A DNA stretch of 64,000 bases from Pseudooceanicola sediminis (GTDB lineage: Bacteria > Pseudomonadota > Alphaproteobacteria > Rhodobacterales > Rhodobacteraceae), in the NCBI RefSeq assembly GCF_003575965.1, contig NZ_QWJJ01000004.1, forward strand, positions 1 to 64,000, in the 5' to 3' direction. The translations under genes were made by a program, and so were the position numbers. Of this stretch, positions 1-64,000 are shown in pieces (the first letter of the stretch is position 1; every line of letters begins with the position of its first letter). A model generated the notes under the pieces. The model searched no databases. It saw only the letters and a program-made list of their open reading frames with translations, and was not told the DNA's origin.

Positions 1-258
1 CCCGCCCAAGCGGCCCCGCTCAGCCCGCGCCCCGCACCGCGCCGCCCCCTCCCGCGCCGATCCGCCGCCCCGGCCGCGTGCCAGTCGGCCCGACAGGCGC
101 AAGGGCGATTAACATGTGTGCAAATGACTTTTCCGACTGCCTTTTGAACTGGCAAATGCGTGCATTTCCGATTGTCGGCGCTATACGTCACGCATCACAT
201 AAATCACCATCACCGTCCGATTCTGCACTCGACCTTCTGAACTAGACAGGGAAACCCC
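1..258. other. Leading segment without a confident gene
   Basis: The first 112 bases are very GC-rich and have an open plus-strand frame (from base 2) that ends at TAA 110-112 in an Arg/Pro-rich tail. This could be the 3' end of a gene cut by the window edge, but nothing identifies it. From about 113 the composition becomes AT-richer, as expected for the promoter region of the importer operon that starts at 259. A short dyad, AAATGC-GT-GCATTT (154-167), lies there and could be an operator; this is inference only. Confidence 0.3.
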
Positions 259-1275
259 ATGAAAAGACTGGCGCAAATCTCCGCCCTCGCCCTTATCGCC
301 TCCGCCGCTTCGGCCCAGGCTGAAACGCTGACCATCTCCTGGTGGGGCTATAACGGCGACAAGCTGAACGCGAACATCATCGAACCCTTCAAGGCCCAGT
401 GTGGCTGCGACGTGCAGTTCGAAACCGGCAACAACGCCGACCGCCTGGGCAAGCTGCAGGCCCGCGGTGGCAAGGGCGTCGACGTGATCTTCCTGACCGA
501 CGCCTATTCCCAGATCGGGGTCGAGGCCGGCACCTTCCAGAAATTCGACGCCTCCAAGGTGCCGAACATTGAAAACATTTACGAAATTGCCCGTGACCCC
601 CAGGGCGGCTTTGGCCCCGCCTATACCGTCGGACGCATCGGCGTGGTCTACGACAGCGCCAAGATCGACCCGATCACCAAGTGGGATGACCTGTGGCGTG
701 ACGATCTGGCAGGCACCATTTCCCTGCCCGGCATCACCACCACCGCCGGCCCGATGTTCGTCGTTCAGGCCGGTGCCCATGCCGGTGTCGACGCCTACGA
801 AGATGCCGAAGGCGCCTTCGAGGCCGTCAAGGCGATCGAGCCGAACGTGACCAAGAACTACAACACCGGCTCCGAGATGGTGAACCTGATCTCGACCGGC
901 GAAGCCTCGGTCACCATGACCCAGGATTTCACCCTGAAATCCCTGAAAGATGCTGTTCCCACAATGACATGGGCCGAACTGGAAGATGGCGACATCGCGG
1001 TTCTGAACACCGTCAACATCCCCACCGGCGCGGAAAACACCGAACTGGCGTATGAGTTCATCAACTTCCTGCTGTCCGACGAAGTGCAGCAGAAAGAGGC
1101 CGAACAGGGCGTCGATGCCCCGATCAACATGAACGTCGAACTGACCGACGAACAGGCCGCCATGTGGACCTATGGCGCCGATGCCATCGCCGCGCTGAAC
1201 ACCATGGATTACGCCAAGATGAACGCGAACAAATCCGACTGGATCGACCGCTGGAACGAAATCTTCGGCATGTAA
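259..1275 (+). CDS. ABC transporter periplasmic substrate-binding protein, PotD/family 1 type
   Basis: This 338-residue protein starts with a Sec signal peptide (Lys-Arg, hydrophobic stretch, cleavage expected after AQA near residue 21). The mature part begins ETLTISWWGYN, the pattern of spermidine/putrescine-class binding proteins, and the length is normal for them. It would capture the ligand in the periplasm for the permeases and ATPase encoded directly downstream. The ATG at 259 follows the purine-rich AGGGAAA. Two stem-loops separate it from the permease gene, which may favour extra binding-protein synthesis. The ligand cannot be read from the sequence. The aminohydrolase and nucleoside hydrolase further down the operon suggest a nucleoside-like or aminated heterocycle rather than a simple polyamine (inference). 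Confidence 0.85.
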   Translation: MKRLAQISALALIASAASAQAETLTISWWGYNGDKLNANIIEPFKAQCGCDVQFETGNNADRLGKLQARGGKGVDVIFLTDAYSQIGVEAGTFQKFDASKVPNIENIYEIARDPQGGFGPAYTVGRIGVVYDSAKIDPITKWDDLWRDDLAGTISLPGITTTAGPMFVVQAGAHAGVDAYEDAEGAFEAVKAIEPNVTKNYNTGSEMVNLISTGEASVTMTQDFTLKSLKDAVPTMTWAELEDGDIAVLNTVNIPTGAENTELAYEFINFLLSDEVQQKEAEQGVDAPINMNVELTDEQAAMWTYGADAIAALNTMDYAKMNANKSDWIDRWNEIFGM

Positions 1276-1287
1276 GCCATTGTTTAT

Positions 1288-1343
1288 GATCAGGCATCGC
1301 CCTGATCTGACCTTGACGCGGGGCGGTTTGAAATGCCGCCCCG
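1288..1343 (+). other. Two stem-loops between binding-protein and permease genes
   Basis: The first hairpin has arms GATCAGG/CCTGATC (1288-1294 and 1301-1307). The second has arms CGGGGCGG/CCGCCCCG (1319-1326 and 1336-1343). Neither ends in a clear T run. Hairpins at this place in importer operons commonly protect the upstream binding-protein transcript or attenuate downstream expression; that role is inferred here. Confidence 0.5.
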
Positions 1344-1369
1344 TATCGCTTTGTTAAAGGACACCTGAC

Positions 1370-2197
1370 ATGCCCCCCCGATTGCGCGCCTGGGCGCTGG
1401 CCACACCGGCCACATTGCTCGTGCTGCTGTTCCTTGGTCTGCCCGTGATCGCGACCTTCGCCACCACCTTCGGCGACCCCAAGGGCCCCTTCGCGACCTA
1501 TGCCGCCTTCTTCAATTCCCGCTTTCGCACCACGGTGCTGTGGCGCACGATGGAGGTCGCCCTGATCACCACCGTCGTCTCCGTCGCTGTCGGCTTTGCC
1601 ACGGCCTGGGTCGTCGCAAAGACCCCCGGACGGCTGAAAAGCCTGCTGATCATCGCGGCGGTATTTCCGCTGCTGACCGGGGTTGTCGTGCGCTCGTTCG
1701 CCTGGCTGGTGATCCTGGGCAAGAACGGTATCCTGAACAACTTCCTGATCTGGATCGGCGCGATAACCGAGCCGTTTTCAATGCTTTACACCCAAGGGTC
1801 GGTGATCGTGGCGATGATCTACCTGTTCGTTCCACTGATGATCCTGACCCTTGTGGGTGTGCTTGAAGGCATTCCCCAGGACCTCACCGATGCGGCCGCC
1901 TCGCTCGGGGCCACGCCCGCCGCCGCCTTCCGTCAGGTGGTGCTGCCGATGGCCGTGCCGGGGCTGATCGTGGGCGCGGTTCTGGTCTTCACCGGGTCGT
2001 TCACCAGCTATGCCACGCCGCAACTTCTGGGTGGGGAAAGCCAGATGATGATGGGCACATTCCTCTATCAGAACGCCATGGTGCGGTTCGACTGGGTTGC
2101 CGCATCGACCGTCGCCGCCATCATGGTCGTCGTGACGCTGGCCACCGTTCTGGTGATGTCGAAACTGGCGCATCGCCTCAATCCGGTCGCGGGGTAA
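1370..2197 (+). CDS. ABC transporter permease, PotB type
   Basis: The 275-residue protein is an inner-membrane permease with about six hydrophobic segments. A cytoplasmic EAA-type coupling loop lies at about residues 173-190 (DAAASLGATPAAAFRQ). Length and topology match the PotB-class subunit of spermidine/putrescine-type importers. The ATG at 1370 is preceded by AAAGGA. The second permease follows after 4 bases and the ATPase after that, so the genes form one operon. It should pair with the 262-residue permease to make the translocation channel. Substrate is unknown. Confidence 0.85.
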   Translation: MPPRLRAWALATPATLLVLLFLGLPVIATFATTFGDPKGPFATYAAFFNSRFRTTVLWRTMEVALITTVVSVAVGFATAWVVAKTPGRLKSLLIIAAVFPLLTGVVVRSFAWLVILGKNGILNNFLIWIGAITEPFSMLYTQGSVIVAMIYLFVPLMILTLVGVLEGIPQDLTDAAASLGATPAAAFRQVVLPMAVPGLIVGAVLVFTGSFTSYATPQLLGGESQMMMGTFLYQNAMVRFDWVAASTVAAIMVVVTLATVLVMSKLAHRLNPVAG

Positions 2198-2201
2198 GCA
2201 C

Positions 2202-2990
2202 ATGCAACGCAAGACACATCCCCTGCTGATCGCCTTCGCAGCACTGACATTCTTCTTTCTGGTCGGCCCGCTGATCATCATCATCGGCGCGTCCGTCTCG
2301 GACACGTCCTTCCTGACCTTCCCGCCGCGCGGGCTGACCCTGCACTGGTATCAGAACGCGTTCGAGATTTCGGCCTTCAAGCGCACCTTCGTCACATCGC
2401 TGATGCTCGCGGTGGGGGGTACGGCGCTGTCGATGTGCATTGGCATCCCCGCCGCCTACGCCATGGCACGCTACCGGGTCGAACTGCCGCGTTTCCTTGG
2501 CAACATCTTCGTTCTGCCAATCCTGATCCCGGAAATCGTGCTTGGGTTTTCGCTGATGAAATCTCTGGCCACGGGCATCAACCTGCCGATCATGCTGTCG
2601 CTGCTGATCGGTCACGCGCTGATCGTGCTGCCCTATTGCGTGCGCGTCGTCGGTGCCTCGTTGAATTCCTTCGACTTTTCCATCGAGGAGGCCGCCGTTT
2701 CCCTCGGTTGCCCACGTTGGAAAGCGTTCTTTACCGTGCTTCTGCCCAATGTGCGGGCGGGCATCATCGCCGGGTTCATCCTGGCGTTCATCACCTCTCT
2801 CAATGACGTTTCGGTGTCGATCTTCCTGACCGGTCCCGGCGTCTCCACCCTCCCGATCCAGCTTCTCGCCCATATGGAGCAGTTCTTCGATCCGACCATC
2901 GCGTCGGTTTCGGTTCTGCTGATGGGTGTCACGGTCGCCGTCATGGCCATCGTTGAACGCACGCTCGGCCTGACATTCCTGACCAAGTAA
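2202..2990 (+). CDS. ABC transporter permease, PotC type
   Basis: This 262-residue membrane protein has about six transmembrane segments and an EAA loop at about residue 161 (EEAAVSLGCPRWKAFF), as in PotC-class permeases. It starts 4 bases after the PotB-type gene and is followed 12 bases later by the ATPase gene, a compact importer operon. It would form the channel heterodimer with the upstream permease. The substrate is not determined. Confidence 0.85.
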   Translation: MQRKTHPLLIAFAALTFFFLVGPLIIIIGASVSDTSFLTFPPRGLTLHWYQNAFEISAFKRTFVTSLMLAVGGTALSMCIGIPAAYAMARYRVELPRFLGNIFVLPILIPEIVLGFSLMKSLATGINLPIMLSLLIGHALIVLPYCVRVVGASLNSFDFSIEEAAVSLGCPRWKAFFTVLLPNVRAGIIAGFILAFITSLNDVSVSIFLTGPGVSTLPIQLLAHMEQFFDPTIASVSVLLMGVTVAVMAIVERTLGLTFLTK

Positions 2991-3002
2991 AGGGCCTGAC
3001 GA

Positions 3003-4064
3003 ATGACCGTATCCCTCTCCATCGAAAACGTCACCGCCCACTACGGCACCACCAAGGTGCTGGAGGACCTGTCGCTGCATATCGCCGAGGGCGAGCTGGT
3101 CTCGCTGCTCGGCTCCTCTGGCTGTGGCAAGACGACGACGCTGCGCCTCGTCGCGGGCTTTCTGGAGCCGACGGCGGGCAAGATCCGCCTTGGTGAACGT
3201 GACCTGACGCGCCTGCCCGCGCACAACCGTGACATCGGGCTGGTGTTCCAGACCTACGCGCTGTTCCCGCATCTGACCGTGCGCGACAACGTCGCCTTCG
3301 GCCTGAAACAGCGTGGCGTTTCGGCAGGTGAGCGCAAGAGGCGCGCCGACGACATGATCGACCGCGTCGGCCTGAACGCGCTGGCGGATCGCTATCCGGC
3401 CAATCTCTCCGGTGGCCAGCGTCAGCGCGTTGCCCTGGCCCGCGCCCTTGTCATCGAACCGCCGCTGCTGATGTTCGATGAACCCCTGTCCAACCTCGAC
3501 GCCAAGCTACGCGTCGACATGCGGGTCGAAATCCGCCGGTTGCAACAGGCCAACGGCACCACCGCGCTCTACGTCACCCACGATCAGGAAGAGGCGTTCT
3601 CGATCTCCGACCGCGTGGCGATCATGAACGCGGGCCGTATCATGCAGCTGGACGCGCCAGAGGTGCTGTATTCGCGCCCCGCCAACGCCTTTGTTGCCGA
3701 TTTCGTCGGGTTCGAGAACATGATCCCGATGAAGGCAATTGCGGAATCCGGCGATGCCGTGCGCGCCGAAATGCCCGGTGGTGCCACTCTGAACCTGCCC
3801 AAGGATACGTTTACCGTGCCCTCGCAGAACTTCATCCTGGCCACCCGGCCAGAGGGTCTGCTGGTCGCGCCTAGCGGCGACGGCATCCCCACCAGCCTGG
3901 GGCTGCGCACCTATCTGGGGCGCGCCTACCAGTACCAGTGCGACACCGCGGCGGGCGAGCTGAAGGCCAACGGCCCCCTGGCGCACCCCTACGAAAGTGG
4001 CTCGAACGCCGTGCTGATCCCGCAGCCCGAACAATGCTGCCTGCTGCCTGCCGAGGCCGCATGA
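3003..4064 (+). CDS. ABC transporter ATP-binding protein, PotA type
   Basis: The 353-residue ATPase has Walker A GSSGCGKTT (about residue 38), Q-loop VFQTYALFPH, signature LSGGQRQRV (about 135), Walker B LLMFDEPLSNLDA (about 155) and the H-loop YVTHDQEEA. A C-terminal region of about 100 residues is consistent with the TOBE domain of PotA/UgpC-type subunits. It energises the importer formed by the two permeases upstream. Its stop codon overlaps the start of the aminohydrolase gene (ATGA at 4061-4064), so transport and first catabolic step are probably translationally coupled. Confidence 0.9.
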   Translation: MTVSLSIENVTAHYGTTKVLEDLSLHIAEGELVSLLGSSGCGKTTTLRLVAGFLEPTAGKIRLGERDLTRLPAHNRDIGLVFQTYALFPHLTVRDNVAFGLKQRGVSAGERKRRADDMIDRVGLNALADRYPANLSGGQRQRVALARALVIEPPLLMFDEPLSNLDAKLRVDMRVEIRRLQQANGTTALYVTHDQEEAFSISDRVAIMNAGRIMQLDAPEVLYSRPANAFVADFVGFENMIPMKAIAESGDAVRAEMPGGATLNLPKDTFTVPSQNFILATRPEGLLVAPSGDGIPTSLGLRTYLGRAYQYQCDTAAGELKANGPLAHPYESGSNAVLIPQPEQCCLLPAEAA

Positions 4065-5377
4065 TCGTTCTGACCAACGCCCGCATCCTGACCATGGATG
4101 CGGGCCTGACCGAGATCGAAAACGGCTGGATCGCGGTCGAGGGCAGCACGATCCTCGGCCTCGGCGCGGGGGCGGCCCCTGCCCGTTATGGCGCAGCGCA
4201 GGACATGGGTGGCGACCTGATCATGCCGGGTATGGTCAACCCCCATTGCCACATGCCGATGACCCTGTTCCGGGGCTTGGGCGAAGACGTCGACGACCGC
4301 CTGTTCCGCTATATCCTGCCGCTGGAACGCGCGCTGGTCACGGCCGATGTGGTCGAGGTCGGCAGCCGCCTTGCCGCCCTAGAGCTGATCCGGGGCGGGG
4401 TCACCACCGTCGCGGACATGTACTATTTCGAGGATCGCATCGGCGCGGTGCTGGACCAGTCCGGCCTGCGCGGTGTCGTCGGGCAAACCCTGGCGAATTT
4501 CGCCGCCCCCGATCACGCCACGATGGACGAAGGCTTTGACCGCCTCGATGCGCTGGCCGATCTCTACCGCGGCCACCCCCGAATAACCGCCTCTGCCGCG
4601 CCCCACGCGCCCTATTCCACGGGGCTTGAGGTGATGACCCGCGTCGCCAACTGGTCCGACGCCCACCCCGGCCTGCCCGTGCAGATGCACCTGGCCGAGA
4701 CGCAACCCGAGGTGGCATGGGCCCGCGACACCCATGACATGACCACGGTCGAGGTGGCTGATCGCGCCGGATTGCTGCGCCCCGACCTGATCGCCGCGCA
4801 CGTGATGTACCCGACCGACTCCGACCTCGACCTGCTGGCGGAACGCGGCGTCAATGTCGCCTACAACGCCCGCTCCAACGGCAAGGCCGGGCGCGGCATC
4901 GCCCCGATCACCGGCTTGCGCGCGCGTGGCGTCAATGTCGGGATCGCCACCGACGGGCCGATGTCGGGCAATACGCTCGACCTGTTTTCCCAGTTTGCCC
5001 CCGCGACGATGTTCCAGAAAATCGCCGGTGGATCGCGCAAACCGCTGCCCTGCATCGACGTGATCCGCATGGCCACCATCGAAGGCGCGGCGACCCTGGG
5101 CATGGCGCATCGCATCGGCTCGCTCGAACCCGGCAAACAGGCCGACCTGATCCGCATTTCGCTGGACGATCCGCGTCTGCACCCGATCTACGACATCTAT
5201 TCGATGCTGACCTTCGCGACGATGCCGACGGATGTGCGCGCCACCATGGTCGCCGGGCAATGGCTGATGCAGGATCGCCTCTGCACCACGATCGAGGGCG
5301 ACAAGGCGCTGTCCGACGCGCTGCAAGTCGCCCGTCGTTTCAAGGCCAAGATTGTCGAGATCGACGCAACCGCCTGA
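4061..5377 (+). CDS. Amidohydrolase-superfamily aminohydrolase (SAH/MTA deaminase or TRZ/ATZ type)
   Basis: The 438-residue protein has the metal-site motifs of the cyclic aminohydrolases: HCHMPM near residue 61, HLAET near 209, AAHV near 246 and ATDGPMSGN near 297. The composition and the motif HxHxxMTLFRG resemble 5'-methylthioadenosine/S-adenosylhomocysteine deaminases and chlorohydrolases of the TRZ/ATZ group. It should hydrolytically remove an amino (or other) leaving group from a nitrogen heterocycle in the cytoplasm. The chosen start at 4061 overlaps the ATPase stop as ATGA; an in-frame upstream extension would run deep into the ATPase gene and is unlikely. The exact substrate cannot be told; operon partners point to a nucleoside or nucleobase derivative. 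Confidence 0.8.
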   Translation: MIVLTNARILTMDAGLTEIENGWIAVEGSTILGLGAGAAPARYGAAQDMGGDLIMPGMVNPHCHMPMTLFRGLGEDVDDRLFRYILPLERALVTADVVEVGSRLAALELIRGGVTTVADMYYFEDRIGAVLDQSGLRGVVGQTLANFAAPDHATMDEGFDRLDALADLYRGHPRITASAAPHAPYSTGLEVMTRVANWSDAHPGLPVQMHLAETQPEVAWARDTHDMTTVEVADRAGLLRPDLIAAHVMYPTDSDLDLLAERGVNVAYNARSNGKAGRGIAPITGLRARGVNVGIATDGPMSGNTLDLFSQFAPATMFQKIAGGSRKPLPCIDVIRMATIEGAATLGMAHRIGSLEPGKQADLIRISLDDPRLHPIYDIYSMLTFATMPTDVRATMVAGQWLMQDRLCTTIEGDKALSDALQVARRFKAKIVEIDATA

Positions 5378-5401
5378 TCCACCTCAAAGAAAGCCGACCC
5401 C

Positions 5402-6286
5402 ATGCGCGTGATCATCGACACGGACCCTGGCATCGACGATGCCATCGCCATCCTTTATGCCCTGCGTCACCCGGATATCGACGTGGCGCTGATGACAACG
5501 GTGGCGGGTAACATCGGCCTTGATGTCACGACCCGCAACGCGGGCCGCATCGCCACGCTTGCAGGGATCGAGACCCCGGTACATGCCGGTGCCGCGACCC
5601 CCCTGATCCGCGACCCGGACCCCGAGCTTGCAATCCACGGCACCGACGGCCTTGGCGGCGTCACCCTGCCCGATGCCGCAACGCCCCCCAGCCCCCTGCC
5701 CGCGGTCGAGGCGATGGCCGCGTTGCTTATGGCCGAGGAGGCGCACACCATCGACCTGCTCTGCCTGGCCCCGCTGACCAATATCGCCCTGCTGCTGGAT
5801 CATGCCCCCGAGGCCGCCGCCCGCATCCGCCGCGTCATCGCCATGGGTGGCGCGATCTTTGAGCCGGGCAATGTGCACGGCACCCGCGCCGAGTTCAACA
5901 TCGCCCATGACCCCGAGGCTGCCGCACGCGTCTTTCGCGCCCGACTGCCGCTGATCCTGATTCCGCTGGATGCCACACGTCAGATACGCGCCGATGCCAC
6001 CTATGTCAGCAGTCTGCGTGCCCTGAACACCGCCCCCGCAACCACCTGCGCCGACCTGATCGACGCCTATTTCGATGCGGCGCGGGGCCGCGAAAGCCGC
6101 CCGTTGCACGACCCCTGCGTGCCGCTTCTGGCGCTGCACCCCGACCTGTTCACCGTCGAAACCTACGATCTGGGCGTCGACCTTGCGACAGGCGCGCTGA
6201 TCCCCGGCAAGCACGAGATCCAGGTCGCCATGTCCCTGGATGCCGATGCGCTACGCGAAGAGATGCGCCGCGGATTAGGGCGTTAG
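5402..6286 (+). CDS. Nucleoside hydrolase, IunH/RihB family
   Basis: The 294-residue protein begins with the diagnostic calcium/ribose-binding motif DTDPGIDDA (residues 6-14). It also carries VIAMGGAIFEPGNV, the ribose-binding EFNIAHDPEAA and a C-terminal HDPCVPLL segment, all typical of inosine-uridine preferring nucleoside hydrolases. It would cleave the N-glycosidic bond of a ribonucleoside to base and ribose in the cytoplasm. The gene follows the aminohydrolase by 24 bases, in the same operon. It converges with the M20 hydrolase gene, and the two 3' ends overlap by 4 bases. Confidence 0.9.
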   Translation: MRVIIDTDPGIDDAIAILYALRHPDIDVALMTTVAGNIGLDVTTRNAGRIATLAGIETPVHAGAATPLIRDPDPELAIHGTDGLGGVTLPDAATPPSPLPAVEAMAALLMAEEAHTIDLLCLAPLTNIALLLDHAPEAAARIRRVIAMGGAIFEPGNVHGTRAEFNIAHDPEAAARVFRARLPLILIPLDATRQIRADATYVSSLRALNTAPATTCADLIDAYFDAARGRESRPLHDPCVPLLALHPDLFTVETYDLGVDLATGALIPGKHEIQVAMSLDADALREEMRRGLGR

Positions 6287-7455
6287 AGCCCCAGCTCTTC
6301 CTCGACCACCGCGCACCACCATGCGACGCCCGCGGGGATGCAATCATCGTTGAAATCATAGTTCGTCGCGTGGTGCGCGCCGTTCTCGCGCATCGCGCCC
6401 ATGCCCAGCCAGACATAGGCACCGGGCACACGGGTGCCGAACTCGGCAAAATCGTCCCCTGCGGTCGAAGGCGGGAAGGCCGTGCGCAGCGACCCCTCGC
6501 CCAAGGCCCGCACGACGGCGCGCTGCGCCACATCGACCGGCACCGCGTCATTGACCACCGGCGGAATGCGTCGGGTAAAGCTATAGTCGACATCGATGCC
6601 ATACCCCGCCGCAACACCGCGCGCATGCCGCCCGATCGCCTCTTCCAACTGATCCCGCACACCCACCGAATAGGCCCGCGCGGTGCCACCGATGCGCACC
6701 TCTTGCGGGATCACGTTCAGCGCGTTGAAATCTCCCGCCTCAACGGCACAGGCCGAAATCACCGCAGGCTCCAGCGGGTCGACTTCGCGCGCAACGATAC
6801 TGTGCACCTGCCCCAGAAAGACACCGCAGGCGGTCACCGCGTCGCGCCCCTGGTGCGGTTTGGCGCCATGGCTGCCAAGCCCGCGAAAGGTGACATGCCA
6901 GTGGTCCGAACTGGCCAGCTGAGGCCCCTCGACCGCTGCGACGACGCCCAGCTCCAGCCCCGGCATATTGTGCAGGCCATAGGCCGCATCCACTGGAAAC
7001 TGCTCGAAAAAGCCATCTGCAACCATCCTGGCGCCGCCACCGCGCCCCTCCTCTGCCGGCTGAAAGACGAAATGCACGGTGCCGGAAAAGTCGCGCTGTG
7101 CCAGCGCCTCTGCCGCGCCCAACAGCATCGTCGTGTGGCCGTCATGCCCGCAGGCATGCATCCGACCGGGGCTTGTCGAGGCATAGTCGAGGCCGGTCAC
7201 CTCGGTCATCGCCAAGGCATCCATATCGGCGCGCAGCAGGATCGCGCGGTTGCCATCCCCCTTGCGCAGCGTGCCGACCACGCCGGTATCACCAAGCCCG
7301 CGCGTCACCTCCAGCCCCGCCGCCTCAAGACGCTTCGCAACGATGTCCGACGTGCGCTGCTCCTCGAACCCGAGCTCGGGGTGGGCATGCAGATCACGAC
7401 GCAATGCGGTCAGATCGCGTAAAACATGCGCCTCCATCGGGCTGGTGTCTTTCAT
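6283..7455 (-). CDS. M20 family metallo-amidohydrolase (hippurate hydrolase-like)
   Basis: The 390-residue protein has the M20D metal motifs HACGHDGH (about residue 100) and PAEEGRGGG, with an N-terminal LRRDLHAHPELGFEE segment common to hippurate, IAA-amino acid and N-acyl amino acid hydrolases. It would hydrolyse an N-acyl or N-carbamoyl amide in the cytoplasm with two divalent metals. The start MKDTSPMEAH at 7455 fits the family; a longer frame to 7836 crosses the divergent phosphoribosyltransferase gene and is rejected. It converges with the nucleoside hydrolase and is divergent from the phosphoribosyltransferase (84 bases apart). Confidence 0.85.
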   Translation of the reverse strand: MKDTSPMEAHVLRDLTALRRDLHAHPELGFEEQRTSDIVAKRLEAAGLEVTRGLGDTGVVGTLRKGDGNRAILLRADMDALAMTEVTGLDYASTSPGRMHACGHDGHTTMLLGAAEALAQRDFSGTVHFVFQPAEEGRGGGARMVADGFFEQFPVDAAYGLHNMPGLELGVVAAVEGPQLASSDHWHVTFRGLGSHGAKPHQGRDAVTACGVFLGQVHSIVAREVDPLEPAVISACAVEAGDFNALNVIPQEVRIGGTARAYSVGVRDQLEEAIGRHARGVAAGYGIDVDYSFTRRIPPVVNDAVPVDVAQRAVVRALGEGSLRTAFPPSTAGDDFAEFGTRVPGAYVWLGMGAMRENGAHHATNYDFNDDCIPAGVAWWCAVVEEELGL

Positions 7456-7539
7456 GGGCGGCGGTCCTTCTGTAGTGCTGCGGCAAGCAATGGCATTGGC
7501 ACGGGGATACACGTGCCCGAAGAAATGGGAAAGCGCGTG

Positions 7540-8190
7540 ATGAGAACCGATGTCTGGCAGGCCCTGCACAGCGACCTGACCCCCGGCGTTCAGCCCGACC
7601 AGGAAACTTACGCCGCCCCGATGGGTACGCACCACCTTCTGCTGCCCATTCGTGCGCTGGCGGACGGCGACCGCGGTGTCGCCTCGATGATCCTCAATCA
7701 AGCCAGCTTTTCGGTTCTCGATGCCATCGCAGACCGCCTGAGCGATCAACTGCGCGCCCATGCCCCCGATGTCATCGTCGCCGTGCCGACGCTGGGCCTG
7801 CCCCTGGCCGAGGCCGTGGCCCGACGCCTCGGGCATACCCGGCTGGTGCCGCTGGGGACATCGCGCAAGTTCTGGTATCAGGAGGACCTTTCGGTGCCGC
7901 TCTCCTCGATCACCTCACCGGGCCAGGGCAAGCGGCTCTACCTGGACCCAAGGATGAAACCCCTGCTGACGGGGCGCATTGCCATCATCGACGATGTGCT
8001 TTCGACCGGCACTTCGATGGCGGCGGTTCTGGCGCTGATGGACAAGGCAGGGATCCTGCCCAGCGTCATTGGCGCGGCCATGTTGCAGGGGTCGGCATGG
8101 CGCAACAAGGTTGCAGGCATCACGGTCGAGGGGGCCTTTTCCACGCCAATCCTGCGCAGGACCGACGCGGGCGGCTGGCGCGCGGAGTGA
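7540..8190 (+). CDS. Phosphoribosyltransferase, type I
   Basis: A protein of 216 residues with the PRPP-binding signature IAIIDDVLSTGTSM (about residues 148-161) and a second loop VAVPTLGLPLAEAVA, as in adenine-type purine phosphoribosyltransferases. It would convert a nucleobase and PRPP to the nucleotide. ATG 7540 was chosen because GGGAAA lies 7 bases upstream; an ATG at 7525 would add 5 residues. The position next to a nucleoside hydrolase operon supports a base-salvage role. The exact base is not predictable; it is longer than a standard apt product and differs from the hpt gene at 48.2 kb. Confidence 0.75.
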   Translation: MRTDVWQALHSDLTPGVQPDQETYAAPMGTHHLLLPIRALADGDRGVASMILNQASFSVLDAIADRLSDQLRAHAPDVIVAVPTLGLPLAEAVARRLGHTRLVPLGTSRKFWYQEDLSVPLSSITSPGQGKRLYLDPRMKPLLTGRIAIIDDVLSTGTSMAAVLALMDKAGILPSVIGAAMLQGSAWRNKVAGITVEGAFSTPILRRTDAGGWRAE

Positions 8191-8217
8191 TCCCCGCCCC
8201 CGCGCCTTTCCTTGCGT

Positions 8218-8895
8218 TCAGGCCAGCTCAGTGCCGTGCCAGATGAATGCGCCGTTGTCTTCGGGTGTTGCGCGGTCCAGTACGCCGATCATGCCTGAAA
8301 CCGCCTGTTCCACGCTCAGGTCACCCGCGTAACCGGTCATCCGGGTCCTGACCCGTCCGGGACGCAGCGTGATGCAGGTACAACCCCAGTCTTTCCATTC
8401 GACCGCCAGATTGCGCCACATCTGATTCAGCGCCGCCTTGGAGGCCCGATAGGCAAACTGGCGCGGCACGTCATAGCGACCAGTGTCTGCTGCAAGGCTC
8501 GATACGCCGACCAGCAGTTTAGCCTCGCCCATCTTCAGATTGTCTTCCAGCAACGCAGCCAGGTGCAGCGGAGCATAGGTGTTCACCATCATCGACCGCT
8601 CGAACGACTCTGCCGTCACCTCCTCGGGGGCGGCTTCGGTTTCCTCGCTGATCCCGGCGTTCAGGATGACGACGTCTATGGGGCGACCTTTCAGGCGCAG
8701 CGCCAGTTCGGCGGCTTTCTTGTCGTCCTGCGCATCATAGCGGATTTCGGTCGCGTCATAGCCCAGTTGTGCATAATCCGCCGGTTTGAAGGGCGACCGG
8801 TTGGCGGCAATGACCGCCCAGCCCCGCGCCGCGTATTGACGGGCAAACTCCAGCCCGATGCCGCTGTTCGCACCCGTGATCAAAACTGTTGGCAT
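8218..8895 (-). CDS. SDR-family oxidoreductase
   Basis: The 225-residue short-chain dehydrogenase has the NAD(P) motif TGANSGIG (about residues 7-14), LNAGIS, and the catalytic YRASK near residue 148. The C-terminal PGRVRTRMTG pattern resembles the CsgA/sniffer-like SDRs. The ATG at 8895 is preceded by GAAAGAAGAGGG. It is the second gene of a two-SDR operon (33 bases after the first), and the pair lies downstream of a TGGTACACCA operator candidate at 9637-9646. Substrate unknown; reduction or oxidation of a carbonyl intermediate of the island's pathway is an inference. Confidence 0.8.
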   Translation of the reverse strand: MPTVLITGANSGIGLEFARQYAARGWAVIAANRSPFKPADYAQLGYDATEIRYDAQDDKKAAELALRLKGRPIDVVILNAGISEETEAAPEEVTAESFERSMMVNTYAPLHLAALLEDNLKMGEAKLLVGVSSLAADTGRYDVPRQFAYRASKAALNQMWRNLAVEWKDWGCTCITLRPGRVRTRMTGYAGDLSVEQAVSGMIGVLDRATPEDNGAFIWHGTELA

Positions 8896-8927
8896 ATGGC
8901 CCTCTTCTTTCTTGCGCTCCGCATCCA

Positions 8928-9602
8928 TCACCAGGCCACGTCCAGCCCATCGTATCCGATGATCCGGCCCGCATCGGCCATCGACAACCCCTCGACCACG
9001 CGCTTCATTCCAGCGACACTGTCTTCGACCTTTATTCCGCGCCCCTCGGTCATGTCCGTGGCCACCATGCCGGGCCGCAACAGCGTGCAGGTGATCCCTT
9101 CGGGGCGCCATTCCCGTGCCAGTGCCGACCAGACCGCGTTCAGCCCGGTTTTCGAGGCACGATAACTGTATTGCGTGCCCCAGTCGTTTGCCGCGACCGA
9201 CGACATCAGACTGGACATGGCACAGCATATCCTCAACTCGCCCGCGAGCAGATTTGGTTTCAGCGCCCGTGCCAGGGCAAAGGGCGCAAAGGTGTTCGTG
9301 CGGATCACTTTCAGGAACTCCGCGCGCCCCACCTCTGACGGTCCGGCCAAAAGGTTGATCGCGATCCCGGCATTGGCAATCAGCACGTCGATTGCCTGAC
9401 CGTCCAGCGCCTGCACCAGCGCCTCGATAGACTGCGGGTCCGTCACCTCCAGCGGCAGAACCCGCGCGCCCAGACTGGCCAGGTCCGTCGCCGTTTCAGG
9501 CGTGCGGGCGGTTCCGATGACCTCCCATCCCCCGGCGATGAACTGTCGGGCCAGCTCCAGCCCGATTCCCCTGCTGGCCCCGGATATGAGCATCCTTGGC
9601 AT
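8928..9602 (-). CDS. SDR-family oxidoreductase
   Basis: The 224-residue protein has the dinucleotide motif SGASRGIG (residues 7-14), IANAG, and YRASK near residue 147, so the YxxxK catalytic pair is present. It is clearly related to the next gene downstream (same length, same C-terminal PGxVxTxMT pattern), suggesting a tandem duplication. The start MPRMLISGA at 9602 follows AGGGGACGC; the upstream ATG at 9647 would place the operator candidate 9637-9646 inside the coding sequence and is disfavoured. First gene of the two-SDR operon, divergent from the ABC ATPase gene at 9873. Confidence 0.8.
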   Translation of the reverse strand: MPRMLISGASRGIGLELARQFIAGGWEVIGTARTPETATDLASLGARVLPLEVTDPQSIEALVQALDGQAIDVLIANAGIAINLLAGPSEVGRAEFLKVIRTNTFAPFALARALKPNLLAGELRICCAMSSLMSSVAANDWGTQYSYRASKTGLNAVWSALAREWRPEGITCTLLRPGMVATDMTEGRGIKVEDSVAGMKRVVEGLSMADAGRIIGYDGLDVAW

Positions 9603-9636
9603 GATGCGTCCCCTTTTGATCCTTTTAGTGTGCAAT

Positions 9637-9646
9637 TGGTACACCA
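9637..9646. promoter_or_regulatory. Candidate GntR operator, TGGTACACCA
   Basis: An almost perfect palindrome 35 bases upstream of the first SDR gene (minus strand). It matches the TGGTATACCA sites found in front of other operons of the island with one change. The form TGGTnnnACCA is what FCD-type GntR proteins usually bind. Confidence 0.6.
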
Positions 9647-9795
9647 CTCAAAATCCAAGGCGCAACTGCCGACCCGTTTTTTCCCTGTTGACCCGCTCCG
9701 TGCGCCTTCGGAACAGGCTCCACGCCGCCAACTCTGCCCATATTGAAGGCAATCGATATTTGACCCTGCAATAATTGGTGCTGGCATCTGGCATT

Positions 9796-9816
9796 TGGTG
9801 CACCCTCGGTATGCCA
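9796..9816. promoter_or_regulatory. Two tandem candidate GntR operators before the first NitT/TauT-class ATPase
   Basis: TGGTGCACCC (9796-9805) and CGGTATGCCA (9807-9816) are two half-degenerate copies of the island motif with centres 11 bp apart, so they face the same side of the helix. They end 57 bases upstream of the ATPase start at 9873. Confidence 0.55.
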
Positions 9817-9872
9817 TATGGCTCACCCGGGCCAGCACTGCCCGCCGGGATACCAAAGACAGGGAGCTTTCC

Positions 9873-10754
9873 ATGAAATCCGCCGCTTCTGCCGCCAGCG
9901 TCGTGCCTATGTCGACGCCTGAGGCCCCCGCCGGGCAGCCAGCAACCCCCGAGCCCGACAGCCGTCGCGAAGCCATCATCGAACTGTCGCACACCGGCGT
10001 CACCTTCGAAACCAGGAAGGGCAATGACCTCGTTGCACTGGATGATTTCAACCTGACGATCTACCGCGAAGAGATCGTTTCGCTGGTGGGGCCATCGGGA
10101 TGCGGCAAATCCACCGTCCTGCGCATTCTGGCCGGGCTGCAAAAGCCGACGACAGGTGATTTCTGGATTGGTGGCGGCAAGACGCGACAAGGGTTTTCCG
10201 AAGTCGCAATCGTTTTTCAACGCCCGACCCTGCTGCCGTGGCGCAACGTGCTCGACAACGTTCTCTACCCTGCACGCGTGCTCAAGGGCCGCGCCGACAA
10301 GGATGACCGCGACCGCGCACGCGCGTTGCTGGCCCTCGTCGGGTTGGAAGAGATGGCCGACCGGATGCCGCACGAGTTGTCGGGCGGCATGCAGCAACGG
10401 GCCTCCATCGCGCGCAGTCTGATCCTGGACCCCAAGATCCTGTTGATGGACGAACCCTTTGGCGCGCTCGACGCCCTCACGCGCGAGGATCTGCAACTTG
10501 ACCTGCTGGAGATCCACGAACGCACCCGCAAGACGATCCTGCTCGTTACACACTCGATATCCGAGGCGGTACTGCTGTCGGATCGTGTTGCGGTCATGTC
10601 CGCCCGTCCCGGCCGGCTGCAAGACCTGATCACGGTCGACATTCCCAAACCGCGCGGCCCGGATTCCACCGCGCGGCCCGATTTCCACACCTATTCGCAA
10701 CGTATCCGGGACGATATCTTCGGCCCGCGCACCAAAAGGGACCGCGCCCAATGA
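9873..10754 (+). CDS. ABC transporter ATP-binding protein, NitT/TauT (SsuB-like) class
   Basis: The 293-residue ATPase carries Walker A GPSGCGKST (about residue 73), Q-loop VFQRPTLLPWRN, signature LSGGMQQRAS (about 168), Walker B ILLMDEPFGALDA (about 188) and H-loop THSISEA, the pattern of nitrate/sulfonate/taurine-class importers. The start at 9873 has AGGGAG 6 bases upstream. About 35 residues of Ala/Pro/Ser-rich sequence precede the nucleotide-binding fold. It overlaps the permease gene by ATGA at 10751-10754. The matching binding protein is probably the one at 12938, beyond the M20 gene. Confidence 0.88.
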   Translation: MKSAASAASVVPMSTPEAPAGQPATPEPDSRREAIIELSHTGVTFETRKGNDLVALDDFNLTIYREEIVSLVGPSGCGKSTVLRILAGLQKPTTGDFWIGGGKTRQGFSEVAIVFQRPTLLPWRNVLDNVLYPARVLKGRADKDDRDRARALLALVGLEEMADRMPHELSGGMQQRASIARSLILDPKILLMDEPFGALDALTREDLQLDLLEIHERTRKTILLVTHSISEAVLLSDRVAVMSARPGRLQDLITVDIPKPRGPDSTARPDFHTYSQRIRDDIFGPRTKRDRAQ

Positions 10755-11518
10755 CCCCCGCCCTGCGCAAGATCATCCTGCCCGTCGCCACCTTCCTCGC
10801 CTTTCTCGGGGTCTGGCAATTCCTCAGCTACGCGATGGAGATCCCGATCTATCTGCTGCCCTCGCCCGTCGATATCTTCCATGGCGGCACCCGACTGGGC
10901 ATGACCATGCTGACCAATACCGGAGAGACGCTGAAGACCATCCTGATCGGCTTCGCCTGCGCCTGTCTGGTCGGCATTCCCCTGGGCGTCCTCGTCTCGG
11001 TCAATCGCACCGTGTCGGAAATGATCTATCCGCTGATCGTCTTTCTGAACGCCATTCCGATCATCGCCATCGCGCCGATCCTCGTGGTGATCTTCGGCAC
11101 CGACATGACGACGCGCCTGATCATCGTCACGCTGACCTGCTTTTTCCCCATCATGGTGGCCACCGCCTCCGGTATCCTCGACACGCCGTCGGAAATGCTC
11201 GACCTCGCCCGCGTCGCCGGGGCCTCGACCATGACCGAGATCCTGACAGTGCGCCTGCCCCATGCCGTGACGTTCATCTTCAGCGGCTTGCGCATCGGCG
11301 TGACCGTGGCCGTCGTGGGCGCAGTCGTGGCCGAGTTCGTCAATGCCAACAAGGGGTTGGGCTTTCTCGTCACCTCCTCGACCGCTCAGTTCGCAATCCC
11401 CACCGCGACCGCCTGCGTGGTCATGCTGGCCATCGTTTCGGTGCTGCTTTACGAGGCGGTGAACTGGATCCACCGTGGCTTTTTCGGCTGGTCGATCAAA
11501 TCCAACGTCGGGGACTGA
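10751..11518 (+). CDS. ABC transporter permease, NitT/TauT (SsuC-like) class
   Basis: The 255-residue inner-membrane protein has about six hydrophobic segments and the coupling loop DLARVAGASTMTEILTVRLP, as in SsuC/TauC permeases. It is translationally coupled to the ATPase upstream (ATGA). A strong bidirectional terminator follows at 11538-11563. One permease gene suffices because this class works as a homodimer. The ligand would be a small nitrogen compound if the island is a single pathway (inference). Confidence 0.88.
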   Translation: MTPALRKIILPVATFLAFLGVWQFLSYAMEIPIYLLPSPVDIFHGGTRLGMTMLTNTGETLKTILIGFACACLVGIPLGVLVSVNRTVSEMIYPLIVFLNAIPIIAIAPILVVIFGTDMTTRLIIVTLTCFFPIMVATASGILDTPSEMLDLARVAGASTMTEILTVRLPHAVTFIFSGLRIGVTVAVVGAVVAEFVNANKGLGFLVTSSTAQFAIPTATACVVMLAIVSVLLYEAVNWIHRGFFGWSIKSNVGD

Positions 11519-11537
11519 CCCCAGCGGACCCCATGAA

Positions 11538-11563
11538 AAAGGCCGGCGCTGGCGCCGGCCTTT
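11538..11563. terminator. Bidirectional intrinsic terminator
   Basis: A near-perfect hairpin with arms AAAGGCCGGCG and its complement around a short loop, followed by TTTCCTGTTT on the plus strand and preceded by AAAAA, so it can stop both the permease operon and the converging M20 gene. Confidence 0.75.
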
Positions 11564-11589
11564 CCTGTTTGTCGCGATGTGTCCTTGCT

Positions 11590-12795
11590 TCAGGCAGCGG
11601 CGTTGGTCTCCCGTTCCTGCCCGCCCAGCTCCTGGTTGACGACCGACACCCAGTAGGCCGCACCCCAGGGAATGATCGCATCGTTGAAATCGTAATCGGG
11701 CATGTGGTTGTTCTTCCACTCCGGCCCGTCGCCATTGCCCATCATCACGTTGCAGCCGGGCCGCGCGATCGCCATGTAGGCGAAATCGTCGGCGGCGTTG
11801 ATCGGGGCGCTGTTGCCATCGACGTTCTCGGCCCCCGCGACCGCAGCGGCGGCGGCAATGGCGATGTCGGTCTGTTCCCGCGCGTTGACCAGCGGCGGAT
11901 AGCCGCGCTGATAGTCCAGCTCGGCGGTGCACCCACTCATCGCCGCGCAGGCCTCGGCCACCTCGCCCAGACGTTTTTCCAGCAGATCGCGGATCACCGG
12001 ATTGTGGCAGCGCGCCGTGCCGGTCACCACGATTTCCGATGGCATCACATTGTGGCTGGTGCCCGCCTCGATCATGCCGACGGTCAGCACGGCCGATTCC
12101 TGCGCCACGATATTGCGCGACACGATCGACTGAACGCCCAGAATGAAATGCGCCAGCGGAATGGTCGTGTCGGTCGATTTCTCCGGCGCGCCCGCATGGC
12201 CGCCCGTGCCCTTGAAGCGCACGACCCAGGTGTCGGCGCAGGCCAGTTGGCCGCCGACGCGGGTGATGAATTTGCCCACCGGCAGGCCGGGCTTGTTGTG
12301 CAGCGAATAGACCGCATCGCAGGGGAACTGCTCGAACAGCCCGTCCTCGATCATCTTCAGGCCCCCGGCGCCGCCTTCCTCTGCGGGCTGAAAGATGCAG
12401 TGCACGGTGCCTGCAAAATCGGGATTGGCCTTGAGATAGCGCGCCGCGCTCAGCAGCATCGTGGTATGGCCATCATGGCCGCAACCGTGAAACTTGCCCG
12501 GAATGGTCGATTTATGCCCGAACGTATTCGTTTCGGTCATGTTCAGCGCATCCATGTCGGCACGCAGCCCAACGGACCTGTTACCGGGCCTGTTGCCCTT
12601 GATCACGGCAACGACCCCGGTGCCTGCCAACCCCTTATGCGCCTCGATGCCCCATTCTGCCAGCTTGTCCATCACGATGCCCGATGTGCGGTGCTCTTCG
12701 TAACTGGTTTCAGGGTGCATATGGATATCGTGTCGCAGGGCGACCATTTCATCTTCATGCTGGCTCAGCGCGGCAAAGACCTCTTCGAAGTGCAT
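11590..12795 (-). CDS. M20 family metallo-amidohydrolase (amidase/hippurate hydrolase-like)
   Basis: This 401-residue protein has metal motifs FHGCGHDGH and QPAEEGGAGG and an N-terminal LRHDIHMHPETSYEE segment, placing it in the same M20D group as the 6.3-kb gene but clearly diverged. It would hydrolyse an N-acyl, N-carbamoyl or similar amide. It is divergent from the binding-protein gene at 12938; the TGGTATGCCA site (12891-12900) lies between them and could control both. It sits between the permease and the binding protein of one importer, so its substrate probably relates to what that importer brings in. Confidence 0.85.
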   Translation of the reverse strand: MHFEEVFAALSQHEDEMVALRHDIHMHPETSYEEHRTSGIVMDKLAEWGIEAHKGLAGTGVVAVIKGNRPGNRSVGLRADMDALNMTETNTFGHKSTIPGKFHGCGHDGHTTMLLSAARYLKANPDFAGTVHCIFQPAEEGGAGGLKMIEDGLFEQFPCDAVYSLHNKPGLPVGKFITRVGGQLACADTWVVRFKGTGGHAGAPEKSTDTTIPLAHFILGVQSIVSRNIVAQESAVLTVGMIEAGTSHNVMPSEIVVTGTARCHNPVIRDLLEKRLGEVAEACAAMSGCTAELDYQRGYPPLVNAREQTDIAIAAAAAVAGAENVDGNSAPINAADDFAYMAIARPGCNVMMGNGDGPEWKNNHMPDYDFNDAIIPWGAAYWVSVVNQELGGQERETNAAA

Positions 12796-12890
12796 GATTT
12801 TTCCTCTCAGCTGGATGTCTTGTCACCGATTTCGCGACCTGCGCAGGTTCGGCGATGAAATTTATAGACGTCATGCTACCGGTATTCTAA

Positions 12891-12900
12891 TGGTATGCCA
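12891..12900. promoter_or_regulatory. Candidate GntR operator, TGGTATGCCA
   Basis: One mismatch from the perfect TGGTATACCA palindrome. It lies between the divergent M20 gene (start 12795) and the binding-protein gene (start 12938). A half-like copy, CCGGTATTC, precedes it at about 12879. Confidence 0.6.
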
Positions 12901-12937
12901 ATAACAAACCACATCCCCCAACAGGAGATTCCCGCAC

Positions 12938-13930
12938 ATGACTAATCCGATGAACCGCACGGGCCTGCGCCTGGCAACAGCCTCTCTTCTTGCCCTGTCG
13001 CTGGCTGCCCCGGCGCTGGCTGCGGACAAGGTCAACTTTCAGCTCGACTGGACACCGGGCGGCATCTCCGCACCCTATTACCTCGGCCTCGATAATGGCT
13101 GCTATACGGACCAGGACATCGACGTGACCATATCGCGCGGCTATGGCGCGTCGGATGCCGTGACCAAGGTCGCCACCGGTGTGTCGGATTTCTCGGTCAC
13201 GGACCTTGGCACGATCATCGGCATCATCTCTGAAACCGGCGCGCCCGTTAAGGCGATCATGCCGATTGTCTCCAACAACCCTTCGGCCATTGCCGTGCTT
13301 GAGGACAGCCCGATCCAGACCCTGACCGACCTTGAGGGCCATTCCATCGGCTCTTCCGTCGGCAATGCCGCCATGACCTTCCTGCCCCTCGGAATGACGG
13401 ACGCGGGTGGCGATTACAGCAAGGTCGAGGAGATTACCGCCGACGGCTCTGCCCTGACCGGCCTCTTGCTGCAAGGCAAGATCGATGCGCTGGCCAGCTA
13501 TGTGACCTCGGTTGTCGGCATCAACTCCGTCGCACAAAATGCGGGCAAATCGGTGCGTGCGATCTATTACGGCGATACGCTGAACCTCTACAACGCCTCC
13601 GTGTTCACCTCGGATGCGATGATCGCCAGCAACCCCGACTTGGTGAAACGCTTCGCCAGCGCCGTGCAGTGCAGCTATGACGCCGCGCGCAAAGACCCCA
13701 CCGCGGCCATCGACGCCATCGTCGCCCACGTCGACGGGATGCTGCGCGAAAGCCAGGAGGCGATGGTGCCCAATTCCGTCAGCTTCGCCTTCGACAACGA
13801 CATCTTCGACAAGAACGGCTATGCCTTCGACATGGATCGCGTCGCCCACAATATCGACATGGTCGACACGGTCACGCCGCTGACGAACAAGCCTGCCGTC
13901 ACGGACGTCATCTACGACATCACCAACTGA
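12938..13930 (+). CDS. ABC transporter substrate-binding protein, NMT1/SsuA type
   Basis: The 330-residue protein has a Sec signal peptide (cleavage near ALAA/DK, about residue 29) and the mature opening VNFQLDWTPGGISAPYYLGLDNG, characteristic of NMT1/THI5-like binding proteins used by NitT/TauT-class importers (nitrate, sulfonates, riboflavin, pyrimidine precursors). It probably serves the ATPase and permease at 9873-11518. GGAG lies upstream of the ATG. A stem-loop follows the stop codon, then the DapA-family gene, likely in one transcript. Confidence 0.85.
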   Translation: MTNPMNRTGLRLATASLLALSLAAPALAADKVNFQLDWTPGGISAPYYLGLDNGCYTDQDIDVTISRGYGASDAVTKVATGVSDFSVTDLGTIIGIISETGAPVKAIMPIVSNNPSAIAVLEDSPIQTLTDLEGHSIGSSVGNAAMTFLPLGMTDAGGDYSKVEEITADGSALTGLLLQGKIDALASYVTSVVGINSVAQNAGKSVRAIYYGDTLNLYNASVFTSDAMIASNPDLVKRFASAVQCSYDAARKDPTAAIDAIVAHVDGMLRESQEAMVPNSVSFAFDNDIFDKNGYAFDMDRVAHNIDMVDTVTPLTNKPAVTDVIYDITN

Positions 13931-13946
13931 CCCCATCCCGCACGAC

Positions 13947-13972
13947 CGGTGCCGCCCGGCGTGGCGGCACCG
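13947..13972 (+). other. Stem-loop after the binding-protein gene
   Basis: Arms CGGTGCCGCC (13947-13956) and GGCGGCACCG (13963-13972) form a perfect 10-bp stem with a 6-base loop. There is no T run, so it more likely stabilises the binding-protein transcript or attenuates than terminates fully. Confidence 0.5.
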
Positions 13973-13996
13973 CCTGTCCCAGAAAGATCCCAATTC

Positions 13997-14923
13997 ATGA
14001 CCCTGATCACCGCATCCAGCAAAGGCGTCTTCGTCATTGCCGTCACCCCCTTCACCGAAAATGGCGCGATCGACCACGCCAGCATCGACCGCGTGACGGA
14101 TTTCTATTTCGACGCCGGGGCCGATGGTCTGACCATCCTCGGGATGATGGGCGAAGCACCAAAGCTGACCCCAGGCGAAGCCCTCGCCGTGACCCGTGCC
14201 ACGCTGGCCCGCGCCTCGGGCAAACCCGTGGTGGTCGGCGTTTCGGCCCCCGGACTGGCCGCGATCCGCGATCTGTCCGCCGCCGCGATGGACCTCGGGG
14301 CCTCGGGGGTCATGGTTGCCCCGCCGTCGTCGCTGAAGACCAACGAACAGATCATCGCCTATTACGCGCAGGTGGTCGAGGCGATCGGGGCCGATGTGCC
14401 GATGGTTCTGCAGGATTTCCCGCTGTCGACCAACGTGCATATTTCCCCCGCCACCCTCGGCACGATCTTCGAGGCGCACCCCTCCATCGTGATGCTCAAG
14501 CACGAGGACTGGCCGGGTCTGGCCAAGATCACCGCGCTGCGAGAGGCCGAGGAAAAGGGTCGCCGCCGTACCGCGATCCTGACCGGCAACGGCGGATTGT
14601 TCCTGCCCGAGGAAATGCGCCGTGGTGCCGATGGTGCGATGACCGGCTTCGGCTTTCCCGAGATGATGCGCGATGTCGTTGCCCTGTCGAACGCAGGTGA
14701 TCACGACCGGGCCAACGACATCTTCAACGCCTACCTTCCGCTGGTGCGCTATGAACAACAACCCGGCCTCGGGCTGGCGGTGCGCAAATACGTGCTGGCC
14801 AAACGTGGCGCCATCGCCTCGGCTGCGATGCGCAAACCGGGTGCGCCCCTGCCATCCGTCGCGGTGGCCGAGGTCGAGGCGATGCTTGCCCGCCAGGCGC
14901 GCCGTCTATCCGAGCTCGGCTGA
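13997..14923 (+). CDS. DapA-family (dihydrodipicolinate synthase/N-acetylneuraminate lyase) aldolase-like protein
   Basis: The 308-residue protein is a TIM-barrel lyase of the DapA family: GMMGEAP matches the pyruvate-binding GxxGE, and the Schiff-base Lys is K168 in MLKHED. The catalytic Tyr of DapA (in the usual YNxP motif) is replaced: the segment reads LQDFP, with Q139 at that place. It is therefore not a standard lysine-pathway enzyme but a side-branch lyase or dehydratase. The start at 13997 was chosen over an in-frame upstream codon at 13949, which would overlap the stem-loop. It follows the binding-protein gene by 66 bases, so it may act on a keto-acid intermediate of the island. Confidence 0.75.
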   Translation: MTLITASSKGVFVIAVTPFTENGAIDHASIDRVTDFYFDAGADGLTILGMMGEAPKLTPGEALAVTRATLARASGKPVVVGVSAPGLAAIRDLSAAAMDLGASGVMVAPPSSLKTNEQIIAYYAQVVEAIGADVPMVLQDFPLSTNVHISPATLGTIFEAHPSIVMLKHEDWPGLAKITALREAEEKGRRRTAILTGNGGLFLPEEMRRGADGAMTGFGFPEMMRDVVALSNAGDHDRANDIFNAYLPLVRYEQQPGLGLAVRKYVLAKRGAIASAAMRKPGAPLPSVAVAEVEAMLARQARRLSELG

Positions 14924-14968
14924 TACCGCAGGGGCTGATCTGTCATCGCGCATCGGCTCCTGCCTCTT

Positions 14969-16444
14969 TCACGCCACAGGTTCGCTGACAGGCGGTGGGG
15001 TGTCTCGGCCATATCCCTCCAGCCGCCGGTTCGGCAGCAGAACCATCGCGATCAGGCACAGCGTCATCAGCCCCCCGAGGGTCGCGCCAAAGCTCCATAA
15101 CGGCAGTCGTGCGCCCTCCAGCGTCTCCGCAGCCAAGCCCGATCCGACCGCCATCATCCCCACGACGGAAACACCGATGGTGCCCCCCATGGATCGCATG
15201 AACGACAGCACACCGATTGAGGCGCCCATCTGCCCCGGCGCGGCGGCGTTCTGCACGATCAATGCGAACACCGGAAACAGCATTCCCACCCCCATACCAA
15301 GGCCGATGGTCGGCAGGATCAGCAACAGCAGCGTCGTGTCTTGTGCCATGACCACCGTCACCGCGGCGGCAAACACCGTTCCCATCACCGCGCCGCTGAC
15401 CACCAGCCGCTTGTAGGCCGGGCGGCGTTTCAGGATCTGCGGCGTCAGAAACGCTCCGACCAGCCCGCCCGCGATCATCGCAAGGATGCCAAGGCCCGCC
15501 TGCGCCGCGCTCAATCCATTGACCTTCTGGAAATACAGCGGCAGGTAGATCGCCAGCCCGAGGTTGGTCCCCACACAGGCAGCCAGCCCCAGCGACGCCA
15601 GCACGATGGATCGATTGGTGAACACCGCCAGCGGGATAAGCGGGTCGCGGGCCTTGATCATGCGCACGGCGAACCCCGCCCAGAACACCGCGCTCAGCGC
15701 CACCAGCGCCCAGATCGGCAGCACCGGTGTTTCGCCCGCCCCCACGGTCTCCGACGCGCTGAAGATCAGCAACAGCGGCACGGTCGCCGCCAACAGCAAC
15801 CCGGCGCCGGGCCAGTCGATGCGGCGCCCCTTCAGGGCGGCACGCGGCGTCAGCGCCGTCATGACACCCCAGAACACCAACAGGCAGGGCAAAAGGTTGA
15901 CCCAGAAGACCCAACGCCAGCTCAGGTATTGCGCCAGCGCGCCGCCCGCCAGCGGCCCGATCAGCCCGGCCACCGCATAGATGGTCGAAATGAAGGCGCT
16001 GAACACCGCACGCCGCGCCATCGGCACCCGGTCGGCCACGACGACGAAGGGCACGGACACCAGGCCACCCGCGCCGCAGCCCTGCAACAGGCGCGCCGCC
16101 ACCAGGAATTCCAGCGATGGCGCAATGGCACACAGGATCGACCCCGCCAGGAACAGCGCGTTTGCCAGCAACAACGCGTAGCGCCGGCCCCGAATGTCCG
16201 CGATGGCCCCATACAGCGGTGCCGCCACCATCGACGCCATCAAAAAGCCCGTCGCGACCCAGGCCAGCAACGCACCGCCGCCGAAATCGGCCAGGATATC
16301 GGCCAGCACCGGCCCGACGATCGTCTGGTCCAGTGCTGCCACGAACAACGCCATCATCGCCGCAGCCAGCAGGCGTGGTGTTCCGCGTTCAAGAAACCGC
16401 AAACGCGTGCGCCCCGCAGGCGGGGTCTGTTCAAAGTCGGTCAT
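14969..16444 (-). CDS. MFS transporter, DHA2 (EmrB/QacA) type
   Basis: The 491-residue membrane protein is rich in hydrophobic segments, enough for about 14 helices. It has the MFS motif A region GAIADIRGRRYALL, the early motif LDQTIVGPVLADI and the motif C-like stretch LIGPLAGGALAQYLSWRWVFWVN that is typical of drug-H+ antiporters. It may export a substrate analogue, intermediate or toxic compound. It lies downstream of the first GntR gene in the same direction (73 bases), so both may be one transcript. It converges with the DapA-family gene (45 bases). Confidence 0.82.
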   Translation of the reverse strand: MTDFEQTPPAGRTRLRFLERGTPRLLAAAMMALFVAALDQTIVGPVLADILADFGGGALLAWVATGFLMASMVAAPLYGAIADIRGRRYALLLANALFLAGSILCAIAPSLEFLVAARLLQGCGAGGLVSVPFVVVADRVPMARRAVFSAFISTIYAVAGLIGPLAGGALAQYLSWRWVFWVNLLPCLLVFWGVMTALTPRAALKGRRIDWPGAGLLLAATVPLLLIFSASETVGAGETPVLPIWALVALSAVFWAGFAVRMIKARDPLIPLAVFTNRSIVLASLGLAACVGTNLGLAIYLPLYFQKVNGLSAAQAGLGILAMIAGGLVGAFLTPQILKRRPAYKRLVVSGAVMGTVFAAAVTVVMAQDTTLLLLILPTIGLGMGVGMLFPVFALIVQNAAAPGQMGASIGVLSFMRSMGGTIGVSVVGMMAVGSGLAAETLEGARLPLWSFGATLGGLMTLCLIAMVLLPNRRLEGYGRDTPPPVSEPVA

Positions 16445-16517
16445 CGTGATCCCTGCTGGTGCTCAATATGCTCTGATGTGGCGCAACGCTGGAATGATGT
16501 CGAACCAAACCGCGCGT

Positions 16518-17225
16518 CTAGCGACGGATTCCCAGAATGTAGTCCACGATCGCCGCGCGCACATGGTCAATATGCGCCCCCATGAGGGTCCGCGTCAGTT
16601 CAGGGTCTGTGCCCGCCGCGGCCCGGATCAGGGCGCGATGTTCCTCTGCGCCCGGCGTCAGCCGATGCGAAATGCGCGAGGTGTTGAAGATATGCGTCCG
16701 CCGCCGCAGATCGCGGATCGACTGGCTCAGCATCGGATTGCCCGCCGCCTCCGCGATGGAATGGTGCACCAGATCATCGACCGCCCAATGCTGGGCCGAC
16801 GTCACCTCGTTCAGCTGCAAAAGATGATCCAGCGCCGCCTCGACCTGCGCCAGCACGTCGGCACCGATCCGCCCCGTGGCGCGCGCCGCCGCCTCCATCT
16901 CCAGGATACGGCGCAGATCCAGCAGCCGCACATAGCTCTCGACGCTGATATCCGCGACCACGAGGTTACGCCCCGGCCCCCGCAGGATCAACGCCTCTGC
17001 CTCCAGCCGGAACAGCGCCTCGCGCACCGGCGTGCGGGAAATTTCCATGCTCTGCGCCAGCTTGCGTTCGTGCAGCGCCTCGCCCGGCTTGACCTCACCG
17101 GCCAGCAACAGGTCCAGGATGTGCGCATAGGCGACCTCCGACAGGCTCCGCTCTCCTGCGGCGACGATTGGGTCGCGCCGTGGCCGCGCATCTTTCAGGG
17201 TAACGATATGCTCCAAGGGGCCCAC
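16518..17225 (-). CDS. GntR-family transcriptional regulator, FCD (FadR/VanR) subfamily
   Basis: The 235-residue protein has an N-terminal winged helix (about residues 30-90, with ISRTPVREALFRLEAEALI) and an all-helical FCD ligand domain. The FCD metal ligands look complete: D and H in VDDLVHH, H in EEHRAL and H in HIDHVR. The start is GTG at 17225; a TTG at 17216 is an alternative with better spacing to GGAGAG. It is divergent from the first nitrilase-like gene, with a perfect TGGTATACCA site between them. It is a probable controller of the island, together with its paralogue at 26604. Confidence 0.85.
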   Translation of the reverse strand: MGPLEHIVTLKDARPRRDPIVAAGERSLSEVAYAHILDLLLAGEVKPGEALHERKLAQSMEISRTPVREALFRLEAEALILRGPGRNLVVADISVESYVRLLDLRRILEMEAAARATGRIGADVLAQVEAALDHLLQLNEVTSAQHWAVDDLVHHSIAEAAGNPMLSQSIRDLRRRTHIFNTSRISHRLTPGAEEHRALIRAAAGTDPELTRTLMGAHIDHVRAAIVDYILGIRR

Positions 17226-17406
17226 TCTCCGCTGTTGTCATTTTGCCTGTCGGGACAGACCGCTTGCGGTTTGCTGGCGCAATTGCATCCCCATGGTCGA
17301 CCAAAGCCATACCGCATCCGCACCGGCATGTGAAGATATGGCGGTCATGCGCATTTTCCATCGCACCAAACCGAAATCCGCCGCATTGACACCGTCGGCG
17401 TTCAAT

Positions 17407-17416
17407 TGGTATACCA
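17407..17416. promoter_or_regulatory. Candidate GntR operator, perfect TGGTATACCA
   Basis: A perfect 10-bp palindrome in the gap between the divergent GntR gene (17225) and the nitrilase-like gene (17465), 48 bases upstream of the latter. It is preceded by AAT, as are several other copies. Confidence 0.7.
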
Positions 17417-17464
17417 CTTGCACACAGATAAAAACACCAACCTCCAACCAACAGGGAGACGCAG

Positions 17465-18484
17465 ATGGCCATTCAACCGTGGCGCGCGACGTGCATCCAG
17501 ATGACCAGCAAGATCGCGTGCAACGCGACCACCAAGGACGCGGCGTGGGACATCATAAACGCCAACATTGCCAACGCGCTCAGCAAGATTCGCGCCGCCT
17601 GCGAAGGACCGAATCCCCCGAAACTGGTCGTGCTGCCCGAGTTTGTCTTTCAGGGTCCGCAACGGGGCACCCCTGCCAGCCAGTGGATCGAACGTGCCTG
17701 CGCCACGATCCCCGGCCCCATCACCGAAACGCTGGCCGACCTGTGCCGCGAATTCGACATCTACATCGCCGGCAACCACTTCGAGGTCGATCCGAAATGG
17801 CCGGACCGCTACTTCAACTCGTCCTTCCTGCTCGATCCCAGCGGAGAGGTGATCCTGCGCTACCGTCGCATCAACACCGGCAGCTGGACATCGCCGCACG
17901 ACATTCTGGATGAATACCGCGATGCCTATGGCGAAGACGGCATTTTCCCCGTCGCAGACACGCCCCTCGGTCGCCTGGCGATCTATCCCTGCGGTGAGGT
18001 CAATGTGCCCGAAATCACCCGCGTGTTCATGTTGCGCGGCGCCGAGGTGATCCTGCACCCCAACAACGAACCCCTGACCCCGATCGCGGACATGGCCAAG
18101 CAATGCCGCGCCGCTGAAAACATGATGTATCTGGTTTCGACCAACCTGGCTGGCACCGCGGGCTTCTCCGACACGCTGACTGGCGGGCATTCGATGATCG
18201 TCGACTATCGCGGCACCCGTATCGCCTTTGAGGAAACGGCCGAGGAAACCGTCGCATGTTCGGCCATGATCGACGTCGAGGCGCTGCGCGATGCCCGCAA
18301 GGATCTCGGCATGGGCAACAGCATCCTGCGCGGCCGCTTTGCGATGTACCGCGACTACTACGGCAAGGCCGAGGTCTATCCCGCCAACGGCCTTGCCGAA
18401 AAGGCCGTCGAATCCAATGATGATTTTGCACCGGTGCAAAAGATCGCGCTGGATAACCTCACGAAGGCCGGGATCGTCCGCTAG
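17465..18484 (+). CDS. Nitrilase-superfamily (AmiE-like) carbon-nitrogen hydrolase with altered catalytic lysine
   Basis: The 339-residue protein matches aliphatic-amidase-like members of the nitrilase superfamily. Glu59 (PEFVFQG) and Cys176 (PCGEVNVPE) are the expected catalytic residues. The third catalytic residue, a Lys in the motif YRK, reads YRRIN, so Arg135 stands in its place and no other Lys is near. It may be a distinct subfamily that hydrolyses a C-N bond of an amide or ureide, or a non-hydrolytic homologue. GGGAG precedes the ATG. It is paralogous to the gene at 25264-26331, which has the same substitution, and both sit next to a GntR gene and a palindromic operator. Confidence 0.8.
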   Translation: MAIQPWRATCIQMTSKIACNATTKDAAWDIINANIANALSKIRAACEGPNPPKLVVLPEFVFQGPQRGTPASQWIERACATIPGPITETLADLCREFDIYIAGNHFEVDPKWPDRYFNSSFLLDPSGEVILRYRRINTGSWTSPHDILDEYRDAYGEDGIFPVADTPLGRLAIYPCGEVNVPEITRVFMLRGAEVILHPNNEPLTPIADMAKQCRAAENMMYLVSTNLAGTAGFSDTLTGGHSMIVDYRGTRIAFEETAEETVACSAMIDVEALRDARKDLGMGNSILRGRFAMYRDYYGKAEVYPANGLAEKAVESNDDFAPVQKIALDNLTKAGIVR

Positions 18485-18543
18485 GATCGTCCTTTCGACC
18501 ACGGCTCAGGTCGCCGGGCACGTGCCAGGACATCGAAATTTGC

Positions 18544-18573
18544 AGGGGCGGATCAAAATGGTCCGCCCCTTTG
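18544..18573 (+). terminator. Intrinsic terminator after nitrilase-like gene
   Basis: Arms AGGGGCGGA (18544-18552) and TCCGCCCCT (18562-18570) form a perfect 9-bp stem followed by TTTGT. Confidence 0.7.
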
Positions 18574-18784
18574 TCATGTGCGGCCATCCTCCTGGCCCGC
18601 CGCGACGGCCAAAAATCACGCCTGCATTATTCCGTCCCGCAGCTCGGCCTTGGCGCACCCTGGCCTGAACGTCTGCGAACAGGCCAGCAACCCGACCTCT
18701 TCCACAGCTCGGCATGTCCGCCGCTGACGCCCAATGGCGTCGCAACAGTCATTCGTGCACTCACGAACCTCTCCCGCACGCGCT

Positions 18785-18794
18785 TGGTATACAA
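18785..18794. promoter_or_regulatory. Candidate GntR operator, TGGTATACAA
   Basis: A one-mismatch copy of the island palindrome 135 bases upstream of the binding-protein gene at 18930. It is the more distal of two copies here; centres are 89 bp apart, which would allow looping. Confidence 0.5.
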
Positions 18795-18873
18795 TCGGAA
18801 TGCACGACAATTGAGCAATCGTCCCTACCCTCTTCCGGTTTGCCTCCCGGTTCGTTGACTCGCGAAATTCCAT

Positions 18874-18883
18874 TGGCATACCA
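18874..18883. promoter_or_regulatory. Candidate GntR operator, TGGCATACCA
   Basis: A one-mismatch copy of TGGTATACCA, 46 bases upstream of the second NMT1-type binding-protein gene, the same spacing as at the first nitrilase-like gene. Confidence 0.6.
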
Positions 18884-18929
18884 TCTGAATGCCACAATAA
18901 AAAACGACCATCACCAACAGGATTTCCCA

Positions 18930-19937
18930 ATGAAACATCTTTTTCTGCGTACCACGTCGACGCTTGTCACAGCCGCGGTGATCAGCGGCTTTTCCCTGTC
19001 TGCCGCCCTGGCCGATGACCTCAAGGATGTCACGCTCCGGCTGGCCTGGATTGCCGGCGGCGTCGATGCCCCGGTGTTCATGGCCGCCTCCAAGGGCTAT
19101 TTTGCCGAACAGGGCCTCGACGTCGAAATCGTCGACGGCAACGGCTCGACCGGCACGATCAAGGCCATCGGTTCAGGCGACTTCGATATTGGCATTGCCG
19201 GTCTCGGCGCGCTGGCACAGGCCCAGCAGGCGGCAGGCGCAAGCGATATCATCGCCGTCGCCGGTCTGCTGCAAAAGGACCCCACCTCGATCATCTCGCT
19301 CAAGGGATCGGGCATCACCTCTCCGAAAGATATCGAGGGCAAGCGCCTGGGAACCGAGGCCGGCAACCTGGAAGACGGCATGATCAAGGCGTTCGCCGAG
19401 GCGAACGATGTCGACATGGACAAGGTCAAGATCATCGTCATCAACGGCGGCGGTGACAAGATCGCCCTGCTGAAGGGCGATGTCGATTTCATCAATGGCT
19501 GGGCCAACCCCGATGGCGACAAGGTCTCGGCGCAGAAACCCATAGAGGAACCGATGCTGTTCGCCGACTACGGCGTCAACCTGATCGGATCGTCGGTCAT
19601 CGTGCGCAAGGATTACCTGGCCGAGCATGGCGATGAGGTGAAAGGGTTCCTCGCGGCGCTGGTCAAGGCCAAGGCCGATGTTGCCGCCGATCCCGAGGCC
19701 GCCCGCAATGTAGTGATGGAGGCCCGCCCGGATTCCGATCCCGACGGCATCCTGAACGAAATCAAGGTGATGCAGAAATACGAACACACCGCCGCCAGCG
19801 AAGGCAAGCCCTACGGCTGGGTCGCCCCCGAGGATATCGAGCTGACGATTTCTCTGCTGGAAAAATACAGCGGCATGACGCCCGGCCTCACCCCCGACGA
19901 CATCTACACCCCGGACTACCAGGCCCCCACGAACTGA
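18930..19937 (+). CDS. ABC transporter substrate-binding protein, NMT1/SsuA type
   Basis: The 335-residue protein has a signal peptide (cleavage near SAALA/DD, about residue 29) and the mature opening TLRLAWIAGGVDAPVFMAASKGYF, the typical first strand and loop of NMT1/SsuA-like binding proteins. It would deliver its ligand to the ATPase and permease at 20953-22638; an SDR gene lies between. Two copies of the island palindrome lie upstream. It is only distantly similar to the binding protein at 12938, so the two importers probably see different but related ligands. Confidence 0.85.
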   Translation: MKHLFLRTTSTLVTAAVISGFSLSAALADDLKDVTLRLAWIAGGVDAPVFMAASKGYFAEQGLDVEIVDGNGSTGTIKAIGSGDFDIGIAGLGALAQAQQAAGASDIIAVAGLLQKDPTSIISLKGSGITSPKDIEGKRLGTEAGNLEDGMIKAFAEANDVDMDKVKIIVINGGGDKIALLKGDVDFINGWANPDGDKVSAQKPIEEPMLFADYGVNLIGSSVIVRKDYLAEHGDEVKGFLAALVKAKADVAADPEAARNVVMEARPDSDPDGILNEIKVMQKYEHTAASEGKPYGWVAPEDIELTISLLEKYSGMTPGLTPDDIYTPDYQAPTN

Positions 19938-20099
19938 GGCGGCCCCGCATCGCCGCCAGCGACAGGCAGGGACGCGCCCCCTCGCGCGGCCCTGCCGACC
20001 GCCTGACGTCCCCCGACCCGGACCGTCCGGCCCGGGCACACCACACCGACTTGGCCTTGTGGCGCAGGCCGCAACCGGCCCATTGAAAGAACTGACCGC

Positions 20100-20888
20100 A
20101 TGGATTTCGGACTTACCCAGAAACACGCCCTCGTCACCGGCGCCAGCTCCGGGCTCGGCCTTGCCATCGCCCGCGCCCTGCTGGCCGAAGGCGCGACCGT
20201 CACTCTGACCGGCCGCTCGGATGAGCGTCTGCGCACAGCCATTGCCGACCTGCCCGAGGCCCTGCGCGACAAGTGCGATTTCACGGCTGTCGACCTTGGC
20301 GACCCGGATGCGGCGCCCCGGCTGGCAGAGGCCGCGACCCGGCGCACCGGGCAGGTGGACATCCTGGTCAACAACACCGGCGGCCCGCCGCCGGGCATCG
20401 CCAGCACCATCGACCCCGACGTCATGCGCACGCAGTACGGTGCCATGGTCGACCCGGTAATCAGGCTGACGCTGGCCCTGCTTCCAGGCATGAGAGAGCG
20501 TGGCTGGGGCCGTATCCTGACTGTCGCCTCCAGCGGCGTTGTCCAGCCGATCCCGCACCTGCCCATGTCGAACGCCCTGCGCTCCACCCTCGTCGGGTTC
20601 ATGAAAACTCTGGCGGGCGAAGTCGCTGTCGATGGCGTTACCGTCAACGTCATCGCACCGGGCCGGATCGCCACCGCACGCACCGCCGCCCTCGATGGTG
20701 CCGCTGCCGAGCGGGCGGGCAAACCCGTGGCCGACATCGCCCGCGCCTCTGCCGCCAGCATTCCCGCAGGGCGCTACGGCGATCCCGATGAATTCGGCGC
20801 CGTCGCGGCCTTCCTCGCCTCTAAACGCGCCAGCTACGTCACCGGCAGCACCATCCGCGTCGATGGGGGCGCGATCCGCGCGGTCTGA
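20100..20888 (+). CDS. SDR-family protein lacking the usual YxxxK pair
   Basis: The 262-residue protein has an intact dinucleotide motif TGASSGLG (residues 13-20), a changed NNTGG in place of NNAG, a Ser region VASSGV (about 142-147) and a C-terminal VTGSTIRVDGG typical of FabG-like SDRs. Where the catalytic YxxxK should be, it reads SNALR (S157 and R161), so the usual proton relay is absent. This variant (LxxSNALR) recurs in a subgroup of FabG-like proteins as far as I recall. It lies inside an importer operon, between the binding protein (162 bases upstream) and the ATPase (64 bases downstream). Confidence 0.78.
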   Translation: MDFGLTQKHALVTGASSGLGLAIARALLAEGATVTLTGRSDERLRTAIADLPEALRDKCDFTAVDLGDPDAAPRLAEAATRRTGQVDILVNNTGGPPPGIASTIDPDVMRTQYGAMVDPVIRLTLALLPGMRERGWGRILTVASSGVVQPIPHLPMSNALRSTLVGFMKTLAGEVAVDGVTVNVIAPGRIATARTAALDGAAAERAGKPVADIARASAASIPAGRYGDPDEFGAVAAFLASKRASYVTGSTIRVDGGAIRAV

Positions 20889-20952
20889 TCCGCCGCGTCC
20901 ATCCACCAGCAACAGGGGGCCGGCCACATGCCGGCAAAGAGAGATGAATGTC

Positions 20953-21807
20953 ATGACAGCCACACCAGGCCTCGCGGCCACCCTGCCCGACACCGGGCCG
21001 ACCGTCACGGAAACGGCCACGCCGCCCCGGCCCGCGCATATCTCGATGTCCGGCGTTACCAAGGTGTTCAACGGGCGCAAGGGCAAGGTCGAGGCCCTGC
21101 GTTCCGTCGACCTGGATATCCGGCGCGGTGAATTCGTCTCGGTGCTCGGGCCCTCGGGGTGCGGCAAATCCACCTTGTTGATGCTGCTCTCGGGGCTGCT
21201 GTCGCGCACCGAAGGCAACATCTCGGTCGGCGGCAAGGACATTACCAAACCGAACTCCGACCTCGGGATCGTCTTTCAGCAGGATGTTCTGCTCGACTGG
21301 CGCTCGGCCCTCGACAATATCCTGATCCAGGCCGAATTGCGCAAATCTCCGATGGAGGAGGCAAAGGCCAAGGCACGCAACCTGCTGCGCATGGTCAGCC
21401 TTCAGGATTTCGAAGACGCCTATCCGCATGAACTGTCGGGTGGCATGCGTCAGCGCGTTTCGATCTGTCGCGCGCTGCTGCACGAACCCGACCTGATGCT
21501 GATGGACGAACCCTTCGGCGCGCTGGATGCGATGACGCGCGACCAACTGCAAATCGACCTGCTGCGGCTGTGTTCGGAACGCGACATGACGGTGTTCTTC
21601 ATCACCCACTCGATTTCCGAGGCGATCTTCCTCAGCGACAGGGTTGTCGTCATGACCCCCCGACCCGGCCGGATCGAACGCATCATCGATATCGACCTGC
21701 CCCGCCCCCGCCGTCTGGCCATGCGCGAAGACCCGAAATTCACCGGCTACGTGCACGAGCTGACGGACATCTTCAAGAACCTCGGTGTGTTCCGAGAGGA
21801 GTATTGA
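20953..21807 (+). CDS. ABC transporter ATP-binding protein, NitT/TauT (SsuB-like) class
   Basis: The 284-residue ATPase has Walker A GPSGCGKST, Q-loop VFQQDVLLDWRS, signature LSGGMRQRVS, Walker B LMLMDEPFGALDA and H-loop THSISEA. ATG 20953 was chosen because the purine tract AAAGAGAG ends 9 bases before it; an ATG at 20944 abuts that tract and would add three residues. Four bases separate it from the permease gene. It is a paralogue of the ATPase at 9873. Confidence 0.87.
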   Translation: MTATPGLAATLPDTGPTVTETATPPRPAHISMSGVTKVFNGRKGKVEALRSVDLDIRRGEFVSVLGPSGCGKSTLLMLLSGLLSRTEGNISVGGKDITKPNSDLGIVFQQDVLLDWRSALDNILIQAELRKSPMEEAKAKARNLLRMVSLQDFEDAYPHELSGGMRQRVSICRALLHEPDLMLMDEPFGALDAMTRDQLQIDLLRLCSERDMTVFFITHSISEAIFLSDRVVVMTPRPGRIERIIDIDLPRPRRLAMREDPKFTGYVHELTDIFKNLGVFREEY

Positions 21808-21810
21808 GAC

Positions 21811-22638
21811 ATGGCTGCCATTCCCGACACCAACCTCGACCGGTTCGAGGATACGCGCACGCCCCTGCGGCGCGCCTTCGATTCCATCCCACCATCGCTG
21901 CTGACACTGATCGCGCTGCTGGTCTTCTGGGAAACGATGGTACAATGGCGCAACATCCCCGAATATATCCTGCCCGCGCCATCGGCCATCGTCGAGGTCA
22001 TGATCTCCTACTGGCATCGCCTCTGGCCGAATGCACTGGTGACCCTGGGTGAAATCGTCTTCGGCTTCTTCTGCGCCGTCTGCATCGGTGTGCCGCTGGC
22101 CGTCGCCATCGTCTATTCCCATTTCATGCAGCGCGCCATCTATCCGCTGATCGTGATGAGCCAGACCATCCCCAAGGTCGCGATTGCACCGCTGCTGCTG
22201 ACCTGGTTCGGCTATGGCGTGACGCCAAAGATCGTCATCGTCGTTCTGCTGTCCTTCTTTCCCATCGTCATCAACTCGGTCATGGGTCTCAAGGCAACGA
22301 CGCCCGAAATGCTGCACCTGGCGAAATCCATGGGCGCGAACGGCTGGCAGACCTTCTGGAAATTCCGCCTGCCCAAGGCATTGCCCAGCATCTTTGCCGG
22401 GCTGAAACTCGCCACCGTGCTTTCTGTCATCGGGGCCATCGTGGCCGAATTCATCGGCGCCGACAAAGGCCTCGGCTATCTGATCCTGATCGCGGGCGCC
22501 AACTTCGACATCGCCCGCCAGTTCGCCTCGATCATCCTGATCTCGATCATGGGCATGGTGTTCTTTGCAGTGCTGTCGCGCGTTGAACGGATCGTCGTGC
22601 CCTGGCGCCAGGGGTCCGACCTCGCGGGCGAGGGCTGA
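21811..22638 (+). CDS. ABC transporter permease, NitT/TauT (SsuC-like) class
   Basis: The 275-residue inner-membrane protein has about six hydrophobic helices and the coupling loop MLHLAKSMGANGWQTFWKFRLP. It follows its ATPase by 4 bases and ends the second importer operon. It resembles the permease at 10751 in design, with a slightly longer N-terminus. An imperfect GC-rich hairpin lies just after the stop codon (about 22648-22677). Confidence 0.87.
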   Translation: MAAIPDTNLDRFEDTRTPLRRAFDSIPPSLLTLIALLVFWETMVQWRNIPEYILPAPSAIVEVMISYWHRLWPNALVTLGEIVFGFFCAVCIGVPLAVAIVYSHFMQRAIYPLIVMSQTIPKVAIAPLLLTWFGYGVTPKIVIVVLLSFFPIVINSVMGLKATTPEMLHLAKSMGANGWQTFWKFRLPKALPSIFAGLKLATVLSVIGAIVAEFIGADKGLGYLILIAGANFDIARQFASIILISIMGMVFFAVLSRVERIVVPWRQGSDLAGEG

Positions 22639-22838
22639 CACCCCTTACCAGCCGGCGCATCCCCGTGCGCTGGCTGGCTCCCAGGGCAAGGTGTCAGGGG
22701 TGCTCCCCCCTTTTCAGCTTTCCCCAACTTCATCGCCCCGGCATCGTGTCGGGGCGAATTTTCATGGGGCGGCAGCGACCGGGCCGCCCTCGCCGCGCCT
22801 TTCGTTGCCGCGACCGGGTGGAACACCGCAAACGCAAA

Positions 22839-22858
22839 TGGCCCCGTCAGGGGCCATC
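22839..22858 (-). terminator. Terminator downstream of the Rieske operon
   Basis: A perfect hairpin ATGGCCCC-GTCA-GGGGCCAT (22839-22858). On the minus strand it is followed by TTGCGTTT, fitting termination of the reductase transcript that ends at 22892. Confidence 0.65.
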
Positions 22859-22891
22859 GCGTTTCAGTCTGCCTTGGATCGTGCAGCAGGA

Positions 22892-23923
22892 TCAGAGATC
22901 CAGCACCAGCCTGTCGCTCTGCGCCAGTGAACAGCAGATCATCATGACATTGCCGCGCTCGCGTTCCCGCGCGCTCAGCACGTTGTCGCGGTGATCCGGT
23001 ACCCCCTCGATGACCCGCGTCTCGCAGGTGCCACAGACGCCCGACTGACAGGAATAGGCAACGCGGATACCCTCTTCCTTCAGCACCTCCATGATGGTTT
23101 TTCCGGCCGGAACGACCACTTCGCGCCCCGAACGTTTCAGCACCACGGTAAATCCCGTTTCGGCACCTGCAACGTCGGCCCCGACAAAGCGTTCGACATG
23201 CACCAGTTCCGCCGCGCGGCCGCGCCCCAGAACCTCGAAGGCGTCGATCATCGGCACCGGACCGCAGCAATAGACATGCGCATCGGCAGGGACCCGGGCG
23301 AACTGCGCCGCCAGATCCAGCAGCGCACCGGCCTCGTCATCGACATGCAGATGCACCCGCCCCCGGCCCGCATCCAGCTCCGCCAGCACATCCAGAAACG
23401 CGGCGTTGGCGCGCGCACGCACCGCGTAAACCAATGACCAGTCGGCCTGTCTCGCCTCAAGATGGCGGATCATCGACAGGATCGGGGTGATCCCGATGCC
23501 CCCCGCGAACAGCACTACAGGCGCACCCGTGTCGGCCAGTGCAAAGGTATTCCGGGCCGTCGTGACCTCCAGGATATCGCCCACGCGCAGGCGCTCGCAG
23601 ATGTATTGCGACCCGCCCGTACTCTCGGCATCGCGGTTCACCGCGACCACGTAGGCGTTGCGTTGTTCAGGCCCGTTGATCAGCGAATAACTGCGGATCA
23701 GATCGCCCGGCAGCGCCAGATCGACATGCGCGCCGGCCTCGAACGCCGGCACCCGGTCGCCCGTCACGGGGTGCAGCTCGACCGATCGGATGGTCTCGGC
23801 CTCGTAGCGGATGGCCTGTACCCGCATGGCCAGTGTCTCTGCCTGAAACCCCACGGCGCCCCCTTTCAAACGTGGCACCGGCGCATCCCCTGCGCCGATG
23901 CCCGTGGCAAAATGTGCCGTCAT
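22892..23923 (-). CDS. Oxygenase reductase: FNR-type flavin domain plus plant-type [2Fe-2S] domain (phthalate dioxygenase reductase-like)
   Basis: The 343-residue protein has the flavin-binding RSYSL motif, the NAD-binding GGIGITPILSM stretch and CCGP, then a C-terminal ferredoxin domain with CQSGVCGTC (about residues 289-297) and a last Cys near 327. This order is that of phthalate dioxygenase reductase and vanillate demethylase reductase (class IA). It passes electrons from NAD(P)H to the Rieske oxygenase encoded directly upstream, whose stop codon overlaps its start (ATGA at 23920-23923). Confidence 0.9.
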   Translation of the reverse strand: MTAHFATGIGAGDAPVPRLKGGAVGFQAETLAMRVQAIRYEAETIRSVELHPVTGDRVPAFEAGAHVDLALPGDLIRSYSLINGPEQRNAYVVAVNRDAESTGGSQYICERLRVGDILEVTTARNTFALADTGAPVVLFAGGIGITPILSMIRHLEARQADWSLVYAVRARANAAFLDVLAELDAGRGRVHLHVDDEAGALLDLAAQFARVPADAHVYCCGPVPMIDAFEVLGRGRAAELVHVERFVGADVAGAETGFTVVLKRSGREVVVPAGKTIMEVLKEEGIRVAYSCQSGVCGTCETRVIEGVPDHRDNVLSARERERGNVMMICCSLAQSDRLVLDL

Positions 23924-25254
23924 TCGGCGGCATCCTTCGGAGCGACATAGCCCTTGGCCTTTGCCATCTGTTCCTCGTATCCGTCCAGCCAGTCGGTGCC
24001 CTTGGGCAGCACGATGTCACCTCCGCGCGCCGCACGGGCATATTCGGGATGATCGACGAAATCGGGCAAGACCTTGTTGTCCCGCCAGTCCTGCGCCGCG
24101 TCCAGCATGACCCGACGGGTCAGGATCACCATGCGATCGGATGCGGCCAGGTGCTCCATCGTGCGGTCCACGACGTGCCCCATGCTTTCCTGAATGGCCT
24201 GGTCCTGCAACGGCACGCCGACGATGCCGGTATAGCTGTCGCCATTGCGCTGCCATTCCCGGTCGATGCCATAATCGTTGGTGACATCCTTGACCGGGCG
24301 CCAACGGCCCTTCCAGTCCGTCGTGGTGGGCAGGTATTCGACAGGGCGGGCAAGGCCGCCGACGGGCTGGCCATCCTTGTATTTCAAACCCTTGCGACCA
24401 CCCCCCGTCGCGCGCGACAGGTCGATGTTGAAAATCATGGTGCTGTCGTCATCGATCGGCACCCAGGCATTGACCGTCTTGGCCTCGCCCAGATCGCCGC
24501 CACCGGGATAGGTCACCCAGAACGGGAACAGATAGCAGGCATAGCGCTGATGCTCATGCCCCTCCATCGCGTCACGCTGCGCGGAATACATGGTGCCGAA
24601 GTTCGTCGTCGTGACGTTGATCTTGGGGGCCTTCTCGGTGACCGTAAAGACCTCCGGGTCGTCCAGGTCCAGCTTTTCTCCGTCGATCCCGCCCATGTGC
24701 AGGAACCCGAGGTGAGAGGTATCCACATCCCCCTCCAGCGCCTGCATGTAGTTGCAGTCGCGGTGGGTCAGGGCGATGTTTCGGTCATCCCCCTCGCCCA
24801 TGATCGCGTCGATCTCGGGCAGCTCGGGCGGATTGTCCTGGCGCTCGCCGAAATAGGCAAACACCAGCCCGCCGGATTCACGCACCTTGTAGGCATAGGC
24901 CGGGGTGCCCGCCGGGTATTTCGACTTGTCCTCGAGGTTCGGCTGGTCCAGGCATTTGCCCTCCACGTCGAACTTCCAGCCGTGATAGGCACAGCGGATG
25001 CCGCCCAATTCGTTGCGGCCAAAGAACAGACTGGCGCAGCGGTGCGGGCAGCGGTGATCAAAGACGCCGACGCGCCCCTCGGTATCGCGGAACGCGACCA
25101 GCTTTTCACCGAGGATCATCAGGCGCATCGGGTCACCGTCGGCCTTCAGCTCCGACGACAGGCAGACCGGCGTCCAGAACTGGCGAAAGAAGTCACCCAT
25201 CAATGTCCCGCGCCCGACGGCGCACAGATCGACGTTTTCCTCTGCTGTAATCAT
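23920..25254 (-). CDS. Rieske non-haem iron oxygenase, phthalate 4,5-dioxygenase-like alpha subunit
   Basis: The 444-residue protein has a Rieske centre (C69-P-H71 and C88-A-Y-H91) and a mononuclear iron site in EGDVDTSHLGFLH (H181, H186), with the DTSHxxFLH form typical of the phthalate 4,5-dioxygenase/LigXa group. Such enzymes hydroxylate rings or remove O- or N-methyl groups. There is no beta-subunit gene, in line with this alpha-only group. It is the middle gene of a three-gene operon: nitrilase-like, 9 bases, oxygenase, overlap, reductase. The substrate is unknown; the neighbours favour an N-containing ring or N-alkyl group (inference). Confidence 0.9.
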   Translation of the reverse strand: MITAEENVDLCAVGRGTLMGDFFRQFWTPVCLSSELKADGDPMRLMILGEKLVAFRDTEGRVGVFDHRCPHRCASLFFGRNELGGIRCAYHGWKFDVEGKCLDQPNLEDKSKYPAGTPAYAYKVRESGGLVFAYFGERQDNPPELPEIDAIMGEGDDRNIALTHRDCNYMQALEGDVDTSHLGFLHMGGIDGEKLDLDDPEVFTVTEKAPKINVTTTNFGTMYSAQRDAMEGHEHQRYACYLFPFWVTYPGGGDLGEAKTVNAWVPIDDDSTMIFNIDLSRATGGGRKGLKYKDGQPVGGLARPVEYLPTTTDWKGRWRPVKDVTNDYGIDREWQRNGDSYTGIVGVPLQDQAIQESMGHVVDRTMEHLAASDRMVILTRRVMLDAAQDWRDNKVLPDFVDHPEYARAARGGDIVLPKGTDWLDGYEEQMAKAKGYVAPKDAAE

Positions 25255-25263
25255 CTCAATCTC

Positions 25264-26331
25264 CTAGTGTTCAACAGTCGACAGCGGCTCGGAGGCTCCG
25301 GCCGGCAAGGGGGTCAGAACGCCGCTGCGCTCAAGGTTGGCGCGGGCAACGGCGATGGCGGCGGCCGTCTCGGCAACGTCGGCCATCGGCGCGTTCAGAA
25401 AGTGGTCAGCGGGATAAAAGCGCGCCTGTTCGTAGAACGGCACGTACATTTCGTACCGGGCACGCAGGTGCGGGTTTGACAGGCCGGTGTCGGCGCGCCG
25501 GTCGCGGCGCAGCGCGTCGATGTCGATCAACGCGCTTACGGCGATGCTCTCTTCGGCGTCCTCCTGAAAGGCCAGCGTCTGGCCAAGGTGGTCGATGATA
25601 TGCGACCGCCCGCCGACATGGGTGCCGTCAGGCGAAAATCCGATCGGCCCCGCGATATTGGCCGACACCATGGCAACCATGTTTTCCGACACGCGGCACA
25701 GTTTGGCGGCCTCCTGCGCCTCGCTGAAACGCGAATTGGTCGGGTGCAGGATGACCTCGGCCCCCTGCATCATCATCACGCGCGCCACCTCGGGCACGTT
25801 GATTTCGCCGCACGGAATCACGCCCAGCCGCCCCAGCGGCGTATCGACCACCGGGAACACCTGGCTCTGCGGGGTCGCCGCCAGGTAATCGGTGCGGAAA
25901 TCATGCACGCTCGGGAAAGCCGCAGTATTGATGCGACGATAATTCAGGATCACCTCACCCGCCGGGTCGATGATGAAAGAGGTGTTGAAATACCGCCCCT
26001 GCCACTCCTGCGGGGCTTCAAAGGCATTGCCGGCGATATAGATGCCCTGCCGCCGCGCCAGTGCCTGCAAGGGCGCGACAACGGGTCCGGGAATGGTGAT
26101 GCAGGCGCGCGCGATCCACTCCGCTACCGGCATTCCCAGGGGTGGCCCCTGCATTGCGAACTCAGGGAAGACAACCAGCGCGGGTTTGTCGGCCGTGTCA
26201 CAGGCCGCCTCGATCAACCCGACCAGCCGGTCCCGGTTGCGGGTGATGACGGCACGCGCCGCCTCTGCGTCCTCAGCCTCGCAGGCCCGTTCGGCGCGCA
26301 TCTGGATACAAGTGGCTCGCCAAGGTTTCAT
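25264..26331 (-). CDS. Nitrilase-superfamily (AmiE-like) carbon-nitrogen hydrolase with altered catalytic lysine
   Basis: The 355-residue protein is a paralogue of the one at 17465, sharing the start WRATCIQM and most motifs. Glu57 (FPEFAMQ) and Cys174 (PCGEINVPE) are in place, but the catalytic-lysine motif reads YRRIN, with Arg133. It leads the operon with the Rieske oxygenase and reductase, so it may hydrolyse an amide made or exposed by the oxygenase. A perfect TGGTATACCA site lies 57 bases upstream, and a GntR gene is divergent at 26604. Confidence 0.8.
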   Translation of the reverse strand: MKPWRATCIQMRAERACEAEDAEAARAVITRNRDRLVGLIEAACDTADKPALVVFPEFAMQGPPLGMPVAEWIARACITIPGPVVAPLQALARRQGIYIAGNAFEAPQEWQGRYFNTSFIIDPAGEVILNYRRINTAAFPSVHDFRTDYLAATPQSQVFPVVDTPLGRLGVIPCGEINVPEVARVMMMQGAEVILHPTNSRFSEAQEAAKLCRVSENMVAMVSANIAGPIGFSPDGTHVGGRSHIIDHLGQTLAFQEDAEESIAVSALIDIDALRRDRRADTGLSNPHLRARYEMYVPFYEQARFYPADHFLNAPMADVAETAAAIAVARANLERSGVLTPLPAGASEPLSTVEH

Positions 26332-26387
26332 GTCTCGCTCCCGGTTGCTGTGCGTCAGTTGGTCGGCATCTCTTCATTGCCCACCAA

Positions 26388-26397
26388 TGGTATACCA
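26388..26397. promoter_or_regulatory. Candidate GntR operator, perfect TGGTATACCA
   Basis: A perfect palindrome between the nitrilase-Rieske-reductase operon (start 26331, minus) and the second GntR gene (start 26604, plus). Confidence 0.7.
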
Positions 26398-26603
26398 CTG
26401 ACATTCACGGAAGAACCCGGTGATTTCAAGCCTTCTTTCCTCAAAGCCGCCGATTTTCGGGATCGCCACAGGCGCGGGTGCAGAAATGCGGCATACGCGC
26501 GGTGAAAAAAACTGCTGGAATACAGCCACAATACCTCGGGCCTTCCAACCGTACGCCATTAAGTATAAAGAACAGCACACGTTATGCGAATGGAGGCCCC
26601 CGG

Positions 26604-27281
26604 ATGACTGTTGCTGCGACTCTGCCCGCCAAGGCGAACGATGCGAGGCCGAACCTGACCGAACAGGTCTATGAGCAGTTGATCCAGATCCTGATCAACG
26701 GAGAGTTGCGCCCCGGTGACGTGATCGTCGAACGCCGGATGGCCGAACGTCTGAACGCCTCGCGCACCCCGATTCGAGAGGCCCTCGGGCGACTCGAAGC
26801 TGAACGCCTGGTCTACAAGCAGGCCAATCGCGGCGTGACCGTCTCTCCCTTCTCGACCGAGGCCCTGATCGAGATCCTCAACGTCCGGCAGCTGCTGGAG
26901 GCCGAGGCCGCGCGCCTGGCTGCGGGCCGTCTGCCCAAGGCTCGGATCGAGGTGATCCGCCAGGCAATGCAGACACTGGCCGACAAATCCGATGCCACCC
27001 TTGCCGATATCTGGGATGTCGACGACATGCTGCACGGTGAAATCGCCGACGCCTCCGGCAACGAATTGCTGGCAGGCATGATCCGCGACCTGCGCCGACG
27101 CACCCACGTGCTGAACGCGTTTCGCAGCCCGCATGAATCGACCTTCGACCTCGCCGAGAATACCAAGCTGCTCGACACGATCGAAAGCGGCGACAGCGAA
27201 AGCGCCCGCGCGGCCATGGAAACCCACATCACCAACGTCAAGATCGCCATCATCAACCGTCTGACCGGCATCTCGCGCTGA
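26604..27281 (+). CDS. GntR-family transcriptional regulator, FCD (FadR/VanR) subfamily
   Basis: The 225-residue protein has a winged-helix domain (about residues 15-80, with NASRTPIREALGRLEAERL) and an FCD domain with VDDMLHGEIADASGN and the motif RDLRRRTH shared with its paralogue at 16518. The metal-site His usually found in EHxxLL is Asn186 here (AENTKLL), so ligand or metal binding may differ. GGAGG lies 7 bases before ATG 26604; longer in-frame starts lack such a site. It is divergent from the Rieske operon, with a perfect palindrome between them. Confidence 0.85.
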   Translation: MTVAATLPAKANDARPNLTEQVYEQLIQILINGELRPGDVIVERRMAERLNASRTPIREALGRLEAERLVYKQANRGVTVSPFSTEALIEILNVRQLLEAEAARLAAGRLPKARIEVIRQAMQTLADKSDATLADIWDVDDMLHGEIADASGNELLAGMIRDLRRRTHVLNAFRSPHESTFDLAENTKLLDTIESGDSESARAAMETHITNVKIAIINRLTGISR

Positions 27282-27309
27282 TCCCTGGGCCGCCTCCTCC
27301 GCAGGCTCT

Positions 27310-27333
27310 GGCGCGTCCCCGGCAGGACGCGCC
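27310..27333 (+). terminator. Hairpin after the second GntR gene
   Basis: Arms GGCGCGTCC and GGACGCGCC are perfect with a 6-base loop. No T run follows, so termination would be weak or factor-aided. Confidence 0.4.
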
Positions 27334-27560
27334 CCGCATCCCGGGCGCCACCCCCCCCCCTGATCCCTACGGTCGTACCGCGGCCTGACATCCCGCGGCC
27401 TGTCGTCACTTGGCCACTCCTCACTGGCCCGGCTCCACGCAGCCCGCCGGGCGCCAGCGCATGACGCAACCTTTTGCGCCGCGCCACGCCCCGCACGGTA
27501 ATTTTTGCAATTCCCGGGTCTCTCGTGCCTTGCCATGTCCTGTTTCTTGTGGAACTTAAT

Positions 27561-27570
27561 TGGTATACCG
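27561..27570. promoter_or_regulatory. Candidate GntR operator, TGGTATACCG
   Basis: One mismatch from the perfect palindrome, 74 bases upstream of the NIPSNAP-RidA operon. It is preceded by AAT, as at 17407. Confidence 0.6.
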
Positions 27571-27644
27571 ACGGAACACATTCAGCACACACCTGACGCT
27601 CCCCATGCCAGACCGGCCCCATTTGCCAAACCCGAAAGAGAGAC

Positions 27645-28259
27645 ATGATCTACGATCTGACCACCCTCGCCCTGCTGCCGAACAGGCTCGGCGCCGTGAT
27701 GCCGAAACTTGCGGATGTCTATGCCAATTTCTCGTCCACAGGCACGCCGCTCGGCTGCTTTTCGATCGAATTCGGCGCGCTTAATCGCTTTCATTTCCTG
27801 ACCGAATACGAAAACACCGATGCCCTTCAGGCCGAACGCGCCCGCTGCCTTGAACATGACGACCCCTACGGGCTGTCCGAACACCTCGGCGGTATCGAAC
27901 GCACCGCGTTCAAACCGCTCAGCTTTGCCCGCCCCCTCAAGCCCGGCACCTACGGACCGTTTTACGAATTTCGCATCTACACCATCGCCCCCGGCGGCCT
28001 GCCTGAAACGGAACAGGCCTGGGCCAAGGGCATTCCGCTGCGAGAAGAGCTTTCTCCCCTGCTCAGCATCATGGGCTCGGTCGAGGGCGCGCCGAAAAAG
28101 ATGATGCACATCTGGCCCTACGCGTCGCTTGATGCGCGCGCCGCCGCCCGCGCCGAGGGGTCTAAACGCGGCATCTGGCCACCGGCCGGCGGGTCCGCGC
28201 ATCTTACCTCGTTGCAGTCCGAACTGGCTGTCGCCGCCGCCTGCTCCGATCTGAAATGA
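27645..28259 (+). CDS. NIPSNAP-family protein
   Basis: The 204-residue protein has two related alpha/beta barrel (ferredoxin-like) halves with the NIPSNAP hallmarks FYEFRIYTIAPGGL near residue 107 and MHIWPYASLDARAAAR near 150. Family members often accompany catabolic oxygenases and amidases in bacteria, but the biochemical role is generally not defined. The ATG at 27645 follows GAAAGAGAG. Its stop overlaps the RidA start (ATGA at 28256-28259). Confidence 0.82.
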   Translation: MIYDLTTLALLPNRLGAVMPKLADVYANFSSTGTPLGCFSIEFGALNRFHFLTEYENTDALQAERARCLEHDDPYGLSEHLGGIERTAFKPLSFARPLKPGTYGPFYEFRIYTIAPGGLPETEQAWAKGIPLREELSPLLSIMGSVEGAPKKMMHIWPYASLDARAAARAEGSKRGIWPPAGGSAHLTSLQSELAVAAACSDLK

Positions 28260-28717
28260 CGGGCTTTCCCCTGCCGCAAAGCCTGCTCGACACCCTGCCG
28301 CCGCCCCCGGCGCCGGTGGGGATGTTCATGCCCGCACGGACCTCGGGCGGGTTGGTCTATCTGTCGGGCCTCGCCCCGCTGGATGATGATGGCCAGCCGA
28401 TGACGGGCAAGGTCGGGGCCGAGGTAACGCCCCACGAGGCGCGCCTGAGGGCACGTCGCGTCGGCCTCGCCCTGCTGGCGAATTTGCGGGCCGAGGTGGG
28501 GGACCTGAACCGGGTCGATCGCGTGGTCAAGATGCTGGGCCTCGTGAACGCCACACCTGATTTCACCGGGCATCCGCAGGTCATCGACGGCTGCTCCGAA
28601 GTGTTTTTCGAGGCGTTCGGCCCGGATGCCGGGCGCCACGCCCGCACCTCCATGGGTGTCGCGTCCCTGCCCGGCAATATTTCGTGCGAGGTCGAACTGA
28701 TCGTCGCGCTAAGGTGA
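28256..28717 (+). CDS. RidA (YjgF/YER057c/UK114) family protein
   Basis: The 153-residue protein has the C-terminal RidA pattern GRHARTSMGVASLPGNISCEVE, including the conserved Arg that contacts the carboxylate and the LPxxxxVE stretch. RidA proteins hydrolyse reactive enamine/imine intermediates to ketone and ammonia; several catabolic variants open amino- or ureido-acrylates. It is translationally coupled to the NIPSNAP gene and converges with the LysR gene (23 bases). In this island it could remove an imine or aminoacrylate formed during nitrogen-ring breakdown (inference). Confidence 0.85.
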   Translation: MTGFPLPQSLLDTLPPPPAPVGMFMPARTSGGLVYLSGLAPLDDDGQPMTGKVGAEVTPHEARLRARRVGLALLANLRAEVGDLNRVDRVVKMLGLVNATPDFTGHPQVIDGCSEVFFEAFGPDAGRHARTSMGVASLPGNISCEVELIVALR

Positions 28718-28740
28718 AATTTTGCGGCCCGGTGCCGCCC

Positions 28741-29667
28741 TCAGGTTCCGGGCAAACGCGTCGCCTCCAGCGCCGCGCGCAGATCGTCGACATAGCGCGC
28801 CACCAGCCCGGTTTGCGGCATGCCGCGCCGCGTGATCACACAGGCCGTAACCGATGTATCCGGCACGAAACGGCGAACCACCAGAGCGTCGCAGCGGCTC
28901 GCGGCGGCCGACCATGGATCGACCACCGTCACCCCCATCCCCTGCCCGGCCAGCGCCGCCGCCGTGGCACAATAGCGCACCTCGATGCGTGGCGAAAACG
29001 GTGCCTCGTCCGCCTCGAATGCCGCCTTCACCTTGCGCCCCAGGTGCGATTCAAGCTCCAGCGCGATGAACGGCAGCCCGGCAAGATCGCGCGCCCGGAC
29101 GTGCCCGCGCAGGGCCAGCGGCCCGTCCCCGGGCACCAGCGCCACCATCTGCGTGCGTCGCAGGGGCGTCAGGTTCACCACGCCGCGATGATCATCCTCG
29201 GCCAGCGCCAGACCGACATCGGCCTGCCCGCTCTGCACCGCCTCGATCACGCTGGACAGCCGCCGCACATCGTAGGCGACCGAGGCATCCGGGCGCGCCT
29301 CCAGGAAATGCTTCAGCGCCATCGGGGCCACCGAATATCCCAACGGCGGCGTCGACACGATGCGCAGGCGGCCGCGTTTGCCCTGCGCCATGTCACGCGC
29401 GCGCTGGCTGACGGTGCGCATCATTGCAAAAACCGGCCGGATCTCGTCGAACAGGGCCTGTGCCTCGGGCGTCGGGCGCAGGCGGCGGCCCGTCCTCTCG
29501 AACAGAACCAGCCCCAGCAAATCCTCCAGCTGCTTCAGCGATGCCGAAACGGCAGGCTGCGATATCCCCAGCTCGGCGGCGGCATCCACGGTCGTGGCGC
29601 TGCCCATCATGGCGGCAAATATCTCCAGCAGGCGCAGTGGAATGTCCGGCAGATCATGCTGGCTCAT
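28741..29667 (-). CDS. LysR-family transcriptional regulator
   Basis: The 308-residue protein has an N-terminal winged helix (about residues 10-70, with ISQPAVSASLKQLEDLLG) and a periplasmic-binding-like effector domain. The start MSQHDLP at 29667 overlaps the racemase stop as ATGA; a longer frame to 29832 is unlikely. It is the last gene of the hydantoinase-racemase-LysR operon, so it probably senses the pathway's substrate or product. A LysR-style dyad lies upstream of that operon at 31949-31969. Confidence 0.85.
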   Translation of the reverse strand: MSQHDLPDIPLRLLEIFAAMMGSATTVDAAAELGISQPAVSASLKQLEDLLGLVLFERTGRRLRPTPEAQALFDEIRPVFAMMRTVSQRARDMAQGKRGRLRIVSTPPLGYSVAPMALKHFLEARPDASVAYDVRRLSSVIEAVQSGQADVGLALAEDDHRGVVNLTPLRRTQMVALVPGDGPLALRGHVRARDLAGLPFIALELESHLGRKVKAAFEADEAPFSPRIEVRYCATAAALAGQGMGVTVVDPWSAAASRCDALVVRRFVPDTSVTACVITRRGMPQTGLVARYVDDLRAALEATRLPGT

Positions 29668-30305
29668 CCGGTGACCGCGCCCATTGCCATCGCGGCCGCT
29701 GCGACCACCGGGTCGATCACGGCCACGCCGATCTCCGCCTCCAGACGGGCCCGTATGGGCGCCATCCCGGCACATCCCAGTACGACTGCGCCCGCCCCAA
29801 GGGCACGCAGCTGCCTGCCCAGATCGACGCACATCGCGAATACCTCAGCGTCCCGCCCCGATGCTGCGGCAGACACGCCGGGCAACGCCAGCTCTCCGGC
29901 AAAGCGGCTCTCGACCCCCATCAGGCGGATCTTGCGCCGGTGCCGCACCATCGGCCCGGGGGCCAGTGCGATGATGCCAAAGAGGTCGGCGCGCCCAAGC
30001 GCCGTAAGGATACCGGCCTCCTGTATGCCGATCACCGGGCGGGCCTGCGCGGCCCGCGCCAGATCCAGGCCGGGGTCGGAAAAGCAGGCACTGACATAGG
30101 CATCCGCCCCGCCTTGCCCGACACGCGCCGCGAACCCCAGTCCGGCGCGCGCCACGTCCTCTTCGCTGGAAATGGTGGCTGGGCCATCCGGCAGATCCTC
30201 GACCGCGAACCGCACCCCGGCAGGCGCCAGGGGCGCAACGGCCTGTGCAATGCCCTGCGTCACCTCCGTCGATGAATTGGGATTGATGATCAGGATCGTC
30301 TTCAT
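29664..30305 (-). CDS. Asp/Glu/hydantoin racemase family protein
   Basis: The 213-residue protein has the family opening IINPNSS and the two catalytic cysteines, C74 in SACFSDP and C178 in LGCAG, of hydantoin racemases. It would interconvert the enantiomers of a 5-substituted hydantoin or a related compound. Its start overlaps the hydantoinase stop (30302-30305) and its stop overlaps the LysR start, so all three genes are coupled. The pairing with a hydantoinase strongly supports hydantoin racemase over other family members. Confidence 0.85.
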   Translation of the reverse strand: MKTILIINPNSSTEVTQGIAQAVAPLAPAGVRFAVEDLPDGPATISSEEDVARAGLGFAARVGQGGADAYVSACFSDPGLDLARAAQARPVIGIQEAGILTALGRADLFGIIALAPGPMVRHRRKIRLMGVESRFAGELALPGVSAAASGRDAEVFAMCVDLGRQLRALGAGAVVLGCAGMAPIRARLEAEIGVAVIDPVVAAAAMAMGAVTG

Positions 30306-31756
30306 CGCAGCACTGCACCAAAGTTCTGCGCCGGGTCGAACTCCTTGGCGGCATACCCCGGCCTGGCGCGCAGATCGGCCGGGGCACGGCGGATAAAGCG
30401 GCCACGTCCCTCCGTTGCTTTCAGCACGCCATGCTCGACAATGCAGTCGCCGCGGTTCATCACGATTTCGGGCGCGCCGGTCATCTCCATCCCCTCGAAC
30501 GGCGAATAATCCATGTTGTCATGCTGATCGCTTGCGCGCAGCGTTTTGCGTGTCTCCGGGTTCCAGATCGCGATATCCGCGTCCATTCCCGGCGCAATCC
30601 GCCCCTTGGTGGTACAGCCAAATGTCTTGGCGGCGTTGGTCGAGGACAGGGCCACGAACTGTTCCAGCGTGATCCGGCCCTTGGCGACGCCTTCGGAAAA
30701 CAGGTACGGCAGGCGCGCCGCGATCCCCGGCATTCCGTTGGCGATCCTGGGATAGGCCGCATGCGCCCCATTTGCGAACTTGCCCGTATCGTCAAAGCGA
30801 TACGGGGCATGGTCCGACGATACGCTCTCGAATGTTCCGCTGCGCGCATGGGCCCACAGCGCCTCTTGCGTGGCGTGGTCACGCAGCGGTGGCGAACAGA
30901 TGTATTTCGCGCCCTCCATCCCGTCGCGGTCCAGGTCGTCGCGCGTCAGGGCCAGATATTGCGGGCAGGTTTCCGCGAACAGCTTGACGCCAGCGGCCTT
31001 TTCCCGCCGCACGATCTCGGCGCCGCCAGCGGTGCTGACATGCACGATGAACAAGGGGGCATCGGCCAGCTTGGCCAGGGCAATCATCCGGTTGATCGCC
31101 TCTTCCTCGGCAATTTCCGGGCGACTGACGGGGTGGTATTTCGGCGCGCTCAGCCCCCGTTGCGCCAGTTGCTTGTTCATCCATTTCACCATGCCGTCGT
31201 TTTCGGCATGGACCATGGTGATGGCGCCATGCGCCCTCGCCACCGTCAGGATATCCAGCATGGCCGCATCCGGCAGCACCAGCGCATCATAGGTGGTAAA
31301 CACCTTGAAGCTGGTGATCCCCCGCTTGAACGCGCGGGGCAGTTGCTCGGCCAGGACCTCTTCCGTCGGATCCGATACGATCAGATGATAGCTGAAATCC
31401 AGCACCGAGCGCTGCGCCCGCGCGTCGTAGGTCTCGATCACGTGCTCGATCGACTGCCCCCTGTGCTGGGCCGCAAAGGGGATAAAGCTGGAATTGCCGC
31501 CGAATGCCGCAGAAACCGACCCGGAATAGTAATCGTCCGCCGTCATCAGCCCTGTCGCGCTCTCCTGCGCGATATGGGCATGGGCCTCGATCCCGCCGGG
31601 CATCACGATCCGCCCCCCCGCATCGATGCGCCGCGTGCCGCCGCTCAGGCGTTCGGCCACCGCGGCGATGCGGCCATCGCAGATCCCGATGTCGCCATCA
31701 AAGAGAAAATCCGCCGTGGCGATCTGGCCGCCGTGGATCACTGTATCGAATTCCAT
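30302..31756 (-). CDS. Dihydropyrimidinase/hydantoinase family cyclic amidohydrolase
   Basis: The 484-residue protein has a complete binuclear metal site: H59-A-H61, carboxylated K151 (SFKVFTTYD), H183, H239 and D315 (SSDHAPY). This is the pattern of hydantoinases and dihydropyrimidinases, which open cyclic imides to N-carbamoyl amino acids. The start MEFDTVIHGG at 31756 follows GGAGAGCAGG; an upstream extension to 31936 lacks support. It heads an operon with a racemase and a LysR regulator. No dedicated N-carbamoylase follows; the M20 or nitrilase-like proteins of the island could supply that step (inference). Confidence 0.88.
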   Translation of the reverse strand: MEFDTVIHGGQIATADFLFDGDIGICDGRIAAVAERLSGGTRRIDAGGRIVMPGGIEAHAHIAQESATGLMTADDYYSGSVSAAFGGNSSFIPFAAQHRGQSIEHVIETYDARAQRSVLDFSYHLIVSDPTEEVLAEQLPRAFKRGITSFKVFTTYDALVLPDAAMLDILTVARAHGAITMVHAENDGMVKWMNKQLAQRGLSAPKYHPVSRPEIAEEEAINRMIALAKLADAPLFIVHVSTAGGAEIVRREKAAGVKLFAETCPQYLALTRDDLDRDGMEGAKYICSPPLRDHATQEALWAHARSGTFESVSSDHAPYRFDDTGKFANGAHAAYPRIANGMPGIAARLPYLFSEGVAKGRITLEQFVALSSTNAAKTFGCTTKGRIAPGMDADIAIWNPETRKTLRASDQHDNMDYSPFEGMEMTGAPEIVMNRGDCIVEHGVLKATEGRGRFIRRAPADLRARPGYAAKEFDPAQNFGAVLR

Positions 31757-31948
31757 CCTGCTCTCCGGTTCCTGAATGGCTGCATCCTGGCTATCTGGTG
31801 GCGGCTGGTTGTCAGACCGACCAATTGGCGCCTGCCCCTGCCCCGCCTGCACCCACGCCCACGCGCGGCGCGTCAGGGAGGGTGCCGCCCCCTTGATAGG
31901 CGCGGAAAAAGCGATGACAATATAATTCCAGAGCATTGGTCAGGTATT

Positions 31949-31969
31949 AATATAACCAGAACTTATATT
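31949..31969. promoter_or_regulatory. LysR-type dyad upstream of the hydantoinase operon
   Basis: AATATAA-N7-TTATATT (31949-31955 and 31963-31969) is a perfect 7-bp inverted repeat in a locally AT-rich stretch. ATAA-N7-TTAT is a common LysR-type binding form. It lies about 190 bases upstream of the hydantoinase start and about 90 before the divergent TfoX-domain gene. Confidence 0.5.
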
Positions 31970-32055
31970 GCCAAACAGACGGGCAACAGGACCCCGAGAT
32001 ATGCCCTGTGCCAACGGGCTTGACCGCCGCGCGCCAAGCCCGCAGCCTGTCCGGC

Positions 32056-32466
32056 ATGAGCGCCATTCGCACCATTCGCAACCTGGGCCCCAAGTCCGAA
32101 GCCACCTTCGCCCGCGCCGGGATCACCTCGGCCGAGGAACTGCGCAGCATGGGCGCCGACCAGGCCTACCTGGCCGCGATGCGCGCCGGGATGCGGCCCC
32201 ATTTCATCGGCTACTACGCCCTCGTCCTCGGGCTGCAAGGCCGCCCCTGGACCGATTGCACCGGCTCGGAAAAGACCGCGCTGCGCAAGCAATTCGATGC
32301 CCTTTGCAGGCAGGGCCTGACGACACCGCGTGCCGCCGCCAGCGACGGCCTGCCCGATGCGCTTGCCACCTTTCTGGACCAGATCGGGGTCGGCACGCCG
32401 GGCCAGTCACAGGGCCAGTCGCTGGGCCAGTCACAGGGCCAGTCGCCGGGCCAGTCGCTGGACTGA
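32056..32466 (+). CDS. TfoX C-terminal domain protein with GQS repeat tail
   Basis: The 136-residue protein matches the helical TfoX C-terminal domain: RNLGPKSEATFARAGITSAEELRSMGADQAYL then LVLGLQGRPW, here in two parts of the first 80 residues. The TfoX N-terminal domain is absent, as in several stand-alone homologues. The last 20 or so residues are five GQS repeats coded by a tandem DNA repeat. The start at 32056 gives the usual N-terminus; an in-frame codon at 32008 would add 16 residues. Function is unknown; TfoX regulates competence in Haemophilus, but that cannot be carried over. Confidence 0.7.
   Translation: MSAIRTIRNLGPKSEATFARAGITSAEELRSMGADQAYLAAMRAGMRPHFIGYYALVLGLQGRPWTDCTGSEKTALRKQFDALCRQGLTTPRAAASDGLPDALATFLDQIGVGTPGQSQGQSLGQSQGQSPGQSLD
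32399..32462. repeat. 12-bp tandem repeat, five copies
   Basis: The unit GGGCCAGTC plus three variable bases is repeated five times at the 3' end of the TfoX-domain gene and encodes GQS(Q/L/P). The 12-bp period preserves the frame, so copy number can change without disrupting the gene. Confidence 0.8.
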
Positions 32467-32575
32467 CGGCCCGCGCCCCGGCAAAGGCCAAAGCAGGGTC
32501 AGGGAAAGCGCAACGGAACTATCGCCCGGCCTTCTCCGTTAAAGTGGTAACTGAAAACGGAAAGGACGACCCACA

Positions 32576-32761
32576 ATGGAACGTACACGTGACCCGATCG
32601 GCGCCGACCTGCTCCGCGTCCTCATCGCCATCTTTCTGCCGCCCGTCGGCGTTTTGCTTCAGGTCGGCTTCGGCAAGCATTTCTGGATCAACCTTGTACT
32701 CACCCTGCTTGGCTATATCCCGGGCATCATCCACGCCCTCTACGTGATCCTGAGAGACTGA
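32576..32761 (+). CDS. YqaE/Pmp3 family small membrane protein
   Basis: The 61-residue protein has two hydrophobic helices, LLRVLIAIFLPPVGVLLQVG and FWINLVLTLLGYIPGIIHALYVIL, the UPF0057/Pmp3 signature. Such proteins are inner-membrane proteins linked to salt, cold and membrane-potential stress. AACGGAAAGGA lies upstream of the ATG. It is followed after 4 bases by the DUF4112 gene, a likely two-gene operon. Confidence 0.9.
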   Translation: MERTRDPIGADLLRVLIAIFLPPVGVLLQVGFGKHFWINLVLTLLGYIPGIIHALYVILRD

Positions 32762-32765
32762 CAAC

Positions 32766-33419
32766 ATGGTCGCGCGCGACACGACACAGGACACGACACA
32801 GGATCTGCCCCAAAACGGCGCAACCCCGGGCCTGGCACAGACGTCAGCAAAGACGTCGCCCGCCCCGGATGCGACGGGCAAGGCGCCCGTAGATCCATCG
32901 CGCCGAGCGCGCGCGTCGTCCGCCGTGACAGCATCGTTGAGGGCGCGCTCAGGATCGGAACGTGGAAAGGCAGGCACCGCGTCCCGCGCGGATCCTTCAG
33001 GCTCAGGCCCTTCCCAAGCGGGCCCTACTCACGCAGGCGCCGCGACCAGTCCCGAATCCGCCGAACGCCACGCGCGACTGCTGCGTCTGGAAAGACTGGC
33101 GCGGAACCTCGACAGCGCCCTGCGCCTGCCCGGCACGCCCATTCGCTTTGGCTGGGATTCGATCGTTGGCATCATCCCCGGTGTCGGCGATACGGTGATG
33201 CTGCTGCCTGCGCTCTGGATCGTGATGGAGGGGTGGCGCATGGGGGTGCGCAAGCGGGCCCTCAGCCGCATGGCATTCAATACCGGTGCCGACTGGCTGA
33301 TGGGCAGCGTTCCCCTGCTGGGCGATATCTTCGACATCGGCTGGAAAGGCAATCTGCGCAATGTCGCGGTGATACGCCGTGAGCTTGAGCGCGAGATGGG
33401 ACGCTCATCCCGCCGCTGA
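32766..33419 (+). CDS. DUF4112 domain membrane protein
   Basis: The 217-residue protein has a C-terminal DUF4112 domain of about 110 residues, with DSIVGIIPGVGDTVMLLPALW and GSVPLLGDIFDIGWKGN visible in parts. The first 95 or so residues are Ala/Thr/Ser/Pro-rich and look disordered, longer than usual for the family. The ATG at 32766 follows the Pmp3 gene by 4 bases with GAGAG upstream. Function is unknown; the operon with Pmp3 suggests a membrane-stress role (inference). Confidence 0.78.
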   Translation: MVARDTTQDTTQDLPQNGATPGLAQTSAKTSPAPDATGKAPVDPSRRARASSAVTASLRARSGSERGKAGTASRADPSGSGPSQAGPTHAGAATSPESAERHARLLRLERLARNLDSALRLPGTPIRFGWDSIVGIIPGVGDTVMLLPALWIVMEGWRMGVRKRALSRMAFNTGADWLMGSVPLLGDIFDIGWKGNLRNVAVIRRELEREMGRSSRR

Positions 33420-33608
33420 CGCATCGGCCAGAAAGGGCCAGAAAGGGGCGGCACGCGCCAAACGCTGGCTGCTGACAACCCTTCACCGAAACACACCGAA
33501 GCTGTCTTATCCGATTGCGCGAGTCGGCGCGAAGAGACGGTGGGCAGCGATGGTGCGCAGAGACTTTGCACACACCGGCCCCCTCGTTCAACGGCTGCGA
33601 GCCTCGTT

Positions 33609-33669
33609 CTTTGTCACCTGTACTCGGTCTTTGCCACCTGTGTATGATTGCCACCTTTGTATGATTGCC
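33609..33669. repeat. Three spaced direct repeats TTTGYCACCTGT
   Basis: CTTTGTCACCTGT (33609-33621), CTTTGCCACCTGT (33629-33641) and the weaker TTGCCACCTTTG (about 33648-33659) follow each other at about 20-bp steps, and TGTATGATTGCC occurs twice in the same stretch. Confidence 0.5.
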
Positions 33670-33696
33670 TGAGCAAACCGCCGACAAGGAGAATGG

Positions 33697-33725
33697 AAAA
33701 GGCCGCCCCAAGGGGCGGCCTTTTT
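33697..33725. terminator. Strong bidirectional intrinsic terminator
   Basis: AAAAGGCCGCCCC-AA-GGGGCGGCC followed by TTTTT. It can serve the DUF4112 operon from the left and the ndk transcript from the right. Confidence 0.8.
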
Positions 33726-33900
33726 CATTGGCACGTCACGGAGCCATCGGTCCAGACATCAACCTTCGCGCCTCTCTACCCTGCCTTCTCTGCCCTATCT
33801 TCCCTGCGATAGTCGGAGAGGCTTGTCAGCGCGGACCGGTCAAGGCAGAGCCAGTCCTCGCCCAGCTTGCAGTCGAGCGGCGTGTACTCGGGCGGGTTGA

Positions 33901-33940
33901 ACGTGGTCCCGCGACCATCCTGCCGGTCGCGGGACCACGT
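33901..33940. repeat. Perfect 16-bp inverted repeat downstream of ndk
   Basis: Arms ACGTGGTCCCGCGACC (33901-33916) and its exact complement (33925-33940) flank an 8-base loop. It starts 10 bases after the ndk stop on the minus strand. No T run follows, so it is a very stable 3' hairpin rather than a classic terminator. Confidence 0.85.
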
Positions 33941-33949
33941 CGGGCCGGT

Positions 33950-34372
33950 TCAGCCGACCAGTTCGAGGCCGGAGAAGAAGAACGCGATCTCGACCGCAGC
34001 GGTTTCGGGCGCATCCGAACCGTGGACCGAGTTTTCACCGACCGATTCCGCGAAATCGGCACGCACGGTTCCGGGCGCGGCGTCCTTGGGGTTGGTGGCC
34101 CCCATCACTTCGCGGTTTTTCGCGATGGCGCCTTCGCCTTCCAGCACCTGCACGACGACCGGGCCGGACGCCATGAATTCGCACAGCTCGCCGTAGAAGG
34201 GACGTTCCTTGTGCACTTCGTAGAAGACGCCCGCCTGTGCCGGGGTCATCTGGATGCGCTTGGAGGCGACGATGCGCAGGCCGGCATCTTCGAATTTGGC
34301 GGCGATCTTGCCGGTCAGGTTGCGGCGGGTTGCGTCGGGCTTGATGATCGAAAGGGTGCGTTCGAGGGCCAT
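33950..34372 (-). CDS. ndk: Nucleoside diphosphate kinase
   Basis: The 140-residue protein has the full NDK pattern: [11 protein letters not shown] at the N-terminus, [25 protein letters not shown] and the active-site NSVHGSD with the phosphorylated His. It transfers the gamma-phosphate among nucleoside triphosphates and diphosphates in the cytoplasm. AGAGAGA lies upstream of the ATG. It is a single-gene unit with a large hairpin after the stop. Confidence 0.97.
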
Positions 34373-34806
34373 GGTAAATCTCTCTCTGTCGTGGGCCGCG
34401 CCGAAAATCCGGGGCAGCGGAATAATCCGCGCCCGCCTAACATGAGGCGGGCCGCTTGAAAAGCCGGGATGTGGTGCGCGATCTCGCCACCGGGAGGGGG
34501 CGCTGCCCCCGCCTGCGGCCCCCCGGGGTATTTCAGGCCAGATGAGAGAGCCGCAGGGTGCCCCGTTTCGGGCGAGATCCCGGGGCGCGCGGGCGCGGCA
34601 TCGGCGGCATCGTCACCGATCGCGATGGCGAACTGCACCGCCCGGATACCGCCAAGATACCGACGCAGGCACCGACGTTGCAATTTCGCGCATCGGCCTT
34701 GTTTCACGGCGGTGTTGTGCGGATTTGCTGCGCTGCCGCACCGACGGTCTGCGCGCACCGACAACGCCCGATTGACGCCCCCCTCCGCTTCGGGCAGAGA
34801 GCGTGC
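34373..34806. other. Gene-free 434-bp region between ndk and the ABC-F gene
   Basis: No gene is seen in this span; the open plus-strand frame from 34558 is an upstream extension of the ABC-F gene without a start signal. The part 34493-34550 is a GC-rich palindromic element of a type scattered in Rhodobacterales genomes. Confidence 0.55.
34493..34550. repeat. Rhodobacterales-type GC-rich palindromic intergenic element
   Basis: The stretch has GGGGGCGCTGCCCCC (a palindromic core) followed by GCCTGCGGCCCCCCGGGGTA and TTTCAGGCCAGATGAGAGAG. Elements with this GGGGC-TGCCCC, CCCCGGGGTATTT and GGCCAGA layout are, from memory, dispersed between genes in many Rhodobacteraceae. Only one copy was noticed in this window. 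Confidence 0.5.
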
Positions 34807-36666
34807 ATGTTACGCATCCAGAACATCACCTACTCCGTCGCCGGCCGCCCCCTCATCGTAGAGGCCTCCGCAACCATTCCCGAAGGCCACAAGGTCGGTA
34901 TCGTCGGGCGCAACGGCGCCGGCAAATCGACCTTGTTCAAGCTGATCCGGGGAGAAATGCCGCTTGATAACGGCGAGGTCACGCTGCCCGCAGGCGCGCG
35001 CATCGGCGGCGTCGCCCAGGAGGTTCCCGGCAACGAGGTCAGCCTGCTGAACACCGTCCTTGCCGCCGACACCGAGCGTGCCTCGTTGCTCGAGGAGGCC
35101 GAAACAGCGCGCGATCCCAACAGGATCGCGGAAATCCAGACGCGGCTGGCCGATATCGATGCATGGTCGGCGGATGCGCGGGCGAGCTCGATCCTGAAGG
35201 GTTTGGGGTTCACCTACGAGGAGCAGCAGCAACCCTGCTCAGCCTTTTCCGGGGGCTGGCGGATGCGCGTGGCCCTTGCCGCGGTGCTGTTTTCGGCGCC
35301 CGACATCCTGCTTCTGGACGAGCCGACCAACTATCTCGACCTGGAGGGGGCGCTGTGGCTGGAGAGCTATCTGGTGCGGTATCCGCATACCGTTCTGATC
35401 ATCTCTCACGATCGCGGTCTGTTGAACCGGGCCGTCAACCACATCATGCACCTGGATGCCAAGAAACTGACGCTTTACGCCGGACCCTACGATCAGTTCG
35501 TGCGCCAGCGGGCAGAGAAGCGGGCCCTGCTGGCCGCGGCGGCCAAGAAACAGGATGCCAAGCGCGAGCACCTGCAAGCCTTCGTCGACCGGTTCAAGGC
35601 CAAGGCCAGCAAGGCGAAACAGGCCCAATCGCGCGTCAAGATGTTGGAAAAGATGGAGAAAATCACCGCGCCCGAGGATGAGGCGCGCACGGTTTTCACC
35701 TTTCCCGAGCCAGAGGAGCTGTCGCCGCCGATCATTTCGGTCGAGGCGGCCTCGACCGGATATGGCGAAACGGTCATCCTGCGGGGCATGAACCTGCGGA
35801 TCGATCAGGACGACCGCATCGCGCTGCTGGGGCGCAACGGCGAGGGCAAGTCGACCCTGTCGAAGATGCTGTCCGACCGCCTTGCGCTGATCGACGGCAA
35901 GATGATCCGGTCGAACAAGCTGCGCATCGGGTTCTTTGCCCAGCACCAGGTCGATGAGCTGATCGTCAACGAGACCCCCTTGCAGCACCTGATCAGCGCG
36001 CGTCCGGGTGAACAACAGGCCAAGTTGCGCGCACGCCTTGCCGGATTCGGACTGGGCGCCGATCAGGCCGAGACCGAAGTGGGCCGGCTGTCTGGTGGCC
36101 AGAAGGCACGGCTGTCGCTGCTGCTGGCGACGCTGGATGCGCCCCATATGCTGATCCTCGATGAACCGACAAACCACCTCGACATCGAGAGCCGCGAGGC
36201 GCTGGTCGAGGCCCTGACCGCCTATAGCGGCGCCGTGATCCTCGTCAGCCATGACATGCACCTGCTCAGCCTGGTCGCCGACCGGCTGTGGCTGGTCAAG
36301 GATGGCCGGGTCAACCCGTATGAGGGCGACCTGGAATCCTATCGCCAGATGTTGCTGACGCCCGAAAAACCCAACGTGGGCAAGGACAAGGCCAAGGTTG
36401 CGGAGAAACCGAAGCGTGCCACGCGAGAAGTCCTGATGGCATTGCGCGCGGACGTTCGCAAATGCGAAGAACGGCTCTCTAAGCTGAACGACATGGGTGA
36501 CAAGCTGTCATCGCGTCTGGCGGATCCGGCGCTTTACGAATCCGAGAAAGTCGGCGAGCTGGCCGTCTGGAACCGCAAGTACGCGGAAGTGCGCGAGGCC
36601 ACCGAGCGCGCCGAGGCCATGTGGATCGCGGCTCAGGAAAAGCTGGAAAAAGCCCAGGCGAACTAG
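34807..36666 (+). CDS. ABC-F family ATPase (Uup/YheS-like)
   Basis: The 619-residue soluble protein has two ATPase domains: Walker A GRNGAGKST and signature-Walker B FSGGWRMRVALA...LLLDEPTNYLDLE in the first, GRNGEGKST and LSGGQKARLSL...LILDEPTNHLD in the second. The linker between them is Lys/Ala-rich and the C-terminus is a charged coiled coil, as in ABC-F proteins that act on ribosomes. There are no membrane segments. The start at 34807 gives MLRIQNITYSVAGRPL, the normal N-terminus; GAGAG lies upstream. Confidence 0.9.
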   Translation: MLRIQNITYSVAGRPLIVEASATIPEGHKVGIVGRNGAGKSTLFKLIRGEMPLDNGEVTLPAGARIGGVAQEVPGNEVSLLNTVLAADTERASLLEEAETARDPNRIAEIQTRLADIDAWSADARASSILKGLGFTYEEQQQPCSAFSGGWRMRVALAAVLFSAPDILLLDEPTNYLDLEGALWLESYLVRYPHTVLIISHDRGLLNRAVNHIMHLDAKKLTLYAGPYDQFVRQRAEKRALLAAAAKKQDAKREHLQAFVDRFKAKASKAKQAQSRVKMLEKMEKITAPEDEARTVFTFPEPEELSPPIISVEAASTGYGETVILRGMNLRIDQDDRIALLGRNGEGKSTLSKMLSDRLALIDGKMIRSNKLRIGFFAQHQVDELIVNETPLQHLISARPGEQQAKLRARLAGFGLGADQAETEVGRLSGGQKARLSLLLATLDAPHMLILDEPTNHLDIESREALVEALTAYSGAVILVSHDMHLLSLVADRLWLVKDGRVNPYEGDLESYRQMLLTPEKPNVGKDKAKVAEKPKRATREVLMALRADVRKCEERLSKLNDMGDKLSSRLADPALYESEKVGELAVWNRKYAEVREATERAEAMWIAAQEKLEKAQAN

Positions 36667-36730
36667 GCGCAGTCCGCAAATCGCCACGGCGGGCTTGGCA
36701 ACTGGCCCGCCAGCGGGGCATAGATGGCAT

Positions 36731-37348
36731 ATGGATACAGCTTTCCTGATCACCGCATTCGTCACCCTGTTCGTGATCATCGATCCGATCGGTATGACCC
36801 CGCTCTTCATCGCGCTGACCCAGGGGCAAGGCCGCCAGCAGCGGCGCGCCATCGCCGTACGTGCCTGCGTCCTTGCCTTCGGGATCCTGGCCGCCTTTGC
36901 GCTGTTCGGCGAACAGGTGCTTGGGTTTGTTGGCATTTCGATGCCGGCCTTTCGTATCGCCGGTGGCCTGTTGCTGTTTCTGACCGCGCTGGACATGCTG
37001 TTCGAACGGCGGACCAAGCGGCGCGAAGATCAGAGCGACCAGGCCGAAGCACCTGATCCGTCCGTCTTTCCCCTGGCCATTCCGCTGATCGCCGGTCCGG
37101 GCGCCATTGCAACCGTCATCCTGCTGGCAGGTCAGAGCCCTGGGATCAGCGGGTTGGCCCTGGTGCTGGCGGTCACGGCCCTGGTACTTGCGGTGGTCTT
37201 TGCCCTGTTCCTGACCGCGAGTCCGTTGGAAAACGCTTTGGGGCGCACCGGGATCAACGTGGTGACCCGGCTGCTGGGGATGCTCCTGGCTGCGCTGTCG
37301 GTGCAATTCGTCCTTGATGGACTGAAGGCATTCGGGTTTGCCGCCTGA
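36731..37348 (+). CDS. MarC family integral membrane protein
   Basis: The 205-residue protein has six hydrophobic helices and the family pattern FVIIDPIGMTPLFIALT near the N-terminus and FPLAIPLIAGPGAIATVI in the middle. MarC/UPF0056 proteins are of unsettled function; the old link to multiple antibiotic resistance was not confirmed. It starts 64 bases after the ABC-F gene in the same direction. Confidence 0.88.
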   Translation: MDTAFLITAFVTLFVIIDPIGMTPLFIALTQGQGRQQRRAIAVRACVLAFGILAAFALFGEQVLGFVGISMPAFRIAGGLLLFLTALDMLFERRTKRREDQSDQAEAPDPSVFPLAIPLIAGPGAIATVILLAGQSPGISGLALVLAVTALVLAVVFALFLTASPLENALGRTGINVVTRLLGMLLAALSVQFVLDGLKAFGFAA

Positions 37349-37425
37349 CCGCTTCACCGTCTTTCACGCAATGGTTTGCACCGTGGACGATGACATCCCC
37401 TGCCCCGCCGCTTATATCCGCTGGT

Positions 37426-38007
37426 ATGAGTGGGAATGAGATCGGACAATTAAGCTATCTGCTGGTGCTGCTGCTAGTCGTGGCGGGGTACTTCTTTGTG
37501 TCCAACCGCGATCGTGTCGGGCAGATGGCACGGCACGCGCTGCTTTGGGCGCTTATCTTCGTCGGGGTCATTGCCGCCGTCGGCATGTGGGACAACATCC
37601 GAACCACGCTGACACCGATGCAGCACCTCAGCGCGGATGGCGCCAGCGTTCGCATCCCCCAGTCAGCCGATGGGCATTACTATGTCACGCTTGAGGTCAA
37701 CGGCACCGCCCAGCCCTTTCTGATCGACACGGGGGCCACGGATATCGTGCTGACCCGCGCCGCTGCGCAAAACATCGGAATAGACCCGAATGCGCTGGTC
37801 TATTCCGGCAGTGCAGGAACAGCCAACGGCATGGTGCGCACTGCGCCGGTAACGCTGGATACTGTCGCGCTCGGCCCGGTCACCGACACCAATGTTCGGG
37901 CCATGGTCAATGACGGTGACCTCTTTACCCCCCTGCTCGGCATGTCCTACCTGAACCGCTATGCCAAGATCGAGATCGGGAATGGCGCGATGACCCTCGT
38001 GCGCTAG
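37426..38007 (+). CDS. Retropepsin-like aspartic protease, TIGR02281 type
   Basis: The 193-residue protein has two N-terminal membrane helices (about residues 8-27 and 38-55) and a periplasmic aspartyl-protease fold with the active-site motif FLIDTGATDIVLT and the later GMSYLNRY segment. This single-domain, membrane-anchored family is common in alphaproteobacteria. An in-frame ATG at 37390 would add 12 residues; neither start has a clear ribosome site. Converges with ntrX (31 bases). Confidence 0.83.
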   Translation: MSGNEIGQLSYLLVLLLVVAGYFFVSNRDRVGQMARHALLWALIFVGVIAAVGMWDNIRTTLTPMQHLSADGASVRIPQSADGHYYVTLEVNGTAQPFLIDTGATDIVLTRAAAQNIGIDPNALVYSGSAGTANGMVRTAPVTLDTVALGPVTDTNVRAMVNDGDLFTPLLGMSYLNRYAKIEIGNGAMTLVR

Positions 38008-38038
38008 CGACCGCGCCGCCGGGGCCATGCACGCCCGA

Positions 38039-39466
38039 TCATTCCGCGGCGGTCGAGCTTTCATCCATTTCGTCTTCGATACGTGCGATCCGACCACCCG
38101 CGCGGGTCATCGTGACAACGTTCAGCGATTTCAACTTGCGATGCAGGGCGCTGCGTTCCATTCCGACGAATTGCGCCGTTTTCGAAATATTGCCCCCAAA
38201 TCGGTTGATCTGGGTCAGCAGGTATTCCCGCTCGAACGCTTCGCGGGCTTCACGCAGCGGCAACATCGCCAGGGACCCGGAAAGGACCACGCGCCCTTCG
38301 CCGTCTGTACTGCGGTCCTCTTCGCTTGGCACCTCGCGCACGTCGATTTCCCCCGTACCATCCCCGAGGATCAGGATCCGTTCAATCACGTTGCGCAGCT
38401 GACGCACGTTGCCCGGCCAGGCCATCGTCTGCATCAAGGCCGCCGCCTCGTCCGACAGATGACGACGAGGCAGGCCCTGCGTCGCGTTCAGAACCTCGAT
38501 GAAATGATCTGCAAGCACCGGAATGTCATCGCGACGCTCGGACAGCGAGGGCACGAAAACCGGTACGACGTTCAGGCGATGATAGAGTTCCTCGCGAAAA
38601 CGGCCGGCTTGGATTTCCTGCTCCAGGTCGCGGCTGGTCGAGGACAAAACGCGCAGGTCCACCCGTACCTTCTCGGCCCCACCGACGCGCAGGAACTGTT
38701 GATCAACCAGCACCCGCAGGATCTTGGACTGTGTGCCGACCGGCATGTCCGCCACTTCATCAAAGTAGATTACACCACCATCGGCCTGCTCCAGCAGCCC
38801 AGGCTCGATCCCGCGCTCAGGGCTTTCACGCCCGAACAGGACCTCTTCCATGCGGTCGGATTCGATCTGCGCACAGGACACCACCACGAACGGCGCCTCG
38901 GCACGAAGAGAGTTGGAATGCACATAGCGGGCAGCGATTTCCTTGCCGCTGCCCGAAGGACCGTTGAACATCACCCGGCCATTCGACTTGGTCACCTTGT
39001 CCAGTTGAGAAACCATGGCGCGGAAACCGGCGGATCCGCCGATCATCTCCGCCGCGCTGACTTCGCGCTTCTTCAGCTGGCTGTTTTCGCGCCGCAGGCG
39101 GCTCGTTTCCATGGCGCGCCCGATCACCACCAGCAACTGGTCGATGTTGAACGGTTTTTCGATGAAGTCGTACGCCCCCTGCTTGATCGCAGCGACCGCG
39201 ATTTCGATATTGCCATGCCCGGAGATGATGATGATCGGGATCTCGGGATTGTCCCGCTTGACCGTCTTCAGGATGTCGATCCCGTCCATCTGGCTGTCCT
39301 TGAGCCAGATATCGAGGATCATCAACGCCGGCGGCTCCGCACTGATCTGCTCCATGCATTCGTCGGAGTTTCCGGCCAGTCGGGTCGTGTACCCTTCATC
39401 CTTCAGAATGTCCGAAATCAAGGCGCGAATATCGCGCTCGTCATCCACAATCAGAATATCACTCAT
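38039..39466 (-). CDS. ntrX: Nitrogen regulation response regulator NtrX
   Basis: The 475-residue protein has a receiver domain (DDERD, phospho-acceptor near residue 53 in LDIWLKD), an AAA+ domain (Walker A GPSGSGKE, Walker B GGVIYFDE) and a Fis-type helix-turn-helix (MERSALHRKLKSL). The GAFTGA loop needed to contact sigma-54 is missing: between the AAA+ motifs it reads FGRESPERGIEPGLLEQADGG in two parts. The start MSDILIVDDE at 39466 is preceded by GAGGTAAAG. It follows ntrY with overlap and is the partner of that kinase. Confidence 0.93.
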   Translation of the reverse strand: MSDILIVDDERDIRALISDILKDEGYTTRLAGNSDECMEQISAEPPALMILDIWLKDSQMDGIDILKTVKRDNPEIPIIIISGHGNIEIAVAAIKQGAYDFIEKPFNIDQLLVVIGRAMETSRLRRENSQLKKREVSAAEMIGGSAGFRAMVSQLDKVTKSNGRVMFNGPSGSGKEIAARYVHSNSLRAEAPFVVVSCAQIESDRMEEVLFGRESPERGIEPGLLEQADGGVIYFDEVADMPVGTQSKILRVLVDQQFLRVGGAEKVRVDLRVLSSTSRDLEQEIQAGRFREELYHRLNVVPVFVPSLSERRDDIPVLADHFIEVLNATQGLPRRHLSDEAAALMQTMAWPGNVRQLRNVIERILILGDGTGEIDVREVPSEEDRSTDGEGRVVLSGSLAMLPLREAREAFEREYLLTQINRFGGNISKTAQFVGMERSALHRKLKSLNVVTMTRAGGRIARIEDEMDESSTAAE

Positions 39467-39473
39467 CTTTACC

Positions 39474-41747
39474 TCATAGCTCATTATTTGCGGGGACCGG
39501 TTTCAGCGCCAGCCTTATCACGGCCATCGCGCCACGGTGGGGTTGCCCCCCCGTGACCGGCGCACCCTCAAATGCAGGTGCATCATCCAGCAGCAGCGAA
39601 CCGCCATGCTCCTCGATGATTTTCTTGACGATAGGAAGACCCAGACCCGTGCCCTTGTCACGGGTCGTCACGTAGGGTTCGAACAGGCGTGCCCGGTCCT
39701 CGGGCAGCCCGATACCATTGTCGGAGATCCGGATGACCGCCTCGGGGAGGCGTTCTGTCTCGACCACCTCCAGAGAAACGTGGATTTCCGGCGACCAGCC
39801 CTCCGGGGCACCACGCTCGGCCATCACTTCAGTGGCTTCGCCCGCGTTCTTGATCAAGTTGGTCAGCGCCTGGCTGATCATTGTGCCGTCCAGCTCAGCG
39901 GGAACCTGGCCAGCCGGTATGCTCAGCGAAAATGCGACATCGGGCTGACCGGCCTGCTGCAACAAAACGGCATCGCGCAACAATGCAGCGATATCCTGAT
40001 CGCGCCGCTCTGGTGTGGGCATGCGCGCGAACTTGGAAAACTCGTCCACGATGCGGCGCAGGTCATCCGTCTGACGCACGATCACATCGGTCAGGCTTTC
40101 CAGATCACCGCTCAGGTCGGGGTCCAAGTGGCGCGAGAATTTCCGCCGGATGCGTTCCGCAGATAGCTTGATTGGCGTAAGCGGGTTCTTGATTTCGTGC
40201 GCGATCCGGCGTGCCACGTCGCCCCAGGCCGCCATCCGCTGCGCCGTGACCAGGTCGGTCACATCATCAAAGGCCACCACGTACCCTTCACTTACGCCGT
40301 CTTCGTTCCGTCGGGTTGCCATCCGTACCAGCAGGTTTTCAAGCAGCCCGCCACGTGTGACCTTGACCTCTTCCTGGATCACCTGGCCGCCGCCGCTGCG
40401 CAGGGCTTCGAACATCGGGCCAAACTCCGGCACAGCGACGCTCAGCGCCAACGCCTGTTTCTCCTCATGCCAGTCCAGAAGCCGTTCGGCCGAGCGGTTG
40501 ACGAAAGTGACATGGCCCTCGGCGTCGAGTCCGACAACGCCCGAAGTGACCGAGCTGAGGACGCTGTCGAACATGCGGCGGCGCAGTTCGATATGCGCGG
40601 TATTTTCCAGAAGAGCTTCGCGCTGCGTCTTCAGCTCTCGGGTCATCTGATTGAAATACCGGCTGAGCATCGCGAATTCGTCGTTCCCGGCCTCCTCGTA
40701 GACGCGCACATCCAGATCGCCACCGCCCACCTGCTGGGCCGCGCTGGTCAGGCGGCCCACGGGGCGCGACAGCCGCTCGGCGAACCACAGGCCCAGCCAG
40801 ATGGCCGCAAGGATCAGGATCACGGCAAAGCCCAGGTACAACAGGCCGAACTCGAACAGAACCCTGCCCCGTTCGCTTTCGAGCTGTTGGTACAGCCGCA
40901 CCGTCTCCTGCGTGTCGTCGAGCAGGTTCAGGATCTTCCCGTCGACCTGGCGACTGACGTACAGATAGCGATCAGGAAAGCGTTTCAGGGCCACCAGGGC
41001 ACGAAATTCGTTGTTGTCCCAATCCTCGATGATCGCCAGCCCCTTGTCGCGGGCCTCGGCCATCCGGGGGCGCGACGGCTCCTCGTAGTCGAACAGGTAC
41101 GAACGCTCGCCACGGGCCCGGATCTCGCCCGCGCCATCGATGATATAAGCCTCGCGCAGGCCACGCTGAATCTGGGACTGACCTGAGGTCAGAACCTGGC
41201 GCAGCTCTGCATCGCCGACAAAGAATGCCGCATCCCGGCTGGCGTCCAGCAGATTGGCCAGCGCCGTGGCATCCTGCGTCATGTCGTTGCGGTGTTCGTT
41301 TTCGTAAGCCTGCGCCGCCGCCAGAGAGCTGCCCACCACCTGGCGCACCCGATCCGAAAACCATCCCTCCAGCCCGATGTTGATCGTCAGCGCGGCAAAC
41401 ACGGCGACCGACACCGTCGGGATCAGGGCCATCAGGGTGAACACGCCGGTCAGTCGCAAGTGCAGGCGAGAACCCGCCGACTGGGCCCGGCGCGCCGCAA
41501 CCATGCGGGCCACGCGCTGCATGACCAGCGCCGCGACGACGATGATGTAGACAAGATCGGCCAGCACGACGAGTCGCAAGGCGATCGCCGAACTGCCCTT
41601 GTCGAGCGGTCCAAGTACCAGAAATGTCGCCAGCACCAGCAGCGGGCCGAGGGTCACAAGACCCAAGGTCGCCACGTTCTGAACGCGCCTCATACGCTGC
41701 AACCGTGCGATACGGTTCCAGTTCAATTTACGTGCCCGGGTCGCCAC
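39474..41747 (-). CDS. ntrY: Sensor histidine kinase NtrY
   Basis: The 757-residue protein has two to four N-terminal membrane helices, a periplasmic or extracytoplasmic region, a further helix near residue 310, HAMP (ERLSRPVGRLTSAAQQVG), PAS and then the kinase core with H-box [15 protein letters not shown] and GTGLGLPIV. It starts at GTG 41747 with GGGAG 6 bases upstream. It is the membrane kinase for NtrX in nitrogen and redox control. Confidence 0.93.
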   Translation of the reverse strand: MATRARKLNWNRIARLQRMRRVQNVATLGLVTLGPLLVLATFLVLGPLDKGSSAIALRLVVLADLVYIIVVAALVMQRVARMVAARRAQSAGSRLHLRLTGVFTLMALIPTVSVAVFAALTINIGLEGWFSDRVRQVVGSSLAAAQAYENEHRNDMTQDATALANLLDASRDAAFFVGDAELRQVLTSGQSQIQRGLREAYIIDGAGEIRARGERSYLFDYEEPSRPRMAEARDKGLAIIEDWDNNEFRALVALKRFPDRYLYVSRQVDGKILNLLDDTQETVRLYQQLESERGRVLFEFGLLYLGFAVILILAAIWLGLWFAERLSRPVGRLTSAAQQVGGGDLDVRVYEEAGNDEFAMLSRYFNQMTRELKTQREALLENTAHIELRRRMFDSVLSSVTSGVVGLDAEGHVTFVNRSAERLLDWHEEKQALALSVAVPEFGPMFEALRSGGGQVIQEEVKVTRGGLLENLLVRMATRRNEDGVSEGYVVAFDDVTDLVTAQRMAAWGDVARRIAHEIKNPLTPIKLSAERIRRKFSRHLDPDLSGDLESLTDVIVRQTDDLRRIVDEFSKFARMPTPERRDQDIAALLRDAVLLQQAGQPDVAFSLSIPAGQVPAELDGTMISQALTNLIKNAGEATEVMAERGAPEGWSPEIHVSLEVVETERLPEAVIRISDNGIGLPEDRARLFEPYVTTRDKGTGLGLPIVKKIIEEHGGSLLLDDAPAFEGAPVTGGQPHRGAMAVIRLALKPVPANNEL

Positions 41748-41846
41748 AGGCTCCCCCCGCCTTGATGTGGCGCCCTAGAGCGCCATCCGCCATATTTTGT
41801 GACTCGTCATGGGATGTCCCCCATCGGCCACGGTTATGTGGCGATT

Positions 41847-43220
41847 TTACATCAACTTCCGGCGGCGTGTCACGCGAATATCAAGATCGGTGATCTTCTT
41901 GCGCAAAGTATTGCGGTTGATACCCAGCAGATCGGCACATTTTGCCTGATTGCCGCCTGTCGCCTCCAGAGCGATTTCGATCAAGGGCAGTTCGACTTCC
42001 TTGAGGATGCGCGTGTACAGACCCGGCGGTGGCAGCATGTTGCCATGCAGATCGAAGTAGCGGCGCAGATGGCGCGCAACAGACCCCGAAAGCTTTTCGG
42101 TATCGCTCTGCCCCCCCATCAACGGCTCGGTTTCAGGCTGATTGCCCAGAACGCTTTCGACTTCGGCGCGGCTGATCTCGTCTGTGCGCGCGGTCAGGAC
42201 GAGACGGCGAATGGCGTTTTCCAGCTGGCGCACGTTGCCCGGCCAGGAATAGGTGCGCATCATCTCCAGCGCATCTTCGGCGAGGTAGCGCCGCATCGCG
42301 CCCTCGCGCTCTGCGCGGTGCAGGAAATGCTCGACCAGCAGCGGGATGTCGTCGACCCGCTCGCGCAGCGCCGGCACGTTGATGGTCGCCCCCGTCAGCC
42401 GATAAAACAGATCCTGCCGCAGATCGCCGTCTTCCATGGCGCGGTTGAGGTCGGTCTGCGACGTGGCCATGAAGCGTGGCAGCATGTCCTGCGGCCCATC
42501 CATCATGCGCACAATGCGGGCCTGCACCTCTCCGTCGATATCCGCGATTTCATCAAACAGGATCGTCCCACCTTTCGAGCGCGCCAGGACGCGTGCCGGG
42601 CCTTCGAGATCCTGAAGATCACCTGCGGAGACGGCGACAAAGGGCAGATTGCGCCGATCGCTGAAATCATGGATGGCCTTTGCGATCAGGCTTTTACCCG
42701 TGCCGCTTTCGCCCGCGATCAGCACCGGCAGATCCGTGTTCATCACGCGCGCGACGAGGCGATAGAGCGCCTGCATCCCGGCGGTGCGTCCGACGAGTGG
42801 CAATTCGTCCGGCCGTTCCTTTTCTTCGGCCTTGGGTTGCGCGGACGGCGTGCGCTGGCGCTGCTCCAATGCGCGGGCGGTCCGCTTCATCAGGTCAGGA
42901 AGGTCGAAGGGCTTGGGCAGGTAATCATAGGCTTCGGCTTCGGCCGCCTGAATGGCGGTCATGATGGTGTTCTGTGCCGAGATCACGATCACCGGCAGGC
43001 CGGGGCGATCCTGCGCGATCTTTGGCAGCATCTCCAGGCCATTGCCGTCCGGCATCATGACATCGGAAATGACAACATCGCCTTTGCCCTCGCCCACCCA
43101 ACGCATCAGCGTTGTCAGGGAAGAGGTTGCATGGACCTTGCAGCCCGCGCGGGTCAGCGCCTGCGTCAGCACAGTACGGATCGTGCGGTCGTCATCAGCA
43201 ACGAGAACAGTGCCGTCCAT
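41847..43220 (-). CDS. ntrC: Nitrogen regulation response regulator NtrC, GAFTGA-less
   Basis: The 457-residue protein has a receiver domain (VADDDRT, phospho-acceptor near 53 in SDVMMPDG), an AAA+ domain (Walker A GESGTGKS, Walker [10 protein letters not shown]) and a C-terminal Fis-type helix-turn-helix ([20 protein letters not shown]). Between the two AAA+ motifs the sequence goes directly from [18 protein letters not shown] to RVLARSKGG and lacks GAFTGA. Rhodobacter capsulatus NtrC is known to lack it and to work with the housekeeping sigma factor. Start overlaps the ntrB stop (TGATG). Confidence 0.93.
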
Positions 43221-44356
43221 CAGTTCTTCTCCTTATCGATAAGCTCTTTCGGTGCCCGCGGCAGCGAAATTCGGAAAACCGTCTTGCCCGGAACCGAGGT
43301 GACAGAAATCCATCCCTCGTGATCCGAAATGATCTTGCTGACCAGCGCCAGGCCGAGGCCCGTGCCGTTTTCACGCCCCGACACGAACGGATCAAAGATA
43401 TCGCCTGCAATATCCTCGGGCAGACCGGGGCCATCGTCCTCGATCTCGATCTGCAGCGGCAGGGACTTGCCCTTGCCGTCGGCACGGCGCAGCCGGAAAC
43501 TGTGTTCGAAGTATGTGTGCAGACGGATCTTGCCGCCCTGCGCCCCGGCGGCCTGTGCGGCGTTCTTCAGCAGGTTCAGCACCACCTGCAACAACTGGTC
43601 CGGATCCCCATAGGCCAGCGGCAGCGACGGATCGTAATCCTCGACGATCTTCATGCTGCCGCCAAATCCCAGCAAGGCCGAGCGGCGCGCCCGGTCCAAC
43701 ACGTCGTGCAGGTTCACGGGCTTCATGTCGGGCATGGTCAGGTTGCCGAACTGTTCGACCTGCTCCAGCAGCTTCACCACACGGCGGCTTTCGGCGACGA
43801 TCAGATCGGTCAGCTCCCGATCTTCGGAGCTGAGGTTCATGGACAGCAATTGCGCCGCACCGATGATGCCTGCCAGGGGGTTCTTGATCTCGTGCGCCAG
43901 CATCTCGGCCATGCCGATCGCGGATTTTGCGGCCGATTTGACGGAGTGGTCCTGTGTCATCCGCCCCGCAAGTTCGCGCGGGGAAATCAGGAACAACATG
44001 AACCCTGGGCGATCCGACAATGGCGATATCTGAAGATTGCAGTGCAACGGCGCCCGGTCACCCGTACCGACATCTACATCATTCACGAACAGGGGCGATG
44101 CTGTGGCGCGGGCGCGCTCGAACGCCTCTTCCAGGGGCGAGTCGATCATGACCCGTTCCCAGACCTTCTGCCCGCGAATGGATTTCGCCGAGGTGTTCAG
44201 GAATCCCTCGGCAGCGGGGTTGATCGACACGATATGATCATCGGGGTCCAGCAAAAGCGCCGGGACCGGCAGCGACACCCATACCGGTGTTTCTTCCACA
44301 TCCTCGATTGCAGCCTGCATTTCCTCTGCGTCCAATTCGGTAACCTGGGTGTTCAT
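43220..44356 (-). CDS. ntrB: Nitrogen regulation sensor kinase NtrB
   Basis: The 378-residue cytoplasmic kinase has an N-terminal PAS domain, the H-box [19 protein letters not shown] and the ATP-binding motifs [16 protein letters not shown] and GTGLGLALV. It phosphorylates or dephosphorylates NtrC under PII control. The start [10 protein letters not shown] at 44356 overlaps the dusB stop (ATGA), and its stop overlaps the ntrC start, so dusB, ntrB and ntrC are tightly coupled. Confidence 0.95.
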
Positions 44357-45381
44357 GCAGCTGCCGCCTTGGTCGCTGAAGATGAAAGGGAATCGCCCGG
44401 TCCGCCCGTCGCGGTTCGGCGCCAAAGGGCATCCGGCAGCATCCGAAAAACCTCGGAGGGCGTCACCGACCGCAATATCTGGCCGCGCAAGGCCCCCGTG
44501 CAGCCCGTGTGGTCCATGTACCACCCCAGATGCTTGCGCGCGACGCGCGTGCCCAGATCGGTTCCGTAAAAGCTCAGCATGGCTTCGTAGTGGTCACGGA
44601 CCAGCCGCACCAGCTCTGCGCCTTCCGGGGCATCGGGCACGGTCTCACCACGCAGCGCCGCCGCAACCTGCGCCAGCAACCAGGGCCTGCCCTGGGCCCC
44701 GCGCCCGATCATCACACCGTCGGCCCCGGACAGGACAAGCGCCTCTGCCGCGGTCACGCTGTCGGTAATGTCGCCGTTCGCGATGAGCGGGATGGATACA
44801 GCATCTTTGACGGCGCGGATGGCAGACCAATCGGCGCGCCCCTTGTAAAACTGGCACCGGGTGCGGCCGTGAACCGTGACCATCTGAACACCGGCCGCCT
44901 CGGCACGCTGCGCCAGTTGCGGCGCATTCACCGTGTCATCATCCCAACCCAGCCGCATCTTGAGGGTGACGGGCACTGCCACGGCCGCAACCACCGCCTC
45001 GATCAATGTCAGGGCATGATCCAGATCGCGCATCAGCGCCGATCCGGACAAGCCGCCCACGACCTTCTTTGCCGGGCAACCCATGTTGATGTCGATTATG
45101 CTGGCGCCTTGCGCTTCGACCATCCTGGCCGCCTCTCCGATCCAGTAGGTATCGCGCCCGGCAAGTTGCACGGACGTGCGGGACGAGCCAAAGCCCAGCT
45201 CGGCACGTTCACGGACGCCCGGCTTGGCCTGGACCATTTCCTGGCTGGCCACCATTTCGGAAACAACCAGATCGGCACCGAAACCCGACACGAGGTCGCG
45301 GAACGGACGGTCGGTAATTCCCGCTAAGGGAGCAAGACAGACGGGCTTTGCAGCTTTATCGTTCAGTGTTGAGAGGAACAT
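44353..45381 (-). CDS. dusB: tRNA-dihydrouridine synthase DusB (NifR3)
   Basis: The 342-residue flavoprotein has the Dus motifs LAPLAGITDRPFR, NMGCPAKKV (active-site Cys), VTVHGRTR and IANGDI and GADGVMIGRGAQG. It reduces uridines in tRNA. In Rhodobacter this gene is known as nifR3 and heads the ntrB/ntrC operon, as here. Start at 45381. Confidence 0.95.
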   Translation of the reverse strand: MFLSTLNDKAAKPVCLAPLAGITDRPFRDLVSGFGADLVVSEMVASQEMVQAKPGVRERAELGFGSSRTSVQLAGRDTYWIGEAARMVEAQGASIIDINMGCPAKKVVGGLSGSALMRDLDHALTLIEAVVAAVAVPVTLKMRLGWDDDTVNAPQLAQRAEAAGVQMVTVHGRTRCQFYKGRADWSAIRAVKDAVSIPLIANGDITDSVTAAEALVLSGADGVMIGRGAQGRPWLLAQVAAALRGETVPDAPEGAELVRLVRDHYEAMLSFYGTDLGTRVARKHLGWYMDHTGCTGALRGQILRSVTPSEVFRMLPDALWRRTATGGPGDSLSSSATKAAAA

Positions 45382-45567
45382 GCCTAAACCTTGAGCAACA
45401 GCCTATGCGTTAGACCTAAATGAGAGGGAGAACAATAAATCCGCGCCACATTGGCTAAGAAGACCCGAACCACTGCCCGTTTTTTGAGCGGCCGCCCGGA
45501 GACCCGCCATTGCTCTCCGGCCCGAGGCACCCTATTCGGGAAGAGCAACACGAGCAGAGAGAGCAGG

Positions 45568-46710
45568 ATGACAGACGCCGCGATCATCGTTGCCGCAGGG
45601 CGCGGAACCCGTGCCGGCGGCAACACCGCCAAGCAGTGGCAGCCCCTGGCCGGACGTCGCGTGGCCGACTGGGCGCTGAAGGCGATCAGCGAGGCCGGGT
45701 TATCGCCCATCGTTGTTGTTCTGCACCCCGATGATATGGCAATGGACGGCCTTCCGAAAGAGGTGATCAGGATCGCCGGCGGCGCGTCGCGCGATGCCTC
45801 TGTGCGTGCCGGACTGGCTGCACTCGACCCGCAGGTCGTCCGCAACGTCCTGATCCACGACGTAGCGCGTCCCTGTGTTCCGCAGTCGGTCATTGCCGCC
45901 GTGCGCGAGGCGCTGAACGTGGCCGAGGCCGCAGCGCCAGGTCTGGCCGTCACGGATGCGCTCTGGCGCGCAGAGGACGGCAAGGTGACCGGGGTCCAGA
46001 TCCGAGACGGCTTGATGCGCGCCCAAACGCCACAAGGCTTTCGCCTTGCACCGCTCCTGGCCGCGCACGCGGCACATCCCGGCGGCGCGGCGGACGATGT
46101 CGAGGTGGCCCGCGCCGCCGGAATGACCGTCATGATCGTGCCGGGGCATGACTCCAACCTCAAGATCACCCTGCCCGACGATTTTTTGCGGGCCGAGGCG
46201 ATCCTGTCGCAACAGCAGCGGAAAAACACCATGGACATACGACTGGGCAATGGCTTTGACGTGCACGCCTTCGAACCCGGCGACGGCTGCTGGCTCTGCG
46301 GCATCAAGGTGCCCCATGACAAGGCGCTGAAGGGGCATTCCGATGCCGATGTCGGAATGCACGCCGTCACCGACGCGATCTACGGCGCACTGGCCGCGGG
46401 CGATATCGGGCGGCACTTTCCCCCGTCCGACCCGCAATGGAAGGGCGCCGAAAGCCACATCTTTCTGGCACATGCAGTGGCGCTTGCCCGCTCCAGCGGC
46501 TACCGTGTTTCGAACATCGATTGCACGCTGATCTGTGAACAGCCCAAGGTCGGCCCCCATGCCGGTGCAATGCAGGCAAGGATGGCCGAGATCATGGGGC
46601 TTGAGGCAGACCGTATTTCGATCAAGGCCACCACATCCGAGAAGCTGGGCTTCACGGGGAGAGAAGAAGGGATCGCGGCGATCGCCACCGCGACATTGGT
46701 TAGCGCATGA
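45568..46710 (+). CDS. ispDF: Bifunctional IspD/IspF enzyme
   Basis: The 380-residue protein fuses two steps of the MEP isoprenoid pathway. Residues about 1-220 are IspD (CTP-binding [24 protein letters not shown]), and from about 225 IspF follows ([44 protein letters not shown]). Such fusions are common in alphaproteobacteria. The start at 45568 has AGAGAGAGCAGG upstream; the frame extends to 45451 but without support. It heads an operon with pgpA (ATGA overlap) and the CinA-type gene. Confidence 0.95.
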
Positions 46711-47201
46711 AACTGTCACATCTTATCGCCACTGCGGCGGGCGTCGGCCACCTCAGGCCCGCCCCGGGAACCTGGGGCACGCTTGCCGCCTTGATCGTCG
46801 CATGGCCGCTGCACCTGATTGGTGGCCCTGTCCTGCTGGTCATCGCAATACTGATCGCTTTTGCCACGGGTCTATGGGCCACGCGCAAGGAGACCGAGGG
46901 ACGCGACAATCATGATCCATCCGAGATCGTGATTGACGAGGTCGTCGGCCTGTGGATCGCGTTTCTGCCGGTTTCCATCGGGGCGGCGCATGTGGGGGCC
47001 GATCTGACGGCACTGTGGCCCGGTTGGGTCGCGGCCTTTCTCGGCTTCCGCCTGTTCGACATCTGGAAACCTGGCCCCGTCGGTTGGGCTGACCGGCGCA
47101 ACGACCCCATGGGCGTGATGCTGGATGACGTGATCGCGGGCGTTCTGGCGGCCGTGCTGGTTATCCTTCTGGCAGCCGTCGCGCACCTGGTGCTGATGTG
47201 A
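46707..47201 (+). CDS. pgpA: Phosphatidylglycerophosphatase A
   Basis: The 164-residue membrane protein has the PgpA motifs [24 protein letters not shown] and [16 protein letters not shown], with about four helices. It dephosphorylates phosphatidylglycerophosphate to phosphatidylglycerol in the inner membrane. It overlaps ispDF by ATGA and the next gene by GTGA. Confidence 0.93.
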
Positions 47202-47707
47202 GCGATACCCTGCCCCCCTCTGCGCGCCCTGATCCAAGCCTCGCACAGGCGGTTCTTGCGGCCTGTCGCGCGGCAGGGGTGTGTATCGCAACCGCCGAAA
47301 GCTGCACCGGCGGGCTGGTCGCGGCGGCATTGACAGATGTCGCCGGCAGTTCGGACGTGGTTCTGGGCGGGGTGATCAGCTATTCGAACGCGGCCAAGGT
47401 CAATCTGCTGGGCGTGCAGGCTGATACTCTGGACGCACATGGCGCCGTGTCCGAACCGGTCGCCCAGCAGATGGCGCGCGGCGCAAGTGATCGTCTGGGG
47501 GCAGAAATCGCCATCTCGACCACTGGTATCGCCGGCCCGGGCGGATCAGAGCACAAACCAGAAGGGCGGGTCTGCTTCGGCGTCACCACGCCAAAGGGCA
47601 CCACGAGCGAGACGGTGGAATTCGGCCCCCTTGGGCGCGAGGCCGTTCGGGCCCGTAGCGTCGAACATGCGCTGACACTGCTGCTGACCGCCGTGGAAAC
47701 GCTGTAG
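47198..47707 (+). CDS. CinA C-terminal domain amidohydrolase (PncC-like)
   Basis: The 169-residue protein consists of the CinA amidase domain alone: TAESCTGGLVAAALTDVAGSS, GGVISYSNAAK and TTGIAGPGG. Stand-alone PncC converts nicotinamide mononucleotide to nicotinate mononucleotide. It starts at GTG 47198, overlapping the pgpA stop. Confidence 0.92.
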   Translation: MSDTLPPSARPDPSLAQAVLAACRAAGVCIATAESCTGGLVAAALTDVAGSSDVVLGGVISYSNAAKVNLLGVQADTLDAHGAVSEPVAQQMARGASDRLGAEIAISTTGIAGPGGSEHKPEGRVCFGVTTPKGTTSETVEFGPLGREAVRARSVEHALTLLLTAVETL

Positions 47708-47718
47708 CTCTGGCCTGA

Positions 47719-48162
47719 TCAGCCGTAAAGTTCAGCGGCGCGCCGTTCGAAGGCACGCACGATACGCTGCATCGCCTCGTTGAAGACAACGCCGATGATG
47801 CCCTGCAAGACGGCGTTCTTGAATTCAAAATCAACGAAAAAATCCACTTCGCAGCCCGTATCGGTATCGCGAAAGGCCCATGTGCTCTTCATGTAGCGAA
47901 AGGGACCATCCAGATATTCGGTGTCGATTTTCCGGTCCTGCGGCCACAGGGTCACGCGGCTGCCAAAGCGTTCGCGGAAAACCTTGAAGGAGATGACCAG
48001 GTCGGCCTCCATCACCTCATGATCGCCCATCGGCTTGACCTCGCGGATGCGCGCCGCGGCGCACCACGGCAGGAATTTCGGATAAGACCCGACGTCCGCC
48101 ACAAGATCGTACATCTGCTGCGCGCTGTAGGGCAGGTTCCGCGTTTCTGAATGGGTCGGCAT
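47719..48162 (-). CDS. COQ10/RatA-like START-domain protein
   Basis: The 147-residue protein has the SRPBCC fold pattern [25 protein letters not shown] and a C-terminal [17 protein letters not shown] helix. Homologues bind coenzyme Q (COQ10) or were named RatA in E. coli. Converges with the CinA-type gene (11 bases) and is divergent from hpt (81 bases). Confidence 0.9.
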
Positions 48163-48243
48163 GTCGCTCCCGAGGGCAATTGGATGTGGTTTAGCTTGGG
48201 GGTCTCATGTCATACACTGGCCAAGTATATTCAAGGGGAAAGC

Positions 48244-48786
48244 ATGACCTCGCGTCCATATGTCATCGACGAAATGATCTCTGCCAAGGAGATCGCCGCC
48301 CGAATAGAGGCGCTGTGCAGGGAAATCCGCAAGACGTTTCCCAGTGACGAAAGGCTGGTCGTCGTCGGCCTGCTGAGAGGATCGTTCGTGTTTATCGCCG
48401 ACCTCGTCCGCGAACTCGCCGACCGTGATGTCGAGGTCGATTTTCTCGAGGCGTCCTCCTATGGCGACGCCATGGAAAGCAGTCGCGAGGTGCGTATCCT
48501 AAAGGACCTGCGCGGTGAAATCGGCGGCCGTAACGTTCTGGTCGTCGAGGATATCGTCGACACGGGGTATACCCTCAGCCATGTCGTGAACCTGCTTAAA
48601 TCGCGCCTTCCCAAACGGTTGCAGACCATTGCGCTGCTCGACAAACCGTCGCGCCGCGAGGTCGACTTTCGCGCGGACCTGATCGGTTTCGATATCCCCG
48701 ACGAATTCGTCGTGGGCTACGGGATCGACTATGCGCAATGCAATCGCAACCTGCCGTTCATCGGCAAGGTCCGGTTCATCGAATGA
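48244..48786 (+). CDS. hpt: Hypoxanthine phosphoribosyltransferase
   Basis: The 180-residue enzyme has the PRPP motif [27 protein letters not shown] and the C-terminal [18 protein letters not shown] of hypoxanthine/guanine PRTs. It makes IMP or GMP in purine salvage. AAGGGGAAAGC precedes the ATG. Its stop overlaps the start of a small membrane-protein gene. Confidence 0.93.
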
Positions 48787-48959
48787 ACCCGATGTGGCTG
48801 CTGCGCGCCGTGAACTGGGTACGGCACCCACCGTCGCAAAAGCGCGTGGTCCTGGTGGTCGTGATTGTGGCCGCCTGTCTGGCCATCTGGGGCGCGGAGC
48901 AGGTTTTCGGATTTCCCGAATGGCTCCGCCCCAACAATCTGCGCAATCTCAGCCGCTGA
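48783..48959 (+). CDS. Small single-helix membrane protein
   Basis: A 58-residue protein starting [14 protein letters not shown], with one helix (about residues 22-38) and a C-terminal [19 protein letters not shown] 48783 overlaps the hpt stop (ATGA). The composition and overlap suggest a real gene; I recall similar short proteins after hpt in Rhodobacteraceae. Function unknown. Confidence 0.65.
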
Positions 48960-49091
48960 TCACGAATTCGTCAGGACAGGGCAACGGTCGCTCTGTTACG
49001 CTGGGGTTCAGGTAATGGCCTGGCCGAGCCGCCGGCGCGTGGTGCAACGCCCGTCAGCCGAACGAAGACATATTGCAGGATGTGATATTCA

Positions 49092-49985
49092 GTGCGTAAA
49101 ATATTGATCACCCTCGTTTTTCTGGGCGTCATCGCTGCCGGAGTCGCCTGGTGGCTGACCGGACCAGAGAGGCTACCCGATGATGCGATGGCCGGGTTGA
49201 CCGGGGACGCTGCCCGTGGGGAAACGGTCTTCTACGCCGGCGGCTGTGCATCCTGTCATGCCGCCCCCGACGCAGCAGACGACGCTATGCTGGTTCTTGC
49301 GGGCGGACGCGCCCTCGTCTCGGATTTCGGCACATTCTACGCGCCCAATATTTCACCCGACATGGATCATGGCATCGGGTCGTGGTCGGCGTTGGACCTT
49401 GCCAACGCGATGAAGCAAGGCGTCTCACCACAGGGGCAGCACCTTTATCCGGCCTTTCCTTACACGACCTATACCCGTGCGAGCCTTCAGGATATCGCGG
49501 ATCTCTACGCTTTTCTGCGCACCTTGCCGGCCGATGCGACACCGAACCGCGCCCACGATATCGGCTTTCCTTTCAACATCCGCCGCGCGCTTGGCGGATG
49601 GAAGCTGTTGTTCCTGAATGATGATTGGGTGCAGGAGGATGTCGAGTCGGAGGCGCTGAAGCGCGGACGCTACCTGGTGGAGGCCCTGGGCCATTGCGCC
49701 GAATGCCATACCCCCCGCAACGCGATTGGCGGCCTCGACACCATGCGCTGGCTGGGCGGTGCGCCCAACCCCTCGGGACAGGGTGAAATCCCAAACATCA
49801 CGTCCGGCGCGCTTGGATGGTCGGAGGAAGAGGTCGCCGAATACCTGACCTCGGGCTTCACACCCGACTTTGATGTCGTCGGCGGAGAAATGGCCGATGT
49901 CGTCAGCAACATCGCCCACCTTGATGATGCGGATCGCGCCGCCATTGCCGCCTATGTGAAGGCGGTCCCTGCGGTGACCAACTAG
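49092..49985 (+). CDS. Dihaem cytochrome c
   Basis: The 297-residue protein has an N-terminal membrane anchor or signal (about residues 4-22) and two haem c motifs, CASCH near residue 53 and CAECH near 205, each in a cytochrome c domain. It resembles the cytochrome subunit of gluconate/alcohol dehydrogenase-type oxidoreductases, but no such dehydrogenase gene adjoins it. It starts at GTG 49092. It would carry electrons in the periplasm. Confidence 0.85.
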   Translation: MRKILITLVFLGVIAAGVAWWLTGPERLPDDAMAGLTGDAARGETVFYAGGCASCHAAPDAADDAMLVLAGGRALVSDFGTFYAPNISPDMDHGIGSWSALDLANAMKQGVSPQGQHLYPAFPYTTYTRASLQDIADLYAFLRTLPADATPNRAHDIGFPFNIRRALGGWKLLFLNDDWVQEDVESEALKRGRYLVEALGHCAECHTPRNAIGGLDTMRWLGGAPNPSGQGEIPNITSGALGWSEEEVAEYLTSGFTPDFDVVGGEMADVVSNIAHLDDADRAAIAAYVKAVPAVTN

Positions 49986-50012
49986 GCGGCATCCCAGGCT
50001 TGACGAGCTGAC

Positions 50013-50056
50013 ATAAAAAAAGCCGCGGGCATCAATCATGCGCCGCGGCTTTTTTC
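50013..50056. terminator. Bidirectional intrinsic terminator
   Basis: AAAAAAGCCGCGG (from 50015) and CCGCGGCTTTTTT (to 50055) form a strong hairpin with an A run on one side and a T run on the other, between the converging cytochrome and lipA genes. Confidence 0.85.
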
Positions 50057-50074
50057 AGCTGCAAATTAGGTCGG

Positions 50075-51025
50075 TTACGCCTGCCCGAGCTTTTTCAGGC
50101 GGGCGGTGCGGAGGCGGGCGAAATCATCCCCGGCGTGATAGCTGGACCGCGTCAGCGGCGTCGCCGAAACCATCAGGAACCCCTTGCCGTAGGCCGCTTT
50201 TTCATAGGCGGCAAATTCATCGGGATGGACGAACTTGGCCACGGCATGGTGCTTTGGCGTGGGTTGCAGATACTGCCCGATGGTCAGAAAATCGATATCT
50301 GCGGCGCGCATGTCGTCCATGACCTGCGTCACCTGAGGCCGCTCTTCGCCCAAGCCGACCATGATGCCGGACTTGGTAAAGATGGTCGGATCCAGTTCCT
50401 TTACCCGCTGCAAAAGGCGCAACGAGTGGAAGTAACGGGCACCGGGACGCACTTCCGGGTAGAGGCCCGGCACGGTTTCAAGGTTGTGGTTGAAGACGTC
50501 GGGCTTGGCCTCGACAACCGTTTCAAGAACCGAAGGTTCACACTTCAGAAAGTCGGGCGTGAGGATTTCGATCGTGGTGTCGGGACTGCGATGGCGGATG
50601 GCGCGGATCGTCTGGGCAAAGTGATCGGCGCCGCCATCCTTGAGGTCATCGCGGTCGACCGAGGTGATGACGACGTGATTTAGCCCAAGTTTTTCAACGG
50701 CATGGGCCACGCGCCCCGGTTCAAATGCATCAAGCGTATCGGGCCGACCGGTGGCGATATTGCAGAAGGTGCAGCCACGGGTACAGATGTCGCCCATGAT
50801 CATCATGGTGGCGTGTCCCTGGCTCCAGCATTCGCCGACGTTGGGGCATCCGGCCTCTTCGCAGACGGTGACGAGGCGGTTGTCACGCATGATCTTGCGG
50901 GTTTCGGCATATGCCTTGGAGGTGGGTGCCTTTACACGGATCCAGTCTGGCTTTTTCGGCTGGGCGTTGTCCGGACGGTGCGCCTTTTCAGGGTGACGCT
51001 GGTCGGGGATCTTAAGGTCGCGCAT
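50075..51025 (-). CDS. lipA: Lipoyl synthase
   Basis: The 316-residue radical SAM enzyme has both cluster motifs: [12 protein letters not shown] for the auxiliary cluster and CTRGCTFC for the SAM cluster, plus the C-terminal RSSYHAGD serine motif. It inserts two sulfur atoms into protein-bound octanoyl groups. It is a single-gene unit with the terminator at 50013-50056 downstream. Confidence 0.97.
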
Positions 51026-51284
51026 ATCAGGGCCTTTCCTATCGGCACGAGGCCTATCATAGCCACAGATGAGGTGAAGGGCCAGTTCCGCATGTCAGCC
51101 TTGCAAGCGGCGCAAACCCGTTATGCAGATGCAGAAAGAGGCCGGGCAAATCGCTGTAAATAGAGGCTAATCAGGGATTATCAGGGCTGTTTACCTTGCC
51201 GCGCTGCGGAAACGTTCTTGCACCGTTTTTGGAACAATTCTAGAAAACCGTCGAGTCTTATCATGAACTTCCGAGGATATTGCC

Positions 51285-51830
51285 ATGCAAGCCGGTTCCA
51301 AGCTGCCCGATCTGACCTTCCGCACCCGTATTCGTGACGAGAGCATCGAAGGATCGAACCCGTTCCGCTGGCAGGACATGACCACCGCCGATTATTTCGC
51401 CGGCAAGCGCGTCATCCTGTTCTCTCTGCCCGGCGCGTTCACCCCGACCTGCTCGACCTACCAACTGCCCGGGTTCGAGAACAACTTTGCGAAGTTCCAG
51501 GAGCTGGGGATCGAGGCGATCTATTGCATGTCGGTCAACGACAGCTTTGTGATGAACCAATGGGCCAAAGCCCAAGGCATTGAAAACGTGAAAGTTATCC
51601 CGGACGGTTCGGGCGAATTCACCCGCCGCGTCGGCATGTTGGTGCGCAAGGACAACCTCGGCTTCGGCCTGCGGTCCTGGCGTTATGCCGCCGTCATCAA
51701 CGACGGCGTTGTCGAACAGTGGTTCGAAGAGCCCGGCATCTGCGACAACCACGGCGAAGACCCCTATGGCGAGTCGAGCCCGGAAAACCTGATCAAATAC
51801 CTGGAAGGCGCCAAGGAAGCGGCAGCCTGA
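51285..51830 (+). CDS. Peroxiredoxin, PRX5-like
   Basis: The 181-residue protein has the peroxidatic motif GAFTPTCSTYQLPGFE and a C-terminal WFEEPGICDNHGEDPYGESSPE tail, in separate parts. It belongs to the atypical or 1-Cys Prx5 group that reduces peroxides, usually with glutathione or glutaredoxin. It lies on the far side of oxyR from the catalase gene, so it may join the OxyR regulon (inference). Confidence 0.9.
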   Translation: MQAGSKLPDLTFRTRIRDESIEGSNPFRWQDMTTADYFAGKRVILFSLPGAFTPTCSTYQLPGFENNFAKFQELGIEAIYCMSVNDSFVMNQWAKAQGIENVKVIPDGSGEFTRRVGMLVRKDNLGFGLRSWRYAAVINDGVVEQWFEEPGICDNHGEDPYGESSPENLIKYLEGAKEAAA

Positions 51831-51898
51831 TCGGACGGACCTGCGACCTGCGCCGCGGCGTGGGTCAGGGGCCGGGACCGATGCCTCGGAATGAGAGA

Positions 51899-51925
51899 AA
51901 GGCCCGGAGATACCCTCCGGGCCTT
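51899..51925 (+). terminator. Probable terminator after peroxiredoxin gene
   Basis: Perfect 11-bp stem AAGGCCCGGAG/CTCCGGGCCTT with a 5-base loop (51899-51909 and 51915-51925). Only two T follow the stem's 3' end, so it is of medium strength. Confidence 0.6.
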
Positions 51926-51982
51926 CCGCATGTCGGCATTCCCGCCCAGATCCGACCTAACCCACTGAAATCGCTAAATTCG

Positions 51983-52026
51983 AACGTCGGTATCTGAACG
52001 GTATCTGTACGGTATCCGAACGGTGC
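51983..52026. repeat. 44-bp element of 11-bp direct repeats, copy 1
   Basis: AACGTC is followed by GGTATCTGAAC, GGTATCTGTAC and GGTATCCGAAC (51989-52021) and a partial GGTGC. A second copy with the same layout is at 63081-63124. It lies between the peroxiredoxin and oxyR 3' ends. Confidence 0.8.
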
Positions 52027-52091
52027 TAAATCGCGGAAAACCGGATCGGCGCGGCGGGCCGGACCGGACAGCGGAGCCGACCTTTGCCCGG

Positions 52092-53024
52092 CTAGAGCGG
52101 CGCATCGACCCGCCGCGTTGCCGCAACCAGCGTTTCACCCACATCCGACAGGATATCGGCCAGCGCGCGGAACCAGCCGTCGTCCGGGCTGGAGGATCGG
52201 CGCACAAGGGCGATGCGGCGCGACGGTTCGGGCGCGGAAAAGCGGCGCAGGGACAGATCCTGCCCTTCGCTTGCCAGTGCCAGTTCGGGCAGCAGGGTCA
52301 GCCCGAACCCGGCAGCCACAAGGCGCGACAAGGTGGCGAGCGAGGAGGCCCCCATGTTGATCTGGGCATGCCCCCTGCCCCGCCCGCAGACATCGAGCGC
52401 CTGATCGGTCAGGCAATGGCCATCCTCCAGCAGCATCAACTGGGCGGGGCCAATCTGATCGGGGCGCAGGCTTTCGCGGCGTTCGCCAAGCGCGGCAAGG
52501 CGCGCGGCAGACCCTGCCAGCAGGAACCGATCCTCGAACAGGTCGCGGCTGATCAGATCTTCACCGCCCTCCAGCGGCAGGGCGACGACAGCGGCATCCA
52601 GACGACCGGCGCGCAGATCCTCGATCAGGCGATTTGTCTTGCCCTCCTGCACCTGCACATTCAGGCCGATGTCGCGCTGGCGGATCGCGGCCAGGGCGGC
52701 GGGCAACAGGTAGGGCGCGATGGTCGGGATCAGCCCCAGGCGCAATTCGCCGGACAGCCCCTGGTTCCAGCGGGCGATTTCGCCCAGCACCTGCATTTCC
52801 TCAAGCACCTTTTCCGCCTGCGCCAACACCAGCCGGCCAAAGGGCGTCAGCACCACGTCACGGCTGCGGCGTTCGACCAGGGGCGCGCCGAGAGTCTGTT
52901 CCATATCGCGGATCTGCACCGAAAGAGCAGGCTGCGACACATGCACCGCCTCGGCCGCGCGGCCAAAATTGCGCTGCTGGGCCAGAGATTTAAAGTAACC
53001 GAGCTGTTTGAGGGTCAAAGCCAT
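52092..53024 (-). CDS. oxyR: Hydrogen peroxide-sensing LysR regulator OxyR
   Basis: The 310-residue LysR-type protein has the winged helix (residues about 5-65) and the redox-active pair in [16 protein letters not shown], which corresponds to Cys199 and Cys208 of E. coli OxyR. Peroxide oxidises the pair and turns it into an activator. It is divergent from a catalase gene (94 bases), the usual target. Confidence 0.93.
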
Positions 53025-53118
53025 AGGGGCAGATTATAGAAACGACAAGAAACTGCAATTGGATCTTATCGCATTTCTTCTACATAGTGTTCCAGCAAAG
53101 CCTTGGAGGGAGCCACTG

Positions 53119-54621
53119 ATGAGTGACAAGAAGCGACTGACGACAACCGCCGGCGCACCGATGCCGACAAATGAATTTTCCCTGACCGCAGGCAAGCGCG
53201 GTCCGGTGTTGATGCAGGATTACCAGCTGATCGAAAAGCTGGCGCACCAGAACCGCGAACGCATCCCCGAACGGGTGGTGCATGCCAAGGGCTGGGGTGC
53301 CAAGGGCACGCTGACCATTACCAACGATATTTCGCAGTATTCCTGCGCCAAGATCTTTTCCGAAGTCGGCAAGAAAACCGAAGTGCTGAGCCGTTGGTCC
53401 ACCGTGGCCGGGGAACAGGGCGCAGCGGACGCCGAGCGCGACGTGCGTGGTTTTTCGCTGAAATTCTACACCGAGGAAGGCAACTGGGATCTGGTCGGGA
53501 ACAACACGCCGATCTTTTTCGTGCGCGACCCCTACAAATTTCCCGACTTTATCCGGACGCAGAAGCGTCACCCGGTCACCAACCTGCGCAGCCCCGAGGC
53601 GATGTTCGATTTCTGGGCGGCCCAGCCCGAATCCGTCCACCAGGTCACCATCCTGATGTCCGATCGCGGCATCCCGACCAACCCGATGCACATGAACGGC
53701 TACGGCAGCCACACCTTCAGCCTGTGGAATGCAGCCGGTGAACGGTTCTGGGTCAAGTTCCACTTCAAGGTTCAGCAGGGCCACAAGCATTATACCAACG
53801 CAGAGGCCGAAAAGCTGATCGGGAAGACCCGAGAAAGCTATCAGGAGGACCTGTTCAACGCGATCGACGAGGGCAATTTCCCCAAGTGGAAGATGATGAT
53901 CCAGGTCATGCCCGAGGAAGAGGCGATGAACCAGCCGTTCAACCCCTTCGACCTGACCAAGGTCTGGCCGCACGGTGACTTCCCGCTGATCGAGGTCGGT
54001 GAGCTGGAGATGAACGAGAACCCCGAGAACTACTTCATGTACATCGAAAACGCGGCCTACAGCCCGTCGAACGTTGTGCCGGGGATCGGGTTCAGCCCGG
54101 ACAAGATGTTGCAGGGTCGGCTGTTTTCCTATGCCGATGCGCACCGCTATCGCCTGGGCACCCACTATGAGCAGCTGCCGGCAAACCACGCGAAGAATGC
54201 CGATGTGAATTTCTATCACAAAGACGGGTCGATGCGGTTCTTTCCGCCGAAAACCGGCCATGTCGATGCCTATTACGAGCCGAACCAATACGCGGAATCG
54301 GCCAAGGCAGACCCCAGCGTGGCCGAGCCGCCGCTGCGGATCGACGGTGACGCGGCCCGCTATGACCCGGCGGACCCGGATGCCGATTACGTCCAGCCCC
54401 GCGCGCTGTATGCCGAGGTTCTGAACGACGAGGAACGTGCGCGCCTGCATTCCAACATGGCCTCGGCCATGGGGCCATGCTCGGATCCGGTGAAGGAGCG
54501 GTGGTATGCCGTCCTGGGCCGCGTGCACCCCGACTACGAAGCGGGGGTCCGCCGCGCGGTCGAGGATGACGTGAACGCCATTTCCGTCACCGACGACACG
54601 CCCGTCGAAGCCGCCGAGTAA
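53119..54621 (+). CDS. katA: Monofunctional haem catalase
   Basis: The 500-residue protein has the active-site His in [10 protein letters not shown], the distal Asn in VGNNTPIFF and the haem-ligand Tyr in [14 protein letters not shown] of small-subunit (clade 3) catalases. It decomposes hydrogen peroxide. GGAGGGAG lies upstream of ATG 53119; the frame runs back to 53008, into the shared oxyR promoter region, and that extension is rejected. Confidence 0.93.
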
Positions 54622-54700
54622 ACCAGAGCGCCAATTATCGCGTTTCGCAGACCGCCCCGGGCCGTTAGGTTCGGGGCGTTTTGGTTTGAAAGGGTCTGCC

Positions 54701-55426
54701 ATGGATTGGGCGCAACACCGGCGCGAAGCACATGCCTTGGGGCGGATGCAGGAGTTTCTGAAGCAGATCGTCTATGGTGGCAACGACGGTATCGTCACCA
54801 CCTTTGCCATCGTTGCCGGATTCGCCGGCGCCGCCGCCGATGGTGTTGCGGCCATCGGGGGCGTGGCGGTTCTGGTGTTCGGGCTGGCCAACCTGTTTGC
54901 CGACGCGGTGTCGATGGGGCTGGGCGAATTCCTGTCGGGACGCGCACAGCACGATCTGTACCACGCCCGCCGCCAGATGGAGCTGAACGAGATCGCGGTG
55001 AACCCCGATCATGAGCGTGACGAGCTGGAAGTGATTCTGAAGCAGCGCGGTCTGGGCAATGCGGATGCACGCGCCACCGCCGATATCATGGTGCATCACC
55101 CCTCGATCATGGCCGACCTGATGATGACCTATGAATTCGGGATGCACGACCCGGCCGAGGACAATCCGGCGATCAACGGGCTGTTCACATTTGCCAGCTT
55201 CGTGACCTTCGGGGCGGTGCCTCTGGTGCCGTATTTCCTGTTTGCGCCGTCGGACGGGGTGTTCTGGTCTTCGGTGGCCTGCACGTTCGGCGCGCTGAGT
55301 GCGCTTGGTCTGCTGCGCTGGCGTACAACGCGCGAAAACGTCTGGCGCGCCGTGGGCGAAACCGTCACGGTGGGGGCGATCTGCGCGGTTGTCGCCTATG
55401 GTGTGGGGGTGCTGGTCAGCGGCTGA
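54701..55426 (+). CDS. VIT1/CCC1-family transporter
   Basis: The 241-residue membrane protein has the family opening IVYGGNDGIVTTFAIVAGFAGA in parts, DAVSMGLGEFLSGRAQ, a cytoplasmic Glu-rich stretch and three C-terminal helices. Relatives move iron or manganese into vacuoles or out of cells. It starts 79 bases after the catalase, so a peroxide/iron-stress transcript is possible (inference). Confidence 0.85.
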   Translation: MDWAQHRREAHALGRMQEFLKQIVYGGNDGIVTTFAIVAGFAGAAADGVAAIGGVAVLVFGLANLFADAVSMGLGEFLSGRAQHDLYHARRQMELNEIAVNPDHERDELEVILKQRGLGNADARATADIMVHHPSIMADLMMTYEFGMHDPAEDNPAINGLFTFASFVTFGAVPLVPYFLFAPSDGVFWSSVACTFGALSALGLLRWRTTRENVWRAVGETVTVGAICAVVAYGVGVLVSG

Positions 55427-55582
55427 GGCCGAGCATTGTGCATCGCTGCGAAACAGTACCCGGCCCGACGATAGACGTGCCCTGCCACCCGTTAACCAGT
55501 TCCGCGGCGGGGTCGGACGGAGATTTGACGCGTACCGGAGGCTTGGACCGGTCCGCGCAATTTTACTAAAATTAGCGCTACT

Positions 55583-56773
55583 TCAGCCCAGCAGGCCGCT
55601 GTCGCCCGGCAGGCTGCCATAGTGGCGGTGCAGCCGTTGCAGTGCGATGCGCAGGACGATCTTGGCCGAGCGTGCGGACCAGCCCATCTTGCGCTCGGCT
55701 GTTTCCAACCCTTCCAGGTGGCAGCAGCACCGCAGCGCGATATCGCTGAGCCCGGGGCCAAGCTCACCCAGGGCCGTCGCGACACGGTCGCGGGCGGCTT
55801 CGGGGCCACGCGGACGGCCCTTGCCCAGCCCCGAGCTGACGCCGGCGGTCAGGAAGTGATCCCAGTTCTGCGCAATCTGCGGCCCCATCTGCGCCAGTTC
55901 GAAATCTTCGCGCAGCCGTTCCCCGGCGCGAACGTGTTCGGGTTTGAGGAAGGGCGTGCCATCGCGGTCGCGCCGTCGCGCAAGCGCGGCGACCGGCGTG
56001 TCGTTGACAAACCCACGCCCGCGAGGTGTCTCGTCGTCGTCGTCCTGCGCCTGCTCCACGGCTTGCGCGCCGCGCATTTCGAAACCCGCCATCCCCTCGG
56101 CAAATCCACGGGCAGCATTTTCTGACCGTGCAATCAACAGATTGAGCGCCGTTCTTCCCGTCGGTGTGATGGTATATCGCGAAACACGGCCAGGGGTCTT
56201 GCAGGCGATCCAATCCTTCAGCGCCATCGCCTCGGCCAGATCCCGGCCGACCACGTCAAGACGATCGGGCGAGCCATCGATGCGGTCGCGCACCACCACC
56301 GCCTTATCCATGTCTTGCGCCACGGCAAGGACAGTACCGGGACGGGCGAGATGGCGCAGCACCGGCAACGCGTCGCGATTGAGGCGCGCTTCGGTAATGG
56401 GGGGAAGAAATTCGGTCGAGGCGGTCGGTTTCATGACAAGATGCTCCTGTTGGTTTTCCCGACAGGGGGCAGCCCTGCCGCGCCGGCCAAACCGGCTGAG
56501 CGCGGCGTCCACCAGCGGATCATCGCGCAGGGTTTCGTACCGCCGGATCTGACGGAGCACTGTCGAGGCGTGGCAGCCCGCGTCGCGCGCCAGTTGGCGG
56601 ATGGTAATACCGTCTTCGATATGAGCGATGTAGTGACGCGCGGCATTTGGCAGCCAGGACGGCACATGTGCCGCCTGCCCCGCCCGATGCGCCTGGCAGA
56701 TAGGCGCAGGTTCTTTCGTGTGATTCCTATCGATCACGAGCGAGCCCTGCCTTGCAGTCAGAATTATCCCCAT
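55583..56773 (-). CDS. DUF6456 helix-turn-helix protein
   Basis: The 396-residue protein has an N-terminal helix-turn-helix (IRQLARDAGCHASTVLRQI, about 57-75) and a C-terminal DUF6456-like helical part with ERKMGWSARSAKIVLRIAL. Homologues are found in Rhodobacteraceae, often next to a DUF6477 gene, as here. The ATG at 56773 lacks a clear ribosome site, and the divergent partner starts at 57013. It is likely DNA-binding; the function is not known to me. Confidence 0.7.
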   Translation of the reverse strand: MGIILTARQGSLVIDRNHTKEPAPICQAHRAGQAAHVPSWLPNAARHYIAHIEDGITIRQLARDAGCHASTVLRQIRRYETLRDDPLVDAALSRFGRRGRAAPCRENQQEHLVMKPTASTEFLPPITEARLNRDALPVLRHLARPGTVLAVAQDMDKAVVVRDRIDGSPDRLDVVGRDLAEAMALKDWIACKTPGRVSRYTITPTGRTALNLLIARSENAARGFAEGMAGFEMRGAQAVEQAQDDDDETPRGRGFVNDTPVAALARRRDRDGTPFLKPEHVRAGERLREDFELAQMGPQIAQNWDHFLTAGVSSGLGKGRPRGPEAARDRVATALGELGPGLSDIALRCCCHLEGLETAERKMGWSARSAKIVLRIALQRLHRHYGSLPGDSGLLG

Positions 56774-57012
56774 AATTATCTACACCAAACGGCGTTAAGG
56801 TTTCTGAAAGGTTAACTATTAACCCTCACGGCAATCATTGTTTCCAAATGATAAACTATTCTTGCACGACCGTTCGCCGCGCAAAGATCGACGCAACACG
56901 CGTCGGGGTTGTGTAGGTTCAGGTCCTCATGGGGTCCGGGCATCTGCCGAGGCAACGCTGCCAAGGGACGTGTGCCACCTATTGCAACCTGGGAAATCCA
57001 AAGGAAACGACG

Positions 57013-57300
57013 ATGCAGGATGTTCACACAATGCTGGCGCAGCTGCGCCGCCCCGGCCTGCTGGTCCGCGCGGCACGGATTGCGGCAGATGGTTATCGGC
57101 GCGAAACCCACCTGTCTGCGCTGCTGGGGCAGACGGTGCTGCCACGCCACGGCGCGGCGGTGATGAAACTGTGGGAGCGCGAAGCCGAACTGGACCGGCA
57201 GCGTCGCGACCGGTCCAGCATGTATACGCCATCGCACCATGTCGAGGTGCTGTCGGCAATCATGGCCGAGGCGCGTCTTTTGCAGGCAGCGGCGCAATAG
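57013..57300 (+). CDS. DUF6477 family small protein
   Basis: The 95-residue protein is helical and Arg-rich (RRPGLLVRAARIAADGYRR, WEREAELDRQRR, VEVLSAIMAEARLL). AAAGGAAACGACG precedes the ATG at 57013. It is divergent from the DUF6456 gene, a pairing I recall from related genomes. Function unknown. Confidence 0.7.
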   Translation: MQDVHTMLAQLRRPGLLVRAARIAADGYRRETHLSALLGQTVLPRHGAAVMKLWEREAELDRQRRDRSSMYTPSHHVEVLSAIMAEARLLQAAAQ

Positions 57301-57364
57301 ACCCGGTGCCGGGGGATCAGCCGACCCAGAGTTCGGCTGATCGGGCGGTTATGCGGTCAGGTGG

Positions 57365-58915
57365 TCAGGCAAAGGCATCGGGCATTTCGCCCTTGCGACG
57401 CGCGACGAAGGCCGCCAGCGCCTCGGCCTTTTCTGGGTCGAGGAAGGGCTGCTGATAGCTGTCGAGCAGCTTTTTCACGCGGACGGCGGCCAGTGCCTGG
57501 GTGTCGCGCGCGCCTTCGTCCGACCAGGTTTCGAAGGGTTTGTTGTCAAGCAGATCCGAGCGCCAGAAGGCCGTCTGGAAATGCCGCTCGGTGTGGGAAC
57601 AGCCAAGGTAATGCCCGCCGGGACCGACCTCTCGTATCGCGTCCATTGCCTGGGCTTCGGCGTCGTGGGGCACGCCGGCCGCCATGCGATGCAGGATGCC
57701 CAGCTGGTCGGCGTCCATGACAAATTTTTCGAACGACGACACCAGCCCGCCCTCCAGCCAGCCACAGGCGTGCAGCATGAAGTTGACGCCACCGAGCAGA
57801 GCCGCGTTCAGGGTATTGGCCGTCTCGTAAGCCGCCTGCGCGTCTGGCAGTTTCGAGCCGCACAAGCCGCCGCCTGAGCGGAACGGCAGGTTCAGGCGCC
57901 GCGCCAGTTGACCCGCACCATAGAGGATCTGGCTGGCCTCGGGGGTGCCGAAGGTGGGCGCACCGGAGTTCATGTCGATCGTCGTCACGAAGGCACCGAA
58001 GATCACCGGCGCACCGGGGCGCACGAGCTGGGAATAGGCGATGCCCGCCAGGACCTCGGCCAAAACCTGGGTCAGCGTCCCGACGACCGAAACCGGCGCC
58101 ATCGCGCCGCCGACGATGAAGGGCGAGATGATGCTGGCCTGCATGTTCGCGGCATAGATTTCCAGCGCGCCCATCATCGTATCATCGAAGGTCAACGGCG
58201 AGTTGATGTTGATGAGCGAGGTCATGACGGTGTTGTTGGTCGCGAACTCGTCTCCGAACAGGATCTTGCACATGTCGACCGAATCCTGCGCCCGGCTGGG
58301 TTCGGTGACCGATCCCATGAAGGGTTTGTCGGTCAATGTCATATGGGCCAGCAGCATGTCGAGGTGGCGCTTGTTCACCGGCACGTCCGTCGGTTCGCAG
58401 ACGGTGCCGCCGGAATGGTGCAGGTATTTCGACATATAACCGAGGCGCACGAAATTGCGGAAATCCTCCATCGTGGCATAGCGGCGGCCGCCGTCGAGGT
58501 CGCGCACGAAGGGCGGGCCGTAAACCGGAGAGAGCACGAGGTTCTTGCCGCCGATCTCGACATTACGTTCAGGATTGCGGGCGTGCTGGGTAAAGCTGGA
58601 GGGCGCGGTTGCGCACAGCTTGCGGGCCAGTCCGCGCGGGATGTGGACGCGTTCGCCCTGAACATCCGCGCCAGCCTCGCGCCAGCGCTGCAAGGCTGCG
58701 GGATTGTTGACGAAATTGACGCCAATCTCCTCAAGCACGGTTTCGGCGTTGGCCTCGATGATTTCAAGCGCCTCGGTCGACAGCATCTCGAGGTTGGGAA
58801 TGTTCCGCTCGATATATTTTGCCGTGTCGAAACTGACCGCGCTGCGGGCGGCACGGCGGGCCGCCCCGCCTCCGCCGCGCACCCGTTTGCCGCCGACTGC
58901 TGCTTCTTCCGTCAT
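57365..58915 (-). CDS. MttB-family methyltransferase without pyrrolysine
   Basis: The 516-residue protein matches the trimethylamine-methyltransferase (MttB) superfamily across its length, with LVLSPVYGPPFVRD, GSVTEPSRAQDSV and FRSGGGLCGSKLPDAQAAYE in parts. The frame is open with no internal TAG, so it belongs to the non-pyrrolysine group, which includes glycine betaine and other quaternary-amine methyltransferases. No corrinoid protein or reactivase gene lies nearby in the window. The substrate cannot be told. Confidence 0.85.
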   Translation of the reverse strand: MTEEAAVGGKRVRGGGGAARRAARSAVSFDTAKYIERNIPNLEMLSTEALEIIEANAETVLEEIGVNFVNNPAALQRWREAGADVQGERVHIPRGLARKLCATAPSSFTQHARNPERNVEIGGKNLVLSPVYGPPFVRDLDGGRRYATMEDFRNFVRLGYMSKYLHHSGGTVCEPTDVPVNKRHLDMLLAHMTLTDKPFMGSVTEPSRAQDSVDMCKILFGDEFATNNTVMTSLININSPLTFDDTMMGALEIYAANMQASIISPFIVGGAMAPVSVVGTLTQVLAEVLAGIAYSQLVRPGAPVIFGAFVTTIDMNSGAPTFGTPEASQILYGAGQLARRLNLPFRSGGGLCGSKLPDAQAAYETANTLNAALLGGVNFMLHACGWLEGGLVSSFEKFVMDADQLGILHRMAAGVPHDAEAQAMDAIREVGPGGHYLGCSHTERHFQTAFWRSDLLDNKPFETWSDEGARDTQALAAVRVKKLLDSYQQPFLDPEKAEALAAFVARRKGEMPDAFA

Positions 58916-59140
58916 CGCAGATCCTCATGCCTTGTCCCTGAGAGCCGAGTCGGGCCGCGGGATTCCCCCCCTGATAGCGCGTCCACCCGGCCGCGGGAGG
59001 CGCAGATTGCGGCGCGTGAGGGGGGAAAGCGACATGCGATGCACCCGCAGCGACCGTCATGGCGCGCCCCCGTGCCCGGCAATGCCGCGTTGCGCGCGCT
59101 TTCTCTTGCGCCTTTGCGCCGGTCGCACTAATCCCTGCGC

Positions 59141-60990
<1,850 letters not shown>

Positions 60991-61058
60991 CCGCCTAATC
61001 CCCTTGCCTGTTCGCCCCGCCATCTGCGACATTGGGGCAGATCCAACCGGAATTCCGC

Positions 61059-61490
61059 ATGGCCAAGAAAGATACCATTCTGTCGCGCTGCGAAGCCTCG
61101 GGCCTGCGCATGACCGAACAACGCCGGGTGATTTCGGACGTCCTGGACAAGGCGCGCGACCACCCGGACGTGGAACAGCTTCATGCACGCGCCAATGCAC
61201 GGGATCCGCGGATTTCGCTGGCGACGGTCTATCGCACCGTCAAGCTGTTCGAGGGCGCAGGGATCCTGGAGAAGATCGATTTCGGAGATGGCCGGTCACG
61301 CTACGAGGACGCCGAGCGCGATCACCACGATCACCTGATCGACATCACCACCGGCACGGTCATCGAATTCGTCGACCCCGACATCGAGGCCTTGCAGGAG
61401 AAGATTGCGGCCAAGCTGGGCTATCGGCTGCAAGGTCACAAGCTGGAACTCTATGGCGTACCGATCAAGACGGACCGGGCCGCCGAGTGA
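61059..61490 (+). CDS. Fur-family transcriptional regulator
   Basis: The 143-residue protein has the Fur winged helix (GLRMTEQRRVISDVLDKA, ISLATVYRTVKLFE) and the metal-binding stretch HHDHLIDITTG then VIEFVDPDIEALQ. The CxxC zinc motif common in Fur is absent. In alphaproteobacteria such proteins act as Fur/Mur (manganese or iron). GTG/ATG alternatives upstream lack support. Confidence 0.88.
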   Translation: MAKKDTILSRCEASGLRMTEQRRVISDVLDKARDHPDVEQLHARANARDPRISLATVYRTVKLFEGAGILEKIDFGDGRSRYEDAERDHHDHLIDITTGTVIEFVDPDIEALQEKIAAKLGYRLQGHKLELYGVPIKTDRAAE

Positions 61491-62978
<1,488 letters not shown>

Positions 62979-63007
62979 CCTTGGCTGACAAGGTGTGACT
63001 GATGCGC

Positions 63008-63050
63008 ACCGCCCCGCGGCCCCTGATCGGGCTTCGGGGCGGTTTTCTTT
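63008..63050 (+). terminator. Terminator after eno
   Basis: Arms ACCGCCCCG (63008-63016) and CGGGGCGGT (63035-63043) followed by TTTTCTTT. Confidence 0.75.
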
Positions 63051-63080
63051 GGTTAATCAGGCGATTGGCCCCGGATTTTC

Positions 63081-63124
63081 AACGTCGGTATCAGAACGGT
63101 ATCGAAGCGGTATCCGGGCGGTGC
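63081..63124. repeat. 44-bp element of 11-bp direct repeats, copy 2
   Basis: AACGTC, then GGTATCAGAAC, GGTATCGAAGC and GGTATCCGGGC (63087-63119), then GGTGC. Same order and spacing as at 51983-52026. Confidence 0.8.
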
Positions 63125-63192
63125 AACGGCGGCGGAAATGCCCTGGTTAACGCAGCGTGCGCTGCCCTCCTGGTTCAGAGGCACCGGAGGAG

Positions 63193-63319
63193 GCGACAGG
63201 CGGTGCGCAGCACCACAAAGCGACAGACGGCACGCAGCACCGCAAAGCGACAGGCGGTGCGCGGCACCACACGGAGCGCAGCGGCACGTCGGGCGTACCG
63301 GGCGTCGGGCGTACCGGGC
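63193..63319. repeat. Minisatellite: three 27-bp units then two 16-bp units
   Basis: Three 27-bp units beginning GCGACAGRCGG run from 63193 to 63273, followed by two identical 16-bp units GTCGGGCGTACCGGGC (63288-63319). They lie downstream of eno and the DUF2798 gene, between their converging 3' ends. Confidence 0.8.
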
Positions 63320-63341
63320 GTGGGGCGATGCGGGCGTCAGA

Positions 63342-63590
63342 TCAGATCGTTCGCTTGATCGGCAGCAGGCGCAACGTCAGCGACGCGAGCTTGAACGCGA
63401 CCGGGCAGACCATCAGCGACAGCACGAAGGCGATTGGCCAGGACGTCAGCCAGTTCTGCATCCATTGAAAAAGCCAGCCGTCGGCGAATCCGATGGGTAG
63501 GATCGACATTGCAAAGCTCATCAACAGCGCCATCAGGCCGGAGATGAAGAATTGCGAGACGATGATGGTGGTCTTGGTCGTGGGGGGCAT
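63342..63590 (-). CDS. DUF2798 small membrane protein
   Basis: The 82-residue protein has two hydrophobic helices, FFISGLMALLMSFAMSILPI and WPIAFVLSLMVCPVAFKLA, as in DUF2798. GGAGACTGAC lies upstream of the ATG at 63590. It converges with eno over a repeat-filled gap. Function unknown. Confidence 0.78.
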   Translation of the reverse strand: MPPTTKTTIIVSQFFISGLMALLMSFAMSILPIGFADGWLFQWMQNWLTSWPIAFVLSLMVCPVAFKLASLTLRLLPIKRTI

Positions 63591-63884
63591 GTCAGTCTCC
63601 GGTAAAAGATGGCAGGGTGCCGACGCAGATACGCTGCGGCTAACGTGAGCAATGCGTTGGTTCGGACCGCGAAGACCTTGCCGTGCGGCGGCACGGCGAC
63701 CGGGATAACCACCCGGCCTTTGGCTTTTCGTCTGTGGCTGAATAGTCTGTGGTCATGATTCGCGTCAAACAACGATGCACAACACCGTTAACCGGCGCAC
63801 CGCGCCCCCCTCTCTCGCCCCGATCTGCTTCGCCGGCTGTGTCCTGAGTGCAGTCCGGTGGCGCAGGCCAGCAAGGAGCCCTGC

Positions 63885-64000
63885 ATGACCGCCGACGAGA
63901 TCATCGCCCTGCTGGACCTGACCCCCCACCCCGAGGGCGGCCATTTCCGCCAGACGTGGATTGCCGACGCCGGAGCGGAGCGCGCGGCAGGCACCTGCAT
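63885..64000 (+). CDS. DUF985 cupin-family protein, cut by window end
   Basis: Only the first 38 or so codons are in the window, reading MTADEIIALLDLTPHPEGGHFRQTW in parts, the typical N-terminus of DUF985 cupins (PHPEGGxxRxTW). CAAGGAG lies 7 bases before the ATG at 63885. The gene continues past 64000. Confidence 0.75.
   Translation, partial: MTADEIIALLDLTPHPEGGHFRQTWIADAGAERAAGTC

Follow-up and report, generated by a model that had tools for sequence, protein, structure and literature searches.

The described systems closest to the regulon considered here are those of Atu1419 in Agrobacterium fabrum, of the FadR subfamily, and of the paralogues UxuR and ExuR in E. coli. Passages of PMC7797058 describe Atu1419, an FCD GntR regulator of the VanR group, as a repressor that binds a 10-bp palindrome over the -10 element and represses its own gene together with adjacent catabolic genes; they also give the VanR group a six-helix C-terminal domain and the FadR group one helix more. 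Operators of the FadR subfamily consist of TKGT and ACMA boxes 2 or 3 nt apart, with FadR, PdhR, LldR, and GlcC using TGGT-N3-ACCA with a 3-nt centre and UxuR sites having a 2-nt spacing (PMC4494728, Suvorova et al. 2015). In E. coli, UxuR and ExuR are two paralogous GntR regulators over one catabolic regulon, as part of PMC9369180 sets out.

We analyzed a 64,000-nucleotide stretch of the Pseudooceanicola sediminis genome (the window), in which a catabolic island spans positions 8218-28717 and holds 20 genes in ten transcription units, as judged by gene order and strand. From left to right, these encode two short-chain dehydrogenases, SDR1 and SDR2 (8218..9602, minus strand); a NitT/TauT-class ABC ATPase and permease 1 (ATP1-PERM1, 9873..11518, plus); an M20 amidohydrolase (11590..12795, minus); NMT1-type binding protein 1 and a DHDPS-family lyase (SBP1-DHDPS, 12938..14923, plus); an MFS transporter (14969..16444, minus), downstream of and co-directional with the FCD-type regulator GntR1 (16518..17225, minus); the formamidase-like carbon-nitrogen hydrolase NIT1 (17465..18484, plus); NMT1-type binding protein 2 (SBP2), SDR3, ABC ATPase 2, and permease 2 (18930..22638, plus); a ferredoxin reductase (FDR), a phthalate-dioxygenase-like Rieske oxygenase (LigXa_C), and the carbon-nitrogen hydrolase NIT2 (22892..26331, minus); the second FCD-type regulator, GntR2 (26604..27281, plus); and a NIPSNAP protein with a RidA-family protein (27645..28717, plus). 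A LysR gene adjoins the island at about 28741-29664.

GntR1 and GntR2, which are 39% identical, both match PF00392 (GntR) and PF07729 (FCD) above the gathering score, as the first-pass annotation had recognized. Among solved structures, both proteins match that of Atu1419 (6Z74). The AlphaFold2 model of GntR2 has six helices from residue 85 on (mean pLDDT 65.5, with residues 1-83 below 50); its DNA-binding domain is modelled too poorly for use. Like Atu1419 as presented in parts of PMC7797058, the island combines an FCD GntR regulator with a 10-bp palindrome having two bases between GT and AC (Atu1419: ATGTATACAT), an operator apparently over the -10 element, and paired sites (spaced by 190 and 109 bp in Atu1419). 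It differs from that partial description in its TGGT...ACCA core, its 11-bp half-sites, its two paralogous regulators, and its pathway, and in having about nine or more sites rather than three and a degenerate one.

Like UxuR and ExuR, as far as the PMC9369180 excerpt goes, the island's GntR proteins are paralogues that would serve a single catabolic regulon. The island also has the 2-nt spacing of UxuR sites (PMC4494728), but it contains no hexuronate genes. The NCBIfam equivalog scores fall far below the cut-offs (GntR2, 37.7 bits for UxuR and 39.9 for ExuR vs 442 and 396; GntR1, 28.9 for UxuR). Scores for the best NCBIfam match of both proteins, TIGR03338 phnR_burk (94.6 and 87.7 bits), are also far below the cut-off of 271.5, and none of the 20 island genes encodes a phosphonate enzyme. 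Features of the FadR (FCD) subfamily are present, namely the domain pair, TKGT/ACMA boxes, and conserved sites by regulator genes and operons. No bacterial operator was among the matches listed for the motif's ten letters in a literature search, and no paper matching four of five terms for the island's gene set was found in the open-access literature searched. The putative regulon is new; its kind, an FCD/GntR regulon, is already known.

Sequence and genome-wide specificity of the putative operator motif

The island motif is a palindrome with the ten-base core consensus T-G-G-T/C-A-T-A/G-C-C-A. The first-pass annotation had written it as TGGTnnnACCA and listed nine copies with zero to two changes. 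The spacing was mistaken: the exact N2 form occurs four times and the N3 form never in the window's six promoter regions, the corresponding counts in 45 promoter regions of relatives are 11 and 0, and with one mismatch allowed N2/N3 was 9/0 and 53/4, respectively. The operator is therefore TGGT-N2-ACCA, and these counts rule out the FadR-type 3-nt centre of FadR, PdhR, LldR, and GlcC, while the 2-nt spacing matches one of the two FadR-subfamily arrangements (PMC4494728). Eight of the nine copies stood as described (two perfect, five with one change, and 9807 with two), but 9796 (TGGTGCACCC) carries three changes. Sequence and gene limits bear out that all nine are intergenic and that each lies ahead of one or more gene starts; the list had overlooked a further intergenic site, TGGTCGACCA at 17294, as well as half-sites at 12880 and 18885 that pair at 11 bp with listed copies.

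Perfect TGGTATACCA occurs at two places in the 4.44-Mb genome, both within the island, and 26 places have at most one mismatch, seven of which are island promoters. The promoter DNA of the island, 1,731 bp in all, holds these seven, whereas the rate in the genome outside the island predicts 0.007 (Poisson P ~2e-19); the remaining window has none. With up to two mismatches, the window holds 18 matches, compared with a shuffle mean of 7.46 and no shuffle of 100 reaching 18. Twelve of them are in the island, two of these intragenic (16762 in the GntR1 and 26809 in the GntR2 coding sequence), and six lie outside it (644, 3241, 44820, 48565, 54502, and 56170), a number close to chance. The earlier statement that housekeeping regions lack the motif thus holds at one mismatch or fewer but not at two.

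Searching the organism's own genome (E no higher than 10) with a model built from 43 sites of relatives, and scoring 150 of 572 first-look candidates, gave 10 rows; these are five places in the island, each hit on both strands, with no row from elsewhere. A scan of this kind had been named beforehand as a possible refutation, and the proposal came through it. The five main island sites have matrix scores of 23.0-29.6, and none of the 19 further genome sites with at most one mismatch came near this range. The best of these (C41:193141, 13.8) is inside a transglycosylase-domain frame and the second-best (C10:78391, 12.1) is near a zinc alcohol dehydrogenase gene, according to a Pfam check made at these two places only; both exceed the weakest island partner site (11.4). 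Open frames of at least 137 aa, found mechanically, enclose 18 of the 19. Regulon members elsewhere in the genome were rejected, since the further sites score too low and are mostly inside frames.

Individual sites and their conservation in orthologous islands

We compared ten orthologous islands from six genera (Alloyangia, Maritimibacter, Tropicimonas, Devosia, Celeribacter, and Roseisalinus). Every one of the relatives' 45 promoter regions, three long ones having been trimmed to their last 250 bp, has a site at two mismatches or fewer, and 39 have one at one mismatch or fewer, compared with two sites of the latter quality in 157,795 bp of coding DNA. Similarity to the window consensus guided the choice of sites in the relatives, so the matrix core is seeded; the matrix flanks, site positions, spacing test, and k-mer count are not, and the unseeded k-mer count recovers the core, with ATACCA in 40 of the 45 regions, 69-fold over coding DNA. 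Gaps without a start codon (DHDPS/MFS, PERM1/M20, and PERM2/FDR) had no site at two mismatches or fewer in any island holding them. Taken together, the shuffles, genome counts, coding-DNA contrast, and model search rule out chance or composition as the origin of the repeats.

The sites, given here without strand, keep the same promoter gaps across the six genera. At 9637..9646, TGGTACACCA has one change and lies 35 bp ahead of SDR2 (8928-9602) in the SDR2-SDR1 unit; its gap holds a site in all eight relatives whose stretch includes it, and at genome scale it is weak (E 1.2 in a further search, and absent from the whole-genome model search). The ATPase-permease operon (9873-11518) is preceded at 9796..9816 by the 11-bp tandem of TGGTGCACCC and CGGTATGCCA, which had an E of 0.038 in the further search and was also absent from the model search. 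Between the divergent M20 hydrolase (11590-12795) and SBP1-DHDPS (12938-14923) units, 12880..12900 comprises TGGTATGCCA at 12891, with one change, and its 11-bp partner at 12880; this place was recovered by the model search, and TGGTATGCCA is unchanged in all eight relatives whose stretch includes the gap.

The GntR1/NIT1 gap contains the perfect operator ahead of NIT1 (17407..17416), backed by the genome count, the relatives, and the model search, and a second operator near GntR1 (17294..17303), recognized by the matrix and the relatives' gaps and presumed to serve autoregulation of GntR1-MFS. The second site reads TGGTCGACCA in L026 and L027, TGGTAGACCA in L030, CGGTAGACCA in L031, TGGTGGACCA in the same-genus L099, and CGGTACACCA in L032, and no such site at two mismatches or fewer is present in this gap in L028, L029, L033, L034, and L035. 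Ahead of SBP2-SDR3-ATP2-PERM2, 18874..18894 comprises TGGCATACCA at 18874, with one change, and an 11-bp partner at 18885, a place that the model search recovered; upstream, TGGTATACAA at 18785..18794, also with one change, is weak (E 1.8 in the further search, and absent from the model search), and the gap has two sites in L099 and a single one in other relatives. Each of 9637, 9807, and 18785 is too weak to stand out alone in a whole-genome scan.

Divergent from GntR2, the perfect operator at 26388..26397, ahead of the minus-strand NIT2-Rieske-reductase operon, was recovered by the model search. A possible second site of this gap, TGGAATACAG at 26516..26525 near GntR2, is a weak candidate whose matrix score of 7.5 is at background level; a similar place carries a site at two mismatches or fewer in L026, L027, L029, L030, and L031 and TTGTATTCCA in L099, with none of that quality in L033 and L034. 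Several relatives thus lack second sites at the gntR genes. Finally, TGGTATACCG at 27561..27570, ahead of NIPSNAP-RidA, has one change and was recovered by the model search, and all ten relatives have a site with at most one mismatch upstream of NIPSNAP.

Both GntR paralogues occur together in every related island followed far enough, GntR2 being found in nine of ten, with L035 not followed. Three of four plasmid Rieske matches (113 records) taken as candidates, from Paraburkholderia, Croceicoccus, and Croceibacterium, have only the island's Rieske and reductase genes within about 20 kb, and the Paraburkholderia locus had no site beyond chance.

Association of the motif with the GntR branch

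We also examined gntR genes outside such islands, counting sites of one mismatch or fewer in the 300 bp that precede the gene's matched part. The palindrome was upstream in 10 of 15 outside GntR2 homologues, four times perfect, vs 0 of 14 distant FCD paralogues encoded in the organism's own genome and 0.08 of 15 expected in shuffles; the motif is thus associated with this GntR branch. Outside homologues L057, L059, L060, and L067 had no upstream site (the coordinates of L057 and L067 suggest a single record), L018 had one only at two mismatches, and in L063 the site is within the gene's annotated 5' end. Nor is the core restricted to the branch: in Alloyangia mangrovi, a threonate-type sugar-acid cluster that includes another GntR contains five perfect copies.

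That some unrelated factor binds the repeats, or that they are structural elements without a regulatory role, seems very improbable even with a LysR gene next to the island, given that the same promoter gaps hold sites across six genera and that related gntR genes elsewhere carry the palindrome, including L025, L017, and L018, in whose two loci, compared with all island genes, no other one was found (L017 and L018 over 3.6 kb). The model search, the slot-by-slot conservation, and the palindrome at related gntR genes together support the proposed single island-wide regulon, and we consider it highly probable from sequence comparison that the palindrome serves as operator in an FCD-type GntR regulon spanning all 20 genes and worked by GntR1, GntR2, or both. 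With an operator ahead of every gene group and in the same places in relatives, the island is probably controlled as one unit.

GntR1, GntR2, and their aligned orthologues have in common the SRTPxREAL recognition helix and the Arg of the ER pair, which we take to be position 28, placing it by eye on FadR. At the putative wing position 59, most GntR1 proteins have Gly (Glu in L033, a gap in L034), vs Asn, Ser, or Gly in GntR2. Both Arg28 and Gly59 are associated with G/C in the TKGT box (PMC4494728). The near-identical recognition helices suggest that the paralogues probably share operator sites. A rival account, which we hold to be a real but lesser possibility, is that only one GntR binds the TGGTATACCA sites while the other senses another signal and has a different or narrower set, for example TGGTCGACCA/TGGTAGACCA at its own promoter; the difference at residue 59 would fit this, as would the distinct variant at the GntR1 promoter in the window, L026, L027, L030, L031, and L099. 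However, L028, L029, L033, L034, and L035 lack the variant site, the recognition helices agree, and the palindrome also occurs at L017, L018 (there with two mismatches), and L025, which are about as similar to GntR1 as to GntR2 (39-41% and 39-40%).

Promoter layout, proposed control, and meaning

Half-site matches peak at an 11-bp shift on both sides of the core. At a distance of -18 to -22, a range chosen after the sequences had been looked at, the TTG of a -35-like box is present in 9/11 NIT1, 8/11 SBP2, 6/9 SDR2, and 2/9 ATP1 promoters, vs 0/9 for SBP1, 0/9 for NIT2, and 0/3 for NIPSNAP; over all 61 promoters, the signal was found in 25, compared with 9 on the opposite side of the site. In the window's NIT1 promoter, TTGACA lies 18 nt upstream of the operator's TATACC. 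The operator thus appears to lie on the -10 element at NIT1, SBP2, and SDR2.

Some FCD proteins are activators, and the SBP1, NIT2, and NIPSNAP operators have no clear -35 box where one would be expected, so these GntR proteins could instead turn genes on from sites at or near promoters. We regard this as unlikely because the NIT1, SBP2, and SDR2 operators seem to cover the -10 element, as described for the repressor Atu1419 in the cited part of PMC7797058. Rather, since the operator appears to lie on the -10 element at several promoters, binding most likely blocks RNA polymerase. Dimers of GntR1, GntR2, or both would bind the ten-base core, half-sites 11 bp off would give further contact on the same DNA face, and sites near both gntR genes suggest autoregulation. 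An inducer, either the imported substrate or an intermediate, would bind the FCD domain and cause the GntR proteins to release the DNA, so that both importers, the oxygenase, amidases, dehydrogenases, and lyase would be switched on together. Paired sites are 75-113 bp apart in the GntR1/NIT1 gap, where there are two, and 118-180 bp apart in the SDR2/ATP1 gap; because these spacings vary, looping with fixed phasing was rejected and we make no claim of phasing.

More tentatively, both paralogues may act on a common operator set while each responds to a different signal, such as a separate imported substrate for each, or one intermediate formed early and another formed late. Competition or heterodimers would then gate the island, and 11-bp arrays and paired sites would tune individual promoters of an undescribed nitrogen-rich-ring catabolism; the two importers and two amidases are in line with two signals. 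The riboflavin/lumichrome cluster (PMC12746152) and the auxin iad cluster (PMC12633357) were considered and, on the parts of those reports that describe them, do not match the island. For homarine or pyridine betaines as a conceivable substrate, the literature matches listed gave nothing usable, nor did a literature search on ergothioneine use. The relatives' islands add cyclic-amide hydrolases, and the operator also stands ahead of such an extra gene, so the motif can collect the full pathway and help guess its substrate. For a 20-gene catabolic island conserved in scattered alphaproteobacteria, these data define a probable regulon together with its regulators and operators, and a paralogue pair on apparently one operator set makes signal integration by GntR pairs testable.

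Operator copies within the island and across the genome

The window lies on contig C35 of a 4.44-Mb genome, and domain and family profile searches placed 20 genes within the island (8218-28717). Its left side holds two SDRs, an ABC ATPase-permease pair, an M20 amidohydrolase, an NMT1-type binding protein with a DHDPS-family lyase, an MFS transporter, and GntR1 (16518-17225, minus strand); its right side holds the carbon-nitrogen hydrolase NIT1, a second NMT1-type importer operon with an SDR, a Rieske oxygenase with a reductase and the carbon-nitrogen hydrolase NIT2, GntR2 (26604-27281, plus strand), and NIPSNAP-RidA. Gene order and strand suggest ten transcription units, every one with at least one upstream site, although the site closest to GntR2 (26516) is weak. 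The first-pass annotation had listed nine palindrome copies, perfect or with one or two changes; all nine are present and eight match this description, while the copy at 9796 carries three changes.

Palindrome repeats exceed chance. At up to two mismatches, the window contains 18 matches compared with a shuffle mean of 7.46, and none of 100 shuffles reached 18. At up to one mismatch, 7 of the 26 places in the genome fall inside the 1,731 bp of island promoter DNA, where 0.007 would be expected, and both perfect copies in the genome are in the island. The pattern is not common per se in this genome, since a reversed control pattern occurs at 57 places versus 26. TGGYATRCCA was found at 7 genome places, 4 of them in the island (control pattern, 8).

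When the window was scanned with a position matrix built from 60 relatives' sites, its core seeded by the window's consensus, the top 11 matches were all in island promoters (scores 11.4-29.6), and the best non-island match scored 9.0. Among the 19 non-island genome places with at most one mismatch, the two best scored 13.8 and 12.1 and the others 9.6 or less. A genome scan had been set beforehand as a refuting check: an Infernal model was built from 43 sites in relatives and searched against the whole genome at E up to 10, with 150 of 572 first-look candidates scored; it returned five places, each on both strands and all in the island. The weaker sites at 9637, 9807 and 18785 were recovered by this model only when the search was limited to the window.

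In full listings from seven relatives' genomes, 26 of the 37 places bearing TGGTATACCA, TGGTATGCCA or TGGCATACCA were island sites, a count that includes island sites slightly past the stretch ends and excludes the form TGGCATGCCA, which was seen at no island promoter. The Alloyangia mangrovi genome has two regulons with an identical core, so the core is not private to the island system; because five perfect copies of TGGTATACCA stand by another GntR in a separate threonate-type sugar-acid cluster, cross-talk between the two regulons is possible. This second cluster (loci L091 and L092, G676:C79:64000-93514) encodes L-threonate dehydrogenase, 3-oxo-tetronate kinase, dihydroxy-acid dehydratase and a TRAP transporter, and includes a gene 32% like GntR1 across 160 aa; the flanks of TGGTATACCA there appear more AT-rich.

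Operator architecture

The spacing TGGTnnnACCA, proposed at first pass, was not borne out, with exact TGGT/ACCA pairs found at N2 only among spacings of 0-6. For the FadR subfamily, the survey by Suvorova et al. (2015, PMC4494728) assigns most operators to a three-base class and some, including that of UxuR, to a two-base class; it also reports that weaker half-sites occur at 7-12 nt from the centre of the site and that divergent gaps can have double sites. The island agrees with that survey in its two-base centre, flanking half-sites and paired divergent-gap sites. Across 71 sites, the half-site signal was maximal at an 11-bp shift on both sides, with mean matches of 2.25 and 1.58 out of 4, where no other shift exceeded 1.23 and 1.21, and paired sites occur in many, though not all, divergent gaps.

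For NIT1, SBP2 and SDR2, 23 of 31 promoters have a -35-like TTG at 18-22 nt ahead of the operator, a distance at which the operator would fall on the -10 element. The corresponding counts were 2 of 9 for ATP1 and 0 of 21 for SBP1, NIT2 and NIPSNAP; over all 61 promoters, the signal was present in 25 versus 9 on the opposite side of the site, for a range picked after inspecting the sequences. The closest worked-out precedent is Atu1419, an FCD protein with a 10-bp palindrome covering the -10, paired sites, and repression with looping (PMC7797058). UxuR/ExuR (PMC9369180) is a precedent for two paralogues over one regulon.

Conservation in relatives and the link to the GntR regulators

A NIT1 scan of 84,980 species' genomes gave 15 loci, of which ten (66-80% identical) were used as orthologues and five (33-36% identical) were left out of the comparison. 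Gene order is largely kept across the ten islands, which come from Alloyangia (two), Maritimibacter (two), Tropicimonas, Devosia (three), Celeribacter and Roseisalinus; within the stretches seen, the part left of GntR1 is missing from island L032, the first importer and M20 gene from L034, and SDR3 from L027. All 45 intergenic regions between equivalent neighbours in these stretches hold a site with at most two mismatches: SDR2/ATP1 and M20/SBP1 (8/8 relatives each), GntR1/NIT1 and NIT1/SBP2 (10/10 each), NIT2/GntR2 (7/7) and GntR2/NIPSNAP (2/2). The NIPSNAP promoter of the remaining eight relatives' genomes has a site with at most one mismatch in 8/8, and three gaps without a start codon in the relatives' islands have no site. 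Across the ten islands, promoter DNA (10,368 bp) contains 44 sites with at most one mismatch and coding DNA (157,795 bp) 2, and an unseeded k-mer count of relatives' promoter regions recovers the same core. An eleventh island, from a same-genus genome and seen across 14 kb, has sites in the same gaps. The island is accessory: of 23 genomes from the genus, counting the own genome, two have its Rieske gene at E up to 1e-150.

GntR1 and GntR2 both contain GntR and FCD domains and are 39% identical; GntR1 is the best own-genome match of GntR2, and GntR2 the sole strong match of GntR1. In a 295-genome family sample (own included), incomplete for island-bearing relatives, GntR2 matched two more proteins at E up to 1e-40 (~40-42% identical), and GntR1 matched no others. 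The palindrome also precedes most of the GntR2 homologues considered outside such islands, and thus the motif is tied to this GntR branch independently of the island. Fifteen such homologues were considered (9 of 23 plasmid records and all 6 non-own matches from genome searches), and in 10 the 300 bp upstream of the matched part include the palindrome with at most one mismatch, four perfect and three with an 11-bp neighbour; at one of the ten, locus L063, it falls within the 5' end of the gene as annotated. The upstream palindrome of outside locus L018 has two mismatches, and none was found at L057, L059, L060 and L067 (L057 and L067 are apparently one record). Distant FCD paralogues in the own genome had it at up to one mismatch in 0 of 14 cases, one having TTGTATACAA at two.

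By alignment, the recognition helix SRTPxREAL is common to GntR1, GntR2 and their orthologues. Both proteins and their orthologues also share an arginine that we take to be at position 28, placed by eye on FadR. Arginine at this position is linked to the G of the TKGT box in the FadR-subfamily survey (PMC4494728). Because helix and arginine are common to both, the two regulators are not distinguishable by sequence, and the simplest reading would be that they share one site set.

Island function and regulon

The nearest solved structure to the Rieske oxygenase is a putative phthalate 4,5-dioxygenase, and NIT1 and NIT2 resemble formamidase and N-carbamoyl-amino-acid hydrolase. Hydrolases added in relatives narrow the island function; our guess is that the substrate or an intermediate is a cyclic ureide or another ring rich in nitrogen. 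A cyclic-amide hydrolase lies between GntR2 and NIPSNAP in six relatives (islands L029 and L030, NIPSNAP-side stretches L093-L096), whereas the corresponding gap of the window has none. The L030 copy (L030:19575-20978) is like ErtD, hydantoin-5-propionate amidohydrolase, at 479 bits, under the cut-off of 600; the other copies share 59-74% identity with the L030 copy, and in 5/5 relatives whose stretch includes the gene start, a regulon site is close to that start. This ErtD-like gene is a candidate added regulon member in Devosia, Maritimibacter, Tropicimonas and Roseisalinus. In three relatives, a gene for a TRZ/ATZ-type amidohydrolase is inserted between NIT1 and SBP2 (L031:11023-12594, L032:11011-12588, L034:11023-12588; the L031 copy was scored, and the other two are 68-72% identical).

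Directly after the island (28741-31936) are a LysR gene, an Asp/Glu/hydantoin racemase and a D-hydantoinase-family gene, the last scoring above cut-off. These three genes lack the operator, and the racemase and hydantoinase genes are not preceded by any site with at most two mismatches. Upstream of the island (5402-8190) are genes for a nucleoside hydrolase, another M20 amidohydrolase and a phosphoribosyltransferase; the calls for the last two overlap on opposite strands at 7426-7836, and one of them has therefore probably been extended too far at its start. In both Alloyangia islands, the second permease and the Rieske operon are separated by a gene for a protein of 363-367 aa (L026:14952-16043, L027:13341-14444), whose C-terminus by eye resembles a LuxR-type helix-turn-helix; the L026 copy had no NCBIfam match at 1e-20.

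Taken together, the operator set is real, conserved and specific, and its binding by the GntR proteins is predicted. The regulon is a new one of a known type; it has many sites, and its two paralogous regulators are conserved together.
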